A stretch of 54,626 bases of DNA from Lysinibacillus sp. FJAT-14745 (GTDB lineage: Bacteria > Bacillota > Bacilli > Bacillales_A > Planococcaceae), in assembly GCF_001275675.1 (NCBI RefSeq), contig NZ_LITM01000002.1, positions 178,477 through 233,102 on the forward strand, given 5' to 3'. Below, piece after piece: positions 1 through 54,626 of this stretch. The notes beneath the pieces are model-generated. The model was given only the letters and a program-made list of their open reading frames with translations, searched no databases and had not been told where the DNA came from. How positions within the stretch are numbered: the first letter of the stretch is position 1; each line of letters begins with the position of its first letter. Position numbers and translations under genes: made by a program.

Positions 1-184
1 CTAAAGATTCAAACGTACCATTTGGATTTTTCTTGTACACCTTGATGTCTTTTTTAAAGGTCATTTTTCCCGTTTGCTCTTTTACAACTTCTGCTCCATC
101 ATACATCACTTTCGCTTCTGATTTTGTTGGATGTACTACTGCAAATGCAAAGCCTGCTAGTAACACAATAAATAATTTTTTCAT
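1..184 (-). CDS. secreted protein, 5' part only (runs off the window)
   Basis: The first ~61 codons of a minus-strand gene lie in the window; the rest is beyond base 1. It starts with a lipid-free signal peptide (MKKLFIVLLAGFAFAVVHPT) and then a domain that matches residue for residue, with few changes, the start of the protein at 15866-16603. The two are clearly paralogues, and the match continues into the upstream DNA. No domain family is recognised. The start is the ATG at 182-184, preceded by a GA-rich ribosome binding site. Confidence 0.85.
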   Translation of the reverse strand, partial: MKKLFIVLLAGFAFAVVHPTKSEAKVMYDGAEVVKEQTGKMTFKKDIKVYKKNPNGTFESL

Positions 185-391
185 TATTCTCCCCCTCTCA
201 GCTTTATTGTAGAAAACACAATTTAGTATAATATACTAACAATCCAATATTCTACCAATCAAATGATAATGATGTAAGTCATTTAACAAAATTAGAGTGT
301 TTTGCCTCAACTTAATTTCTTATCTCTAGGTACTCTGATATAATAATGACGGTTAACATTTAAAGACAATTAACTAGTGAAGATAAAAATA

Positions 392-436
392 AAGCTAGTG
401 ACTATTTTAATGACTTCATTTAGGTGGTCACTTTTT
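392..436 (-). terminator. probable terminator of the nuclease gene
   Basis: AGTGAC and GTCACT arms flank a 24-base loop. On the minus strand the structure is followed by a T-rich stretch (TTTATTTTTA), just after the stop of the nuclease gene at 459. The loop is long, so this call is only moderate. Confidence 0.4.
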
Positions 437-458
437 GATTACTCGCTCCATCTTCTAC

Positions 459-1394
459 TCAATCCTGCACACATAATTCTTTAAAATTACAGCCTTTACA
501 GTGCCATTTTTCAAGGGTTTGCTCAAATTCTTCAAAATCCACTGGTTCATTGGAGAAAATATCAGCCTGATATTTTTTCATTTCGAGTACACTTCGCTGA
601 AACGTATGTAAAATATTGTCCATATCAAATGTTGTAAAGGCATATTTTTTTCGTTTGCCGGTCAATAAATATTCATTATAGACATCAATCTGGTCAAGAG
701 ATACGCGATATTTCTGCTGGATATAGTAAGCATAGAGCGCTAATTGCTGGCGATCATCATCGGACTCTCCACCTGTTTTCCAGTCGATAATAATCCATTT
801 GTCTGCCATCTCATCATAATAATGAAAATCCATTACGACGAAAACTTGTATCCCCTCGATTTTCATGGAACGAAATTGTTCAGGCTCACCGATTCGAAGG
901 GAGCCTTTTTGAGCGGTAATTTGCTGGAACGTTTCACTGTTAAGAAAGTTATCAAAGACAGCCGTCATTCGCTCCTTATAGTCCTGTACAAGTTCAGGAT
1001 TTAACTGCCCCTTGTAATAAATTTCCTGCATCATATAAAATTTATTCGGCTTATGTCTCCATAAATCTATATGGCGTGTAGAATCGATAAAAGCGGCATT
1101 AAGCTGGCCACGTGCACGATTTACTAGCTCAGCAACAGTCGGCGCCTTGCCGGTTTGCAAATAATCATTGATCGATTGCTCTATTAAATGATGGACGATT
1201 TGCCCAAATAAAATCGGCATGGATTGCAGCTTTTTTAAGCGATAGACATGTTGATGATATGGCTCCACATTGTAGCTTAGCCAGCCATTATGAGAAAAAT
1301 AATATTCATAGCCATATTTTCGCGCACAGCTTGTTAACGTTTTATGACGTGACAGTGACCACGAAAAAGATGGATAAGGTGTGATTTCAAACAT
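459..1394 (-). CDS. PD-(D/E)XK nuclease family protein with predicted Fe-S cluster
   Basis: 311 residues. The nuclease core is seen around residues 200-230: an acidic residue in VVMDFHYYD, then IIIDWKTG, which gives the D...DxK catalytic set, then QLALYAYY, the QxxxY motif of RecB-like nucleases. One Cys near the N-terminus (C23) and three at the C-terminus (C299, C302, C308, in WHCKGCNFKELC) match the one-plus-three iron-sulfur staple of AddB and Cas4-type nucleases. The longest frame starts 14 codons earlier, but an ideal AAGGAGGCG site lies 7 bases before the internal ATG chosen here. It sits 13 bp behind a TSUP exporter gene, probably cotranscribed. The substrate is unknown and no helicase or CRISPR gene is nearby. 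Confidence 0.85.
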   Translation of the reverse strand: MFEITPYPSFSWSLSRHKTLTSCARKYGYEYYFSHNGWLSYNVEPYHQHVYRLKKLQSMPILFGQIVHHLIEQSINDYLQTGKAPTVAELVNRARGQLNAAFIDSTRHIDLWRHKPNKFYMMQEIYYKGQLNPELVQDYKERMTAVFDNFLNSETFQQITAQKGSLRIGEPEQFRSMKIEGIQVFVVMDFHYYDEMADKWIIIDWKTGGESDDDRQQLALYAYYIQQKYRVSLDQIDVYNEYLLTGKRKKYAFTTFDMDNILHTFQRSVLEMKKYQADIFSNEPVDFEEFEQTLEKWHCKGCNFKELCVQD

Positions 1395-1407
1395 GGATAT
1401 CGCCTCC

Positions 1408-2148
1408 TTATATTTGTTTGATAAAGTCGTATACAAGCTGTAGTATCAACAAGATCGTAACAACTCGTAGTAATAACTTTACTTGATTTGCCTTAACCTT
1501 TCTTGCAAGGATAATTCCTATTTGCGCACCAATGACAGAACCAATCATTAAAACGATGGTCAATGGCCAATCAATTTTATCTGTGACAATATACGTAATT
1601 GCGGCTCCTGAGCACATCGCAAAAACACCTACACGTGACAGACCTACAGCTTTCATATAAGAGATTTTCTCATGAGCATATGTATAAAGTGCCAGCGTGC
1701 TGCTCCCAGGACCGAACATCCCATCATAAAAACCAACACCAAGAAGTATTGGACCGTTTTTACGATTCATTGTAAAGCTTTCTTTTTCTCCAAATTCAGC
1801 CCCACCTATAAAGGACATAACAAGTGCAAAGCCTAATAAAATTATAGCGATAAACGTCAATGTTTGACTGCTCATAAACGATGCAAACAGCCCACCAAGG
1901 GTCCCACCTACTAGAGAAACAAGTAATACTGAACGCATTTCTGACCATAACAATTCTTTTCTTTTAAAAATCATATAGAAGCTTGAAAAGGCACTGACCA
2001 TATTAGAAACCTTATTTGCGCCGATCGCTGAATGGACCGGTACCCCCATTAACGTCATGGTCGGTAATGTAATTAACCCACCACCTCCCACTAACGTTCC
2101 AATGACGTTGCCAGTGATGCCTATTAGTAAAAACAACAAGTATTCCAT
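1408..2148 (-). CDS. TSUP (TauE/SafE) family membrane exporter
   Basis: 246 residues with about 8 hydrophobic segments. The family repeat GNVIGTLVGGGGLITLPTM occurs near the N-terminus, and GFYDGMFGPGSSTL, the second-half signature, is in the middle. Members of this family export sulfite or small sulfur or organosulfur anions; the substrate here cannot be told. The start is the ATG after AAAGAGGGG, 11 codons inside the longest frame. The nuclease gene follows 13 bp downstream. A second TSUP gene in the window (44589-45672) is broken. Confidence 0.88.
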   Translation of the reverse strand: MEYLLFLLIGITGNVIGTLVGGGGLITLPTMTLMGVPVHSAIGANKVSNMVSAFSSFYMIFKRKELLWSEMRSVLLVSLVGGTLGGLFASFMSSQTLTFIAIILLGFALVMSFIGGAEFGEKESFTMNRKNGPILLGVGFYDGMFGPGSSTLALYTYAHEKISYMKAVGLSRVGVFAMCSGAAITYIVTDKIDWPLTIVLMIGSVIGAQIGIILARKVKANQVKLLLRVVTILLILQLVYDFIKQI

Positions 2149-2241
2149 ACAACCCCTCTTTCTATGACACACATGATGCAATTCCTATGATACAGTATAA
2201 CAGAATAGTATTTTTTAAAAGATGAAATATGAGGTGAACAA

Positions 2242-2739
2242 ATGCTTGATCAACAAAAAACACCTAAACCGCGTTTTTGTAAGCCACTAACGCTTATTGT
2301 CGCGACCATTTTTTTAGCTGGCATTACGGCAACGCTTATCCAATACAATAAGCTCCCCGCTTCTATACCCGTTTTGCAAAGCTTTAAGAGTGAACATGCG
2401 CAATTTGGCCCAAAAATCGCTATTTTTTATTTACCCTTTATTGCCTTCATGCTATTTTTACTTTTACACTACTTAGAGATTAGAGCAGCTTATCCTATTC
2501 TACGTAAAAATAAGCCCACTCTATCACATGTACAGCGACAAAATGGGATTATTACCTTTTGTCTCATCAAAAATAGTATCCTACTGTACTTTACATATTC
2601 ACTATTCAATGACTTAACCGTCGCTTTAGGCCATAACCGTATTTTACAGCAGTGGCATGCTTATTTATTTCTATTTGTACTAAGTACTATTTTTATAATG
2701 GGGATTGTACGTGGGATTTTATTGAACAAGACGGAATAG
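2242..2739 (+). CDS. DUF1648-like small membrane protein
   Basis: 165 residues with four predicted membrane helices: residues ~18-33, ~58-74, ~103-121 and ~138-155. The segment LPASIPVLQSF after the first helix resembles the LPxxIPxH motif of DUF1648, a domain found in transport or sigma-factor-associated membrane proteins (SdpI-like). This is resemblance only. AGGTGA lies before the ATG. It is transcribed alone and convergent with the gene at 2844; both end at a shared hairpin. Confidence 0.65.
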   Translation: MLDQQKTPKPRFCKPLTLIVATIFLAGITATLIQYNKLPASIPVLQSFKSEHAQFGPKIAIFYLPFIAFMLFLLLHYLEIRAAYPILRKNKPTLSHVQRQNGIITFCLIKNSILLYFTYSLFNDLTVALGHNRILQQWHAYLFLFVLSTIFIMGIVRGILLNKTE

Positions 2740-2776
2740 AGCATTCTTCACTCCAATACTGCGTTGATGGGTAATT

Positions 2777-2830
2777 AAAACCACCTATACCTTTGCAATT
2801 GTCTCTTATGCAAAAGGTATAGGTGGTTTT
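2777..2830. terminator. bidirectional rho-independent terminator
   Basis: A 21-bp stem (AAAACCACCTATACCTTTGC and its complement, one bulged base) surrounds a short loop. A and T runs on both sides let it act on either strand. It sits between convergent genes ending at 2739 and 2844. Confidence 0.9.
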
Positions 2831-2843
2831 ATTGTTACATCTA

Positions 2844-3704
2844 TTAATAAAGCATAATAATTAAAACAAGTGTTGCACTAATAATACTTATTTTTATTGT
2901 TTCTACTTTATATATGGAATATGTCTGTACCTTTCGTATTATGAAATTCCAAAAAATCACACCATATAAAAGCGCAAACGTCATTATTAATGGCTTATAC
3001 AATGGACCAACCCAGGTTGCCCAAGCAAATATGCTAGAAATCATCGCAAGCACAAGTACTAACAGCCACCACACATGCTTAGATGGTTGAGGTGCTTGTA
3101 GATTATGACGTTTATAATAGTTCGCAGAAAATAAATTTACAGCTATCACGATTAGTGGCAGGATAAATATCCAAGGCATTGTTTCTACAGAGTATAATGT
3201 TTGAAATACTTCATCATACATATCAGAATTCCCTACAAAAAACTGGCCAGAATCAACATTTAGCATGCCTGTATCTGAAATCTGATAGTGCTCTTCCTGA
3301 CGATCTCTTACAACTACTACATCTGTAATATAGTTACCTAACTTTCCATCTGCTTTTTCGACATATTGTGTTAAATCTTCAAAAAAGCTAAAAACTGATG
3401 TATCTTCAACCTTTTTCACAGACATATACAAACTCGAACTTCTTGCAAAGAATTCCCCTTCTTTTCCTCCAAAATGCTTATAAATCGCTTGGATGGATTG
3501 ACTAGCAGTTTGAGGCGGTGAAGAATTTTGTGGAATCAAAATAAAAAATAGAGCAATCATGGCGATCGTAAATAGTAGAAAACTTTCCTTCCATATCGTT
3601 AAGCCATTTCTTTTCTTATGATGAATGCGTTCATAAATACGAGCCTTTACAGCCCGATCCTCTGGTAATTTATTGAGTTCCTTCAGTCGTTTGTTTAAAT
3701 CCAA
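2844..3704 (-). CDS. membrane-bound anti-sigma-like protein of the ECF pair at 3670-4188
   Basis: 286 residues. A short charged N-terminal cytoplasmic part (KRLKELNKLPEDRAVKARIY) is followed by one membrane helix (~40-57), an extracellular region of ~110 residues, and about four more helices at the C-terminus. The best start is TTG at 3702-3704, six bases after GGAGGTG; the codon for the longest frame lies inside that ribosome binding site. The gene overlaps the sigma gene by 35 bp, implying coupled translation. Position and topology suggest it holds the sigma factor at the membrane, but no ZAS-type zinc motif is visible and no named family is recognised. Confidence 0.7.
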   Translation of the reverse strand: MDLNKRLKELNKLPEDRAVKARIYERIHHKKRNGLTIWKESFLLFTIAMIALFFILIPQNSSPPQTASQSIQAIYKHFGGKEGEFFARSSSLYMSVKKVEDTSVFSFFEDLTQYVEKADGKLGNYITDVVVVRDRQEEHYQISDTGMLNVDSGQFFVGNSDMYDEVFQTLYSVETMPWIFILPLIVIAVNLFSANYYKRHNLQAPQPSKHVWWLLVLVLAMISSIFAWATWVGPLYKPLIMTFALLYGVIFWNFIIRKVQTYSIYKVETIKISIISATLVLIIMLY

Positions 3705-4188
3705 ATTTATCACCTCCAAGTATCTTCTCTAAAGCCTTCATAGCGTTTCTTTGTGTATTCGCTATTTTCATTGTAGACCACCCTAAAATTTCACTAGTTT
3801 CGGCTAAATTCAACTCTTCAATTTTTCTGTAAATAAGAACCTCTCGATATTCAGGCTTTAATAATTGGATTGCTTCATATAATAGCCGACGCTCCTCAGA
3901 TTGTATGATCCAATCATGTGGTACATATTGTGTCTCCCGTTTCTCATGTTCTCTTTGAAATGGTAGCCATTTAATAAGTGCTTTTTTTCTATATGTGTCA
4001 TAGACAAGGTTACGTGCAATTCTCCTTATATAAGTGCCCATTGCAGCCTCATTTCTAAACTGTCCTTTATAAACACGGATAAAGGTTTCCTGCGTTAAAT
4101 CCTCCGCTAAACCTGGATCCGAGACCATATAGTAAATAAATTGATAAATGCATTGAAAATATTGTTCATAAAGCTCATCAAACTCCAT
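3670..4188 (-). CDS. ECF-type RNA polymerase sigma factor
   Basis: 172 residues, the normal ECF size. Sigma-70 region 2 spans ~10-75 with the core-binding motif DLTQETFIRVYKG. Region 4 is at ~110-165 with a helix-turn-helix (LNLAETSEILGWSTMKIANT). An AGAGAGGTG site lies before the ATG. It is the first gene of a two-gene unit with the membrane protein downstream, the usual sigma/anti-sigma order. Unlike the other two ECF genes here, no TGAA-N17-CGT promoter is visible upstream. Confidence 0.92.
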   Translation of the reverse strand: MEFDELYEQYFQCIYQFIYYMVSDPGLAEDLTQETFIRVYKGQFRNEAAMGTYIRRIARNLVYDTYRKKALIKWLPFQREHEKRETQYVPHDWIIQSEERRLLYEAIQLLKPEYREVLIYRKIEELNLAETSEILGWSTMKIANTQRNAMKALEKILGGDKFGFKQTTEGTQ

Positions 4189-4267
4189 CTTTTCACCTCT
4201 CTTACTTTATTAGACGAATGAGTATACAAGATTTGTATATTTAAATGTAAATTTACTAAGTTAAAAA

Positions 4268-4303
4268 TAGGCTACCTGACACCATATAGCATCAAGTAGC
4301 CTA
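4268..4303 (-). terminator. terminator of the three-gene membrane/HhH operon
   Basis: TAGGCTAC and GTAGCCTA arms, extended by partial pairing, are followed by TTTTTA on the minus strand just after the stop at 4310. Confidence 0.75.
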
Positions 4304-4309
4304 AAATTT

Positions 4310-4933
4310 TTACAGATCCGTTTTCATTTTTTCAAATGTATGTATTAACACATATTTTTGTACACCACGAGCCACTTCAATGCTTTCTTGGGAAAATTGA
4401 TGAAGGGCTGTTTCATTCTTCATTTTATACGCATAAACCGCTTCAATTGCTGGCTGCATCCACGGCTGTGTAAGCTGATCACTTCGCATGTCAGTTATTC
4501 GTCCTTCAAATGCAGCGATATAACATTTTGCATAGCTAGTTAAAGGCTCTTTATTTATTTTATTTGCCGCATCCTTTGCTTCCTCTAAATTCTCTTCCAT
4601 GATCGCCTTAATAAATTTACAGTTATACTTCATTGCTGGCTGTTTATACTTTACAATTGCCGTTTCTAATGAGTGTAACTGGTCTTCCTTTGTACCATAA
4701 GCAACTGCATATAGGTAGGCAAAAAAAGGATGCTTCTTGCGATCTTTTACTAACTTATCTACCAATTTCATATTATTTGTCCACAATACAATATGTATAT
4801 GTCTAAAAATCATTGCAATGGCGATAAGGATAAAAATGCCGAGTGAAATGGATGGGCGAACCCCAGCTAGTGATAGTAATAGTGCCAACATAAATATGAC
4901 CAAATAAAATATGGCTAGTTTTGTAATTTTCAT
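4310..4933 (-). CDS. hypothetical membrane protein with helical C-terminal domain
   Basis: 207 residues. Two adjacent membrane helices (~5-23 and ~28-50) are followed by about 150 soluble, strongly helical residues with spaced Ala and Tyr reminiscent of TPR or SEL1 helices. No family is recognised. AGGAGGA precedes the ATG. It is the last of three tightly spaced genes (5287 down to 4310), with 8 bp between it and the small membrane protein upstream, so it very likely belongs to one operon. Confidence 0.7.
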   Translation of the reverse strand: MKITKLAIFYLVIFMLALLLSLAGVRPSISLGIFILIAIAMIFRHIHIVLWTNNMKLVDKLVKDRKKHPFFAYLYAVAYGTKEDQLHSLETAIVKYKQPAMKYNCKFIKAIMEENLEEAKDAANKINKEPLTSYAKCYIAAFEGRITDMRSDQLTQPWMQPAIEAVYAYKMKNETALHQFSQESIEVARGVQKYVLIHTFEKMKTDL

Positions 4934-4941
4934 AATTCCTC

Positions 4942-5109
4942 CTACTGTAATTTCCTTCGCATTTTTCGAGAAAAAATAAAGCCTGCCCCAAGGAAGAATA
5001 TAAGCGCCATAAATTTCATGAGAGGAATAATAAATAACTTGCTAATCACGAAAACAACAAAAATATAATAGACTACCATTGCCAATAAAAATAATGTCAG
5101 TTTATTCAC
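4942..5109 (-). CDS. small two-helix membrane protein
   Basis: 55 residues from a GTG start at 5107-5109 (VNKLTLFLLAMVVYYIFV...), with two hydrophobic segments and a basic C-terminal tail (RKMRRKLQ). GGTAGGA precedes the GTG, which overlaps the last codons of the HhH gene. An ATG six codons upstream is possible but has a worse ribosome binding site. The function is unknown. The overlap on one side and 8-bp gap on the other argue that it is a real translated gene. Confidence 0.6.
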   Translation of the reverse strand: MNKLTLFLLAMVVYYIFVVFVISKLFIIPLMKFMALIFFLGAGFIFSRKMRRKLQ

Positions 5110-5287
5110 TGTGCTTCCTACCTTCATTCAATGCTGCTTCAATGGTCGCTAGCGCTTTCGGTCCCATCCCGTGTAAATTTTTCAACGTTGATAAATCAAC
5201 ATTTTCCAATTGCTCTAATTGTGTATACCCTGCCTCATTTAATGCACGTATAGCAGGCTTCGCTACTCCCTTTGGCCATTCTGTCAT
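5102..5287 (-). CDS. small helix-hairpin-helix protein
   Basis: 61 residues. The sequence GYTQLEQLENVDLSTLKNLH followed by GMGPKALATIEAAL is a tandem helix-hairpin-helix fold like the C-terminal domain of the RNA polymerase alpha subunit and Rad51 N-terminal modules. Such domains bind DNA without sequence specificity or act in protein contacts. AAAGGACGAG lies before the ATG, and the ATG directly follows a TAA that ends an upstream reading frame (5288-5440). Stand-alone proteins of this type are common in Bacillales; the role is unknown. Confidence 0.75.
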   Translation of the reverse strand: MTEWPKGVAKPAIRALNEAGYTQLEQLENVDLSTLKNLHGMGPKALATIEAALNEGRKHSE

Positions 5288-5440
5288 TTATGCTCGTCCT
5301 TTCCTTTTTCGTCTATTAAGGATCTCAGTTCCAATAATACCTATTAATAGTATAACTAGTGAGGCGACATGATAATCAACGAAAAAAGTCGTAAATGCTA
5401 TTTGATAATAACGGCATATTGTGGTGATAATACGCCCTCC
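5288..5440 (-). pseudogene. remnant of a small membrane protein gene upstream of the HhH gene
   Basis: An open frame of ~50 codons encodes a single hydrophobic helix (VASLVILLIGIIGTEIL) and a basic tail (NRRKRKGRA). It stops with TAA directly abutting the ATG of the HhH gene, the hallmark of a coupled operon member. No convincing start is present: the frame runs into a repeat element at 5443. Beyond the element, at 5513-5527, there is a good ribosome binding site and ATG that now reads only seven codons. The simplest reading is a small gene whose 5' end was disrupted by the repeat. A rare ATT start after GGGAGG is the alternative. Confidence 0.4.
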
Positions 5441-5442
5441 CA

Positions 5443-5500
5443 ATCAATTATGCCTCGGCATAATTGCGTCCTGAATCGTCTTTATGCTTAGGCCTGCATG
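5443..5500 (+). repeat. short copy of the structured repeat that split the TSUP gene
   Basis: The sequence beginning CAATTATGCCTCGGCATAAT and ending around AGGCCTGCATGA matches the left ~58 bases of the 44655-44970 element with a few changes, on the same strand. It begins with the near-perfect palindrome ATTATGCC-TC-GGCATAAT. The rest of the long element is absent. Confidence 0.75.
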
Positions 5501-5573
5501 AGGAACTGCATTCCTATCACCTCTCTGCTTTATTATGCAATCGAACATGATGAAATGCAAATGAGCTAGGTCT

Positions 5574-6182
5574 TTAGAGTATATTAAACATTGCCATGAA
5601 AGAGGCAAACAGATTGCCAATACCATGTATGCCCCAGCTTGTTACGATGGAACCATTAGATTTCCGTTCATTGATCCACCCCATTAAATAACCTACAAAC
5701 GCTGTTGCGATAACAACTAATACTACAACTCCAAAAGGAACTAAAGAATAAAACATCCATCCATGTAAAATGCCAAAAAGTAGACTTTGCATGATATTTC
5801 CCATTTGAAAACCAAACTTATGCTTGAATCTTTTTAGTAAGAAGCCTCGGAACAACAGCTCCTCTGACAACCCCGTTTGTACAATTGAATGGAAAAGTGC
5901 TGGAATGAGCGCTGAAAACCCAAGTCCTGTAAAACGATTGGTCGCTAAAGTTGAACTATCTAGGTAGAAATAGCTGATTGTAGTAAGGGGTACGAATAAT
6001 AAAATAATAATGAATAAAAACCATAGAAAATAATTCCCTTTATTTTCAATGACAGGCTTTTTGAGACCGAGCCAAGTTAAAAATGATTGTTCCTTTCTTG
6101 CTGAGAAAAACCACCAAATAAACGGTATAACTGAAAATAAAATGACCTGAACAATTGCGCTTATTGCACTTTCCAAAACCAT
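5574..6182 (-). CDS. CPBP family intramembrane metalloprotease
   Basis: 202 residues with about six membrane helices. The family motifs are visible in order: SEELLFRGFLL (EExxxR), FGILHGW (FxxxH) and a late His in WGIHGIGN. Eukaryotic relatives cleave CAAX proteins after prenylation. Bacterial members act in bacteriocin maturation or immunity, or have unknown substrates. GGGGGA lies before the ATG. It is monocistronic as far as can be seen; no bacteriocin gene is nearby. A 21-bp repeat array lies ~90 bp upstream. Confidence 0.88.
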   Translation of the reverse strand: MVLESAISAIVQVILFSVIPFIWWFFSARKEQSFLTWLGLKKPVIENKGNYFLWFLFIIILLFVPLTTISYFYLDSSTLATNRFTGLGFSALIPALFHSIVQTGLSEELLFRGFLLKRFKHKFGFQMGNIMQSLLFGILHGWMFYSLVPFGVVVLVVIATAFVGYLMGWINERKSNGSIVTSWGIHGIGNLFASFMAMFNIL

Positions 6183-6273
6183 AACTTTTCCCCCTGTTCA
6201 AAATGTTTTCCATGAAGAATGACGAGCGATGGTAAGGTGTTTTCTAGAAATATCTGGTTGGTGTTTGAAGTTC

Positions 6274-6400
6274 GCCGGTAACATTTGCTTTTCCGCCGCT
6301 AAACGTTCAAATTGCGCCGCTAACATCCTCTTTTCCGCCGCTTAATGTTCGAATTGCGCCGCTAACTCCTGCTTTTCCGCCGCTTAACGTGGAAAATACG
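6274..6400. repeat. 21-bp phased repeat array 1 (core GCCGCT)
   Basis: The core GCCGGT/GCCGCT starts at 6274, 6295, 6316, 6337, 6358 and 6379, exactly 21 bp apart. Spacers alternate between a TTGC-ending and a TTTCC-ending type, giving a 42-bp higher-order repeat. It occupies much of the 371-bp gap between the CPBP protease start (6182) and the terminator at 6525. The remainder holds a 15-bp palindrome (6456-6470) and nothing else recognisable. Confidence 0.9.
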
Positions 6401-6524
6401 ACGGTACTCTATATGTTAAGCATATTAAATAGCAGAGTTGAAATCAAGATGTTTTTAATGATAATCATTAAATAATTATCTTTTATAACTAAAAATTGAA
6501 TGTTAATCGGTATGTAAGCATTAA

Positions 6525-6555
6525 AAAAGCGACTAGAAAAAGACTAGTCGCTTTC
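6525..6555 (-). terminator. terminator of the secreted protein gene
   Basis: GCGACTAG arms around AAAAAGA are followed by TTTTTT on the minus strand. It overlaps the stop of the gene ending at 6554. Confidence 0.85.
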
Positions 6556-6955
6556 ATTCTTTATTCGGATTTCGTTCAATAAAATCTTTAATCTGATCTT
6601 TTAATTCATAAACTAAATTAAAATAATGATGCTCATTCATTGCACCCTTCTTTCGCCATTTTTGCATTTCTTGATAGTGGAAAGCGATAAAATAACTTTC
6701 AATCTCACGACGCTCTATCCCTTCCTTTTTTGCCATATCAACAATCGAAAGCCCCTCTTTCCAGTATTGATCATACACTTTTTGCGTGATCCCAAGAACC
6801 TTACAAATAGCATCATAATCATACTTTACGTGGTAAATAAGCTGTCCTTCCTCACCATTTGCATGTTGTTGAATTACATTATTTGCATAACCAATTGGTG
6901 TAAAACTCATTATAAGTATGCTCGTGAGAAATATTTTTTTGAATGGTGCTTTCAT
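6554..6955 (-). CDS. secreted hypothetical protein
   Basis: 133 residues. A signal peptide (KKIFLTSILIMSFTPIGYAN, cleavage likely after YA-N) leads into a small helical domain with a helix-turn-helix-like stretch (GLSIVDMAKKEGIERREIES) and many Lys and Glu. The start chosen is the ATG after AGGAGGTTTAAA; an ATG five codons upstream lies inside that ribosome binding site. Probably exported and free outside the membrane. No family is recognised. Confidence 0.7.
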   Translation of the reverse strand: MKAPFKKIFLTSILIMSFTPIGYANNVIQQHANGEEGQLIYHVKYDYDAICKVLGITQKVYDQYWKEGLSIVDMAKKEGIERREIESYFIAFHYQEMQKWRKKGAMNEHHYFNLVYELKDQIKDFIERNPNKE

Positions 6956-7014
6956 TTTAAACCTCCTCATGTTTCCAATAGTGTGTGAGGTTTTAAAAAA
7001 TCATATTCCTTTGA

Positions 7015-7443
7015 TCACAATACTTTACGAAATGAATAGCACCATTTTTCATACCCTAATCGATCTTCATAAAAGCGATGTGCACTAGTCCTTTGAATAC
7101 CAGACTCCAAAGCAATATAGTGCGCTCCATTTTCTTTGCCCCATTGGTGAAGATCATGCAATAATTTCTCACCATAGCCTCTTGAACGATAGGCCTCATC
7201 CGTTACTAAATCATAAACGAAAATATGGCGTTCACTGTAAAAGTTGACTCTCCAACTTAATCCGGCGACTGCCACAATATTCATGTTTTCGTATAAAGCA
7301 AATAACATATAGCCATCTTGGGTCATTTCCTTTAATAATAGAAGGTACTTTTCTAATGTTAATTCTGTACGAAGCTGCACCATAACAGAATATGCTTCCA
7401 TCCATTCCTGCTGCGTTGTTAATTGTTTAATTGTTACAGTCAT
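7015..7443 (-). CDS. GNAT family N-acetyltransferase
   Basis: 142 residues, a single GNAT domain. The acetyl-CoA loop reads VTDEAYRSRGYGEKLL (R/Q-x-x-G-x-G/A form), followed by HYIALESGIQRTSAHRFYE in the fourth motif. AAAGGAGG precedes the ATG. The gene lies 15 bp behind another GNAT gene, so the two form an operon. It is divergent from a MocR-type regulator that may control both. The substrate is unknown. Confidence 0.88.
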   Translation of the reverse strand: MTVTIKQLTTQQEWMEAYSVMVQLRTELTLEKYLLLLKEMTQDGYMLFALYENMNIVAVAGLSWRVNFYSERHIFVYDLVTDEAYRSRGYGEKLLHDLHQWGKENGAHYIALESGIQRTSAHRFYEDRLGYEKWCYSFRKVL

Positions 7444-7458
7444 TTTTCGAACCTCCTT

Positions 7459-7899
7459 TTACCAATATTTAATAAAATGATATACTCCATCGTCTATTTT
7501 CATCCCAAGCTTCTCATAAAGTTTTTGAGCACGAACGTTGTCTGTCGCTGTTTCTAAACCTATATAACGTGCATCATTCTGTAAACAGTATGAATAACAT
7601 TGTTCAATTAGGCCCTGCGCTACACCTTGTTTCCTGGCATGCTTTGCTACAAATAAATCGTTTAAAATAAATGCCTTTTTCATCGCAACTGATGAAAAAA
7701 TAGGATAGAGCTGGACAAAACCAACTGGCTGCGCATCCACATAAGCTAGAAAAATTACCGACTCCTCCTTATTTATACGCTCCATAAGAAACTGCTCAGC
7801 TTGCTTTAAGTCAGATGGTTGACCATAAAATTCTCGATAGGCATTAAATAATGGCACCACGTCTCCAACTGTTGCTAAGGTTACTGTACAAATTTCCAT
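7459..7899 (-). CDS. GNAT family N-acetyltransferase
   Basis: 146 residues. LNDLFVAKHARKQGVAQGLI is the acetyl-CoA binding strand and loop, and RYIGLETATDNVRAQKLYEK with LGM is the end of the fold. It is the first gene of a two-acetyltransferase operon; its start is ~110 bp from the divergent MocR regulator at 8012. That spacing is typical of a regulator controlling its neighbour. The substrate is not predictable; polyamines, amino acids or antibiotics are the family's usual ones. Confidence 0.88.
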   Translation of the reverse strand: MEICTVTLATVGDVVPLFNAYREFYGQPSDLKQAEQFLMERINKEESVIFLAYVDAQPVGFVQLYPIFSSVAMKKAFILNDLFVAKHARKQGVAQGLIEQCYSYCLQNDARYIGLETATDNVRAQKLYEKLGMKIDDGVYHFIKYW

Positions 7900-8011
7900 T
7901 ATCGTTTCTCTCCATTTCTTTTAATATGTAATTCTAGTATTATGATAAAAAACAAACTGACATTTAAAAAGAAACAGTTCTAGACATTTCAACATGTCAA
8001 GGAGGGCCTTT

Positions 8012-9400
8012 ATGGAGGATTTTATTTTCTTATTCACAGACGAAGAGGCAAAATATAAACAAATTTATCAGCAAATCAAATGGTTAATCGAACAAGGGAG
8101 ATTGTCAACGAATGATTCTCTTCCTTCTATTCGAGGGCTAGCCGAAACTTTACATGTCAGTCGGAATACTACTTTAACTGCCTATGAGCAGCTCGTTGCG
8201 GAAGGATACATACGTGGTGAAGGGCGAAAGGGTTATTTCGTCAATGAATTTGAGCAAGTGTTTCTACAGGAGGAGGAACGACCAAGCCTTACGCAAAAAA
8301 AAACAGCTAACAATGGAAATATCATCATCGACTTTCGGGCTGGCGCTGTCGATCAACAGCATTTTCCACTGAAAGTATGGCGTCAAATCGCCAATCAAGT
8401 ATTACCTTTACAAAAGTGCTATGAATATGGTGATCCTTTCGGCGAGCCACTTTTAAAGGAACAGCTTGTGCATTATTTACTTCAAGCTCGTGGGGTTCAT
8501 GTAAATGAAGAGGACATTATTATCGGTAGCAGCACGCAACAAATGTTAATTTATCTAGGCTTCCTATTAAAGCAAGATTTCCCAAGTGTTATATTAGAAG
8601 ACCCTGGCTACAACGGTGCTCGAGAAGCATTCAAGCTGCATGGCTTTCAAATAGAGACATTACCTGTGCTGGAAAAAGGTGCACAGCTTGAACATTTAGC
8701 GCATTTACATTCGCGCCTACTCTATGTCACACCTTCTCATCATTTCCCATTCGGTGTTTCCATGAGCATTCAGCAGCGACAAGCTTTAATTCAGTGGGCC
8801 AAAAATGTTGATGGCTATATACTTGAAGATGATTATGATGGAGAATTTCGTTATACGCAGCAGCCATTTCCTGCTCTCGCCTCCATCGACAAGTCACGTG
8901 TGATTTATATAGGAACATTTTCCAAATCATTTTTACCAGCTATTCGTTTAAGCTATATGGTGCTACCGAAAGCTCTTGTTCAGCCATATAAAGAACGCTT
9001 TGCTCATTTTGAACATAACGCCTCGTCCTTACATCAATTAACAATGGCGAAATTTATGGAGCAAGGTGAATGGACACGACATATTAAAAGAATGCGCATC
9101 ACCTATAAACATAAAATAAATACTCTTGTAGAGGCACTTAACAAGCAATTCGGAGAAAAAATTACAATACTTGGAGAGCAATCTGGTCTTTATATATTGG
9201 TCAAGGTGCATACCTCATTTTCAGAAGAGCAGCTCATTCAAAATGCACAACAATACGGAGTCAAGGTCTACCCAACGAGCCCATATTTTCTACAACAGCC
9301 AAGCGCCGTGCCTATTATCCAATTAGGCTTTAGTAAATTAAAAATGGAGGAAATCGTCCTCGGTGTGCAACTGCTGAAAAAAGCTTGGATCACAGCATAA
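8012..9400 (+). CDS. MocR/PdxR-type GntR regulator with aminotransferase domain
   Basis: 462 residues. An N-terminal GntR winged helix (~10-75, PSIRGLAETLHVSRNTTLTA) is joined to a fold-type I aminotransferase-like domain. PLP-site landmarks are EDDYDGEFRY and the putative Schiff-base Lys in GTFSKSFLPAIRLSYM. MocR regulators use a PLP-bound amine ligand to switch a nearby promoter, often the divergent one, here the two GNAT genes. The start is the ATG after AAGGAGGG, not the ATG six codons upstream. The shared upstream region (7900-8011) contains TCTAG-centred direct repeats 55 bp apart that could be operator half-sites, but this is weak. Confidence 0.88.
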   Translation: MEDFIFLFTDEEAKYKQIYQQIKWLIEQGRLSTNDSLPSIRGLAETLHVSRNTTLTAYEQLVAEGYIRGEGRKGYFVNEFEQVFLQEEERPSLTQKKTANNGNIIIDFRAGAVDQQHFPLKVWRQIANQVLPLQKCYEYGDPFGEPLLKEQLVHYLLQARGVHVNEEDIIIGSSTQQMLIYLGFLLKQDFPSVILEDPGYNGAREAFKLHGFQIETLPVLEKGAQLEHLAHLHSRLLYVTPSHHFPFGVSMSIQQRQALIQWAKNVDGYILEDDYDGEFRYTQQPFPALASIDKSRVIYIGTFSKSFLPAIRLSYMVLPKALVQPYKERFAHFEHNASSLHQLTMAKFMEQGEWTRHIKRMRITYKHKINTLVEALNKQFGEKITILGEQSGLYILVKVHTSFSEEQLIQNAQQYGVKVYPTSPYFLQQPSAVPIIQLGFSKLKMEEIVLGVQLLKKAWITA

Positions 9401-9402
9401 TA

Positions 9403-9427
9403 AGCCATAACTGTAATGGTTATGGCT
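9403..9427 (+). terminator. likely terminator of the MocR gene
   Basis: AGCCATAAC and GTTATGGCT arms with a 7-base loop lie directly after the stop. The T-rich tail (ACTCTTTAT) is weak. Confidence 0.6.
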
Positions 9428-9620
9428 ACTCTTTATCTCGATAATCATATGTTTCATCAGGCGAATTTAACATAGCGCTCAAATGTATGCTCTATTTTCT
9501 CGATATTGTTAATATATTTTAAACCCTAGCGAGTCTTTTGGTGACCTGATTGCGGTTTTCTCTTGGACCCGAGCCGTTCTCACGCTAACCCGATCAATTT
9601 TCTTTTGAATCCAATAAAAA

Positions 9621-9655
9621 AGGAATCTGCACAGGCTGCCTCTGCACAAATTCCC
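9621..9655 (-). terminator. likely terminator of the Eis-type gene
   Basis: GGAAT-GCA-AGG arms pair with CCT-TGC-ATTCC around a short loop, and TTTTTT follows on the minus strand. It sits ~10 bp after the stop at 9666. Confidence 0.65.
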
Positions 9656-9665
9656 CATAATTTTT

Positions 9666-10889
9666 TTAAAAATAATCAATAAACGTTGGAATGCCTACTG
9701 GTAGTACGGTCTCTAGTAGTGCAATTTCAATAGCATTGCCGTGTAAACGCTCGATTTTTTCTAAATAGCTCGGTCGTTTATAGCCTAGTAACATAGTGGC
9801 GAGTGTTTGAACCGTGAGCTGAATAGCATTTTCAGACTGTGTCTCACTCACCTTTTCAACGGTAACTTTTCCATTCTGCTTCGTTATGACAAATGTGCCA
9901 TTATTCCATGCCACAATGCGATCACTAACAGCGAGTCGAAGTTGAAAATCATTTCCCGTGAATGGGTAGCGTAACAGAAATTCTTTTACGTCTACAATTC
10001 GGGCCATAAAATAAGGGGACACCTTTTGAATAATTTCACTATCCTCTAACAAAAAGGCAACGGCTTCATTGCCGGTTGTTTTACCATAGACATTGTAAAT
10101 CATCGAGCTATGTGCGGAGACAAAATTCCATAAGCCTTTACGCGCCTCTTCCTGCAAATAGACAATTTCATCGATGTAATAATTTTCCTCCATAATACGA
10201 TAAAACATATAGCCTTGGGGTATTTCATCTTCGTCATAATACACAGCAGCCTGGAGGTTCACATCACTATCGATAAATTTTTCCTCCCAAAAATCTTCCT
10301 GAAACTTTTCATTCCAAGCGATACTATTACGAACCATGACACCGTGGGTCTTCGTTGAATAATGTGCATAAATGGTCATAACGTCTTCATGTTTCGGATC
10401 GACACGGCGGATCTTTCCATTTAGGCCACCATAGCGAGGAAGCTGCGTATCCTTGATTTGATATTCCACAATATCACTCATAATTTCCCAGCCCCTTTTA
10501 CGGTAATACGGGATAGAATATGGAAATAAATAGGATATACATTGTCCTTCGTTTCGCATCCGCTCCAGGCTCTCAATAATCAGGCTCTCCATCAAACCAT
10601 GCCCAGAATATTCAGGGTACGTTCCGACAGCAGTAATGCCTCCCATTTCATAAATCTTTCCATGAACATTTACTTCAAAAGGTAGACTTAAAATTTGAGA
10701 TACAAGATGTGAACCATCAAACCAACCAATTGCATGACCTTCATTAAATTGCTTACTTTTGGCATTCACAAAGCGACGATCCTTATGAATGGACATGGAC
10801 ATTTGGAAAACATAATTAAGCAAATCTATAAACTGTGCCATTTCATCTAATCGAATTTCTCGCATGACTAAGCCTTTACGTTGATTCAT
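9666..10889 (-). CDS. Eis-like GNAT acetyltransferase with SCP2-type C-terminal domain
   Basis: 407 residues, the usual length of Eis family proteins. An N-terminal GNAT domain contains GGITAVGTYPEYSGHGLMES (acetyl-CoA loop). It is followed by a second GNAT-like domain and a C-terminal sterol-carrier-protein-like domain (~300-400). Mycobacterial Eis acetylates aminoglycosides and proteins; Bacillales homologues are mostly uncharacterised. The ATG overlaps the TGA of the upstream ATPase gene (ATGA), so the two are translationally coupled. GAGGAGCG precedes it. Confidence 0.85.
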   Translation of the reverse strand: MNQRKGLVMREIRLDEMAQFIDLLNYVFQMSMSIHKDRRFVNAKSKQFNEGHAIGWFDGSHLVSQILSLPFEVNVHGKIYEMGGITAVGTYPEYSGHGLMESLIIESLERMRNEGQCISYLFPYSIPYYRKRGWEIMSDIVEYQIKDTQLPRYGGLNGKIRRVDPKHEDVMTIYAHYSTKTHGVMVRNSIAWNEKFQEDFWEEKFIDSDVNLQAAVYYDEDEIPQGYMFYRIMEENYYIDEIVYLQEEARKGLWNFVSAHSSMIYNVYGKTTGNEAVAFLLEDSEIIQKVSPYFMARIVDVKEFLLRYPFTGNDFQLRLAVSDRIVAWNNGTFVITKQNGKVTVEKVSETQSENAIQLTVQTLATMLLGYKRPSYLEKIERLHGNAIEIALLETVLPVGIPTFIDYF

Positions 10890-11614
10890 GATTCTCGCTC
10901 CTCATCAAATAACTCTGAAAAAATGGTTTCTGGTGCATTTAAAAAGCGCTTCGTAACAATGTAATGTATAGTATCTTCATAACGAACAGACTCAATGTCC
11001 CCATTATCAAAACTATAGATTGTAGCATTTGGATAGCCAAGCAAAATAGGTGAATGTGTGGCGATAATAAATTGCGCCTCATGCTCTAAATCTTTCATAA
11101 TTTTAAGGAGACTAAGCTGTCTAGTCGGTGACAACGCTGCTTCAGGCTCATCCAATAAATAAATGGCTTTCCCCTTAAAGCGATGCATAAATAGCGATAA
11201 AAAGGACTCGCCATGTGATTGATGATGTAGGGACTTACCACCAAAAGCGGTATATTTTCTTGGATCTTCTAACAAATCAATATGACTTGCAAATTGATAA
11301 AATGTTTCCGATCGTAGGAAAAAACCATTCGTCACTTTCGGCATCCATGACAATCGGATATATTCCCCGAGTGAAGACTCCGCCTTATGTACTTCATATA
11401 AATTTTGACGACCACCACCCGCTGTATTAAAATCACAGCGATCAGCTATAGCCTCCAACAATGTTGATTTCCCAGAGCCATTTTCCCCAACAAAGAAGGT
11501 CACATTCGTAGGAAACTCTAGCTCCTGTAAATCCTGCAAGCTTGGTATATTAAAGGGATACTGATCTTTATCTTCTATAGCTCTCTGTAATATCTTACAT
11601 GATTTTAAATACAT
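10886..11614 (-). CDS. AAA/ABC-type ATPase (COG3910-like)
   Basis: 242 residues. Walker A is GENGSGKSTLLEAIA (~42-56), an ABC-like signature region reads HQSHGESFLSLF, and Walker B is YLLDEPEAALS, followed by a His switch in IIATHSPIL. There is no membrane partner, so this is the soluble, SMC/RecF-like class often named predicted ATPase. It is coupled by a 4-bp overlap to the Eis-type acetyltransferase. The role is unknown; single-ATPase genes of this class are widespread and not by themselves a defence signature. Confidence 0.85.
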   Translation of the reverse strand: MYLKSCKILQRAIEDKDQYPFNIPSLQDLQELEFPTNVTFFVGENGSGKSTLLEAIADRCDFNTAGGGRQNLYEVHKAESSLGEYIRLSWMPKVTNGFFLRSETFYQFASHIDLLEDPRKYTAFGGKSLHHQSHGESFLSLFMHRFKGKAIYLLDEPEAALSPTRQLSLLKIMKDLEHEAQFIIATHSPILLGYPNATIYSFDNGDIESVRYEDTIHYIVTKRFLNAPETIFSELFDEERES

Positions 11615-11652
11615 TTTGTTTCCTCCCTTACTACTATTATACCGCGCTTAAA

Positions 11653-12564
11653 CTAATCTGAAACCGACCTTTTCTCTAAATACAAGCTACACACGCCAAA
11701 AATAAACAAAAGACTTATTCCTATCAAGGAAACGGGCGACCACGATAGCCTTGTATCAAACAGCTGAAAGAAAAACGTGAATATTGGTACAAAGCATAAA
11801 CTCATCATTACGCTCAAGGGCGAACAATACTGAATGCCTATCTGCAATAAATACATCGGAAGCATGACACCCACTGCTGTTACTGCGATTATCCATGAAA
11901 TATTTCCCGAGAAATATTTAAAAAATATGTCGAAAGTCGCGAAAAAAGATAGTAAAATTATGCCATAATAGCGATTTGCTATAATCATTGAAGTCGTCCA
12001 GCCAGCCTCACTTAATCTCTTAGAATATATCGTACATAGTACAGCCCCAATTCCACAGCCAACACTTGCTATTAATGCTAAGATTACGAGCCATGTTATG
12101 TCCATTTGAACAGCTGATTTCCCACTAACAACTGCTACTATTAATATAGTACAAGCGATAAATGTCCCTGTGGCAATTACCCATTGTGCTTTCGGAATTG
12201 TTTCCTTGGCGAAAACGGCTAACACTAAGACAAAAAGTGGTCCAATGCCCATCTCAAGCGCACTTACAATCGCTGATTCTACATATTTTAAAGCGAAATA
12301 AAACCCCATACAGGCTAACACGGATGCGACATTCAACTTCACTACAACATTTATATTTCCCTTCCACCGATTAGCTTGTTTCTGTTTGCGTGCAAAAAAA
12401 GAGAAATAAATAGCTGTCATGAAAAAACTAATACCCGTAAATAAAAATGTTGGCACTTCTTGTACTTGCTTCGCATAGAAAACCTGGCTCATCGATGTTA
12501 GTAGCGCTGATATAACAAGTGCCATTAACCCCACTGTCGTTACCTGTTTTTTTGTTATTTCCAT
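11653..12564 (-). CDS. EamA/DMT family transporter under T-box control
   Basis: 303 residues with ten predicted membrane helices in two EamA repeats, e.g. SALEMGIGPLFVLVLAVFA at the end of the first. The family exports or imports amino acids, other metabolites and drugs. AAGGGGGA precedes the ATG. It is the only gene between the T-box leader (12685-12922) and a clear gap, so the T-box should control it. That makes an amino-acid substrate likely, and the leader's specifier reading (CTC) points to leucine or branched-chain amino acids. Confidence 0.88.
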   Translation of the reverse strand: MEITKKQVTTVGLMALVISALLTSMSQVFYAKQVQEVPTFLFTGISFFMTAIYFSFFARKQKQANRWKGNINVVVKLNVASVLACMGFYFALKYVESAIVSALEMGIGPLFVLVLAVFAKETIPKAQWVIATGTFIACTILIVAVVSGKSAVQMDITWLVILALIASVGCGIGAVLCTIYSKRLSEAGWTTSMIIANRYYGIILLSFFATFDIFFKYFSGNISWIIAVTAVGVMLPMYLLQIGIQYCSPLSVMMSLCFVPIFTFFFQLFDTRLSWSPVSLIGISLLFIFGVCSLYLEKRSVSD

Positions 12565-12684
12565 CCCATTGTCCCCCTTTTTTTGACACTAATCTTTATG
12601 GTTTAACATTTTGTCGATGTAGTTGGGCTTTCAAGAAGCCATTTCTAGCGAAGCGTTTCCCATTTCTCTCGTTCCATTTCCCAA

Positions 12685-12922
12685 AATAAAAAAACCTCGT
12701 CTCAAAAAAACATAGAGACGAAGTTATCCGCGGTACCACTCTGATTAGCTAGAAAGCTCACTTTACTATAACGGTAGTTGCCGTTCATGCTTATTTTATT
12801 CAGCATGAAAAACTCCTGGACGAGTTCACAAATGGTTTGCGATGATTTTCACCAGCCATCACCTCTCTAAAGCAAACTACATCCATTACTACTTCCAATC
12901 ATTGTTAAATTATTTTCGATAC
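12685..12922 (-). promoter_or_regulatory. T-box leader with terminator (specifier probably CTC, Leu)
   Basis: On the minus strand the order is: stem I with AGTA on the 5' side and GAA-CTC-G on the 3' side of the specifier loop; the upper arm GTTTGC/GCAAAC; further stems; the T-box signature AGAGTGGTACCGCGG (complement at ~12728-12742); then the terminator stem CGTCTC/GAGACG with TTTTTTT. Uncharged tRNA binding at the specifier and at the UGG bulge would favour the antiterminator. CTC fits the known rule that a purine follows the specifier; TCG (Ser), one base later, does not. About 120 bp separate the terminator and the transporter start. Confidence 0.93.
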
Positions 12923-12951
12923 ATCATAATTCATTTCAACTTTTTCGTCAA
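12923..12951 (-). promoter_or_regulatory. sigma-A promoter of the T-box transcript
   Basis: TTGACG (complement at 12946-12951), a 17-bp spacer and TATGAT (12923-12928) read on the minus strand. The start point would fall just before stem I of the T-box. Confidence 0.8.
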
Positions 12952-13024
12952 GCAACTATCCAAAATAAGTTCCCCGGAAGTATAACAAATGTTCTATATT
13001 ATAGGTTCTTTTCATACATTGAGT

Positions 13025-13104
13025 AAAACCTTCCCCTTGCTAATTATCCTCATAAAAACCATGTCTCTTTTACATTACATATAAGGAATAAAGGAAGGTT
13101 TTTT
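13025..13104 (+). promoter_or_regulatory. possible attenuator hairpin before the 71-aa gene
   Basis: AAAACCTTCC (13025-13034) is complementary to GGAAGGTTTT (13093-13102), and six Ts follow, as in a terminator, but the loop is 58 bases. It ends ~35 bp before the start of the 13139 gene. It could be a transcription attenuator or an unrelated terminator reading into the gene. Confidence 0.35.
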
Positions 13105-13138
13105 CTAGGTTAATAAAACATTTATAAGGAGAAGAATT

Positions 13139-13354
13139 ATGTTTGTAACTCATTTCTATGAAAACAAGACGTCCGTTTTAAGTCAGCTGCTTGTAAATTT
13201 ACCTACTGTCGAAGAGAACATAAAAATTAAAGGACGTAAAGCCAAAGTTGTTCAGATTACTCAAATAGACGACCACAACTATCAAATAAGTATCATTTTT
13301 GAAAAAATACCTAAAAAACAACCATTAAAAGACATTGGGAAGAAAAAGAGATAG
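13139..13354 (+). CDS. small hypothetical protein
   Basis: 71 residues, no signal peptide or membrane helix. A likely beta-rich core (RKAKVVQITQIDDHNYQISI) carries a strongly basic C-terminal tail (KKQPLKDIGKKKR) that could contact nucleic acid. AAGGAGAAG precedes the ATG, and a clear terminator follows. No family is recognised. It is flanked by the T-box region on one side and the Fur-controlled promoter on the other and appears to be a single-gene unit. Confidence 0.65.
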   Translation: MFVTHFYENKTSVLSQLLVNLPTVEENIKIKGRKAKVVQITQIDDHNYQISIIFEKIPKKQPLKDIGKKKR

Positions 13355-13372
13355 CTCTTCCCTTTTTATTTG

Positions 13373-13400
13373 CCGACGCTATCATTTAATGGTAGCGTCT
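13373..13400 (+). terminator. terminator of the 71-aa gene
   Basis: GACGCTATC and GGTAGCGTC arms with a short A/T loop, followed by TTACCTTTT. Confidence 0.75.
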
Positions 13401-13487
13401 TACCTTTTAAAAAGCGGGTATCGGACTCTAAGAGAAAAAATCATCGCGAACCATTCTCAACTATATAAATGGCTTAAAGAAAAGTAT

Positions 13488-13523
13488 TTGACTTTTTAAT
13501 TGATAACGATTATCATTATCAAT
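13488..13523 (+). promoter_or_regulatory. promoter overlapped by a Fur box
   Basis: TTGACT (13488-13493), a 17-bp spacer and TATCAT (13511-13516) form a sigma-A promoter. The palindrome at 13499-13523 (core TGATAACGATTATCATTATC) matches the Bacillus Fur box with two mismatched pairs and covers the spacer and -10. Iron-loaded Fur would block this promoter. The first gene downstream is fumC, 220 bp away, past a long hairpin. Confidence 0.85.
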
Positions 13524-13574
13524 AGATTATTTCTTCACTCCGAAATGCTTAGTTCAGAATCCCCCTATTTTTTT

Positions 13575-13644
13575 GAAATAAGCATGTATCAAACGGATAT
13601 TCTTACATCAGACTAAGAATATCCGTTTGATACATGCTTATTTC
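13575..13644 (+). other. 31-bp perfect hairpin in the leader between the Fur promoter and fumC
   Basis: Arms 13575-13605 and 13614-13644 are perfect inverted complements of 31 bp around the 8-base loop CATCAGAC. No T-run follows the right arm, so it is not a normal terminator. An RNA from the Fur promoter would carry it at about +50 to +120. The bases that follow (TTTCAGCAG...TGACACCC) resemble the right part of the 44655-44970 element. The rest of the 384-bp gap from 13355 to 13738 holds only the preceding terminator and the Fur promoter. Confidence 0.9.
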
Positions 13645-13738
13645 AGCAGATGTTTTGACACCCGATGAAAAAAGTTAAATTCTCCGTCGGATGTTTAATT
13701 AATTGGAGAGATTTACATAAATAAAGGAGCTGTTTTAC

Positions 13739-15130
13739 ATGGATTATCGTATTGAAAAAGACACAATGGGTGAAATTAAAGTACCTGCAGATAAAATTTG
13801 GGGTGCTCAAACACAGCGCAGTAAAGAGAATTTCCAAATTGGAACAGAACAAATGCCCATTGAGCTAATTCAAGCAATGGCCATTTTAAAGAAAAGTGCT
13901 GCGATCGCTAATCATAAATTAGGAAAGCTTTCAGAACTAAAAGCAAATGCGATTGTGCAAGCAGCTGATGAAATTTTAAAGGGTCAATGGAACGATCAAT
14001 TCCCTCTTGTAGTTTGGCAGACTGGTAGTGGTACACAGTCAAATATGAACGTCAATGAGGTAATTGCGCATCGTGCAAACCAACTTTTACAAAATGCTGG
14101 AGAGGCTGAACGTATCCATCCAAACGATGATGTCAATAAATCTCAAAGCTCAAACGATACTTTCCCAACAGCTTTGCATATTGCAGCAGTGTTAAAAGTT
14201 GAAGATTATTTACTGCCTCGACTACGCTTACTAAAAGCAACACTTGATGACAAGGCAGAGAATTTTAAAGATATTATTAAAATTGGTCGTACTCATTTAC
14301 AAGACGCAACACCACTTACCCTAGGTCAAGAAATTAGTGGCTGGGCAGCAATGCTTGCTAAATCTGAGCAAATGATTGTCCAAAATATTGAATATATGAA
14401 GGAACTAGCAATTGGTGGAACTGCAGTTGGTACGGGTATTAACGCACATCCCGAATTTGGTGAGCGTGTAGCAGTGGAAATTAGTGAATTAACAGGAAAA
14501 CAATTTACTTCTGCAGCAAATAAATTCCATGCATTGACGAGTCATGATGAAGCCGTTGTCGCACATGGCGCATTAAAGGCTCTTGCAGCTGACTTGATGA
14601 AAATTGCCAATGATGTTCGCTGGTTAGCAAGTGGTCCTCGTTCCGGTATCGGTGAAATTACGATTCCAGAAAACGAGCCAGGCTCATCCATTATGCCAGG
14701 TAAAGTAAATCCAACGCAAAGTGAAGCAATGACGATGGTTGTTACACAAGTCGTTGGCAATGATGCAACCATTGCCTTTGCCGCTTCTCAAGGTAATTTT
14801 GAGCTAAATGTCTTTAAGCCAGTCATTATCTATAACTTCTTACAATCAACTCGGCTACTAGCAGACACCATGAAATCATTTAATGATCATTGTGCTGTCG
14901 GCATCGAGCCAAATAAAGAAGTGCTTGACCATAATTTACGAAACTCATTAATGCTTGTAACCGCACTAAACCCTTACATCGGTTATGAAAATGCTGCAAA
15001 AATTGCGAAGAAAGCCCATACAGAAGGGACAACATTAAAAGAAGCAGCGATTGCATCTGGTTTACTAACAGAAGAACAGTTCGATGAATACGTGGACCCT
15101 GCGACGATGATTTATCCAAATGTAAAGTAG
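13739..15130 (+). CDS. fumC: class II fumarate hydratase
   Basis: 463 residues, the normal length. It interconverts fumarate and L-malate in the TCA cycle in the cytoplasm. Family landmarks are [40 protein letters not shown] and the fumarase/aspartase signature [11 protein letters not shown] with its catalytic Ser loop. Class II fumarases need no iron-sulfur cluster, so control by Fur makes sense: the enzyme would be favoured when iron is scarce. The malate genes at 48-52 kb are far away and not linked. The start is the ATG after AAAGGAGC. Confidence 0.97.
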
Positions 15131-15261
15131 CAGGAATGCAAGTTAATCACACAGCACCTTCAAAACATTAATATCTCAACGTATATTACTGCATGTTTCT
15201 GGGGCTTAGTGGGGCTAATTAAAAACGATTTGGTGGGCATGTTTATAGGAATGCGTGATAG

Positions 15262-15291
15262 AGATTGGGGCTAATTGCTTCAATCTTTTTT
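15262..15291 (+). terminator. fumC terminator
   Basis: A 10-bp stem (AGATTGGGGC with GCTTCAATCT, two G-T pairs), loop TAATT and a T6 run. It lies ~130 bp after fumC, with nothing coding between. Confidence 0.85.
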
Positions 15292-15303
15292 GTTGGTCCA
15301 TTA

Positions 15304-15331
15304 TAAAAAATAGCACTGTTTGACACAGTGC
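15304..15331 (-). terminator. terminator of the zinc-ribbon-like gene
   Basis: GCACTGT and ACAGTGC arms are followed on the minus strand by TATTTTTTA, just after the gene ending at 15357. Confidence 0.75.
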
Positions 15332-15356
15332 ATTTCTAGGTCCATTAGATAACCCT

Positions 15357-15692
15357 TCACAGATAATTGTGGAAGGTAACTTTATTTTCAAAATAACTAC
15401 AGTTAGCACAAAGATAATCTTTATTTATAAATATAGCACTGTTCATATTTGACCAAGGAATATGTTCAGAACATCTTTCGCATTTATCTACATACTTATC
15501 ACGTAAAATACCATTCTCTAAAAAGACATACCATTGTTTATCCGATAAACTTTCAGGTCCATTTTTTATGACAAGCAACGATATTTCTAACGCTTCACCA
15601 TCGTCAAATCTATTCTCGCTAATTAGTTCTTTCAAATATGAAATAAATTCAGATTCTCTTATTATTCTCTGTTTAAGCTGGTCGCTTTGCAT
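15357..15692 (-). CDS. hypothetical protein with a possible zinc ribbon
   Basis: 111 residues. The N-terminal ~65 residues are helical and acidic. The C-terminal part has CERCSEHIPW...CANCSYF, two CxxC pairs ~24 residues apart that could bind zinc. No signal peptide or membrane helix is present. AAGGAGAGG precedes the ATG. It is a single-gene unit; no family is recognised. Confidence 0.7.
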   Translation of the reverse strand: MQSDQLKQRIIRESEFISYLKELISENRFDDGEALEISLLVIKNGPESLSDKQWYVFLENGILRDKYVDKCERCSEHIPWSNMNSAIFINKDYLCANCSYFENKVTFHNYL

Positions 15693-15790
15693 AAAACCTC
15701 TCCTTTTTTCATCTACTTTAATTCGATAAAAGGAAAAGAATCCCCTTCCAATATATCGACAAACATCCTATTCACATGTCAACCATCCAT

Positions 15791-15828
15791 AAAAAATTGC
15801 CCCCTTATCAAATTAATAAGAGAGCAAT
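15791..15828 (-). terminator. terminator of the secreted protein gene
   Basis: ATTGC-CTTAT and ATAAG-GCAAT arms, followed by TTTTTTA on the minus strand, ~38 bp after the stop at 15866. Confidence 0.7.
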
Positions 15829-15865
15829 ATATAATTCATAATCTATCACTTATCTTCAACTGACT

Positions 15866-16603
15866 TTAATAGATTGGCTTTAAAATACCTACGGGAAGCC
15901 AAATACATTGATCGTCATTTGCTTCCAAGTTTTCCTTTACACATAGATAAGCATTAATTGAATCACTCACTGAATAAACAATGCTTCCTTTTTGCATGAC
16001 TTTTTCAGTTTTAGAATCTATTAATGGATAGGATTTCGCATCGGTATCTTCTGTTACCTCATAACGTACACCTGTTTTTCTAAATTTTGTATCAGCTACT
16101 TTCATATCTGAACCAGGATAAGACTTTTCACACTTTAGCCCTTCCCCATCGCTCTTGCAATATTTCAACGTTTGATTACCATTCATATCAGTTATTGATG
16201 AATCACGCCATTCGGTGAACATTTTCCCATATCCTCCGCTATCACGATTAATGTTTATATAAGTTGGATTTGGATAGAAGGATGCGCGAATTTTCATTGG
16301 AACTTCTTTAAAAACTACCAGATTGGTTGCTTGTACCCGATATTGCCCCATTTGATAAAATGTTTTGCCATCATATTTTTCAATATCGTACGTTTTAAAG
16401 TAATTATTTCGCTTCACCACTAGCGAATCAAATGTACCATCTTCATTTTTCTTGTATACCTTGATGTCTTTTGTAAAGGTCATTTTTCCTGTTTGGTCTT
16501 TATATACATCTGCTCCATCATACCTTACGATAGCCTCTGATTTTGTTGGATTTACTACTGCAAATACGAATGCTGTTAGTAACACAATAAATAATTTTTT
16601 CAT
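15866..16603 (-). CDS. secreted protein, paralogue of the gene at 1-184
   Basis: 245 residues. A signal peptide (KKLFIVLLTAFVFAVVNPTK) is followed by a mostly beta, extracellular domain. Conserved stretches shared with the gene at base 1 include YDGADVYKDQTGKMTF and KDIKVYKK. Four Cys occur in the second half (KYCKSDGEGLKCEK, AYLCV, QCIWLP) and could form disulfides. The upstream regions of the two genes are also alike for ~100 bp, so promoter and gene were duplicated together. No family is recognised; the C-terminal part looks SH3-like, which is only an impression. Confidence 0.75.
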   Translation of the reverse strand: MKKLFIVLLTAFVFAVVNPTKSEAIVRYDGADVYKDQTGKMTFTKDIKVYKKNEDGTFDSLVVKRNNYFKTYDIEKYDGKTFYQMGQYRVQATNLVVFKEVPMKIRASFYPNPTYININRDSGGYGKMFTEWRDSSITDMNGNQTLKYCKSDGEGLKCEKSYPGSDMKVADTKFRKTGVRYEVTEDTDAKSYPLIDSKTEKVMQKGSIVYSVSDSINAYLCVKENLEANDDQCIWLPVGILKPIY

Positions 16604-16923
16604 TATTCTCTCCCTACTTAACTTATTTTGAAAACATTATCCACTAGTATTATATACCAATAATCTAATATTCTACCAGCAATGATATAATGATTAAAAT
16701 CTCAATATATTCTCCATTGTCAGTTTCTCTTTACTATATTGTAATTACTGTCCTCCACAATTCATCGTTCTACTAGCAAGATAAAACTCATCGCTATTCT
16801 TTGTGGATTTGCGGTATTAGTTCCCTATTTTTAGCTAGACATAACACTAATTAATGTTTTATTATAAAACGATTAGAGAAATTGACATCAGCAAATTAAT
16901 AAATTGTAGTGAGGTGTTCTTTA

Positions 16924-17517
16924 ATGACAAATAGTAAAATGAATCCGAAAGTTGATGAATTTTTAAGTAAAGCTAAAAAGTGGCAAGAAGAATATTCGGC
17001 GTTGAGAAATATTGTACTTGACTGTGAACTGACTGAAGAATTTAAATGGATGCATCCTTGTTACACGCTTGAGAACAAGAACATCGTGTTAATACATGGA
17101 TTTAAAGATTATTGTGCGCTTCTTTTTCACAAAGGTGCCTTGTTAAAGGATGTACATGGGATTCTAATTCAACAGACTGAAAATGTACAGGCGGCGCGTC
17201 AAATACGTTTCACTAGCGTTCAAGAAATAGTTGGAATGGAATCGATCATAAAAGACTATATTTATGAGGCCATTGAAGTTGAAAAAGCAGGTTTAGAAGT
17301 GCCAATGAAAGAGCATAAGGAATATATAATTCCTGAAGAACTTCACAATAAATTCGATGAAATGCCTACTTTGAAAACTGCCTTTGAAGAATTGACGCCA
17401 GGACGACAAAGAGCATATATTTTACATTTTTCTCAACCTAAACAATCCAAAACGCGCGTGTCTAGAATTGAAAAATGCACGCAGCAAATTCTCGATGGAA
17501 AAGGATTAAATGATTAA
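16924..17517 (+). CDS. YdeI/DUF1801 family protein
   Basis: 197 residues, the length of Bacillus subtilis YdeI. The DUF1801 fold is seen in EEFKWMHPCYTLENKNIVLI followed by GFKDYCALLFHKGALLKD. The C-terminal part has the YdeI-type TPGRQRAYILHFSQPKQSKT stretch with many basic residues. The biochemical function is unknown. The start is the ATG after GAGGTG, five codons inside the longest frame. It is a single gene with its own terminator. Confidence 0.88.
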   Translation: MTNSKMNPKVDEFLSKAKKWQEEYSALRNIVLDCELTEEFKWMHPCYTLENKNIVLIHGFKDYCALLFHKGALLKDVHGILIQQTENVQAARQIRFTSVQEIVGMESIIKDYIYEAIEVEKAGLEVPMKEHKEYIIPEELHNKFDEMPTLKTAFEELTPGRQRAYILHFSQPKQSKTRVSRIEKCTQQILDGKGLND

Positions 17518-17543
17518 GTTTATGGAGTCACGCCTTTAAATAT

Positions 17544-17577
17544 AAAGTCCAATTTCAAAATTAAGAAATTGGACTTT
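17544..17577 (+). terminator. terminator of the ydeI-like gene
   Basis: AAAGTCCAATTTC pairs with GAAATTGGACTTT around an 8-base loop; a short T-rich tail follows. It may also serve the convergent NUDIX gene. Confidence 0.85.
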
Positions 17578-17635
17578 TATCATTACAAGGGAACAGCGCT
17601 CAATGTCCTTAGACTGCTTCTATTCTTCATAACTG

Positions 17636-18127
17636 TTAATCAAATATTGTATCTTTATTAGGATTTCTTAAAAATTCAAAAAGCATTTTGATCTGAGGAT
17701 CTGTATTTCTCCCTAAAGAAAGCTTCAGTAAATGATCTTCATGATAAAAGTTTACTCCTTTTGTCTCCAAACCATTTCTTGCATGCCCACCAATAACCTC
17801 ACATTGAATAAACAATTTATAATAATGATATGGTTGAGGTGGATGAGGATGCTTATTCATATCCAATACAGCAAGCAATTTCGTAGGAACTACATCGTAT
17901 CCCGCCTCTTCTTTAATTTCTTTTACAATGTTTTCACTAGGCGACAAATCTATATCACAGAAACCACCCGGCAAAGACCATCTATCATCAATTTTTTCTT
18001 TTACCAGTAGTATTTTATTGTTATTAAATACTACTCCTCGAACATCTATTTTAGGTGTTTGATAACCCGTTTCATTAGTAAATAAATCCTTTATTTTCTC
18101 CAGTTCTAATCCAGTGTATTCTTTCAT
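17636..18127 (-). CDS. NUDIX hydrolase with truncated N-terminal domain
   Basis: 163 residues from the ATG at 18125-18127. The Nudix box is present (GGFCDIDLSPSENIVKEIKE then EAGYD), with the expected Gly and Glu residues for Mg-pyrophosphate cleavage. Upstream, the start reads MKEYTGLELEKIKDLF, which corresponds to the second half of the NUDIX_N helical domain that normally adds ~40 more residues at the front. These are missing and replaced by the stub of a HAD gene. The TAATG overlap with that stub may allow translation by restart. The core looks intact, but folding is uncertain. Confidence 0.75.
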   Translation of the reverse strand: MKEYTGLELEKIKDLFTNETGYQTPKIDVRGVVFNNNKILLVKEKIDDRWSLPGGFCDIDLSPSENIVKEIKEEAGYDVVPTKLLAVLDMNKHPHPPQPYHYYKLFIQCEVIGGHARNGLETKGVNFYHEDHLLKLSLGRNTDPQIKMLFEFLRNPNKDTIFD

Positions 18128-18222
18128 TATCTCAGCACTTTGAAAACATTCTGAAAGGTATAATAACAAATTGGTAAAGTATTTGCCAAAGTTCCATCGA
18201 AGTCAAAAATAATAGCTTTCAT
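18127..18222 (-). pseudogene. HAD-superfamily hydrolase, first 28-31 codons only
   Basis: A strong ribosome binding site (GGAGGGGTGG) and ATG start MKAIIFDFDGTLANTLPICY, the unmistakable first motif (DxDGT) of a HAD phosphatase. After about codon 28 the frame runs into NUDIX sequence and stops at a TAA that overlaps the NUDIX ATG. The rest of the HAD gene is gone. This marks a deletion joining two genes that probably once lay in one operon. Confidence 0.85.
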
Positions 18223-18388
18223 ACCATCCACCCCTCCATTTCCAACATTATCAAATGAAGGTTAATTTATCAATATATAGACTACAGGAAAAGTTTAAAG
18301 TCAGATATCTCCATACGAATGCTTCAAATATTGAGTCAGACCAGCAAAATAAAAGAGACTATCTGTTTAGTCAATAGCCTCTTCAATA

Positions 18389-18660
18389 AAATAACAGGTG
18401 TGTTGATTAACCATTTTTATACATCCAAAGAGGCTGATTTCCGCTACGGGCTACTCGCTTTCCTGCGGGCGAGCGTCGAGCCGCTTCCTCCGCTTCGCTC
18501 CGTGCAGGGTCTCGTCTGTCTCGCTTTCCCGCGGGAGTCGAGTAGCCCTACGCTACAATCAGTTAAAATGGAAATATATTGGCAAATTGGTAACGAAAAA
18601 ATCCTTTTATCGCTCAATAATAAACTTATTTTTTCCTAATCAACACGCCTGATAAAATAA
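18389..18660. mobile_element. MITE-like element with CAGGYGTGTTGATTA terminal repeats
   Basis: The ends AACAGGTGTGTTGATTA and (complement) ATCAGGCGTGTTGATTA are inverted repeats ~270 bp apart. Inside is a GC-rich hairpin region bounded by GGGCTACTCG and CGAGTAGCCC, a block common in Bacillales intergenic DNA. The right 76 bp recur inverted at the end of the window (54551-54626) with one mismatch. No transposase is encoded, so it would be moved in trans. It fills most of the 18223-18735 gap. Confidence 0.85.
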
Positions 18661-18735
18661 TAAAACGATTATACTTCTGTTCTGCCAATTCTCGGATATC
18701 ACTTAATCTTTTCCAGCTTTTTAACCCCCTAAATT

Positions 18736-18930
18736 TTACTCTTCCCAGAACAATTCATCTAAGGTTTTATTTAACGTTTTACATATAGCAATACATAAAT
18801 TCAAAGTCGGGTTATATTTACCTAATTCAATTAAACCGATTGTTTGTCTAGTGACCCCCACTTTTTCAGCCAATTCACCTTGTGATAAATCATGTTCAAT
18901 TCGAGCCATTTTTAAACGTATGTTTTTCAT
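18736..18930 (-). CDS. small XRE-family transcriptional regulator
   Basis: 64 residues, essentially a single helix-turn-helix: ARIEHDLSQGELAEKVGVTR then QTIGLIELGKYNPTLNL, as in the YgzD/YozG family. The start is the ATG after GGTGATC; the longer frame adds seven codons. It overlaps the end of the upstream membrane-protein gene by 35 bp, so the two are cotranscribed. Such pairs are common in Bacillales, and the regulator probably controls its own operon through the palindrome at 19504-19521. Confidence 0.9.
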   Translation of the reverse strand: MKNIRLKMARIEHDLSQGELAEKVGVTRQTIGLIELGKYNPTLNLCIAICKTLNKTLDELFWEE

Positions 18931-19447
18931 ACTGATCACCACTATCTTCATCTTCTAACATTCTTTGAATAACTCGATCACTTTTCTTTTTAGCAAGCCC
19001 ATAAAATAAGATTAAAATTCCGGCAATAAATGATGAATACATGAACAGTGATACAAAAAATACCATAAAGAAAAAATATATTGCTTGTGGAGTGCTTTCT
19101 GCATAGTTGAATGCACTGTTAACACCCATAATAATTGCAATAACCATTCCAATAGCCACACCGAAAATAATAAATTTAGTACTTAATTTAAATTTACTTG
19201 CACTATCGTGAATCTCTACTTCATCAGTAAATATGCCGAGATAGGCTGCTCTGCCACAATAGTAAACAGCTGAGAATATTAAAATCAACCGCTCTGTTAA
19301 TACATTTTGTGAGGACACTCCCTCTGTTATGAATTTTATTAGGATCGATATTAAACATATTAACATGACAAAGAAAAAAATCTCTTTATAAATTTTATTT
19401 TGCTGATTTTTAACTCTTTCGTCGACTTTTTTACTTTTCCAAAACAT
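18896..19447 (-). CDS. four-helix membrane protein paired with the XRE regulator
   Basis: 183 residues with four membrane helices (~25-45, ~50-68, ~88-110, ~125-150) and an acidic C-terminus (EDEDSGDQYEKH). Proteins of this shape next to small XRE regulators are frequent in Bacillales, possibly DUF6773-like; the family name is uncertain. AAGGGGAGG precedes the ATG at a slightly long distance. The function is unknown. Confidence 0.7.
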   Translation of the reverse strand: MFWKSKKVDERVKNQQNKIYKEIFFFVMLICLISILIKFITEGVSSQNVLTERLILIFSAVYYCGRAAYLGIFTDEVEIHDSASKFKLSTKFIIFGVAIGMVIAIIMGVNSAFNYAESTPQAIYFFFMVFFVSLFMYSSFIAGILILFYGLAKKKSDRVIQRMLEDEDSGDQYEKHTFKNGSN

Positions 19448-19480
19448 AAATATTTTACCTCCCCTTATTTTATAATTTTA

Positions 19481-19521
19481 ATTATACAAAATATTTGTCT
19501 TTTTGCAATGTATACATTGCA
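19481..19521 (-). promoter_or_regulatory. promoter with an 18-bp palindrome at the -35
   Basis: On the minus strand TTGCAA (19503-19508) and TATAAT (19481-19486) are 16 bp apart. TGCAATGTATACATTGCA (19504-19521) is a perfect 18-bp palindrome covering the -35, a good operator for the XRE regulator encoded downstream. Confidence 0.75.
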
Positions 19522-19603
19522 TTAAGTTAATTATATCTTTCATTAATAAAATGATACCCTTTACTAGTCTGTTTCCATAGATGTTGATTTAACAAATGAC
19601 AAA

Positions 19604-19632
19604 ATGAAAAAAACCACTCATCGTGGAGTGGT
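19604..19632 (-). terminator. terminator of the signal peptidase gene
   Basis: ACCACTC and GAGTGGT arms, followed on the minus strand by TTTTTTTCATTTT. Confidence 0.85.
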
Positions 19633-19672
19633 CATGTTTATTATCTTTATCAAATTTTTAAACTTCAATCTA

Positions 19673-20251
19673 TCAGTTAACTCTGAAGTTAATATGATCG
19701 ATTGGCCAACAGATGATACTTGTTGTACCCATTATTTTTTCTTTCGGAATGAACCCTACCTCAGGAAATCTACTATCTTTACTTATGCGACGATTATCAC
19801 CTAATACAAAGTAATGCCCTTCAGGTACGGTAGTTTCACCTAAGTCTTGTTCTAACGTAAAATCATAAGTAAGTGTCCCAGAATCTGTTAATTCCTTCTT
19901 GTACTGATCTAAATAAGGTTCACTGTACTTTTCACCGTTTATGTATAATTGATCATCCTTATACTCGATTTTATCTCCTGGCAGACCAATTATACGTTTA
20001 ATATAATTTTCTTCTTCATTCATTTTAACAACAACAATGTCAAATCGATCAATCGCTTTAAATTTCGGACCGATTATGTTAAGCATAACACGGTCTTTGT
20101 CTTCCAATGTCGGCATCATAGATTCACCTTTTACAAGTACTGGAGTAAATAAAAAATGCTTGATTAAAAATGCCACCAATAAAGCGAATACAATTGCCTT
20201 TATCCATTCAACAAACTCATTTTTTTGTTTTCCCTGTATTTTTTCCTCCAA
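19673..20251 (-). CDS. lepB: type I signal peptidase
   Basis: 192 residues, typical for Gram-positive SipS/SipT-type enzymes. One N-terminal membrane anchor (AIVFALLVAFLIKHFLF) is followed by the catalytic Ser44 in KGESMMPTL and catalytic Lys85 in NYIKRIIGLPGD. The later boxes are also present (FVLGDNRRISKDSRFPEVG). It removes signal peptides from exported proteins on the outer face of the membrane. The start is TTG at 20249-20251, five bases after AGGAGGTG; no other in-frame start fits. It is a single gene. Bacillales usually have several paralogues, so it need not be essential. Confidence 0.95.
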   Translation of the reverse strand: MEEKIQGKQKNEFVEWIKAIVFALLVAFLIKHFLFTPVLVKGESMMPTLEDKDRVMLNIIGPKFKAIDRFDIVVVKMNEEENYIKRIIGLPGDKIEYKDDQLYINGEKYSEPYLDQYKKELTDSGTLTYDFTLEQDLGETTVPEGHYFVLGDNRRISKDSRFPEVGFIPKEKIMGTTSIICWPIDHINFRVN

Positions 20252-20423
20252 AATTTCACCTCCTACTATTTCTCTTATTTAATACGTCGTATATTTAAAA
20301 TAGTTTCAATTTCAAACCCCAAATAATTAAATATTATATTTTTTTGGAAAGTCACTATAAACAAAGATCAAGAAAATTTTTAATCACCATCGCTATCAGA
20401 AACGATTAAACGGCCTAAGTCCC

Positions 20424-20731
20424 TTAAAGTTCAGGGCTCAAACCGCTGTCATTACCTGAGTTAGTCTGTATCATAGAGTACCATTGTTCTTTCAATTGAT
20501 TTTGAATCATTGACAGTACCTCTAAAAACAGCTCTTCTTTTGATTTATATAGCTTGCAAAAAGTTTCCGTTGATATTCCAACTTCATTAGGAAGTGTAGC
20601 GATACTAGTTAATTTAAATCCTTTCGTTTTCCAACTCTGAGCACAGATATCACGTAACTTTGTTTAAGAAATGGCCTATCTTCTTCAGTAAGATTTTTAG
20701 CCTTCAGATCGGTTCCTCTAATTAATATCAT
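20424..20731 (-). pseudogene. frameshifted, truncated TetR-family regulator
   Basis: The start ATG at 20729-20731 gives KAKNLTEEDRPFLKQ and then a frameshift. The next frame continues as a TetR DNA-binding domain (RDICAQSWKTKGFKLTSIAT, then NEVGISTETFCKLYKSKEEL) and ~30 residues of the next helix before stopping at 20424. The whole ligand-binding domain is absent. An inverted repeat upstream (20752-20770) may be the old operator. The 20252-21205 gap otherwise holds only the small frame at 20950. Confidence 0.8.
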
Positions 20732-20751
20732 TTAGATCAGTCCCTTTCATT

Positions 20752-20770
20752 TCGTACTTTCATTGTACGA
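20752..20770. promoter_or_regulatory. possible TetR operator
   Basis: TCGTAC-N7-GTACGA, a perfect 6-bp inverted repeat 20 bp upstream of the broken TetR gene. Confidence 0.4.
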
Positions 20771-20949
20771 ATCGACTTTCTCTTTTTTCTTACTCAATCC
20801 TTACAAATTTATTAATTTATAACTGAAGGTGAACTGAATAAGCAAGCTAAAAAACCCTCCACAATTGATTGTAGAAGGCAATAGAATAATTTATTTACGA
20901 TAAGCATATTTCTCGGCGTATTATCTATCTCTTAATACAGCGTGCTTAA

Positions 20950-21078
20950 TCACGAATTCGGCTTCGTGCCAAGACTCCTACCGCCGTCATTTTCCCAACG
21001 ATCAATGTCCCAAACAACATCTTCCAAGCCGTCTTGTATTTCTCCGCTAGGAAGGGAACCAGTTATAGAAATACTCAT
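20950..21078 (-). CDS. possible small protein or gene fragment
   Basis: 42 codons beginning MSISITGSLPSGEIQDGLED and ending GTKPNS. The composition looks protein-like (Gly, Asp and Trp spacing in VVWDIDRWENDGG), but there is no ribosome binding site and a stop codon lies just upstream in frame. It could be the remnant of a larger gene in a decayed region next to the TetR pseudogene. Confidence 0.3.
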   Translation of the reverse strand: MSISITGSLPSGEIQDGLEDVVWDIDRWENDGGRSLGTKPNS

Positions 21079-21205
21079 ATTATCATCAATGACATGTTAG
21101 ACATCATCCTTTTTAATAATATTTCATATTTTATATTATGTAATGTTATTTGTTTTGTTCATCACCAAATATGGGTTGTTTTATAGCTAAGAACCTTTTT
21201 TAGAA

Positions 21206-21751
21206 TTATCCTTTAATTCTTCCCATGACAATCGTATTATAATAGTTGCCATCTGACAGGAGTTTATCATTTTTTAAGACACCTTCTACTTCAAAGCCAA
21301 GCTTTTTATAGAGCAAAATTGCTTTGTCATTTGTCTCTACAACATGCAAGGCCATTTTTTTAATGTCATTAGCGTCAGCCCACTCCACTGATGCTTTTAA
21401 AAAATTCTTCCCTATTCCATAGCGCCAAAACGCCTTTAATACACCTACACCAAATTCTACTTTATGAGCAAATCTTTTTAATGGAGACCCCTCACATCTA
21501 GAAAATCCGACGATTCGATTATCGACCACTGCTACTAAACACAAATTCCTTGGACTTTCTGTGTCTTCCTTAATGATCTTTTCAAATCCTGTCGCATCGA
21601 TAAAGCCTTCCCCTTGTTCTCTATCGAAGTTTTCCGTTTCTCCATCAAGTTGTAGCCTCAGATCTGATAATGCTTGAGCATCTTCTATATTGGCAGATCT
21701 AATTGTATAATGAAGTTCGTTTACATTAAATTCTTGGCTGTTTATGAGCAT
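21206..21751 (-). CDS. GNAT family N-acetyltransferase
   Basis: 181 residues, a RimJ/SpeG-like single GNAT domain. FGVGVLKAFWRYGIGKNFLK is the acetyl-CoA loop, and ALHVVETNDKAILLYKKLGF the C-terminal signature. The ATG overlaps the TAA of the upstream isochorismatase-fold gene (TAATG), so they are cotranslated. AAAAAGGGG precedes it. The substrate is unknown. Confidence 0.88.
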   Translation of the reverse strand: MLINSQEFNVNELHYTIRSANIEDAQALSDLRLQLDGETENFDREQGEGFIDATGFEKIIKEDTESPRNLCLVAVVDNRIVGFSRCEGSPLKRFAHKVEFGVGVLKAFWRYGIGKNFLKASVEWADANDIKKMALHVVETNDKAILLYKKLGFEVEGVLKNDKLLSDGNYYNTIVMGRIKG

Positions 21752-22299
21752 TATTGAAACCCCTTTTTACTTATTTTGAAAAAAGTACATGGCTGAATGT
21801 TCACGAATCGATTGTGCCAAACGGACTCGTGGTGCTTTATTATTTGCTGTGCATTTAATACATGACTATCTAGTGTGGTATGTGCACCTTCAACTAAAAT
21901 ATTGTGATGGTATCCATGGCTGTAAGCATTACGAATGGTCGTATCAAGACAAAATTCTGTTTGAGCACCCGCGAAAATAAGCTGTTCAATTTGTTGTTCC
22001 TGTAAGTATTGCGCTAATTCCGTTTGGAAAAATGCATCCCACGTTGTTTTTTGAATCACTTTATCCTCTGGTTGACGTAGAAGCCCATGATATAGATCCC
22101 AGCCAGGCTTGCCAAACGCAAAATCGTCGTCTTTATTTGAATCCGTATGCTGAATAAAAATAATCGGAACTTCGCTGTGCCGTGCCCAAGTTATTAACAT
22201 ATTAATATTTTCTAATACTTTTTCATAATCAAATAAGTAGTTTTCACTATCCAAAAAGAATGCTTCCTGCATATCCACTATAATTAATGCCTGCTTCAT
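21751..22299 (-). CDS. cysteine hydrolase of the isochorismatase family
   Basis: 182 residues. The catalytic triad of the family can be placed: Asp in IIVDMQEAFF, Lys in IQKTTWDAFF and Cys in FAGAQTEFCLDTTI. Such enzymes hydrolyse isochorismate, nicotinamide or other amides and related substrates; which one is not clear here. The start is the ATG after AAAGGAGA, 20 codons inside the longest frame. It is the first gene of a two-gene unit with the GNAT downstream. Confidence 0.88.
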   Translation of the reverse strand: MKQALIIVDMQEAFFLDSENYLFDYEKVLENINMLITWARHSEVPIIFIQHTDSNKDDDFAFGKPGWDLYHGLLRQPEDKVIQKTTWDAFFQTELAQYLQEQQIEQLIFAGAQTEFCLDTTIRNAYSHGYHHNILVEGAHTTLDSHVLNAQQIIKHHESVWHNRFVNIQPCTFFKISKKGFQ

Positions 22300-22375
22300 A
22301 TAGTTCTCCTTTAAGAATCTGACTTTGATTCTCTTATTGTACAAAAATCTATTTTCCATTTAAAGAGAATTATGA

Positions 22376-22420
22376 TAAAAAAAGATAACCCTCCATAGCA
22401 CGATGCCATGAAGGGGGTAA
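22376..22420 (-). terminator. terminator of the stalk-domain protein gene
   Basis: CCCCTTCAT and ATGGAGGG arms, followed by TTATCTTTTTTT on the minus strand. Confidence 0.75.
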
Positions 22421-22428
22421 ACAATATT

Positions 22429-23361
22429 TTATTTCATTAATTCCTCAACAAATTCAACTGGTACATATGTTTTTTTTGGTTCTAATAAAGCTGGTGCTAC
22501 TTTAAAATAACGAAGTGCTTTATTATAGCCATATTCTTTTTGACCACGTGTAATTGTATATGATAATGCGCCTTTAGAAATAATAGCGCCTTTTCCTGTT
22601 GATTCTACTTTATAGCCTAACTCTTCGGCAATTAAACGTAGTGGTACCATTTTAGTACCTTCAACCTCATAAAAGTCTTTATTTATAATTTCTTGTACAG
22701 CAGCTTTAGATGGATCTACTTCACCTGGCTCTTGTGCGATCGTATCTAAAACGACAACTTTTGAAGGTGGTGTTTGTGCTGGGATGCTCATTGTTGCAAT
22801 TGTATAGAACACTAGTAAATGTTGTTCTGCTAAATCCTCAGCCTTTACTTTTTTACCAGACAGGCTAAGTAATTCCGTTTCTTTACCAACATTTAGTTTT
22901 AATGTGTTATCAGTATTCACTAATTCTTTATTGAAAAAGTCAACTTCAACAATTCCCATTTCTTTTGTTTCAACAATAATTACTTCTGGGTTATATTGTG
23001 GTGGATAAATCGTTAGCATTGGTTTATTTGCATACGTGTAAGCCGTTACTTTATCACCTTTTTGTAGTTTAACTTCTTTACCAGTATTATCGAAAACTAG
23101 CGTATCGTTATTTACGACAAAAACATTTGTATTTTTGTCCTCTTTAACAGTGTAATATGTTGAATCCTCACGTTTTTCAACACTCTCAATTGTTCCAGCT
23201 ATTTTAATAAAAATAGGTTGAACTTGTGGATTTTGCTCATTATTATCTTTAGCGTTCGTCACAACCGCTTTCCCTTCGTTCGCTGATGCAGTTGGAGCTA
23301 CTATAGCGCCCCCGATTAATAATGCTGACATGGCAAATGGTACGACTTTCGTCATTTTCAT
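22429..23361 (-). CDS. secreted protein with copper amine oxidase-like (stalk) domain
   Basis: 310 residues. A signal peptide (VVPFAMSALLIGGAIVAPTA) is followed by a beta-rich middle (~45-215). The C-terminal copper amine oxidase N-domain-like fold (~230-310) is seen in MVPLRLIAEELGYKVE, ISKGALSYTITRGQ and YVPVEFVEELM. Despite the name, this domain in Bacillales is a non-catalytic extracellular module. AAGGAGATG precedes the ATG. It is a single gene. Confidence 0.85.
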   Translation of the reverse strand: MKMTKVVPFAMSALLIGGAIVAPTASANEGKAVVTNAKDNNEQNPQVQPIFIKIAGTIESVEKREDSTYYTVKEDKNTNVFVVNNDTLVFDNTGKEVKLQKGDKVTAYTYANKPMLTIYPPQYNPEVIIVETKEMGIVEVDFFNKELVNTDNTLKLNVGKETELLSLSGKKVKAEDLAEQHLLVFYTIATMSIPAQTPPSKVVVLDTIAQEPGEVDPSKAAVQEIINKDFYEVEGTKMVPLRLIAEELGYKVESTGKGAIISKGALSYTITRGQKEYGYNKALRYFKVAPALLEPKKTYVPVEFVEELMK

Positions 23362-23460
23362 AAAAAAGCATCTCCTTCATTTCACGAATTCACTGTAGTA
23401 GTCGGTTATAAAAGAAAAAGGTTACAACATTTCCAACATTTTTATCATTCCCCTAAAAAA

Positions 23461-23495
23461 GCCGTGATTCTTTTTACAATAAAGAATCACGGCTG
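23461..23495 (-). terminator. terminator lying beyond the 21-bp repeat array
   Basis: AGCCGTGATTCTTT pairs with AAAGAATCACGGCT, and TTTTTTA follows on the minus strand. It is the first terminator after the GDPD gene (stop at 23813), so the repeat array between them would be in that gene's 3' untranslated RNA. Confidence 0.85.
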
Positions 23496-23531
23496 TCACT
23501 CATACTATTTGGATGTGTATTTTGTTCGGTT

Positions 23532-23794
23532 CGCGGGTATTCGTTCATCTTCCGCGGGTATTCCCCTGCTTCGCGCGGGTATTCACTCATCTTCCGCGGG
23601 TATTTTCCTGCTTCGCGCGGGTATTCGTTCATCTTCCGCGGGTATTTTCCTGCCTCGCGCGGGTATTCGCTCACCTTCCGCAGGTATTTTCCTGCCTCGC
23701 GCGGGTATTCGCTCACCTTCCGCGGGTATTTCCCTGCTTCGCGCGGGTATTCGTCCATCTTCCGCGGGTATTTCCCTGCTTCGCGTGGGTAATT
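23532..23794. repeat. 21-bp phased repeat array 2 (core CGCGGGTATT)
   Basis: Twelve uninterrupted 21-bp units start at 23532, and a degenerate thirteenth starts at 23784. Odd units end in a CATCTTC- or CACCTTC-type spacer and even units in a CCTGCTTCG- or CCTGCCTCG-type spacer, giving a 42-bp higher-order period. Because 21 is a multiple of three, several frames stay open through it, but none has a start with a ribosome binding site. Confidence 0.95.
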
Positions 23795-23812
23795 ACATTA
23801 AATTACATCAAA

Positions 23813-25591
23813 TTAAAACATGAATTGCAGTAGATTTAGTATACGCTGTAAAAAGTATTCACGCTCATTTTGCTTTTTTCGTATATCCAAAGCTATATCT
23901 GGGAGATCAGTAATGACTCCATTGACATTTTTCCGAATGAATTCTTGTAATGATCGGTCTTTATTCAATGTCCAGACAAATAAATCAATCTTTTGTTGCT
24001 TCACCTCTGCAATTAGTTGATCTGTTACCCATGCTTCCTCAAGTGAAATAAAATCAACTGTTTCATCCATAGGCCCGATATTTAAAGCATAGACAATCCC
24101 AACACGTAAGTTCGGCGCCAATTTTTTTAACTGTGTCATCATTTGTGGATCTGATGATTGCACATAGAACGTATCGAGCACCTTATAAGCCTTTAGTTTT
24201 TCTACTAACTTGGGCAATATATCTTCCGTTTCTTTACCATGAACTTTCAATTCAATTAGTAAGGAAACATTTAGCGTTTTTGCTACTTCAATAAAATCAT
24301 CTAAAGATGAAATTTTGTCATTAAAGCCATTAGCATGAATCGTTAATGTCTTTAATTCCCCGAGCGTCATATTGGCGATAACACCATTTTTACCAGTTAG
24401 TCTTCTTAATGTTTGATCATGAAATACAACGAATTGTCCATCTACTGTTTGCTGAATATCGATCTCAATTAGATCTGCACCTGTACTTGCTGCACTGACA
24501 AGGCCACTGATCGTATTTTCCACATTACCGGTCGTGTAGCCACGATGAGCAATAATTTTGGTGTCCGGTGCATAGACACTTTTCTCTAACGAAATACTAT
24601 TCATCACACTTAATACGATGAAAACAACCACAACGATGAAGGACAATGGCTTATAGCGACGTTTCTTAAATTTCGGTGTAAACCTTGACTTGCCTAACAC
24701 AGATGTATTATAGGTAACAGTAACAGCCACCATTACTTGTGAAAACATTGCTTGCAATAAACTAAATAACACGACGAAGACCATTTCTAAAAAAGCAAGC
24801 GTAATTCCTGCTGTGACAAGTGCTGTACTCGGTATCAAACGTTCCAAAATATATAATGGCAAGGTGCTTATAATCGTAATTCCAAGCATCACAAGTAAAT
24901 GAACCGTAACAATCATAGCGAATAATCCAAGTAGTTCTAACAAGCCCCGCATTGAAAAACGCCAGCTCTGTATTAATGAACGTAGTATTGATATTTTGGG
25001 CTGGATTGTAAAAATCGGCAAAGCCAAAATGCTACGTATCCCCACGATTACTAAAACAATTACTACAACAGCATAAAGTAAACGACCCGAACGACTGCTC
25101 AATATTTCATCTATTAAAAAATGCGGGATAGACATGGCTTGAGTTAATGTTAGTGGAAATATAAATGAAGTTAATGGCAATAAAAGGGCAATATAAATAA
25201 TGAAAAATATAACTTGAATACTAAAAAAAGAAATAACCTTACGATTGAGCTGCTGCCATATGTGTAGATATCGATAGCGAATTCCCCTTTGTTGATAATA
25301 GGCCATTAAAAAAAGAAAGCCCATTTCATAATAAATAAATAGCAACATGAGCATGATCAAAAGAATGATCATCGAGATGACAAAGGGATGCACCATAAAG
25401 CTTTGAATATTTTGCTCCGTAATATGTGTGTAGCCCGTTACTCGCAGCATTAGCTTAAATACGATAGCCGTCATAGGCACAATTAATATAAACTGAAATA
25501 ACTTAATCAGTGCGAAAACCTGTAAATAATCAATGCGATACATATAAATATTGTAGACAGCTTGTCGCATTACTTGTCCCTGTTTGTGCAT
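23813..25591 (-). CDS. membrane-bound glycerophosphodiester phosphodiesterase
   Basis: 592 residues. The N-terminal ~330 residues hold about eight membrane helices (the GDPD-associated membrane domain). The C-terminal catalytic TIM barrel starts with IAHRGYTTGNVENTI and has the metal and acid residues of GDPDs in LIEIDIQQTVDGQFVVFHDQ and LLIELKVHG. It would cleave glycerophosphodiesters from lipid or teichoic-acid turnover to glycerol-3-phosphate at the membrane. The start is the ATG after GGGGTG. It is a single gene; its 3' end is followed by the repeat array. Confidence 0.92.
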   Translation of the reverse strand: MHKQGQVMRQAVYNIYMYRIDYLQVFALIKLFQFILIVPMTAIVFKLMLRVTGYTHITEQNIQSFMVHPFVISMIILLIMLMLLFIYYEMGFLFLMAYYQQRGIRYRYLHIWQQLNRKVISFFSIQVIFFIIYIALLLPLTSFIFPLTLTQAMSIPHFLIDEILSSRSGRLLYAVVVIVLVIVGIRSILALPIFTIQPKISILRSLIQSWRFSMRGLLELLGLFAMIVTVHLLVMLGITIISTLPLYILERLIPSTALVTAGITLAFLEMVFVVLFSLLQAMFSQVMVAVTVTYNTSVLGKSRFTPKFKKRRYKPLSFIVVVVFIVLSVMNSISLEKSVYAPDTKIIAHRGYTTGNVENTISGLVSAASTGADLIEIDIQQTVDGQFVVFHDQTLRRLTGKNGVIANMTLGELKTLTIHANGFNDKISSLDDFIEVAKTLNVSLLIELKVHGKETEDILPKLVEKLKAYKVLDTFYVQSSDPQMMTQLKKLAPNLRVGIVYALNIGPMDETVDFISLEEAWVTDQLIAEVKQQKIDLFVWTLNKDRSLQEFIRKNVNGVITDLPDIALDIRKKQNEREYFLQRILNLLQFMF

Positions 25592-25848
25592 TTACTCACC
25601 CCAGTCATACCTATCGTATCCCCTATCTTAAGCATCTTTGCGATTTTTATAAGCTCTTCCTATGGGATATATTTAGCCATTTATTTCAAATTACTTTCCG
25701 CTCTTGAAATACAATATGTTCCATATAATATGCGTGAAAAAATGATAAGATTTCTGTATTTTTAGTGTCTATAAAGATTTTCTTGAAACTTTTTTGTATG
25801 TAACACAGTAAATAATACAATCGATACAAATTAAGGGGGGTAGTAATT

Positions 25849-26064
25849 ATGAGACAAACAATTTTTAACATTGAAGATATTAGTACATCCGTACTTCTTG
25901 TAATTTTCCTGGCCCTGTTTTTCGTGATGATTAATATGATAAAAAAAATGAAATCTACAGCTCCTGTGCCTCCCCAGGAAACTCTCCAGCAAAAAGTAGA
26001 TGATTTAACAACTCGAGTGAAAATGCTAGAGCATCAAGTGAAAGATTTATCAGAAAGACGCTAG
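25849..26064 (+). CDS. small membrane protein with coiled coil
   Basis: 71 residues. One membrane helix (~14-31, VLLVIFLALFFVMINMI) is followed by a predicted coiled coil (LQQKVDDLTTRVKMLEHQVK). AGGGGGGT precedes the ATG and a strong terminator follows. No family is recognised. The layout resembles small membrane-tethered scaffolds. Confidence 0.75.
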   Translation: MRQTIFNIEDISTSVLLVIFLALFFVMINMIKKMKSTAPVPPQETLQQKVDDLTTRVKMLEHQVKDLSERR

Positions 26065-26090
26065 CTTCTTAAAAAATTATTGTTACATGA

Positions 26091-26126
26091 AAAAACGCTG
26101 TAAAGTTTGTTCTTTACAGCGTTTTT
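26091..26126 (+). terminator. terminator of the 71-aa membrane protein gene
   Basis: AAAAACGCTGTAAAG and CTTTACAGCGTTTTT arms around TTTGTT. Confidence 0.9.
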
Positions 26127-26172
26127 CATGTTCTTATAAAAATATTATGTCAATGAAGACTATAAACAAAGA

Positions 26173-26233
26173 TTGATTTTCACTCCGAATTGGCGCTTTC
26201 CGAGGGAGTCGCCACTCTCCGTGAAAAATCAAC
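26173..26233. repeat. hairpin-forming intergenic repeat
   Basis: TTGATTTTCAC pairs with GTGAAAAATCAA, and GGCG pairs with CGCC inside. It resembles decayed copies of intergenic hairpin repeats of Bacillales. The DNA from 26234 to 26427 shows nothing recognisable. Confidence 0.4.
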
Positions 26234-26427
26234 GGTTCCTAATCAGGGTGAGTCGACAAGCTGAAACCAACTAGCTTTTATTAAACTTTCCTTACCCAGA
26301 GACAGAAAACACAACAGTTTCGACGCTGCTCACAAAATACTTAATGGCGAGAATGAAAAAAGGGACATAAAAACACCTGTCCTACCACTATGCTTTCGCA
26401 CATCTGGCCCAAGCGGCTAACTAGCTA

Positions 26428-26591
26428 AAGAGGCTGGGACAAAAGGATTTTAGCCAATGAAAAACCCGAACTATATTACGAAACGCTCATTCTGTGTTTC
26501 GTAATAATTCGGGTTTTCTGTTTATATTCTTTGTTAATTTAAAAATTATCCGTCTTTCATAAAGGACAAATTAGTTATGCCCCAGCCTCTT
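26428..26591. mobile_element. small element with AAGAGGCTGGG inverted ends
   Basis: AAGAGGCTGGGAC and (complement) AAGAGGCTGGGGC bound ~164 bp. Inside is a long hairpin (AAAAACCCGAA with TTCGGGTTTT, plus TATTACGAAAC with GTTTCGTAATA). The right end supplies the last six codons and stop of the amidohydrolase gene, and the hairpin probably terminates that transcript. Confidence 0.7.
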
Positions 26592-28148
26592 CTCATAAAC
26601 GATACGGCCATCTACAACCGTATAGGCGACTTTTACTTGTGGAATGTTTTCAATATCTATCGTAAAAAGATCCTCTTCTAAAACAGTGAAGTCAGCTGTA
26701 TAGCCTTTTTCAATCTTACCTCGAACATGGTCTTGAGCGATTATTTGTGCAGCTCCTACAGTATAGAGTCGTACTGCCTCAAAGAGTGAAATTTTCTCTG
26801 CTGGACCGTAGCCGTTATGGGATTCCCCAAAATTCCGTCTTGTTACTGCAGCATATATACCATGTAAGGGATTTGGCACTTCAATCGGGGCATCACTGCC
26901 ACCTGCAACAACTAATCCACGATCTAGCAGCGATTTTAATGGGTGCAAGCCTTTTGCTCGTTCCTCCCCTAGCCTAGCTAGTTCTGCCTCATACTCTCCC
27001 TGCACAAATTGCGGTTGCATATCCACTGCGACAGGCAACGCAGCAAGTTTTTCTAAAATATCTTCATCGACTAAGCTACAATGAATAACACGATCTAATT
27101 GACCTTCACGAGGTGGATAGGCGGCAAATACTTTTAAAATTGTTTCAATGGCTAAGTCGCCAATTGCATGCACTGCCACTGTTTGTTCATGCTGACGTGC
27201 AAGTCGGACATATTCCTCTAATTGTGCTGTTGAGTGTACAAGCATACCGCAATTGCCTGGTTCATCACAATACGGTTCACGAAGAGCTGCAGTACGTCCT
27301 CCAAAGGCACCATCGACAAAAATCTTCATGGCACCAAACTCTACATACGGAGAAGATGTTTCTTCCATCTTGGCAACTTCTTCAAATACCGTGTGGTGTT
27401 GTAATAAATGAACTTTAAACGATTGCTTTGCCTCGACGATCTTTCGAAAAGCATGTATTGGTTGAAGAGGTGGTCCATAATAGCTTAAATCCTCAGAATG
27501 ACCACCTACTAAGCCATATGATTGCAAGGAGATTACCGCCTTTTCGAGAGCATCCTCAATATACTCAGGCGTAATATGAGGCATATGGTTCACAATTATA
27601 TACAATGCTGCATCTTTTAAAACTCCTGTTAGCTGTCCATCCACCTTATCAATGACGCCACCTTCTGGAGATGGTGTGTCCTTTGTTATTCCCGCAAATG
27701 CAAGCGCTTTGGAATTAGCCAAAATTAAATGATGGCAGCTGCGCTTAATGATTAAATGTGCTTCACCAAGTGCATCAAGTTCCGCTAATGTTGGGAAAAT
27801 AGGATCTTTAAATTGTGTCTCATTAAGCCCTATCGCAATCACCCACTCATCAGCGGGAACTTCTAGCATCCGTTCACGAATAATTGCTAGTAGCTCGTCC
27901 TTACTTTTGACGTTCGATACATCAATATGCTTTAATTTTTCCCCATAGCCAATAATATGTAAATGACTATCAACAAAGCCTGGGTACATCACATTCCATT
28001 GTAAATCTTGAATAGATGTAGCATGTGGCGACAAGCTATCTACTGAGCCTGTCGCCACAATTTTTCCATCTTCTACAAGGACTGCTTCAACTGTTTCGCC
28101 AACTTGCGCCATCGTGTAAATTGTTCCACCTGTCCATAACGTTGCCAA
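26571..28148 (-). CDS. YtcJ-like amidohydrolase (amidohydrolase_3 family)
   Basis: 525 residues, typical length. Metal-site landmarks are GFVDSHLHIIGYG, HAIGDLAIE and GGSDAPIEVPNPLHG. The C-terminal beta sandwich ends in TVVDGRIVYE. Relatives hydrolyse amides or cyclic C-N bonds; the substrate is unknown. The start is TTG at 28146-28148 after AGGAGGAG. It lies 13 bp behind bioY and is probably cotranscribed under BirA control. The last residues (KRLGHN) and stop come from the inverted-repeat element at 26428-26591. Confidence 0.88.
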   Translation of the reverse strand: MATLWTGGTIYTMAQVGETVEAVLVEDGKIVATGSVDSLSPHATSIQDLQWNVMYPGFVDSHLHIIGYGEKLKHIDVSNVKSKDELLAIIRERMLEVPADEWVIAIGLNETQFKDPIFPTLAELDALGEAHLIIKRSCHHLILANSKALAFAGITKDTPSPEGGVIDKVDGQLTGVLKDAALYIIVNHMPHITPEYIEDALEKAVISLQSYGLVGGHSEDLSYYGPPLQPIHAFRKIVEAKQSFKVHLLQHHTVFEEVAKMEETSSPYVEFGAMKIFVDGAFGGRTAALREPYCDEPGNCGMLVHSTAQLEEYVRLARQHEQTVAVHAIGDLAIETILKVFAAYPPREGQLDRVIHCSLVDEDILEKLAALPVAVDMQPQFVQGEYEAELARLGEERAKGLHPLKSLLDRGLVVAGGSDAPIEVPNPLHGIYAAVTRRNFGESHNGYGPAEKISLFEAVRLYTVGAAQIIAQDHVRGKIEKGYTADFTVLEEDLFTIDIENIPQVKVAYTVVDGRIVYEKRLGHN

Positions 28149-28161
28149 AACAATTCTCCTC

Positions 28162-28719
28162 CTATGCAATCGCTTCTATTAAATGTGCACTTTCTAAACG
28201 TCGACGAACAATTACGCCAACCCATGCTGCTAGAACAGCTTTTAGAATACCGACAATGATAAATGGTGCCACGCCGCCCATAAATGCTGCTGTCCAACTT
28301 AAGTCTCCTACAATTTTTAACCAAACCGTTCCAAATGCTAATGTTACAACCATCCCAATCAGGTTAGCAATAATAGCGTGGAAGATTGTAATGCCAAATT
28401 TATCTAAGTAATAGCCCATAATGATTGCCGTAACTAGGAAGCCAACAATATAGCCACCAGTTGGGCCAACCAAAATTGCAAATCCTCCCGACATACCACT
28501 AAATACAGGAAGACCCACTGCGCCAAGTAAAATATAAATCAGTACTGAAAACGTACCAAGTCTTGTCCCTAAAATCGTTACGATTAAGCCTACTGCTAAT
28601 GTTTGTCCTGTAATCGGTACAGGTGAAAATGGTAATGGAATGCTCACTTGTGCTAACACTGCGATAATCGCTGCACCAAATGCCGCTAACACATAATTAT
28701 ATGTACTACTCTTTTTCAA
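28162..28719 (-). CDS. bioY: biotin transporter BioY (S component)
   Basis: 185 residues with about six membrane helices. Conserved BioY stretches are PLPFSPVPITGQTLAV, GLPVFSGMSGGFAILVGPTG and GGYIVGF. It binds biotin and works alone or with an ECF ATPase module. The start is TTG at 28717-28719, eight bases after AAGGGAGG; the longer frame would begin inside the promoter. A BirA operator lies just upstream. The amidohydrolase follows after 13 bp. Confidence 0.95.
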   Translation of the reverse strand: MKKSSTYNYVLAAFGAAIIAVLAQVSIPLPFSPVPITGQTLAVGLIVTILGTRLGTFSVLIYILLGAVGLPVFSGMSGGFAILVGPTGGYIVGFLVTAIIMGYYLDKFGITIFHAIIANLIGMVVTLAFGTVWLKIVGDLSWTAAFMGGVAPFIIVGILKAVLAAWVGVIVRRRLESAHLIEAIA

Positions 28720-28741
28720 ACTAAATTGCCTCCCTTTGTAC

Positions 28742-28768
28742 GTTAACTCATGTTGTAAATAAGTTAAC
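28742..28768 (-). promoter_or_regulatory. BirA operator
   Basis: GTTAAC-N15-GTTAAC, the inverted-repeat form recognised by Bacillus BirA, lies right after the promoter (TTGACA at 28795-28800, 17 bp, TATCTT at 28772-28777). It covers the transcription start. Biotinyl-AMP-bound BirA would repress bioY and the gene behind it. Confidence 0.9.
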
Positions 28769-28771
28769 ACA

Positions 28772-28800
28772 AAGATAAAGCAAATAAAAACCGTTGTCAA
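28772..28800 (-). promoter_or_regulatory. bioY promoter
   Basis: TTGACA, 17-bp spacer, TATCTT on the minus strand, directly abutting the BirA operator. Confidence 0.8.
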
Positions 28801-28829
28801 TCTATTTTGAAATATTGCTATAAAAAAAG

Positions 28830-28854
28830 AAATTGCTATAGTGAACTAGCAATT
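28830..28854 (-). terminator. terminator of the ECF module at 28868-30032
   Basis: AATTGCTA and TAGCAATT arms, followed by TCTTTTTTTA on the minus strand. Confidence 0.85.
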
Positions 28855-28867
28855 CCCCTTCACAAAA

Positions 28868-29530
28868 TTACCAAAGCGGAGTGTTGATAGGATCATCTTC
28901 TTGTAAATCAAACACATATGGTGCTAATAGACGATAATAAATATAAACACCAGCTATAAAGAAAATGGTCCCGATCGTAATATTATCAAAAATCATATGC
29001 ATTAAAGCCATAAGAGGAATCGGGAACGTTAAAATGCCACCCATTTGCACAGATTTCTTTGTACGATATTGTTTTTTCCCACAATAAGGACATTCGAGTT
29101 GCCCATTTTTTCGGTACATTTTTCGAGCTTGCTTCTCTGACCAAGTTTCCCCACACTCAATACACACTGGTAGGCCATATCCTTTCTTGATTAACACACG
29201 TTTAACAATAAAAGCAATCCCCACCAAAAAGCTAAAGAGCAATATACCTTTTACGAAATCGTATTGTAAAAATGTCCATATACGCCATGTATCCGCTTCT
29301 TGCTGTAAACTAGCTGCTTGATGACTTCCTGAACTTTTATCGTGTGATAATAAATAACTAAAACCAATGACAAAAATCGTAAACGTTGCGAGCACCACAC
29401 GATATTGCCACGGGCTACTTCTTCTTTGTTTAGTTTTACTACGCGCTTTTTGAGCAATTGCTTGTTTTTTTTCATCTGTAAGCTTTACATCCCGAAGTTC
29501 ATTTAACACATCTTCTTTAAATTGATTCAT
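28868..29530 (-). CDS. anti-sigma-like membrane protein with cxxc_20_cxxc zinc ribbon
   Basis: 220 residues. An N-terminal cytoplasmic helix pair (LNELRDVKLTDEKKQAIAQK), a membrane helix (~43-60) and a second one (~90-110) come first. A zinc ribbon CIEC-x20-CPYC follows, exactly the spacing of the TIGR cxxc_20_cxxc motif, then two more membrane helices. The start is the ATG after GGGAGGTG. It overlaps the sigma gene by 14 bp. The arrangement suggests a membrane anti-sigma whose zinc site may sense redox or metal; that part is inference. Confidence 0.75.
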   Translation of the reverse strand: MNQFKEDVLNELRDVKLTDEKKQAIAQKARSKTKQRRSSPWQYRVVLATFTIFVIGFSYLLSHDKSSGSHQAASLQQEADTWRIWTFLQYDFVKGILLFSFLVGIAFIVKRVLIKKGYGLPVCIECGETWSEKQARKMYRKNGQLECPYCGKKQYRTKKSVQMGGILTFPIPLMALMHMIFDNITIGTIFFIAGVYIYYRLLAPYVFDLQEDDPINTPLW

Positions 29531-30032
29531 GGCGTAACACCTCCCAATCATAATCACCGATTGCTGTTGCAAGTTGCTTTCTCGCACGTTGTAATCTTGT
29601 ACGTATTGTTGCTTCTGGACAACATATGAGCTGTGCAATTTCCACTGTCGTCATATCCTCAAAATAGTAGAGAATTAGTACTTCTCTATAGGCTACGGAT
29701 AATGTAAACAAAGCTTCTACTAGCTCTCGTTTTGTGGACTTAGCAAGAAATTCTTTTTCAGGCGTGACGGCTGTCGTACGCCCTGTTATTTTTTCAAAGA
29801 GTGTCAGTCGTTTACTTTTCCAACTACGCAAATAATCATGGCTTCGATTGACCGTCATTTTCACTAAATATGTACGTAATGATGATTCTTGACGAAATTG
29901 CTCCTGCTTTTGATAAAAGGCGATAAACACATCCTGCACAATGTCTTCAGCTGTTGCTTCATTTTTCACATATAAATAAGCAACCTTCAGTAAATAGTCA
30001 CCGTGCTCTGCAATAATTTTTTCGATATCCAT
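29517..30032 (-). CDS. ECF-type RNA polymerase sigma factor
   Basis: 171 residues. Region 2 carries EDIVQDVFIAFYQKQEQF, and region 4 carries LSVAYREVLILYYFEDMTTV with the helix-turn-helix VEIAQLICCPEATIRTRLQR. The start is the ATG after AAGGTGG; the GTG four codons earlier lies within that site. A TGAATC-N17-CGT promoter 28 bp upstream matches the one before the third ECF gene, which suggests autoregulation. The partner downstream is the zinc-ribbon membrane protein. Confidence 0.93.
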   Translation of the reverse strand: MDIEKIIAEHGDYLLKVAYLYVKNEATAEDIVQDVFIAFYQKQEQFRQESSLRTYLVKMTVNRSHDYLRSWKSKRLTLFEKITGRTTAVTPEKEFLAKSTKRELVEALFTLSVAYREVLILYYFEDMTTVEIAQLICCPEATIRTRLQRARKQLATAIGDYDWEVLRHESI

Positions 30033-30060
30033 TTGTTGTCCCACCTTCTTTCTAAACTAC

Positions 30061-30089
30061 TGACGGATGCCACTTCATTTCCGATTCAT
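30061..30089 (-). promoter_or_regulatory. probable ECF auto-promoter
   Basis: On the minus strand TGAATCGG...TGGCATCCGTC: -35 TGAATC, 17-bp spacer, CGT at the -10. It shares TGAA-C-GG, TGGCA and CGT at the same positions with 33697-33725. Confidence 0.7.
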
Positions 30090-30117
30090 TTTTTCAATAA
30101 AATTTTTTAATAGAAAA

Positions 30118-30163
30118 GAATCTGCAAAACTCCAACGACTATTCGTTGAAATGAAGCAGATCC
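30118..30163 (-). terminator. probable terminator of the GGDEF gene
   Basis: GATCTGC and GCAGATTC arms with an inner CAACGA/TCGTTG pairing, followed by TTTTCTATT on the minus strand, ~80 bp after the stop at 30243. Confidence 0.55.
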
Positions 30164-30242
30164 TTTATGATTGAAAAAAATATTTCGTTGCTGATTAGAA
30201 TGCTTTCATTTAATAATCCACTAGTACCATCATCTGACCTGT

Positions 30243-31691
30243 TTATTTACTATTTCCCACATCACTATATTGATTATATAACGTAATTTGGTTACGACCA
30301 TTGCGCTTGGACGTATACAGTGCTGTGTCCGCGTTATGAATCAGCTCTGCGACCGCGATAATCTGGCCTTGATTGTTTGTACTTAAGCCAATACTAAATT
30401 CCAAATGAACGGTCTCATCATTGATTGTTAAAGACAGAGAGTTTAATGTTTGATAGAGATTTTCCGCCATCATTTGTACAGATTCACCTTCCTGTAATTG
30501 ACAAAGAACAATAAACTCATCTCCGCCAAAACGAGCAACTATCGACTCAAATGGTTGAAAATAGTCTTTTAATTTAGTGGCCGTAATCGTTAAAGCATCA
30601 TCACCAAATAAATGACCATTTGTATCATTGATTTCTTTAAAATAATCTAAATCAATCATCATTAATGCTAATTGCTGATTTTCTGCAGAAGCTTTCTCTA
30701 CCATTTTCTCTGCATTCTCATCAAAATAGCGTCGATTATATACATTCGTTAATGGATCAATGAAAGAGGTTTTTTCTAATTGTTTCTTCTGGTCATTGTA
30801 CTCCATCTCAAATAACATATGAGTATAATTTTCCCTTTGTATTTCAAGTAAAATATTAATATATTCCTTTTGTATCGAGCACAATACAATTTTATTACCT
30901 TGCTCTTCTATTAGTTTCACCAAAGAATTATAGATAGTTTGAAGCATAGATAAATCATTATTTTGTAAGGCATAGTGCTTCGACTTTTGGTACAAATCTA
31001 TGGCCTCGCCAATGCGTCCTTGTTTTTCACAAAGTAAAGCATAGGCATTTATAACCTCCAATTGTACCTTGGAATAAGGTGGTTTCTGAATCATCGCCAA
31101 CAGCTCTTGCAATAATTCATCTGCCTCATCAAATTCCTCCAACCAAATTTGTGCGACAGCTAAGTTTATTTTTGAATAAATTATCCCTGTATAAGGATTG
31201 TCATGCTTTGTCTCAAAAAAATTAGCATAATATAAGCTCTTTAATGCAAAATCCTTCGCTTTTTGATAGTTCCCTAAAGAGTTTTCTAAGTCGCTCAAAT
31301 TATTATAAATTTTCCCCATACTATCTATATGTTGAATACGCTCAGCAATCTTTAGCCCCTTAATCATAAACTCTCCAGATTTCTTTAAATGGCCCAATGT
31401 CCCCCAATAAATGGCCGCTAAAATATAATGATGGATTAAATCGATATCATCACCATATTGAAAGGTTAATTCACGATATTGCTCAAGCACACTAATGGAA
31501 ACTTGCAAATCACCTGTTTGAAAATAGCTTGCACAGCTATAGCGTAATAATAGAATTGCTTTTTTATACATACCAAGCGCAATAGCACTTTCAATTGCGG
31601 CACTACTTATTTCTATATATTCTATAAAGCGATTCGCATTATACAATTCATTTAGCGTAATCCATAATTCTTCAAACTCCTGTGTGTTCAT
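30243..31691 (-). CDS. diguanylate cyclase with N-terminal TPR region
   Basis: 482 residues. The N-terminal ~280 are helical TPR-like repeats (e.g. ADELLQELLAMIQ, IGEAIDLYQKSKHYAL). The GGDEF domain spans ~310-475, opening with DPLTNVYNRRYFDENAEKM and holding an intact active site ARFGGDEFIVL. It should make cyclic di-GMP from two GTP. The RxxD inhibitory site five residues before GGDEF is absent, so product feedback there is unlikely. There is no membrane helix; TPRs may bind a protein or peptide signal. GAGGAGGGCGG precedes the ATG. It is a single gene. Confidence 0.92.
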   Translation of the reverse strand: MNTQEFEELWITLNELYNANRFIEYIEISSAAIESAIALGMYKKAILLLRYSCASYFQTGDLQVSISVLEQYRELTFQYGDDIDLIHHYILAAIYWGTLGHLKKSGEFMIKGLKIAERIQHIDSMGKIYNNLSDLENSLGNYQKAKDFALKSLYYANFFETKHDNPYTGIIYSKINLAVAQIWLEEFDEADELLQELLAMIQKPPYSKVQLEVINAYALLCEKQGRIGEAIDLYQKSKHYALQNNDLSMLQTIYNSLVKLIEEQGNKIVLCSIQKEYINILLEIQRENYTHMLFEMEYNDQKKQLEKTSFIDPLTNVYNRRYFDENAEKMVEKASAENQQLALMMIDLDYFKEINDTNGHLFGDDALTITATKLKDYFQPFESIVARFGGDEFIVLCQLQEGESVQMMAENLYQTLNSLSLTINDETVHLEFSIGLSTNNQGQIIAVAELIHNADTALYTSKRNGRNQITLYNQYSDVGNSK

Positions 31692-31922
31692 ACCGCCCCT
31701 CCTCGTATATTAACCCCTACTTCTTTAATACTATCTTTATGTGCAAAATATTACAATTCCTCAGACTCATTTATTTTTAAATTCATGAGTAAATTTTACC
31801 TCATAATAATAATAAGTGATTCTTTTCTCCTAAAAATATTAGATATACCTGTAAAAACGACTCCTTTAATATGGAAAATATTTATAATAGTACAAAAACT
31901 ATAAGCCCCTGGCAAATAAAAA

Positions 31923-31949
31923 ACAAGTCTCTGCTTTAAAGAGACTTGC
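31923..31949 (-). terminator. terminator of the third ECF module
   Basis: CAAGTCTC and GAGACTTG arms around TGCTTTAAA; a T-rich tail (TTTTTTATTT) follows on the minus strand. The 31692-31922 stretch upstream shows no other feature. Confidence 0.85.
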
Positions 31950-31971
31950 TGACTGTCGTCAATGGAAGCTA

Positions 31972-33180
31972 TTAAGATTCTTTAATACCTAATATCGCCT
32001 TTAACTCTTCTGATCTTTTTTGACTAAGATGTACAATACCACAACCCTCTTTATACACATATAGTGATTGACCGTAACTAACCCAGACATCGAAACGAAC
32101 TCCTTCTATCATCAATGAATAATCTGGAGGGGTCCCCATATCTTCAGCAGGCTGCCACTCTGTTTGTCGAAAGAATTGCATAACTTCTTGTTCATTTTGG
32201 ATGTTGAGATTAGTAGTGACTGTTGGTTCACTAATTTCCACATTGTTTAATACCCCGTAGTTTGTGACAATTCCATTTTCGTCTATTGACTGGCTACTAT
32301 TTGATTCTAAACTAACATAATCTCCTTGCTTAACGTTGAAATCATCCATAACCGGATACCAAGTAGCTTTTGGGTACTTATTCATGATCTGCTCTTGAGA
32401 AAGGTTTTCTAGGTCCTTTGGAATAACTCCTTCAACAAATAGAAAAGCATTGGATTCTACCTCTACTTTTATGACTGTTCCCATATACATAATTCCATGT
32501 GAGCTACTATTATAATTCTTGATGCCATTTTGCTCCTGAAACGTTTTTTCCTGCTCTGCAAAATGTTTATCAAAATAACGGAGAGCATCTTGAGCAGCTA
32601 TTTGTTGAACGATACCTTTTGGAAAAGTGGGGTATTTTTCTAAATAAAAGGTTTCAAGCTTTTTTCTAGCTGTATACATTGGTAACAACGGCTCCAAATA
32701 CGTCTTAAAATATTTATCGACTCCTTCTTCTTGAAAAAGCTTTGCATATTCAGGTACTTGTTGTAACGTAACAAGCTCGTCATAATGCTCATTTCCCACA
32801 GCCTTTAGCTCAGCCTCAGAATATTGAAGACCAAGTGACTTCGCGTAATAATAAATGGCAACTACCTCCTTGTAGCGTTCATATGCTTCTTTTGTATAAA
32901 ATTCCTCGTCTTGCTTGCTCCAATTGATGCGTGTGATTTTTTCAAAATGAGTAAACTGTATATCGTTAAACAAGTTTGCCGATTGTTTCGTCTCCTTATT
33001 CAGTAGTTGTACCATGACAAATCCAACTAAACAAAACGTCACAATTGCCGTTAAAAGCGCGAAACGAATGGGCTTTTTAGGTTTGACAGCCTGTTGCTGT
33101 AAGACTCTTTTTTTGACACGCTCTTTACTCTCTTCCATATCCCCTGCTACTTTCACCATTTCCTTTTGCCATTTATTCAT
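31972..33180 (-). CDS. anti-sigma-like membrane protein with large extracellular domain
   Basis: 402 residues. The cytoplasmic N-terminus (EMVKVAGDMEESKERVKKRV) has the helical look of anti-sigma domains. One membrane helix (~41-60) follows, then ~340 extracellular residues that could sense a signal. GGAGGTGC lies 6 bases before the ATG chosen (two codons inside the longest frame). The start overlaps the sigma gene by 8 bp. The extracellular domain is not recognised. Confidence 0.75.
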   Translation of the reverse strand: MNKWQKEMVKVAGDMEESKERVKKRVLQQQAVKPKKPIRFALLTAIVTFCLVGFVMVQLLNKETKQSANLFNDIQFTHFEKITRINWSKQDEEFYTKEAYERYKEVVAIYYYAKSLGLQYSEAELKAVGNEHYDELVTLQQVPEYAKLFQEEGVDKYFKTYLEPLLPMYTARKKLETFYLEKYPTFPKGIVQQIAAQDALRYFDKHFAEQEKTFQEQNGIKNYNSSSHGIMYMGTVIKVEVESNAFLFVEGVIPKDLENLSQEQIMNKYPKATWYPVMDDFNVKQGDYVSLESNSSQSIDENGIVTNYGVLNNVEISEPTVTTNLNIQNEQEVMQFFRQTEWQPAEDMGTPPDYSLMIEGVRFDVWVSYGQSLYVYKEGCGIVHLSQKRSEELKAILGIKES

Positions 33181-33679
33181 GTCCAAGCACCTCCCATTCC
33201 TCTTGCTTTAAATGAGACTTTAAGGTTTCTCTCGCCCTTTTTAACCTTGTTTTCACTGTGTTTTCTACAATACCTAGAACTTGTGCTATATCAGCAATCT
33301 TCATTTCTTCATAATAGTAAAGAATGATTGGCTCTCTATATGTTAGCGGAAGCTTTAAAATAGCCGCCCCGATTTGCGATCTTTCCTCCGCTTCAATCAG
33401 TGTATCGCGCTGTATATTAGCCTTCACCGGAAATATTTTTTCTTGTAAAATTAATTTTTTATAATGCCAGCTTTTTAAATAATCCTTGCTTTTATTTATC
33501 GTTAACCGAGATAAATAAGCACGTAGCTGTCCACGTTCCTCATAATCATGCTGAGAAAATTTTATAAAAACCTCCTGCACGATATCTTCTGCTGCGTGTC
33601 TATTTTTTACGTAAAAATAGGCCAGACGTAATAAATGCTCTGCATGTTCATCCATAATTTTTTCAAGTATGCCGTCCAC
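33173..33679 (-). CDS. ECF-type RNA polymerase sigma factor
   Basis: 168 residues. Region 2 has EDIVQEVFIKFSQHDYEE; region 4 has LPLTYREPIILYYYEEMKIA and the helix-turn-helix DIAQVLGIVENTVKTRLKRA. It is close in sequence to the ECF at 29517-30032, so the two are probably paralogues. The start is uncertain: the longest frame begins with a GTG that lies inside a GGGGGAGGTGG ribosome binding site, and the next ATG is 21 bases past that site. A matching TGAAAC-N17-CGT promoter lies ~20 bp upstream. Confidence 0.88.
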   Translation of the reverse strand: MDGILEKIMDEHAEHLLRLAYFYVKNRHAAEDIVQEVFIKFSQHDYEERGQLRAYLSRLTINKSKDYLKSWHYKKLILQEKIFPVKANIQRDTLIEAEERSQIGAAILKLPLTYREPIILYYYEEMKIADIAQVLGIVENTVKTRLKRARETLKSHLKQEEWEVLGHE

Positions 33680-33696
33680 CTCCCCCTATTACACTA

Positions 33697-33725
33697 TAAA
33701 CGACTGCCAATAAATGACCGTTTCA
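33697..33725 (-). promoter_or_regulatory. probable ECF auto-promoter
   Basis: On the minus strand TGAAACGG...TGGCAGTCGTTTA: -35 TGAAAC, 17-bp spacer, CGT. This is the classic Bacillus ECF form, and it aligns with 30061-30089. Confidence 0.8.
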
Positions 33726-33754
33726 CTTAATTCCAAAAAATTTCAATTATTGTA

Positions 33755-33785
33755 TTGACCTTGGAGCACACTCCAATGTTAGGAT
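33755..33785 (+). promoter_or_regulatory. MerR-type promoter with 19-bp spacer
   Basis: TTGACC and TAGGAT are separated by 19 bp instead of 17. The spacer holds the dyad TTGGAGCACACTCCAA. This is the over-long spacer that MerR regulators untwist, and it lies directly before a merR gene. Confidence 0.9.
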
Positions 33786-33804
33786 AAATTTAGGAGGTGC
33801 TCAC

Positions 33805-34245
33805 ATGCATATCAAACAGTTTGCAGCTAAGTATAATTTATCTACTGATACCGTGCGTTACTATGAAAAAGAAGGATTACTGCATCCAAATAAACAGGAC
33901 AATGGCTATCGCGTGTATGATGTCACTTGTGAACATACAATAAAATTTATTTTAGTATTAAGACAGGTTGGCTTTACATTACAAGAAATCAAACAGCTTC
34001 TTACACTCGAGCAAAAGCCCATTTCAGATTCATGTAATCAAGAAACAGTACAACTATTCTCTACAAAGATCACCCACATTGAGCAGCAGTTATTTTTTTA
34101 TCAGCAGGCACTACAATCCTTACAGCTCACTCAAACATTATTAGCTGAAGGAAAATATGCGGAAAATAAATTGATCATCGGTTCACTGATTGAAGATATG
34201 TACAACAAATTACAAGAAGGAAGTGGTCATTATGAAACTACGTAA
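33805..34245 (+). CDS. MerR-family transcriptional regulator
   Basis: 146 residues. The N-terminal winged helix is MHIKQFAAKYNLSTDTVRYY then EKEGLLHP, with DNGYRVYD in the wing. A dimerisation coiled coil (~80-120) is followed by a short effector region without the Cys pattern of metal sensors (only C45 and C75). It should act on the 19-bp-spacer promoter in front of it. AGGAGGTG precedes the ATG. The DUF4260 gene starts inside its last codons and is probably its target. Confidence 0.92.
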   Translation: MHIKQFAAKYNLSTDTVRYYEKEGLLHPNKQDNGYRVYDVTCEHTIKFILVLRQVGFTLQEIKQLLTLEQKPISDSCNQETVQLFSTKITHIEQQLFFYQQALQSLQLTQTLLAEGKYAENKLIIGSLIEDMYNKLQEGSGHYETT

Positions 34246-34585
34246 AATTATTTCATTGGAATATTTACTAGCATTTTTAGGAAGTGTATTTTTCTACTGG
34301 TATTTTGAATTTTCGTTCCTATATTTTGTATTGCTGTTATTACTACCTGATATAAGCATGTTAGGCTACATTGTAAACACTAAAGTTGGCGCGTTCTTTT
34401 ACAATATTGGTCATAGTTTAGTTGTTCCGGTCATTCTCTTGATTATCAGCTTTGTTACTGTATCGACTTCGCTACTAATGGCCTCTATTATTTGGCTTGC
34501 CCATATCTTTTTAGACCGTACACTAGGCTACGGTTTAAAATATGATGAAGCCTTTACTAAAACTCATTTACAGCAAATAGCTTAA
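34232..34585 (+). CDS. DUF4260 family membrane protein
   Basis: 117 residues with about four membrane helices. DUF4260 landmarks are YNIGHSLVVP and WLAHIFLDRTLGYGLKY, ending in FTKTHL. The start is the ATG after AAGGAAGTGG, 14 codons inside the longest frame. It overlaps merR by 14 bp and should be cotranscribed with it. The function is unknown; the MerR link suggests a stress or drug response. Confidence 0.88.
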   Translation: MKLRKIISLEYLLAFLGSVFFYWYFEFSFLYFVLLLLLPDISMLGYIVNTKVGAFFYNIGHSLVVPVILLIISFVTVSTSLLMASIIWLAHIFLDRTLGYGLKYDEAFTKTHLQQIA

Positions 34586-34601
34586 GTTAGAAGTTGTGAT
34601 C

Positions 34602-34740
34602 TTATCGGCGGTTTTGAACGTTTTATCAGCGATGTTTGAGGTTTTATCAGCGATTCTTGCACTTTTATCAGCGATGTTTGGCGTTTTATCAGCGATTCTT
34701 GCACTTTTATCAGCGATGGGCTCTTTTAACAGCAGTTCTG
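34602..34740. repeat. 21-bp phased repeat array 3 (core TTATCAGCGAT)
   Basis: TTATCRGCG cores start at 34602, 34623, 34644, 34665, 34686 and 34707, each 21 bp apart, with a weaker one at about 34727. GTTTG-type and TCTTGCAC-type spacers alternate, giving the 42-bp higher-order period. It lies between the DUF4260 and YrdB-like genes on the same strand. Confidence 0.92.
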
Positions 34741-34786
34741 TTTAAGTTATTTTTACCCTTTCAAAACCAATTTTCGGAGGGATACT

Positions 34787-35116
34787 ATGGTGTTGAATTT
34801 AGTTCTTCGTTTTCTATTAGAAATTTGTGTGATATTGGCTTTTGGATATTGGGGTATACAAGCTGGGAAAGGCATGCTCTTCAAGCTTTTACTTGGCATT
34901 GGGGCACCCGCTTTGTTCGTAGTTATTTGGAGTATGTTTGGTTCACCTAAAGCAACATATCCATTGAATGGGACTTTGCATTTTATACTTGAATTTGTGA
35001 TATTCTCTTTAGCCGTCATAGCTCTGTATGCTACAAGACGAACACAATTAGCGACAATATTTGCCATACTATTCATCATTAATCAGATTTTATTGTCCGT
35101 ATTTCATCAACGCTAA
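34787..35116 (+). CDS. YrdB-family (DUF2568) membrane protein
   Basis: 109 residues with four membrane helices. RFLLEICVILAFGYWGIQ and GSPKATYPLNGTLHFILEF are the family's conserved segments. CGGAGGGA precedes the ATG. A strong terminator follows. The function is unknown. It may be read together with merR and DUF4260 through the repeat array, as no terminator is visible between. Confidence 0.85.
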   Translation: MVLNLVLRFLLEICVILAFGYWGIQAGKGMLFKLLLGIGAPALFVVIWSMFGSPKATYPLNGTLHFILEFVIFSLAVIALYATRRTQLATIFAILFIINQILLSVFHQR

Positions 35117-35150
35117 AAAATCCACGTTATTAGAAGTGGATTTTTTAGCT
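35112..35150 (+). terminator. shared terminator between convergent genes
   Basis: GCTAAAAAATCCAC pairs with GTGGATTTTTTAGC around a short loop. It overlaps the last codons of the metallohydrolase gene and works for both strands. Confidence 0.88.
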
Positions 35151-36092
35151 TTTTTGAAGGTACTTATAGATCGTTGTAAGGTTAGCTTTAATACCGTTTA
35201 CTCCCTTCCATTCCCTATACTCTTTAGGTATACCAAATTCAGCAATAAAATCTTCCAGTGACAACTTTCGTTGAAGAGCCTCTTTTGCGCGTTGAGTCAT
35301 GAAAGATAAATAATCAATTAACGTATCGCATAAAGTCAAATCTGCAATATTACCATGACCAGGTACAATTATATTTATATCGAATTGTATAACTCGCTTT
35401 AATATCGTCAAAAATTCTTCAGGATTATAGATCGGTACATGTAAATCTTCTGTCGCTAAATCACCCATAAAAGCTATTTTTTCTTTAGGTAGGTACATAA
35501 ATGTATCACTCGGTGAATGTCCTCCGCCTAAACAGTATAATTCCACAGTTCTATCGGAACCTGTGATAGTCAATTTTTCTTCAAATAACAAGGATGGTAA
35601 CACAATTTGTAATTGAGATAAGTCATCTAACACCTTCGACATTTCTTGATATTGGTTGATTAAACTCACTTTTATAATGGTGTCCTCTGTTGAATCGATT
35701 TGATTTTTTAGCTGAAGCAGGTACTGATTCATGTCCTGTTTTTCCTTCTCATAATCTTCAATCTTATTCTTTTCTTTGCACAATTTCTCCGTTCCATATG
35801 TAGAAATAATCGTTGTATCTGAAAATACTTGATTTCCAAAAACGTGATCCCCGTGATAATGACTGTTAATCAAATACTTTACTTTCTTACCCGTTAAACT
35901 TTCCGCTTGGCGTCTTAACGCTTCCCCCGCTGAAGGCGTACTTAGCGAATCAAAAACTAGAAGCTCGTCACCTAAATCAATTATTCCTGCATTACTCCAA
36001 GCACCTTGACCTGGTTTAGCAATGGCAGCAAACACACCGTCACATAAAGTATGCAAAGTAAAATACTTTGTTTCTACAATCCCCTGTTCCAT
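35145..36092 (-). CDS. MBL-fold metallohydrolase with a helical insertion
   Basis: 315 residues. The zinc-binding signature is NSHYHGDHVFGN (HxHxDH), with later ligands in GGGHSPSD, MGDLATED and PGHGN. Between the first and third ligands, at ~95-150, a long charged helical segment (CKEKNKIEDYEKEKQDMNQY...) is inserted that most family members lack. It has no signal peptide, so it acts in the cytoplasm. AGGGGGC precedes the ATG. The substrate is unknown; beta-lactamase activity should not be assumed. Confidence 0.88.
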   Translation of the reverse strand: MEQGIVETKYFTLHTLCDGVFAAIAKPGQGAWSNAGIIDLGDELLVFDSLSTPSAGEALRRQAESLTGKKVKYLINSHYHGDHVFGNQVFSDTTIISTYGTEKLCKEKNKIEDYEKEKQDMNQYLLQLKNQIDSTEDTIIKVSLINQYQEMSKVLDDLSQLQIVLPSLLFEEKLTITGSDRTVELYCLGGGHSPSDTFMYLPKEKIAFMGDLATEDLHVPIYNPEEFLTILKRVIQFDINIIVPGHGNIADLTLCDTLIDYLSFMTQRAKEALQRKLSLEDFIAEFGIPKEYREWKGVNGIKANLTTIYKYLQKS

Positions 36093-36210
36093 TCATAGCC
36101 CCCTAAAAGTTTTAACATATTATAGCATTCATACTTCAAGATAAATCAATGTTTCGTGAAATTAAAGTTGTTTAATTTATTATCAAGAGCTAAATGTAAA
36201 AAGCCATAAA

Positions 36211-36257
36211 AAAATGGGTGATATATATTAGTTAACAATAATATGTATCACCCTTTT
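36211..36257 (-). terminator. terminator of the XRE regulator gene
   Basis: AAAATGGGTGATA and TATCACCCTTTT arms with inner A/T pairing and a T-rich tail on the minus strand. Confidence 0.75.
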
Positions 36258-36306
36258 ACTACTTGTCAACAATCGCTCCTTATAATGGAATAACGAAAAT
36301 ACTTTA

Positions 36307-37152
36307 TTAATTTTGCACCCTTTTCATTAATCGCTTTAATTTATTTTCTGTATCCGTTTCCTCTACTGGTGTATAAACACTGCACCGTAAATCCATCTCA
36401 CCTTGAACCTGAAGAGAAGTTAAATTAAACAACATTTTGCCTGCTTTAGCATGTCTGAATTCAATTATCATTTCTGGAGCTTTGCTCACTTGACTTTCTT
36501 GCCACAAATCCTGAAATTCTGAATGTGAATGACTCATTTCATTAATAAATTGGTTGTACCATTCATCGCCTAAATAGTGTCCATAATAGGTACGGAAAAT
36601 AGCAAGAAAACCTTTCGCAAAATGCTCCCAATTGACGGCCAATGCTTTGAATTCTTTTCTAGTGAACACTAAACGAATCAAATTTCTTTGATCATTCGAT
36701 ATTTGTTCAAAATCTAAAAAAACATGAGCAGCTGCCGGATTCCAGCCCACTATATGGCAATGTCGATCTGTAATGATAGTTGGACAATATGTTAATTCAG
36801 TTAGTATTCGCTTTAAAGAGGGGCTAAGCTCTGATTGATTATTTTTTTGATTTGTAATTTCTGATTTTGTCCCTAATGCCAGGTCATATAAGTAGTCTCT
36901 TTCATCATTATTTAATTGTAGAGCTGTAGAAATACAATCAAGTACGATTGAAGAAACTTTTATATCTCTTCCTTGCTCTAGCCATGTATACCAAGTGGTA
37001 CTTACACCTGCTAATTGTGCAACTTCTTCTCTTCGTAATCCAGGGGTTCTTCTCCGGTTTCCAGCAGGTAAACCAACAGTCTCTGGCTTGATTTGAGCAC
37101 GTTTAGCTTTTAAGAATGTCGACAAAGCTTCAAGCCTAGTATTATCATTCAT
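36307..37152 (-). CDS. XRE regulator with MmyB/MltR-type ligand-binding domain
   Basis: 281 residues. The N-terminal helix-turn-helix (~30-70) has the family motif RRRTPGLRREEVAQLAGVST then TWYTWLEQGRD. The C-terminal ligand domain (~105-270) opens with LTYCPTIITDRHCHIVGWNP. A crystal structure of one relative (MltR of Chloroflexus) showed a bound fatty acid. The gene is divergent from a FabF-like gene with a palindromic operator between, so fatty-acid-responsive control of that gene is a reasonable inference. The start is the ATG after GGGGAG. Confidence 0.88.
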   Translation of the reverse strand: MNDNTRLEALSTFLKAKRAQIKPETVGLPAGNRRRTPGLRREEVAQLAGVSTTWYTWLEQGRDIKVSSIVLDCISTALQLNNDERDYLYDLALGTKSEITNQKNNQSELSPSLKRILTELTYCPTIITDRHCHIVGWNPAAAHVFLDFEQISNDQRNLIRLVFTRKEFKALAVNWEHFAKGFLAIFRTYYGHYLGDEWYNQFINEMSHSHSEFQDLWQESQVSKAPEMIIEFRHAKAGKMLFNLTSLQVQGEMDLRCSVYTPVEETDTENKLKRLMKRVQN

Positions 37153-37207
37153 TTTTAAAACTCCCCATCTTATCAATTTATTCTATTAGTAATTATACCA
37201 GGATAAA

Positions 37208-37242
37208 CTATTACTTGTAATAGGATAAAAGAGATGTAAAAT
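37208..37242 (+). promoter_or_regulatory. fabF promoter with 16-bp palindromic operator
   Basis: CTATTACTTGTAATAG (37208-37223) is a perfect palindrome, and a second partial copy (CTATTAGTAAT) lies ~30 bp to the left. The -35 TTGTAA (37215-37220) falls inside it and the -10 TAAAAT (37237-37242) follows after 16 bp. It is a good site for the divergent XRE regulator. Confidence 0.7.
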
Positions 37243-37274
37243 ACAAGTAAATCATTTATATGGAGGTATAAAAA

Positions 37275-38510
37275 GTGGAAAGAGTTGTGATTACTGGTAT
37301 GGGGATAGTGTCTCCTTTAGGAAACAACATCCAAACATTTTGGAACAATTTGATTAATGGGGAATCTGGTATATCCACTATTGATACATTTGATGTTACT
37401 AATCATAAGACAAAAATTGCAGGTATCGTCCAAGGATTTGATGCGGATGAAGTTTTAGGAAAGAGTGAAGCTAAACGTTTGGATCGTTTTGCTCAATTTG
37501 CTTTGGCTGCAGCTGAACAAGCTTGGGTAGATTCTAAGTTAGACCTTGATCATATAGATGTAGAACGGTTAGGCGTATATGTAGGTTCAGGTATAGGTGG
37601 AATTGAAACCTTGATTGAAAATATTGATACGCTTAGACAGAAAGGGCCTAGAAGAGTTAGCCCAACCCTAATACCTGCCATTATTTCTAATGCTGCTGCA
37701 GCTCAAATTAGTATCAAGTGGAACGCAATGGGACCTTCTTTATCGCCCGTTTCTGCTTGTGCAATTGGAAATACAGCTATTGGTGAGGCCTTTAGACTAA
37801 TTCGTTCTGGAGAAGTTGACGTTATGTTCACAGGTGGAACAGAGGCAGCTATAACAGACTTATCAATAGCAAGCTTTAGTAATGCTACAGCATTATCAAG
37901 AAGAAACGATGATCCCACTAAAGCTAGTCGTCCATTTGATGAAAATCGAGATGGATTTGTCATGTCAGAAGGAGCTGGAATTCTAATCCTAGAATCTTTA
38001 TCTCATGCTTTACGTAGAGAGGCAAAGATTTATGCAGAAGTCATTGGATACGGAGCAAGTTCAGACGCACACCATATCGTAGCTACGCATCCGGAAGGTA
38101 AAGGGGCCTACCTTGCAATGAAATCAGCTTTAAAAAATGCAAATTTATCGCCTGAAGAAATTGATGTTATTAGTGCCCATGCAACAAGTACAAAAGTTGG
38201 AGACATCTCCGAAACGATGGCTATTAAGCAGCTGTTTGGTAAACAAGCTTATCAGATTCCAGTAACAGCTAATAAATCTATGCTCGGTCATATGTTAGGG
38301 GCAGCAGGCGGAGTTGAAGCAATTGCTTTAGCAATGAGTTTAAAGGAAGGTATAATTCCTCCTACAATTAACTTAGAAAATCCTGATCCATTATGTGATC
38401 TCGATTATGTACCATCTATTGCTCGCCAAGTGAATATAAATACGGGTCTGTCTAACTCATTCGGTTTCGGAGGTCATAATGCGGCTATTGTATTAAAGAA
38501 ATACGAGTGA
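37275..38510 (+). CDS. fabF: beta-ketoacyl-ACP synthase II (FabF-like)
   Basis: 411 residues, full length. It condenses malonyl-ACP with acyl-ACP. Catalytic residues are present: Cys in SACAIGNTAIGEAF, His in SAHATSTKVGD, Lys and His in NKSMLGHMLGAAGG, and the C-terminal NSFGFGGHN. The motifs differ from housekeeping FabF (ACATGTNAIG, NAHGTSTPxND), and no other fab genes are near, so this is probably a specialised second copy. The start is GTG after GGAGGT. It is monocistronic with a strong terminator. Confidence 0.92.
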   Translation: MERVVITGMGIVSPLGNNIQTFWNNLINGESGISTIDTFDVTNHKTKIAGIVQGFDADEVLGKSEAKRLDRFAQFALAAAEQAWVDSKLDLDHIDVERLGVYVGSGIGGIETLIENIDTLRQKGPRRVSPTLIPAIISNAAAAQISIKWNAMGPSLSPVSACAIGNTAIGEAFRLIRSGEVDVMFTGGTEAAITDLSIASFSNATALSRRNDDPTKASRPFDENRDGFVMSEGAGILILESLSHALRREAKIYAEVIGYGASSDAHHIVATHPEGKGAYLAMKSALKNANLSPEEIDVISAHATSTKVGDISETMAIKQLFGKQAYQIPVTANKSMLGHMLGAAGGVEAIALAMSLKEGIIPPTINLENPDPLCDLDYVPSIARQVNINTGLSNSFGFGGHNAAIVLKKYE

Positions 38511-38523
38511 ATAAACTTTCTCT

Positions 38524-38564
38524 AATAAATCTAACCGTTTCTTAAGGAAATGGTTAGATTTATT
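38524..38564 (+). terminator. fabF terminator
   Basis: AATAAATCTAACC and GGTTAGATTTATT arms with a short loop. The remaining ~150 bp to the next terminator show nothing recognisable. Confidence 0.85.
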
Positions 38565-38720
38565 CCGTTCAATGGCCCGTTTGTTGAACAAGTAGAAAAC
38601 GGAGTACCCTTAGATTTTCCTATGAGCTTTTGAATGCATCCGCCCACATTTGCGGACTAATGCTTATTTAGACTTCAATAGTATATAACTTTATTGTTAG
38701 TACATAATCAAGAGAAAAAG

Positions 38721-38750
38721 AAAATCCACTCTTTTTCAAAGTGGATTTTC
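38721..38750 (-). terminator. terminator of the two-component operon
   Basis: AAAATCCACT and AGTGGATTTT arms, immediately after the small membrane protein gene ending at 38759. Confidence 0.85.
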
Positions 38751-38758
38751 TCATCATA

Positions 38759-38980
38759 TTAAATAAGTCGCTTAATCAGCGTTTCATATAACGCAACAAT
38801 TAATAAGCCACCAAGTATAGGGGTTAAAGAACTAAAACTGAAATAAAAACCTCCATCATAGTATTGTCCTAAGAAATGAAATTGCAGCCATGGAACGCCA
38901 TATGTTTCACCGACACCGTATAAAAAAACTGTGCTAAATAGAAACAACGCTAGACATTTAATAAATTCATTTCTCTTCAT
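38759..38980 (-). CDS. small membrane protein
   Basis: 73 residues with two hydrophobic segments (CLALFLFSTVFLYGVG and LTPILGGLLIVALYE). The start is the ATG after GAGGTGA, three codons inside the longest frame. It lies 10 bp behind the lipoprotein gene and so is the last member of the four-gene regulator-kinase-lipoprotein operon. The function is unknown. Confidence 0.7.
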   Translation of the reverse strand: MKRNEFIKCLALFLFSTVFLYGVGETYGVPWLQFHFLGQYYDGGFYFSFSSLTPILGGLLIVALYETLIKRLI

Positions 38981-38990
38981 ACAATTCACC

Positions 38991-40058
38991 TCACTTAACG
39001 ATGGTCATTTGTTTTGCGTATGCTACAAGGTCTTCGATTGTTAACTCAGAATTTCCAATAAAAATGCTATATTGATAACCGTTTTCCTGCCAGCTAATAC
39101 TACGGAATTTATTCTCATCCATTACAGTACCTTTTTGACCTCGGATGTCCATTTCTTTTTCACCTATAATAGGCTCTACCTTAGTATCATTACTATTTGC
39201 TTTAAAAACTGTTACTGAAATATCTTGCTGACCATTCTTTGCATAATTAAAGGTATACTCTGAACGATCTTCTATCCCTTTATCTAATGAAATACCCTCC
39301 AAAGTTAGTCCATTTACTTCTGGCACCATTAAAAATTTGCCTAGCTGTTCTTTCACTGTATCCAGTGTTACTGACTTAGATTCAGGTACACTTATTTCTT
39401 CCACTTTTGTATCCTTTGGAATATCAATTGTAAATTGGGCATCATCAATTTTTGCCTTTTCATCCATTTTCGTATACTCTGTTGTCATTTTATTTCCAGC
39501 ACTTTTCGTTATTGTTTTTAACGTTACCCATGTTTTTTTATCGACCCATACTTCGATATCACCTATTAAAGTATCATCTTTTTTAGCTTTCGCTACAATT
39601 TTATACGTATCTCTTCCAGCAATCTTCTCCTCTCCGGCAATTTTCACATCATGTGTATCCTTTACTGCATTAAATAGTATTTCTAACTGATCTCTTTGTG
39701 ATGGGAGTTCATCTAAGCCATTTTTGCTAATATCTATTTTATGAACAGTGTTTTTAACAACATCATACATAATAACCTGTGAGCCATTGTTGACTGCGAT
39801 GCTATGCTCACCATTTTCAGCTGTTGACTCAATACGTCGTTTACCATCTTTAGTCCACTCTTTGACTTGAGCTTTTCCACCAACCTCGCCCATATCCATT
39901 GTGTATTCAGCGTAATAAGTAAGTGGTTCTTTCGTTTCCTGTAATGCGTGATCAATAATTTCCTGTGGTGAATATGACCCTTCTGTATTACAACCTACTA
40001 AGCTAAATGTTAGTGCGGCAACTAAACCTGCTGCACGTAATGATTTTTTCCAATTCAT
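38991..40058 (-). CDS. LolA-fold lipoprotein of the two-component operon
   Basis: 355 residues. A lipoprotein signal (AALTFSLVGCNTE, lipobox LVGC) is followed by a beta-rich LolA-like domain (~30-215) and a C-terminal domain (~230-350). It resembles the sporulation and stress lipoproteins of Bacillus that share the outer-membrane lipoprotein carrier fold. It would sit on the outer face of the membrane. The start is the ATG after AAGGAGAG. It directly follows the kinase gene, so it may help sense the signal, which is inference. Confidence 0.82.
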   Translation of the reverse strand: MNWKKSLRAAGLVAALTFSLVGCNTEGSYSPQEIIDHALQETKEPLTYYAEYTMDMGEVGGKAQVKEWTKDGKRRIESTAENGEHSIAVNNGSQVIMYDVVKNTVHKIDISKNGLDELPSQRDQLEILFNAVKDTHDVKIAGEEKIAGRDTYKIVAKAKKDDTLIGDIEVWVDKKTWVTLKTITKSAGNKMTTEYTKMDEKAKIDDAQFTIDIPKDTKVEEISVPESKSVTLDTVKEQLGKFLMVPEVNGLTLEGISLDKGIEDRSEYTFNYAKNGQQDISVTVFKANSNDTKVEPIIGEKEMDIRGQKGTVMDENKFRSISWQENGYQYSIFIGNSELTIEDLVAYAKQMTIVK

Positions 40059-40060
40059 TA

Positions 40061-41512
40061 TCAAATCTCTCCTTTAAATGGTGGCAGCCAGCAAAGTACA
40101 GCTGTTCCATTGCTTTCTTTCGAGACAAGCTCTACTGTCCCACCATGCTTTTCTATTATTTGTTTTGCAATATTTAATCCTAAACCAGTGCCGCGTTCCC
40201 CAGCCTTTGTTCGTGCTGTATCTGCTTGGTACATGGGCTCGAATAACTTCTCAATATCCTCTTTTTTTACACCTTGCCCGCTATTTTGCACAATGATATA
40301 CATACCATCCTGCTTTATTAATGCATTTGATACAAAATCAAAGCACCCTATAGGACACTGTCCAGCATTCACGGCTGCTAAACGTATCGTTGTACCTACT
40401 GCTCCATAGCGCCAAGCATTACTCATTAAATTGTCGATCACCCGTTGAAGCTGCTTCGGATGTACTGCATACATTCCCTCTATGTCACAAGTAACTTCAA
40501 GCATAAATCCTTGATCCTTGCAAAGCTGATCATAATCAGACAGTGCCATTTCAAAAAACTCCGCCCCATCTACTTCTACAAGTTCTAAATGATAGCTTGT
40601 CGATTGCAGTAAAGTGTACATTAGTAAATCCTCTAACATATGCTTCATCGTTTCTGACTTTGTTAAAATAATTTGTCGGTACTCGTCTTGCTGTTCTTCT
40701 GATAACGCCTTGCTTTGTAAAGACTCAGCATATGCTTGAATAGCTGTAAGAGGTGTTTTCAAATCATGGGAAATACTCGCAATCATTAACTCCTTTTGCT
40801 GTTGTTCAGCTTTTAAATGAGTACGCGCAGTTTCAATTTCGTCCTGCATGGCAAGAAAGGTTTGAGCAAGTTCTCCAATTTCATCTTTTCTTGCCACTAA
40901 ATTTGATTCCACATGCTCCCCCTTTGCAAAAGCACGCATTAGCCGCATCAGTTCATGTAACGGTCGATTTAATTTACGATTAAGCAGCATCATAACTGCA
41001 AAATAAATAAGAAGAAATAATAATATAGAGCTTACTATTACAAGCCAAGAACGACTTTCTACGCCTTTTACCCAATCCGTCCTCACTAATTGAATCTCAT
41101 AAATCCCAAGCAATTCTCCATCTTGATAAACAGGTTCTTTATAAGTAAAGGCATTGTAATTTTGCTTTAGCTCATATAAACCTTTAAAAATACTTTCTTT
41201 CGAATCAAACACCAACACCGATTTCAATGGATTTGAAGAATACAAAAACAAGCCTGATTTCGAGTAAAGTGTAATTGCAAGATGATCATTCGTTAATGCT
41301 TCTATATCTTTTTTATCCGCATTTTTTGTATAATACATAGGATTTTCGAGAACAGATTTTACCTGATTGAGCTCTGTTAATTTTTCGAAATACTCAGCAA
41401 CGTTTTTATCTTGATAATAGGCATTAATCCACACATAAAGGCTATATGCACCTGTTATCGGTAAAACCATCACAATGAAAAAAGTAATGAGTAACCATGT
41501 TTTAATCTTCAT
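40061..41512 (-). CDS. membrane sensor histidine kinase (HAMP, HisKA)
   Basis: 483 residues. Two membrane helices (~5-27 and ~155-178) frame an extracellular sensor (~30-150). HAMP follows (~180-232), then the H-box SISHDLKTPLTAIQAYAESL (phospho-His ~250), the N-box NLMSNAWRYG, QNSGQGVK (D/G box) and GERGTGLGLNIAKQI. Its ATG overlaps the stop of the response regulator by 4 bp. The signal is unknown. Confidence 0.94.
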   Translation of the reverse strand: MKIKTWLLITFFIVMVLPITGAYSLYVWINAYYQDKNVAEYFEKLTELNQVKSVLENPMYYTKNADKKDIEALTNDHLAITLYSKSGLFLYSSNPLKSVLVFDSKESIFKGLYELKQNYNAFTYKEPVYQDGELLGIYEIQLVRTDWVKGVESRSWLVIVSSILLFLLIYFAVMMLLNRKLNRPLHELMRLMRAFAKGEHVESNLVARKDEIGELAQTFLAMQDEIETARTHLKAEQQQKELMIASISHDLKTPLTAIQAYAESLQSKALSEEQQDEYRQIILTKSETMKHMLEDLLMYTLLQSTSYHLELVEVDGAEFFEMALSDYDQLCKDQGFMLEVTCDIEGMYAVHPKQLQRVIDNLMSNAWRYGAVGTTIRLAAVNAGQCPIGCFDFVSNALIKQDGMYIIVQNSGQGVKKEDIEKLFEPMYQADTARTKAGERGTGLGLNIAKQIIEKHGGTVELVSKESNGTAVLCWLPPFKGEI

Positions 41513-42207
41513 AATAGTTCACCGATAAAGCGGTAACCCTTGCCCCATACTGTTTGTATATAATATGGTGATTTGACTGGATCTTTTAGCTTTTCTCGTA
41601 GCGCCTTTATATGTACTGTGACTGTATGTGTGTCATCTACGCTCGCCTGTTGCCAAATATGCTGATAGAGCTCTTCTTTTGAAAAAGTTTGGCTTGGATT
41701 TTTCGCAAGTAGTTTTAACAGAGCGAATTCCTTTTGTGTTAAGGCAAGTTCTTTATCTTCAAGCCGCACTGTTTCCTTTTGCCAATCAATTTTTAAGCCG
41801 TGTACAAAGGATGTTACATCTTCCGTTATTTCTTTTTTCGTATAACGTTTCCAGCGGCGTAAGTGTGAGGCTACACGTGCCTTTAACTCCTCTAAGCTAA
41901 ACGGTTTCGCAATATAATCATCAGCGCCCTGCAAGCCCTCAACCTTATCTGCCTCTTCCTTACGCGCACTCATCATTAAAATAGGAACATCACTTTCCCA
42001 ACGAATATTTTGACAAACCGTAAGACCATCCATCTCAGGTAACATCCAATCGACTAACACTAAATCGAACGTATCGGCTTGAAAATCAGCTAGCCCTTCA
42101 AGTCCTGTTGTTGCCCAAGTAATTTGGTATCCCTCTTGCTCAAGCGTATCCTTCACAATACGTCCAATCGCCGTATCATCCTCAATCAGTAATAGCTTTT
42201 CTTTCAT
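41509..42207 (-). CDS. OmpR-family response regulator
   Basis: 232 residues from the ATG after CAGGAGGAAA. The receiver domain has the acidic pair in LLIEDD, the phospho-Asp in LVLVDWMLPEMDG and the Lys in DYIAKPFSLEEL. A C-terminal winged helix ends in VDDTHTVTVHIKALREKLKD and GKGYRFIG. The 64 extra codons of the longest frame are translated repeat-array DNA and are not part of the gene. It is the first gene of the operon; the 21-bp array 4 lies ~90 bp upstream. Confidence 0.94.
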   Translation of the reverse strand: MKEKLLLIEDDTAIGRIVKDTLEQEGYQITWATTGLEGLADFQADTFDLVLVDWMLPEMDGLTVCQNIRWESDVPILMMSARKEEADKVEGLQGADDYIAKPFSLEELKARVASHLRRWKRYTKKEITEDVTSFVHGLKIDWQKETVRLEDKELALTQKEFALLKLLAKNPSQTFSKEELYQHIWQQASVDDTHTVTVHIKALREKLKDPVKSPYYIQTVWGKGYRFIGELL

Positions 42208-42296
42208 CTGTTTTCCTCCTGAACTAACCTTACTATGTAAAAAGACATTTTTTCTGAACTTTACACTTTCTTTATAATTACCATAGATCTGTTTTT

Positions 42297-42470
42297 CCGT
42301 CACTTCTCGTTTTTTATCCGTCGTTTGGCTCGGCCTTTCCGTCGCTTCGCCTTTTCTTTCCGTCGTTCTGCCCAGCCTTTCCGTCGCCTTCTTTTCCATC
42401 CGTCGTTCTGCTCGAGCTATCCGTCGCTTTATCTTTTCTTTCCGTCGTTCTGCCCGGCCTTTCCGTCAAT
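42297..42470. repeat. 21-bp phased repeat array 4 (core CCGTCG)
   Basis: CCGTC cores start at 42297, 42318, 42339, 42360, 42381, 42400, 42421, 42442 and 42463: all steps are 21 bp except one of 19. Spacers alternate TTCTGCCCGGCC-like and CTTTTCTTT-like, a 42-bp higher-order period. It lies between the response-regulator promoter region and the pit terminator. Confidence 0.93.
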
Positions 42471-42494
42471 CCTATCCGATTAATCAAATCAAAC

Positions 42495-42525
42495 AAAAAA
42501 GGAATGCACGCAAGTTGTGCATTCC
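42495..42525 (-). terminator. pit operon terminator
   Basis: GGAATGCAC and GTGCATTCC arms, followed by TTTTTTG on the minus strand, 10 bp after the pit stop. Confidence 0.88.
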
Positions 42526-42535
42526 CTCCATTATG

Positions 42536-43552
42536 TTAGAAAAATAAACTTAATAAAAAATAAATAGCTGCAGCCATGACTGCGGAAATTGGCATGGTGA
42601 TTACCCATGTTGTTACGATTTTTCGTGCCATGCCCCATTTAACACCTTTTACACGGTGTGCTGTTCCTACTCCCATGATAGATGAAGAAATAACATGCGT
42701 TGTAGATACTGGTAAGTGAATTAATGTCGCACCGAAGATGATGGATGCAGAAGCAAGGTCTGCTGCTACCCCGTTTACTGGACGGATTTTCATAATCTTG
42801 CCGCCTACTGTTTTGATGATTTTATAACCACCTACAGAAGTACCAATACCCATCGCACATGCTGCTGCAAAACGTACCCAAAGAGGAATATCGTCTGTAT
42901 GATGCAAGCCTCCTGCAATTAAAGCGAGCGTAATAATCCCCATCGCCTTTTGCGCATCGTTTGTACCGTGTGTAAATGATTGTAAGGCGGCTGTACCAAT
43001 TTGCATTGTTCGGAAGCCTTTATTCGTTCGATATAAATTTGTATCTTTAAATAAAACTTTCATTAAAGTCATCATTAAGAAACCGGCTGCAAACGCAAGT
43101 AATGGCGAGAAAATAAGTGCTTGAATGATTTTTATAAAGCCGCTATAGTTCAACGCATGAAAGCCAGCAGCCGCGATGGCAGCACCCGCCACTGAACCGA
43201 TCAATGTATGCGATGAACTAGACGGAATTCCAAAGTACCAAGTTACTAAATTCCAAGTAATCGCTGATAATAATGCCGCTAAAAAAACGACAGAACCTGT
43301 AATATCTCCATCAAAAGCGTTTAAGCTGAACGGGTCAACAATATCCTTTGTTAATGCTTTTGCTACCCCAGTAAATGTAATAGCTCCGATGAAGTTCATA
43401 AGGGCAGCCATATATACTGCTGTACGTGGCTTCAATGCTCTCGTTGATACAGAAGTTGCTATTGCGTTAGCTGTATCATGGAAGCCGTTAATAAAATCAA
43501 ACACAAGTGCGAACATAACGACTAATATTGTTATCAGTAATATCGTATTCAT
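42536..43552 (-). CDS. pit: PiT-family inorganic phosphate transporter
   Basis: 338 residues with about ten membrane helices. Both PiT signature repeats are present: FDFINGFHDTANAIATSV near the N-terminus and QSFTHGTNDAQKAMGIIT in the second half. It carries phosphate with cations across the membrane. The ATG follows GGAGTG, 15 bp behind the DUF47 gene. This DUF47-Pit order is conserved in Bacillus (ykaA-pit) and elsewhere. Confidence 0.95.
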   Translation of the reverse strand: MNTILLITILVVMFALVFDFINGFHDTANAIATSVSTRALKPRTAVYMAALMNFIGAITFTGVAKALTKDIVDPFSLNAFDGDITGSVVFLAALLSAITWNLVTWYFGIPSSSSHTLIGSVAGAAIAAAGFHALNYSGFIKIIQALIFSPLLAFAAGFLMMTLMKVLFKDTNLYRTNKGFRTMQIGTAALQSFTHGTNDAQKAMGIITLALIAGGLHHTDDIPLWVRFAAACAMGIGTSVGGYKIIKTVGGKIMKIRPVNGVAADLASASIIFGATLIHLPVSTTHVISSSIMGVGTAHRVKGVKWGMARKIVTTWVITMPISAVMAAAIYFLLSLFF

Positions 43553-43567
43553 TTCTTACACTCCATC

Positions 43568-44188
43568 TTACGCGTTACGCATAATTATTGTTTCAATTGT
43601 GTTTGCTACAGTTTGGCAGCAGTCTGCAATATCTTCAAATTGTTCATAGATACTCTTGAAGACGATGATGCGCATTGGATCTTTTTCTTGAATAAATAAT
43701 TGCTTCATAGACGAGCGGAAAATTTCATCACATTCACGCTCATAGTCCTTGATCTGAATAGCATGTTTACGCATTTCAACAAGCTTTTTACTATTTAATA
43801 GCTCCATTGCTTGTACCATTTCGTCAGTACTTTTCGCAATATATGTTAAAAATTGGCGCATCGGGTCTGTAACTTCTGTTAAATTATACATGTCAAAATG
43901 AGCAATACAGCCTTCCATACCATCAATGACATCATCTAATTTATTGGCAAGTGATAAAATATCCTCACGCTCGATCGGTGTCATAAAAGATTTATTTAGC
44001 ATGACGATAAGCTCGTGAATCAATTTATCTCCACTTGTTTCATATTGCTTCATTGTGTCTGCAATGTCTTTTAGTGCATCTATATTTTCAATACGTGCGT
44101 TATGAGCGTAGTAAATACCTTCTTTGACATTTTTAGAAATGTTTAATAATGCTTTGAAAAATGGATCTTGCTTGTTTGAGTTGAACAT
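43568..44188 (-). CDS. DUF47 (PhoU-like) protein, partner of Pit
   Basis: 206 residues, all helical, the PhoU-like four-helix DUF47 fold. Conserved acidic patches for metal are seen in IEREDILSLANKLDDVIDGM and RECDEIFR. It probably regulates the phosphate transporter downstream. Two ATGs are adjacent; the second has the better distance (6 bases) from AGGAGG. The 400-bp gap upstream (44192-44588) holds a 20-bp perfect hairpin (44358-44377) and a TATGAT -10, but no gene. Confidence 0.92.
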   Translation of the reverse strand: MFNSNKQDPFFKALLNISKNVKEGIYYAHNARIENIDALKDIADTMKQYETSGDKLIHELIVMLNKSFMTPIEREDILSLANKLDDVIDGMEGCIAHFDMYNLTEVTDPMRQFLTYIAKSTDEMVQAMELLNSKKLVEMRKHAIQIKDYERECDEIFRSSMKQLFIQEKDPMRIIVFKSIYEQFEDIADCCQTVANTIETIIMRNA

Positions 44189-44357
44189 CATGTTCCTCCT
44201 GTTGAATGAATATTGTCGATTTCTGCAATCATCATAACAAAACTTTCACATATTTCTACAGATTTTTAAACATAAAATAGTTGAATTTACAAAAATGTAA
44301 TATAAAATTCGCCACAATTATTTTTAGGTGCTTTTCCAAGTTGAAAACGTTGGAAAC

Positions 44358-44377
44358 TCGATAATAAAAATTATCGA
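44358..44377. promoter_or_regulatory. 20-bp perfect inverted repeat in the pit upstream region
   Basis: TCGATAAT-AAAA-ATTATCGA. It could be an operator or a weak bidirectional terminator; no better assignment is possible. Confidence 0.4.
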
Positions 44378-44588
44378 TTTTTCTTAAAAATCACTGTTTT
44401 TTCTTTCATTTTTACAAAAATACTTGAAAGATCTTTTTTCCCTTCTATTTTTTCATCGTTAATAATGTTAAGGAATTGTAAACGATATTTACATTCCTCC
44501 ATTGTCATTTATTACAATTCGCAGTACTGTTATAAGAAAACTGTAACTTACACAATAAGCGTTAAAGAAGGTTGTGAGTATCATACAT

Positions 44589-45672
44589 ATGGACATCGAT
44601 TTACTATCACTTGTCATACTTTTAGTACTTGGTTTTATTGCGTCGTTTATCAATTATGCCTCGGCATAATTGCGTCTGGAATCGGCTTTGTGCTTAGGCC
44701 TGCATGACGCAGGTCAGTTAGCCGTTATCGCATGGATGCGATGATTTTAGGCTAACATCCTCTAAGAACTCCTTTCCGATTCCGTGACATCCGCCGGAGG
44801 CTTTAGGCCAACACGATGTGGGTCACTCAGTCGTTGCCACAGGACGTGGCGCTCTTAGACTGAGTTCCTCTATTTCAGCAGCTGTTTGGACACCCACTGG
44901 AAAGTGACTTAAAACCTGTAAATGACACTTTGCTTTCGCTACAAAAGACATTTGCTGAAAGAAGTTAAATGCTATTGTCGGTGGCGGAGGATTAATTTCA
45001 TTACCAGCGCTTCTGGCCGTTGGTTTGCCCCCAAGTACTGCAATTGCCACAAACAAACTCGCCAATACAATTAGCAATGGGACTAGCATGTTAACTTTTT
45101 TACGAGCTGGCAAGGTTGATGTTAAAAAGAATAAGAAAATAATGCCTTTTATATTTATTGGTTCATTCATTGGCGCCTACACCGTGCATCTCGTTTCACC
45201 AGCTATTTTAAAACCTCTAATGCTTGTTATGCTCGTCCTTGTTACCGCTTATACAATTTTCAAAAAAGATTGGGGACAACAGCCTGAAGAGCGGACATTA
45301 AGTACTGTGAAGAAAATAGCCTTTGTTGGCGCTTTTGCTGCTGTTGGCTTTTACGATGGTTTCTTCGGACCTGGCACTGGTTCTTTTTTTATTTTCCTTT
45401 TATTAATGATAGGAAATGATTTCTTGCAGGCTGCCGGTAATGCAAAAGCTTTTAATTTCACGTCGAACTTAGCCGCGCTTGCTATGTTTTTACTTTTAGG
45501 AAAAGTTAATTTTTTATACGGTCTACCTATGGGCTTCGTCATGATTTTCGGTGCGATAATGGGTTCAAAATTTGCGCTGAAACGTGGGACAAAAATGATG
45601 CGTATTATTTTTATCATCATGACTTGTACATTAATTGTCAAAAATGCATGGGATTATTTCAGTATTCATTAA
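44589..45672 (+). pseudogene. TSUP-family exporter gene split by a 316-bp insertion
   Basis: The first 22 codons (MDIDLLSLVILLVLGFIASF IN) lie at 44589-44654. The rest, from AIVGGGGLISLPALL, continues at 44971 to the stop at 45672. Joined, the parts make a normal ~255-residue TSUP protein with the GGGGLISLP motif and GFYDGFFGPGTGSFF. The insertion (44655-44970) adds a TAA within seven codons and shifts the frame. The downstream part could be translated from internal starts but would lack the first helix. The loss looks recent because both halves are otherwise intact. Confidence 0.92.
44655..44970. mobile_element. 316-bp structured insertion element
   Basis: The inserted DNA is made of nested hairpins: ATTATGCC/GGCATAAT; CCTGC/GCAGG; GTTAGCC-ATCGCAT with ATGCGAT-GGCTAAC; GTGAC/GTCAC; ACTCAGTC-GCCAC with GTGGC-GACTGAGT; a long-range GGAATCGG/CCGATTCC; and TTTCAGCA/TGCTGAAA near the right end. 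It has no open frame and no transposase. The host gene junctions are CAAT before and TAAAT after; AAT may be a short target duplication. The left ~58 bp recur at 5443-5500. Confidence 0.85.
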
Positions 45673-45716
45673 AGCTCACTGTTTAGAAATCGATAAGAAA
45701 AATACTACTGATTTTA

Positions 45717-45737
45717 TTGACAATAATTATCAGTCAA
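45717..45737. promoter_or_regulatory. possible operator upstream of nhaC
   Basis: TTGAC-N11-GTCAA with AATAATTAT in the middle. It abuts the nhaC -35 region and resembles a poor Fur-type palindrome. Confidence 0.35.
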
Positions 45738-45765
45738 TTGACAAAATTTATTAGCGTGCTATAAT
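45738..45765 (+). promoter_or_regulatory. nhaC promoter
   Basis: TTGACA, 16-bp spacer and TATAAT, a near-consensus sigma-A promoter 53 bp before the start codon. Confidence 0.85.
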
Positions 45766-45818
45766 ACTTTTGGGCTTCACCGCATTGAAGCGAAGAAGTA
45801 ACTATTAGGAGGATTAGC

Positions 45819-47201
45819 ATGTTTCGAATTGCAGCAAAGAGTAACCCTCGATTTATCGAGGCAAGCTTTATAATAATATTAATAATTGCCACGATGGCAT
45901 TCAGTATTGGGTATTTAAAAGCGACACCCCATATACCTATTTTTCTTGTCATTACACTATTAATTGCCTATGGATTACTTAAAAAAATTCCTTTTCGTGA
46001 GCTTGAAGCTGGGATGGTTGCAGGTGCAAGTGCTGGACTTGGAGCAGTTTTTATTTTCTTCTTTATCGGTATTCTAATTTCGAGCTGGATCATGGGTGGC
46101 ACAATTCCAACACTTATCTACTACGGTTTTTTAACAGTTACACCAAGCTTTTTCTTTGCGATCGTATTTTTGATTTGTAGTATCGTTGGTGTTTCAGTTG
46201 GTAGTTCTTTAACTACTGTTGCGACAGTGGGCGTGGCCTTTATGGGCATTGCAGGTGCAATGGACATCTCTTTAGCTATAACGGCTGGTGCCATTGTATC
46301 CGGAGCTTTCTTTGGAGATAAAATGTCTCCGCTATCGGATACAACAAATCTTGCATCTGGTACGGTTGGCGTCGATCTTTTCGAGCATATTAAAAATATG
46401 GGCTGGACAACGATTCCAGCTTTCGTGATTTCATTCGTCCTTTATGCAATATTATCGCCAACAGAAGCAAATACTTCTTTTGAAACAGTTGAGCAATATA
46501 AAGAGGGATTACTGTCAACTGGACTTATTCATTGGTATACATTATTGCCAATTGTTGTTCTTGTTATTATGACTTTTTATAAAGCGCCTGCACTTATTAC
46601 ACTCGCAGTCGTCTCAGTTATCGGTGTTGGACTTGCCTACATACAAGAACCGATAGCACTATCAAATGTCTTTAAAATGCTTTTTGACGGCTATGTATCC
46701 ACTACGGGGAATAAAGACGTAGATGCATTACTGAGCCGCGGTGGTATGAACAGTATGCTATCTACAATTGCCTTAGTCTTATTAGCTTTAACAATGGGCG
46801 GTCTATTATTTACGCTCGGCATTATTCAAAGTATTTTAGCGAAGGTAGAGAGCCTCTTTAAAAGTGCTGGCTCTGTTATTACTGGAGCTGCCATTACTGG
46901 GATTGGTGTTAACACATTAATTGGTGAACAATATTTATCCATCCTACTTACGGGTGAAGCATTTAAAGCACAATTTGAGAAGGTAGGACTTGCCCCTAAA
47001 AATTTATCCCGTGTCATGGAGGACTCAGGTACTGTAGTCAATCCTCTTGTCCCGTGGAGTGTTTGTGGTATTTTTATCGCTAGTGTACTAGATATCCCTA
47101 CAACAACTTACCTACCCTTCACCTTCTTCTGTCTACTCGGACCAATTTTGACGATTATCTTTGGGTGGAGCGGTAAAACATTAACGAAGCTTGAAAAATA
47201 A
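45819..47201 (+). CDS. nhaC: Na+/H+ antiporter NhaC family
   Basis: 460 residues with about eleven membrane helices. Family landmarks are GASAGLGAVFIFFFIGILIS, VGVSVGSSLTTVATVGVAFM, FFGDKMSPLSDTTNLASGT and SGTVVNPLVPWS. It expels Na+ in exchange for protons; some relatives exchange organic acids such as malate and lactate. AGGAGGA precedes the ATG. It is monocistronic with its own promoter and terminator. Confidence 0.92.
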   Translation: MFRIAAKSNPRFIEASFIIILIIATMAFSIGYLKATPHIPIFLVITLLIAYGLLKKIPFRELEAGMVAGASAGLGAVFIFFFIGILISSWIMGGTIPTLIYYGFLTVTPSFFFAIVFLICSIVGVSVGSSLTTVATVGVAFMGIAGAMDISLAITAGAIVSGAFFGDKMSPLSDTTNLASGTVGVDLFEHIKNMGWTTIPAFVISFVLYAILSPTEANTSFETVEQYKEGLLSTGLIHWYTLLPIVVLVIMTFYKAPALITLAVVSVIGVGLAYIQEPIALSNVFKMLFDGYVSTTGNKDVDALLSRGGMNSMLSTIALVLLALTMGGLLFTLGIIQSILAKVESLFKSAGSVITGAAITGIGVNTLIGEQYLSILLTGEAFKAQFEKVGLAPKNLSRVMEDSGTVVNPLVPWSVCGIFIASVLDIPTTTYLPFTFFCLLGPILTIIFGWSGKTLTKLEK

Positions 47202-47214
47202 CATAATAAGATCG

Positions 47215-47246
47215 GTAGCTGATGAATCCGTCAGCTACTTTTTTTC
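47215..47246 (+). terminator. nhaC terminator
   Basis: GTAGCTGA and TCAGCTAC arms with T8 following. The next ~400 bp (47250-47647) hold only a CTGTCA-type hairpin near 47443-47472 and no gene. Confidence 0.9.
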
Positions 47247-47647
47247 TATCTCCCACCATATTAATGCCTTTAAATTCATGATGAAGTAAATTTCCTTCTT
47301 TCAATTACAAGAGTCCGATCTTAGCGGTACTCCAATATGCATTTTTATTAATTGTTCAAGTTGTTCAATATCTATAAATACTACATTATAGAGTTCTATG
47401 GAGTTAATCCATTCTAATAGAAAACCATGGAATAGAATGAGGGCTGTCACAAAAGTCACTTTTATGACAGTCTTTTCATTTTTTATTGATAAAGGTGCAA
47501 AAGATAAATTGGATAAGACTTTATTACCTTCTCTTCTTTGATGGTAATCAATAAATAGCTATCCAAAAGAAGGATTGGGATGAGTTTTTCTAACATAGGG
47601 TAGGTCGGGATTAGGAGGATTTGGTCCTTCAAAAAGCAAGATTTGAT

Positions 47648-47824
47648 TTAAAAGAACAAGGTCATCTTGCTGGTTTTTGATATGAGGCCAAGTAATTTTT
47701 CAGCTAAAGACTGACGACTCTTGAGATAAGGGAGTTGTTTATTTCTTGTGGTCATAAAGGCAGTAATAAGCGCTTTAATCTCATTATCGGTAATGCGAGC
47801 AGTGGGCAGGACAGAGTTGTTCAT
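47648..47824 (-). CDS. short hypothetical frame next to the maeA remnant
   Basis: 58 codons starting MNNSVLPTARITDNEIKALI, strongly helical, ending TSKMTLFF. There is no ribosome binding site (GCTATTTTGTC before the ATG). It lies directly after the eroded malic enzyme fragment and may be part of the same decayed segment. No family is recognised. Confidence 0.25.
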   Translation of the reverse strand: MNNSVLPTARITDNEIKALITAFMTTRNKQLPYLKSRQSLAEKLLGLISKTSKMTLFF

Positions 47825-47839
47825 GACAAAATAGCCCCA

Positions 47840-48016
47840 TCATAAGCCCTGTTCACCTGATCCTCAAGGGTGAGTACCCGAGGTGGCAAACAAGCCGTCG
47901 AGTCCAAGCTCCTCCCTTTCTTCTTTAGTAAAAGCGGTTCCTTTATTCAAAAAAGGATTTGAAAGAACCTCTTTTCCTTTTAATGTTGTAAGAATTACAT
48001 TTTCAAGAACATTCAT
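47840..48016 (-). pseudogene. N-terminal remnant of a second malic enzyme gene
   Basis: The start [20 protein letters not shown] and the next ~40 codons match the intact malic enzyme at 50826-52535 closely. One extra T in the GGL-LPPRV region shifts the frame, and homology ends after VNRAYD. A normal ribosome binding site (AGAAGGG) precedes the ATG, 15 bp after the response regulator stop. So an operon sensor-regulator-malic enzyme once existed here. Confidence 0.9.
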
Positions 48017-48031
48017 GGGTTTCCCTTCTTT

Positions 48032-48739
48032 TTACAGAAAGTTTTTTATTAAGTACTCTTTAATTTGGTTATATTCATGCTGGTAAACAGGCCTTCCTAT
48101 GGTCCCATATATAACCTTGACATCAAGGATTCCTAAATCCTTTAAGAAGTTTAGATACTTTCTCGCAGAGACCGTTGAAATGCCCACAACATTTGCCACT
48201 TCTTCGGTGGAAAACGGCCCTTCTTTCAATTTCTGAACCGCTTCCCAGACTTGCTTTAAGGTATCTTTAGTCAACCCTTTTGGGAGCTCTTCAACTATTG
48301 TAGCTTCATCCCTGTGCAAAAGATAATTATCGAGCTCCTGCTGGCTGACTGCTTCCAGTTTACCAGTAAACCTTGTCTTTTGCTGATAGCTGACAAGAGC
48401 AGCGTTGAATCTTTCAAATTTAAAAGGCTTTATTAAATAATCGACAACGCCGTATCTTAATGCCCTCTTGATTCGTTCCAGATCCGATGCTGCCGAAATA
48501 ATGATTACATCGATTTCAAGTTCATTTTTCCGGAGGTACGCCAATAGCTCTAAGCCCTGCTTGCCCGGCATAAAAATATCCAGAAGTATAAGCTGTATAT
48601 CCTCCTTTCCGAGCAAACGGAGAGCCCCATCGACTGAATTGGCTATTGCAGCCAAACGGAACCCAGCAATCTTAGAAAGATATCGTTTATTGATTTCCGC
48701 CACCATAGGGTCGTCTTCGACAATCATTACATTGATCAT
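48032..48739 (-). CDS. DcuR/CitB-type response regulator
   Basis: 235 residues. The receiver domain has VMIVEDDPMVAEI, phospho-Asp in LILLDIFMPGKQG and Lys in DYLIKPFKFERF. A linker and a C-terminal helix-turn-helix (FSTEEVANVVGISTVSARKY) are of the kind seen in CitT, DctR and MalR. It overlaps the kinase gene by 4 bp (ATGA). With a malic enzyme on each side originally, the regulon is probably malate or C4-dicarboxylate use. Confidence 0.93.
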   Translation of the reverse strand: MINVMIVEDDPMVAEINKRYLSKIAGFRLAAIANSVDGALRLLGKEDIQLILLDIFMPGKQGLELLAYLRKNELEIDVIIISAASDLERIKRALRYGVVDYLIKPFKFERFNAALVSYQQKTRFTGKLEAVSQQELDNYLLHRDEATIVEELPKGLTKDTLKQVWEAVQKLKEGPFSTEEVANVVGISTVSARKYLNFLKDLGILDVKVIYGTIGRPVYQHEYNQIKEYLIKNFL

Positions 48740-50337
48740 GCCTCTTCATCCTCTGCTTTATAAGGTATATATACCGCAAAATTCGTTCCCTTTCCCGGCT
48801 TGGAAGAAATGATTAGGTCCCCTTCTAGTCTTTCAATAGCCTGAGCTAACAGATATAGCCCGAACCCACGGTTATCTCCTTTCGTGGAGAAGCCTTTTTC
48901 TAATATTTTATTTTGCATTGCTTTCGTCATTCCTATCCCTGTATCTTTAACCTCGATTGTTAAAATATCCTCTGCGTAATCGAGCTTTAAGTCAACTTTT
49001 TTGATAGGACTGTCCGCTATTGCTTCCATTGCATTATTGACGAGATTTCCAATAATCGTTATCAGGTCCTGGGTGATTTCTTGGTTCACAGGCTGGGGAA
49101 GCTTATTGGAGCAATCAAATGATAGTGATGCACCTGATTCTCTTGCAAAGCTTTGCTTGCCAATCAAAAATCCGGCTAGAACTGGATCCTGGACATTCTC
49201 TGTTACAAAACCCAGTTCCGTTTCCCGGTGGTTAACCGTTTCACTCACATAGTTCGCAAGTGTATTATATTGCTCGGTACGGACAAGTCCAAGAATGACA
49301 TGCAGCTTATTCATGAATTCATGGGCATGGGCACGTAGGGCATCCGCATAATTGCGTACACCTGTGAGCTGTTCGGCCAATAACTGAACTTCTGTTTTAT
49401 CACGGAATGTAGCGATTGCTCCAACCGGCTGATTATTCACTATTACTGGTACCCTGTTTACCAAAATAGTAACCCCATGCAGATCCTGTTCCTGGTCCAG
49501 CTCAGTTCCTCCAGACTTCAAAATATGGGTTAAGCGGGTGCTAGGCAAATAATCTTCTATTTTGAGTCCCATTGGATTCCCTTCTAGACCGGCTTTTTTA
49601 AAAAGCTTTCGGGCTGCCCTGTTTACAAGGGTAATTTTTCCTTCTTGGTCAATGGCTATTATACCCTCACGGACAGATTGGAGCATAGAACTCCGCTCTT
49701 CAAGCAACCTGGCAATAGCGAACGGTTCGAGTCCCAAAAGGTTTTTTTTGATAACCCTGGCCAAGCCCACTGCACCTGTTATCCCGATAAGTATTCCGAT
49801 TAATGTCCCGATCACCATGCCCATCCGGCCTTTATGTACAGCCTTCGTTACGTTTTCCAAAGAAATCCCTACTGCAACTGCGCCGACTTGTTTTCCTTGT
49901 GAATTCTTTATTGGGGTAAATGCCCGCATGGAGGGGCCGAGAATACCCTTTGAGATGGATACATACTTTTTCCCTTGAAGGACTGGCCCTTCATCTCCTC
50001 CCTTAAATTTCCTTCCCACTTCACCTGGATCCGGGTGGGAAAGTCGGATTCCTTTCATATCCATAACGACAACGAAGTTAACATGCGTTAAATCTTTTAT
50101 TTGATTGGCAAAAGCTTGTACTTCTTTCGGATTTATTTCCCCTTCGAGAGACCCAATCACTTGCGGGCTAATGGAAACCATACTTGCAATATTGAGTGCC
50201 TTTTCTTTCTGTGTCTCTTCCACGCTAGAGGTAATTCTCTTACTAATTAGCAAATCGGTTATACCAAGTGACAAAGCAACGACAAAGCATACAAAAATAA
50301 TAATGATGACTTGTAAACTAAATCTGCCCTTTTTCAT
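48736..50337 (-). CDS. DcuS/CitA-type sensor histidine kinase
   Basis: 533 residues. Membrane helices at ~9-28 and ~172-192 frame an extracellular Cache/PDC domain that in relatives binds citrate, fumarate or malate. A cytoplasmic PAS domain (~215-315) follows. The phospho-acceptor helix LRAHAHEFMNKLHVILGLV is of the SpoOB-like citrate-kinase type, and the ATPase motifs are NLVNNAMEAI, DTGIGM and GFGLYLL. The start follows a GGAGGAGA site. In B. subtilis the MalK/MalR pair of this class responds to malate. Confidence 0.94.
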   Translation of the reverse strand: MKKGRFSLQVIIIIFVCFVVALSLGITDLLISKRITSSVEETQKEKALNIASMVSISPQVIGSLEGEINPKEVQAFANQIKDLTHVNFVVVMDMKGIRLSHPDPGEVGRKFKGGDEGPVLQGKKYVSISKGILGPSMRAFTPIKNSQGKQVGAVAVGISLENVTKAVHKGRMGMVIGTLIGILIGITGAVGLARVIKKNLLGLEPFAIARLLEERSSMLQSVREGIIAIDQEGKITLVNRAARKLFKKAGLEGNPMGLKIEDYLPSTRLTHILKSGGTELDQEQDLHGVTILVNRVPVIVNNQPVGAIATFRDKTEVQLLAEQLTGVRNYADALRAHAHEFMNKLHVILGLVRTEQYNTLANYVSETVNHRETELGFVTENVQDPVLAGFLIGKQSFARESGASLSFDCSNKLPQPVNQEITQDLITIIGNLVNNAMEAIADSPIKKVDLKLDYAEDILTIEVKDTGIGMTKAMQNKILEKGFSTKGDNRGFGLYLLAQAIERLEGDLIISSKPGKGTNFAVYIPYKAEDEEA

Positions 50338-50505
50338 AATCTCCTCCAGGTTATCTGTTTAAGTATAGTATGAATAAGGTTTATCCATTACATTCATAAA
50401 GACCACGAAGCTCTCTGGAAGAGCTTTGCAGTCTCTATATTAGATCATCTTATTAGTAAAATTGTCCCCGCCATGATTGAGGTAAGTAAGGAATCGTAAA
50501 GAAAT

Positions 50506-50542
50506 AAAGATGGAGTCAACGTAAAACTATTGCTCCATCTTT
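50506..50542. terminator. hairpin with T-run upstream of the kinase gene
   Basis: AAAGATGGAG and CTCCATCTTT arms; T-rich tails on both sides (TATTTTTTATT on the plus strand). It lies between the malic enzyme and kinase genes and separates their transcripts. Confidence 0.65.
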
Positions 50543-50640
50543 ATTTTTTATTCAATATTTAGGATCTGTTTTATTATGCAGGACTAGCTGTTTTTAGCTT
50601 ACCCATTGACTTCTATCTAAAACATTAAAAACCTCAGACA

Positions 50641-50727
50641 TTCAGTTTTTACTCCGCAACCGTACCGAGATTTGATCAACATATTTTAGCTGACTTTATG
50701 AGAGACGGCTATTTTGACCCTGTTTAA
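50641..50727 (+). pseudogene. fragment resembling the end of a MocR-type aminotransferase domain
   Basis: 29 codons read FSFYSATVPRFDQHILADFM then RDGYFDPV and stop. The pattern PRF-QHILADFM-GYF is like the C-terminal part of MocR-type regulators just before the ERHLNRMR motif, as in the full gene at 8012-9400 (TMAKFMEQGEWTRHIKRMR). No start or upstream domain is present. The similarity is short, so this is tentative. Confidence 0.35.
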
Positions 50728-50742
50728 TCTAGTTTATTATAA

Positions 50743-50809
50743 AAAAATGCCTGTAATTTCCTGGAATACCGAAAGTCCGATTAATTACCAGGAGTACAGG
50801 CATTTTATT
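50743..50809 (-). terminator. malic enzyme terminator
   Basis: AAAATGCCTGTA and TACAGGCATTTT arms with an inner TCCTGG/CCAGGA pair, 17 bp after the stop at 50826. Confidence 0.85.
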
Positions 50810-50825
50810 TAACTATTTAATATGC

Positions 50826-52535
50826 TTAGGAATTAATCTTTGTCCAAATACCTACACTCTTAATTTCTTTATACTCAGGTTTCCACATAGAATCTTCAAT
50901 AGCTTTTTCAACATCTTGAATATCTATTGTTGCAATTCCTTCTTGTATTGCAGCATGGACTACTTCAATGGCTACGTATTTTGAGACTTCATGAAGCTTT
51001 TCAATAGATGGCAGCAGGGATGCTCCAGGTTTACTTGTGTCTGACATTCTTGTAACCGCATAAGCAGCAGCTGCAAACATTCCTTTTGAGATCACTTCAG
51101 CTTTTGCAACAATCGCTCCCAAGCCTAGGCCCGGGAATATAAATGCGTTATTTGACTGCCCAATTTCATAAGAAACACCTTTGTATTCTACATTGGCAAA
51201 CGGGCTGCCGGTTGCAATTAGAGCCTTGCCATCGGTCCACTTAATCAGGTTTTCCGGCACTGCTTCAGTCAGTGCCGTAGGGTTGGACATAGGCAAGAAG
51301 ATGGGACGCTCTACGTGCTTGGCCATTTCTTCGACAATTTCCTTAGTGAACGCGCCGGCTTGTCCGGAAGTACCAATCAGGATGGTTGGCTTCACCCTTT
51401 GAACTACTTCCGATAATGAAATGATCCCTTCCTCATTCTTATCCCAGTCCTTAACTTCATCCATCTTTCTAGTATAAGGCTTCTGGAAGTACAGAACATC
51501 TGGTGTTTCATCTGTTAGTAGACCCCGATAGTCTACAGCCCAGAAACGATCACAGGCTTCATCTCTTGTCGACCCTTCTAGAACCATGGCATCAACCATT
51601 TGGTCTGCGCAACCGATGCCGGCAGCTCCTGGTCCAAAAACAACAATGCGCTGGTCCTTCAGGGATTCTCCTGTTACTTTCAAAGCAGACATAATAGCAG
51701 CAAGAGTAACAGCACCTGTCCCCTGGATGTCATCGTTGAAGGTAAGGATTTTGTCACCGTATTTGTCCAAGATTTTTCGCGCATTGACGTTGCCAAAGTC
51801 CTCCCAGTGAATGAGAACCTCTGGAAAGAACTTTCTTGCAGACTGAACGAATAAATCAATGAATTGATCATAACGATCACCGCGGACACGTGCGAATTTG
51901 TTTCCGATATACATAGGATCTGTAATCAAAGCCTGATTGTTCGTGCCAACATCCATCACGATTGGCAGAACACGGCTTGGATCAATACCAGCTGCAGCCG
52001 TGTACACGGCAAGTTTACCAATGGCAATATTAATACCACCTATCCCTTGGTCCCCAATACCAAGAATGCTTTCAGAGTCGGTTACGACGATTAAATCAAT
52101 ACCATTTTTTAGCTTTCCTAGATTATCAAATGCCTTTTCAATGCCCTCAGGATCCTCAATGGAAAGATATAAGCCACCTGGTCGGCTGTAGCTACGAGAG
52201 TATGACTGGATTGCATCACCTACAGTAGGAGTGTAGATGATAGGGAGCATTTCTGCTAGGTGTTCTTTCAATAGACGATAAAACAAGACAACATTGCGGT
52301 TATATAAATCATTAAGCAACCCGTTTTTGAACAGATTCGTCGTCCGCGTCGAAAATTGTTCATAGACCCTATTAACTTGTTCATCAAGGGTAAGTACTTG
52401 TGGCGGTAACAGACCTTCAAGTCCAAGGTCTTCCCTTTCCTCTTTCGTAAAAGCTGTTCCTTTATTCAAAAAAGGATTGGAGAGAACTTCTTTTCCTTTT
52501 ATTGTAGTTATAATAACATTATGAGGTACATTCAT
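50826..52535 (-). CDS. maeA: NAD-type malic enzyme
   Basis: 569 residues, the SfcA/MalS class. It decarboxylates malate to pyruvate with reduction of NAD(P). The N-terminal malic domain has [16 protein letters not shown] and the catalytic/metal region in [14 protein letters not shown] and [14 protein letters not shown]. The Rossmann domain has [16 protein letters not shown]. The start is the ATG after AGAAGGA, 15 codons inside the longest frame. Base composition by eye is richer in G+C than the flanking genes, as is the sensor/regulator pair, which suggests transfer of the block. Confidence 0.93.
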
Positions 52536-52615
52536 GGTGTTTCCTTCTTTCTTAAAATAGCTATTCCGACAATACCGCAACCAATTAACTTAATGACCCT
52601 TTTTTATAACTAAAC

Positions 52616-52644
52616 AAAGCAGACAGTGAAACCGCTGACTGCTT
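52616..52644 (-). terminator. kdgT terminator
   Basis: AAAGCAG-CAG and CTG-CTGCTTT arms around TGAAACCG. T-rich sequence is limited on the minus strand and better on the plus strand. Confidence 0.55.
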
Positions 52645-52724
52645 TGTCTTTGTTTTATTTTCAAATTGGCTTAAAAGCTTCAGCAGCATGATGGCCGGGA
52701 TAACCGTAGATTTTTACTTTATTG

Positions 52725-53693
52725 TCACGCTGCGCTTTCAATTGATTTTTTAGCTTTTTTCTTTTCGGACCTTTTAAATGCATAATTAACAACAATCGGA
52801 CAGAGTATTGCAGATATTACACATGCTGCTGCAACTTGTGCGGTAGCTCCTGGTGCTATGGAAGCTAAGGTTGGATCTGCTGCTGCAACAACAGCTGGTG
52901 TAGCTACAGCATTTCCTGCAGTTGATCCTGTTGCTAGACCAATTATAGGATTTTCTTTAAATAGTTTTAAAAGTAGGTAAGCTCCAATTCCAGTGAATGC
53001 AGCTATTAATCCTAGTAATATACCAGGACCCCCTGCTTTTATAATAGTTGAAAGATCCATCCCTGCCCCTAATGGGAATGAGAAGAATGGGATTAATAAT
53101 AATTTACTGCTTCCAAGGAACTTTCTCATATCAGAGTCAATATTCCCTAAAATCATTCCAATTACTATTGGAATTAATACTCCTATAAGTGTTTGAAAAG
53201 GAATTGAGGCAAGACCGGATGCACCTAATGCAACTAATGTGAAAAATGGACCATCTTTTAAAGAAAATACAGCATATGCGCCTACATCAGTTTCATCACC
53301 ATACGATGAAGCAAGAGATGCATATAATCCACCATTAGCATTTAATAATGCTGCAAGGATGGCTAATGGTGATAACCCTAGTATTCCGGCAGGCCCAAAA
53401 ATCATTGCTACAGTTATACCTATCCCAGCACCCACTATAAATTTTCCTGTTATTAATATCGCACCTTTTTTTATTGCCTTTGGTGCTAATTTGAAATTAA
53501 TTTGTGAACCAATTAAAAACATAAAACATGCCAAAATTGTTGATGATGCTTCTTTACTGAATAATGCTGTTGTAAAACTTCCAATTTTTAAAAATTGCGG
53601 AAAAAATGTGTTCGTTAATACCCCTAAAAAAAGTGGGACAACCATCATTCCACCTGGAATTTTATCAAGCGTTTTCTTAATTGGAATTTGCAT
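52725..53693 (-). CDS. kdgT: 2-keto-3-deoxygluconate permease
   Basis: 322 residues with about ten membrane helices. KdgT landmarks are MQIPIKKTLDKIPGGMMVVP at the N-terminus, NANGGLYASLASSYGDETDV in the middle and GLATGSTAGNAVATPAVVAA near the end. It imports 2-keto-3-deoxygluconate, a pectin breakdown intermediate, with protons. GGAGGGGT precedes the ATG. No KDG kinase or aldolase is in the window. A 17-bp palindrome ~150 bp upstream may be its operator. Confidence 0.92.
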   Translation of the reverse strand: MQIPIKKTLDKIPGGMMVVPLFLGVLTNTFFPQFLKIGSFTTALFSKEASSTILACFMFLIGSQINFKLAPKAIKKGAILITGKFIVGAGIGITVAMIFGPAGILGLSPLAILAALLNANGGLYASLASSYGDETDVGAYAVFSLKDGPFFTLVALGASGLASIPFQTLIGVLIPIVIGMILGNIDSDMRKFLGSSKLLLIPFFSFPLGAGMDLSTIIKAGGPGILLGLIAAFTGIGAYLLLKLFKENPIIGLATGSTAGNAVATPAVVAAADPTLASIAPGATAQVAAACVISAILCPIVVNYAFKRSEKKKAKKSIESAA

Positions 53694-53841
53694 TTTTACC
53701 CCTCCTAAAATAGTTTTATAACATCGAGTGAATCCATTATTTTACCGATTGCTCCGATAATTGCAGAAAGCGGTTCCAATTTTCTCGCATGTTATACTAT
53801 TTTTTTCTCCCTTTGTTTTGTTACCTGTCTATCATATTCGG

Positions 53842-53858
53842 ATGAAAATCGTTTTCAT
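53842..53858. promoter_or_regulatory. possible operator or cre-like site upstream of kdgT
   Basis: ATGAAAATCGTTTTCAT, a perfect palindrome around one central base. It is one base longer than the CcpA cre consensus (TGAAA-CG-TTTCA) and could equally bind a LacI-type regulator. A weaker similar core (GAAAACGTTTG) occurs at ~54008. Confidence 0.45.
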
Positions 53859-54360
53859 AGTTTATGAAAGTTAAATAATCCTTTTTGTAAATAAAAAAAG
53901 TAAGCGGCCTTTATCATTAATCATCGAATTTGCAAAATGGCACCTCCAGTAATCAAGGTAAGAACCATTGCATTTTTTAAAATTGACATAGTACTTTTTG
54001 TTAGTTAAGAAAACGTTTGGACAGGGAAAAAACAGGTTTTCAAAAGCAAGAAATAGCTTACGGGGTTTTTACTTGAGCACTTCCTTTATGTGGAATGCAG
54101 AAGATGAGATGAAAAAGCGGAGTACTTACACGACAACTTGCTGTAGTGAAAATGGTGTTGCCTATGCGATGAAGTAATTAATCTTGTAATAATTAACTTA
54201 GTACGATCTTTTATCTGCGTACGGAGCTTTCGGGCGTTTAATATTCTATTGAAAAACTTGTGAAAACTTAGCTTTTTATTGCTGGAAGAGTTACTAGATG
54301 TGTTCAAAAAGATTTCTTTGTATCTGATATTTTAAAAGTATCTTTCTAATACTAAAAAAA

Positions 54361-54395
54361 ACAATCCCCCGTATTATTGTGTAAGGAGGGATTGT
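54361..54395. terminator. hairpin, possible terminator
   Basis: ACAATCCC and GGGATTGT arms; A-rich on the left, so it would terminate minus-strand transcription. No gene is seen in the 53700-54550 region; the rest of it shows nothing recognisable. Confidence 0.5.
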
Positions 54396-54550
54396 CAAAT
54401 TCGACTTAGTATTTAAGATTTGAAAGCATTTTTTCTTATTTCCGGCTGAATAAATCTTTTCAAAGTGTGAGATTCTTAGATCTTTAAATACAGTATTCAC
54501 TAATAATTAAGAGGCATTAGAAAGTATAAAGTTTGAAAGAAAATCATCTC

Positions 54551-54626
54551 ATCAGGCGTGTTGATTAGGAAAAAATAAGTTTATTATTGAGCGATAAAAG
54601 GATTTTTTCGTTACCACTTTGCCAAT
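54551..54626. mobile_element. second copy of the MITE (end only)
   Basis: ATCAGGCGTGTTGATTAGG and the next ~57 bp equal the inverted right end of the 18389-18660 element with a single mismatch. The element continues past the end of the window. Confidence 0.92.

Follow-up and report, generated by a model that had tools for sequence, protein, structure and literature searches.

What kind of element repeats a short core at a step of 21 bp at four places in one stretch of chromosome, with a different core at each place? The question is raised by the window analysed here, a stretch of 54,626 nucleotides from Lysinibacillus sp. FJAT-14745 (contig NZ_LITM01000002.1, positions 178,477 to 233,102). 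The four arrays and the inverted repeats beside them, in window coordinates, are as follows.

6273–6390, minus strand: array 1; core GCGGCG, five cores in four 21-bp steps, two spacer types
6523–6552, minus strand: inverted repeat with T-run before array 1, likely terminator of the upstream minus-strand gene 6554–6970 (sequence reading and ORF)
23459–23495, minus strand: inverted repeat with T-run downstream of array 2 (sequence reading and ORF)
23532–23794, minus strand: array 2, family F1; core AATACCCGCG, 13 cores in twelve exact 21-bp steps, spacers alternating (42 bp)
34602–34740, minus strand: array 3, F3-like; core ATCGCTGATAA, seven cores with steps of 18, 21, 21, 21, 21 and 22 bp
42294–42470, minus strand: array 4, family F2; core GACGGAWAG, nine cores with seven 21-bp steps and one of 19 bp
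42494–42526, minus strand: terminator hairpin with T-run of the upstream minus-strand gene 42536–43552, before array 4 (sequence reading)

Direct reading, TRF and core spacing agreed that these are four real arrays with a 21-bp core step and one 19-bp step in array 4, as the initial annotation had described them. Its claim that the true period is 42 bp held clearly for arrays 1–3, in which identity at lag 42 as compared with lag 21 was 0.84/0.55, 0.92/0.60 and 0.87/0.77, respectively, and more weakly for array 4 (0.61/0.54); the alternation is not universal, some F1 arrays in genome G015 being plain 21-mers. The odd steps of array 3 sit at degenerate end units; this array is antisense to both flanking plus-strand genes, and its site is also occupied in sequences L070, L073 and L074. 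Because an inverted repeat with a T-run lies beyond array 2, that array is probably co-transcribed with the 3′ end of gene 23813–25591. Array 4 is placed between the terminator of gene 42536–43552, which we take to encode a phosphate-permease-like protein, and the promoter region of the response regulator 41509–42207. At its site, F2-like units were found in 11 of the 15 Lysinibacillus sequences examined, the window included, in a comparison whose five anchor columns, having been used for the search, carry no weight of their own. No units came from L070, L074, L077 or L081; TRF found an array there in L070, and irregular units were seen by eye in L074.

Classes, families and core conservation

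TRF was run, for arrays of at least 55 bp, over 1.595 Mb comprising 400 kb of the window's contig and 1.195 Mb of G015, some stretches of the latter being chosen around known F1 hits. It returned 120 arrays: 57 with a 21/42-bp period, 38 with a period of 35–37 bp, 23 others and 2 doubtful. Order-1 Markov sequence simulated over 1.58 Mb gave none at the same thresholds. A genome scan for periods of 21 and 42 bp had been proposed as the check on chance and on other periods; chance does not explain the class (57 arrays against 0 simulated), although a period of 35–37 bp is common as well. Fifteen arrays of the 21/42 class lie in the first 400 kb of the window's contig, as compared with 4 in 400 kb of genome G001; at two Sporosarcina loci the arrays step by 20/40 bp. 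For Lysinibacillus irui, 350–391 tandem repeat regions per genome are reported, with no description of them in the available passages of that paper (PMC11166776).

The cores had been called unrelated in sequence, and pairwise comparison of the family consensus units bore this out: with correction for 28 tests, no pair among the 28 was significantly related (lowest uncorrected p 0.026). One ancestral unit behind all families was likewise unsupported in these pairwise tests. The idea that unrelated cores obey one length rule is supported; the accompanying idea, local amplification rather than dispersal, is not, since the repeats are dispersed. With array 2 DNA as the query, its own genome gave 43 overlapping matches, which fall at about 20 loci, and matches were found in 20 of 61 genomes, all of them within the 32 genomes of the same genus, its own included; the remaining 12 of those 32 gave no F1 match with this query. 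Up to 37 loci were listed per family and genome. Six F3 loci, one in G015 and five in genome G007, have a common upstream end, and five also a common downstream end; spacer order is identical in five of the six, and the sixth has a duplicated pair. Uneven array density, together with the 12 same-genus genomes in which F1 was not found, indicates that no family is essential.

Within the units, the core is nearly constant while the spacer drifts, an observation that is new here. With family membership set by likeness to a whole hand-entered reference unit, the lowest 9-column mean mismatch in F1 (18 TRF-found arrays, 360 units) was 0.023, against 0.191 elsewhere (column permutation p 0.0004), and in F2 (47 arrays, 1203 units) 0.107 against 0.240 (p 0.017), core conservation being less sharp in F2 than in F1. 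The quiet columns agree between arrays to a degree that none of 2000 random rotations reached in either family. When half-units were compared in 45 arrays, the identical positions formed one run (combined p 7.5e-8), with p<0.05 in 11 of the 45 taken alone. Steps between F1 cores were of 21 bp in 181 cases and 19 bp in 13, never 20 or 22 bp, while those of F2 were of 21 bp in 131 cases, 19 bp in 21, and 20 and 22 bp in one each; higher-order units also exist, for example of 103 bp (4 × 21 + 19). The data support constraint on the core and, as a possibility, the helical phasing suggested earlier, with 21 bp as two turns. The cores are not palindromes, and the dimeric binder envisaged in the initial annotation is not indicated.

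Orientation relative to replication and genes

F1 and F2 arrays are oriented with the leading strand, a finding that is new here and was missing from the first account of the locus. Among the listed places, joined by hand, all 38 F1 arrays of six closed genomes were on the leading strand, as were all 37 F2 arrays of G007 and 22 of the 23 of G015, the two genomes that make up the F2 count (seven others with F2 matches lie outside it). The combined figure in closed genomes, 97 of 98, compares with a gene fraction of 0.746 (binomial p 1.8e-11); the exception, an F2 array at 2.047 Mb in G015, points the opposite way. With the origin marked by dnaA, array strand switches around oriC and dif. In G007 the one dif-like site, at 2.789 Mb, falls inside the switch, between the last plus-strand array at 2.633 Mb and the first minus-strand array at 2.888 Mb. 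Two controls were below F1 and F2 combined: 21 of the 32 arrays of clear orientation in the 36-bp class were leading (p 4e-7), and 26 of 35 listed F3 arrays in G015 (p 2e-5). The F3 core is also kept, yet F3 polarity is no higher than that of genes.

Gene contexts were taken from a simple ORF caller after array masking, so that a few neighbours may be wrong in the following counts. All 62 arrays for which context was available were leading; convergent gaps held 18 of them, and 4 had a lagging-strand gene on either side. Array orientation is therefore no mere copy of gene strand. As compared with background, convergent gaps were enriched (18/60 arrays versus 114/661, p 0.02) and divergent gaps avoided (4/60 versus 127/661, p 0.014). 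A co-oriented gene preceded 53 of the 61 arrays with a known upstream side, and in 37 of these 53 a home-made finder placed a terminator between gene and array. Without masking, 50 of 57 arrays were outside ORFs having at least 100 codons beyond the array and 7 were inside such ORFs, two of which resemble true genes.

Lone cores were counted in the G015 stretches. Inside genes they showed no polarity (ACCCGCG, 6 leading and 10 lagging; GACGGAWAG, 5 and 6), which indicates that the motif alone is no signpost. Between genes, 7 of 7 lone GACGGAWAG copies and 0 of 3 ACCCGCG copies were leading; the intergenic GACGGAWAG copies may be array relics.

Competing explanations

Protein-coding heptad repeats (seven codons to 21 bp), live or decayed, were attractive since the translations share one register; some open frame exists in 49 of 57 arrays, and seven arrays lie in the long ORFs noted above. 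They are contradicted by the 19-bp steps, which shift the frame inside arrays, by the 20/40-bp Sporosarcina arrays, and by open frames on both strands (47 on the pyrimidine strand versus 32 on the purine strand). The unit does not change in threes with one open frame, and Pfam gave no match over cut-off for the four array ORFs tested (best E 0.009). Decayed coding repeats, which the initial annotation had named as one outcome that would overturn it, do not explain arrays with such steps, and we find a coding origin of either kind scarcely credible. KOPS, recognized by FtsK, and SRS, recognized by SpoIIIE, are described as asymmetric motifs that point towards the terminus along both chromosome arms, starting from the origin, and F1 and F2 arrays share this origin-to-dif orientation. 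Guide sequences of this type for a DNA translocase are, however, short dispersed single motifs whose single copies are skewed genome-wide, genes included, whereas here polarity is limited to arrays and the cores are several and unrelated. The listed F1 and F2 places in G007 are moreover not crowded towards dif by eye. A single KOPS-like motif was rejected in view of the unpolarized lone cores in genes, and any such guide is very improbable. The arrays might instead be RNA elements of 3′ untranslated regions, as the frequent co-oriented upstream gene and the position of array 2 ahead of the terminator of its gene would suggest; with RNA parameters, z against shuffles was below −2 in 5 of 57 arrays for the leading-sense strand and in 9 for the lagging-sense strand. 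Yet mean z with these parameters was just −0.53 and −0.59, respectively, a terminator already intervenes in most cases, and four arrays are antisense to both neighbours, making this quite improbable.

Polar insulation of transcription is improbable too, if less so: antisense RNA through an array, pyrimidine-rich and unstructured, would serve as a Rho loading site that stops head-on transcription. The excess in convergent gaps agrees with this, as does the lagging-sense strand of four classified F2 arrays, which is 75% pyrimidine with a C–G skew of 0.33 (other G015 intergenic DNA, 53% and 0.11); but F1 (11 arrays) keeps GGG on that strand with a skew of 0.13, near background, the skew of F3 (14 arrays) is 0.10, and Rho needs neither a strict 21-bp step nor an invariant core. 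The main rival, in our view a real possibility, is a selfish, fork-coupled minisatellite with no host reader. Arrays would lengthen by slippage, and transfer between loci, as single-stranded copies of the lagging-strand template, would fix their orientation; the 21-bp length would merely be inherited, since indels break the register of homogenization and substitutions do not. Copies with common ends and spacer order at several loci, the higher-order units and the very uneven density between species all fit, and avoidance of divergent gaps is expected of dispensable spacer. Slippage, however, acts on entire units and has no means of sparing the core, whereas the F1 core columns are about eightfold less variable than the spacer, and the polarity is not matched in F3 or the 36-bp class, which occupy many loci as well. 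Little folding tendency was seen on either strand: with DNA parameters, mean z against shuffles over 57 arrays was −0.27 for the leading-sense and −0.09 for the lagging-sense strand. These values and the RNA-parameter means given above lend little support to the structure-driven expansion considered earlier. Hairpin-driven expansion was also rejected, the lagging-sense strand being more stable in 19 of 57 arrays only (Wilcoxon p 0.005), opposite to what a nascent-lagging-strand hairpin needs.

Relation to known repeats and proposed explanation

Spacers recur within arrays, unlike the unique spacers of CRISPR-type loci, and Rfam at gathering scores gave three matches in the window, none at an array. 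Iteron arrays are protein-bound direct repeats about two helical turns apart; they belong to plasmid origins, whereas the arrays here are at many chromosomal loci. STAR elements of Staphylococcus are interspersed intergenic direct repeats with no function known by 2012 according to the available text of Purves et al. (2012; PMC3532100). Like the present arrays, they combine a conserved motif with locus-specific spacers, expand and contract in copy number, show, in some strains, a single locus with two types of spacer, and differ strongly in number between species. Their tandem unit is of ∼50 nt, as against 21/42 bp and several unrelated cores here, and neither ‘orientation’ nor ‘leading strand’ appears in that text. 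Its authors see no frequent transfer between loci, whereas spacers here, though homogeneous per locus, are common to the six F3 loci. The cores found in the present arrays differ from the STAR motif. TAACTGA direct repeats of Beggiatoaceae (7 bp, with a suggested translational role) are similarly abundant and intergenic but, in the passages available, lie mostly just upstream of start codons (PMC4679880). Borgs have dozens of tandem direct-repeat regions, intergenic and genic, on strand-biased replichores; unlike the chromosomes here they are archaeal extrachromosomal elements, the repeat sequence is almost always unique to one region, and the available passages give no common unit length (PMC9605863). 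In a literature search that covered subscription papers poorly, no description of the present arrays was recognized.

Most likely, the arrays are STAR-like dispersed repeats whose asymmetric cores, two helical turns apart, are predicted to take direction-sensitive binders. To the reading that each array is a row of one-way sites for a protein, to be read as the fork travels, we give a probability of about 40%. A sequence-specific protein, one per core family, would bind each core; the spacing would put all bound copies on one face, and the asymmetry of the core would give the row a direction. In-register slippage would alter copy number, and rows facing against the fork may never have been installed or may have been lost. 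Candidate users of the direction are a translocase, head-on polymerases and the fork itself. It counts against binding sites that, with several core families, a set of different binders would be required. We think it unlikely that the arrays make up a one-way sign system spanning the chromosome, with the signal in the architecture and not in the sequence, and with putative protein-coated rows from origin to dif showing fork direction to moving machines.

The closest known repeats, STAR elements, are without described function in the available text (PMC3532100). Here, a near-invariant asymmetric core, a two-turn step and an orientation set by replication make a bound platform and a selfish minisatellite separable by test. 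If the arrays are bound, the intergenic regions of these chromosomes would contain long polar tracts coated with protein; if they are unbound, they would be a clear case of repeat orientation fixed by the fork.

Repeat arrays and their sites

The four arrays of the initial annotation, with a core every 21 bp, were borne out by direct reading, TRF and core spacing. All are intergenic by ORF calls; their + strand is pyrimidine-rich and the core strand is − in 4/4 (terminators assigned by eye):

6273-6390, −: array 1, downstream of the likely terminator of gene 6554-6970
23532-23794, −: array 2, family F1 (core AATACCCGCG), between the 3' end of gene 23813-25591 and that gene's terminator
34602-34740, −: array 3, close to family F3 (core YGATAAA) by its core, flanked by two + genes
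42294-42470, −: array 4, family F2 (core GACGGAWAG), with the terminator of gene 42536-43552 on one side and, on the other, the promoter region of 41509-42207, presumably a response regulator
12711-12911, −: T-box leader (RF00230), 133.5 bits
44699-44766 and 44808-44874, −: adjacent Bacillaceae-1 RNAs (RF01690), 61.2 and 75.5 bits

Because window ORFs number 38 on − versus 13 on + and GC skew is −0.11, we assume that the − strand is leading here. The arrays create long ORFs of 119, 106 and 94 aa and, likewise, the response regulator's apparent N-terminal extension (window:23464-23833, both strands; window:42208-42399, −); these are probably spurious, and such ORFs may elsewhere be annotated as hypothetical proteins.

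The repeats had also been described as unrelated in sequence, and F1, F2, F3, the array-1 core and no fewer than two further families indeed have no mutual likeness beyond chance. With array 2 as query, F1 matched 43 overlapping places (about 20 loci) in the source genome, and 20/61 genomes, all of one genus. Six F3 loci (one in genome G015, five in G007) have a common upstream end, and five of them a common downstream end as well; spacer order is identical in 5/6, the sixth having one pair duplicated. By eye, stretches resembling another dispersed element, with motifs such as GTTGATTTCCGTTCC and GGGCGACTCC, adjoin several arrays (loci L204, L205, L210, L212 and some G015 flanks).

The array-4 site, flanked by a conserved terminator on one side and a conserved promoter region on the other, holds 4 to 48 F2-like units in 11 of the 15 Lysinibacillus sequences examined by core anchor search; by eye, L077 looks empty and L081 retains a single relic. 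The gene next to array 3 was recognised at 11 loci, and three of these (L070, L073, L074) have 21-bp arrays at the array-3 site.

Abundance and unit structure

TRF was run on 1.195 Mb of closed genome G015 together with 400 kb from the window's contig and gave 120 arrays of ≥55 bp. Of these, 57 have a 21/42 period and 38 a period of 35-37 bp; another 23 have other periods and two are doubtful. Simulated sequence gave zero. Since some G015 pieces were picked around known F1 matches, density is preferably taken from the window's contig, at 15 21/42 arrays per 400 kb. Genome G001 has 4 such arrays in the 400 kb scanned, six weak F2 matches and no F1 match. The 35-37 bp class is intergenic, with a unit like TCTGTGCGAAAGCGAAGCGACAGCAACAAATGTTTTA, and has members in G015 and on contig C21 of genome G000; L054:1322-1987 is one example. 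A run of N adjoins an F2 array in G000:C21 near 267.9 kb, and arrays may break genome assemblies. Other genera were sampled only in small amounts; two of six Sporosarcina loci carry 20/40-bp arrays (core TGGCGT) of the same plan:

L085:5882-6150: 20/40-bp array
L086:982-1350 and L086:6148-6200: 20/40-bp arrays

Among TRF-found F1 arrays, 1-4% of units mismatch the consensus in core columns and 9-41% in spacer columns; F2 is similar, less sharply. In 42-bp alternating arrays the half-units match over the core and diverge in the spacer: those of array 2 are identical at positions 1-10 and at 2/11 positions elsewhere, and over 45 arrays the combined p is 7.5e-8 (singly below 0.05 in 11/45). F1 and F2 steps are mostly 21 bp, with fewer of 19 and hardly any of 20 or 22. 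Part of the 19-bp steps are copies of a single event within higher-order units (103 bp, for example), so their total does not measure how many events arose independently.

Orientation relative to replication

The origin marker dnaA was located in 12/12 closed genomes searched; in the six of them counted for F1, this family lies on − before the terminus and + after. Among the matches listed, F1 arrays are leading in 12/12 (G007), 11/11 (G015), 7/7 (G002), 3/3 (G019), 2/2 (G022) and 3/3 (G020, arms set from dnaA plus half the genome length). Five genomes each contain exactly one dif-like site; the orientation switch brackets it in G007, G015, G002 and G022, while all three G019 arrays lie between origin and dif. 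In the source genome, F1 is on one strand in 6/6 contigs with at least two F1 loci. F2, counted in two of nine genomes with matches, is leading in 37/37 (G007) and 22/23 (G015) of those listed; the lone fork-opposing array is G015:C1:2046751-2047064.

All 62 arrays with context (41 G007, 21 G015) are leading; if arrays tracked the upstream gene's strand, about 19/62 would be lagging. Their neighbours are both leading in 34, convergent in 18, lagging upstream and leading downstream in four, both lagging in four, and unknown on one side in two. In the G015 stretches, 771 ORFs are on the leading strand and 262 on the lagging strand. F3 (26/35 leading among matches listed, by hand; 11/15 in another count) and the 36-bp class in G015 (21/32, 11 lagging, one more ambiguous) do not exceed this gene fraction; the tight polarity is therefore specific to F1 and F2. 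Lone intergenic GACGGAWAG motifs, perhaps array relics, are leading in 7/7 (G015 stretches).

What the arrays may be

STAR elements (PMC3532100) are the closest kind; judged by unit length, the arrays are not STAR. Orientation is common to KOPS/SRS and the arrays, but the arrays lack another KOPS/SRS feature, as their core motifs alone in genes have no strand skew.

The arrays may be a selfish minisatellite coupled to the fork, a reading we hold only slightly less probable than our leading one; however, whole-unit slippage cannot hold the core constant amid spacer drift, and the core is thus likely to be selected. Selection likely acts on it as DNA, because many arrays follow terminators (37/53 by a home-made finder) and some lie antisense to the genes on either side. 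Our leading, still tentative reading (probability about 0.4) is that the arrays are putative protein-bound one-way rows: with asymmetric cores spaced by two turns, proteins bound to them would form a row with a direction. As the row aligns with the fork, not with genes, its use or its making is suggested to be fork-coupled.
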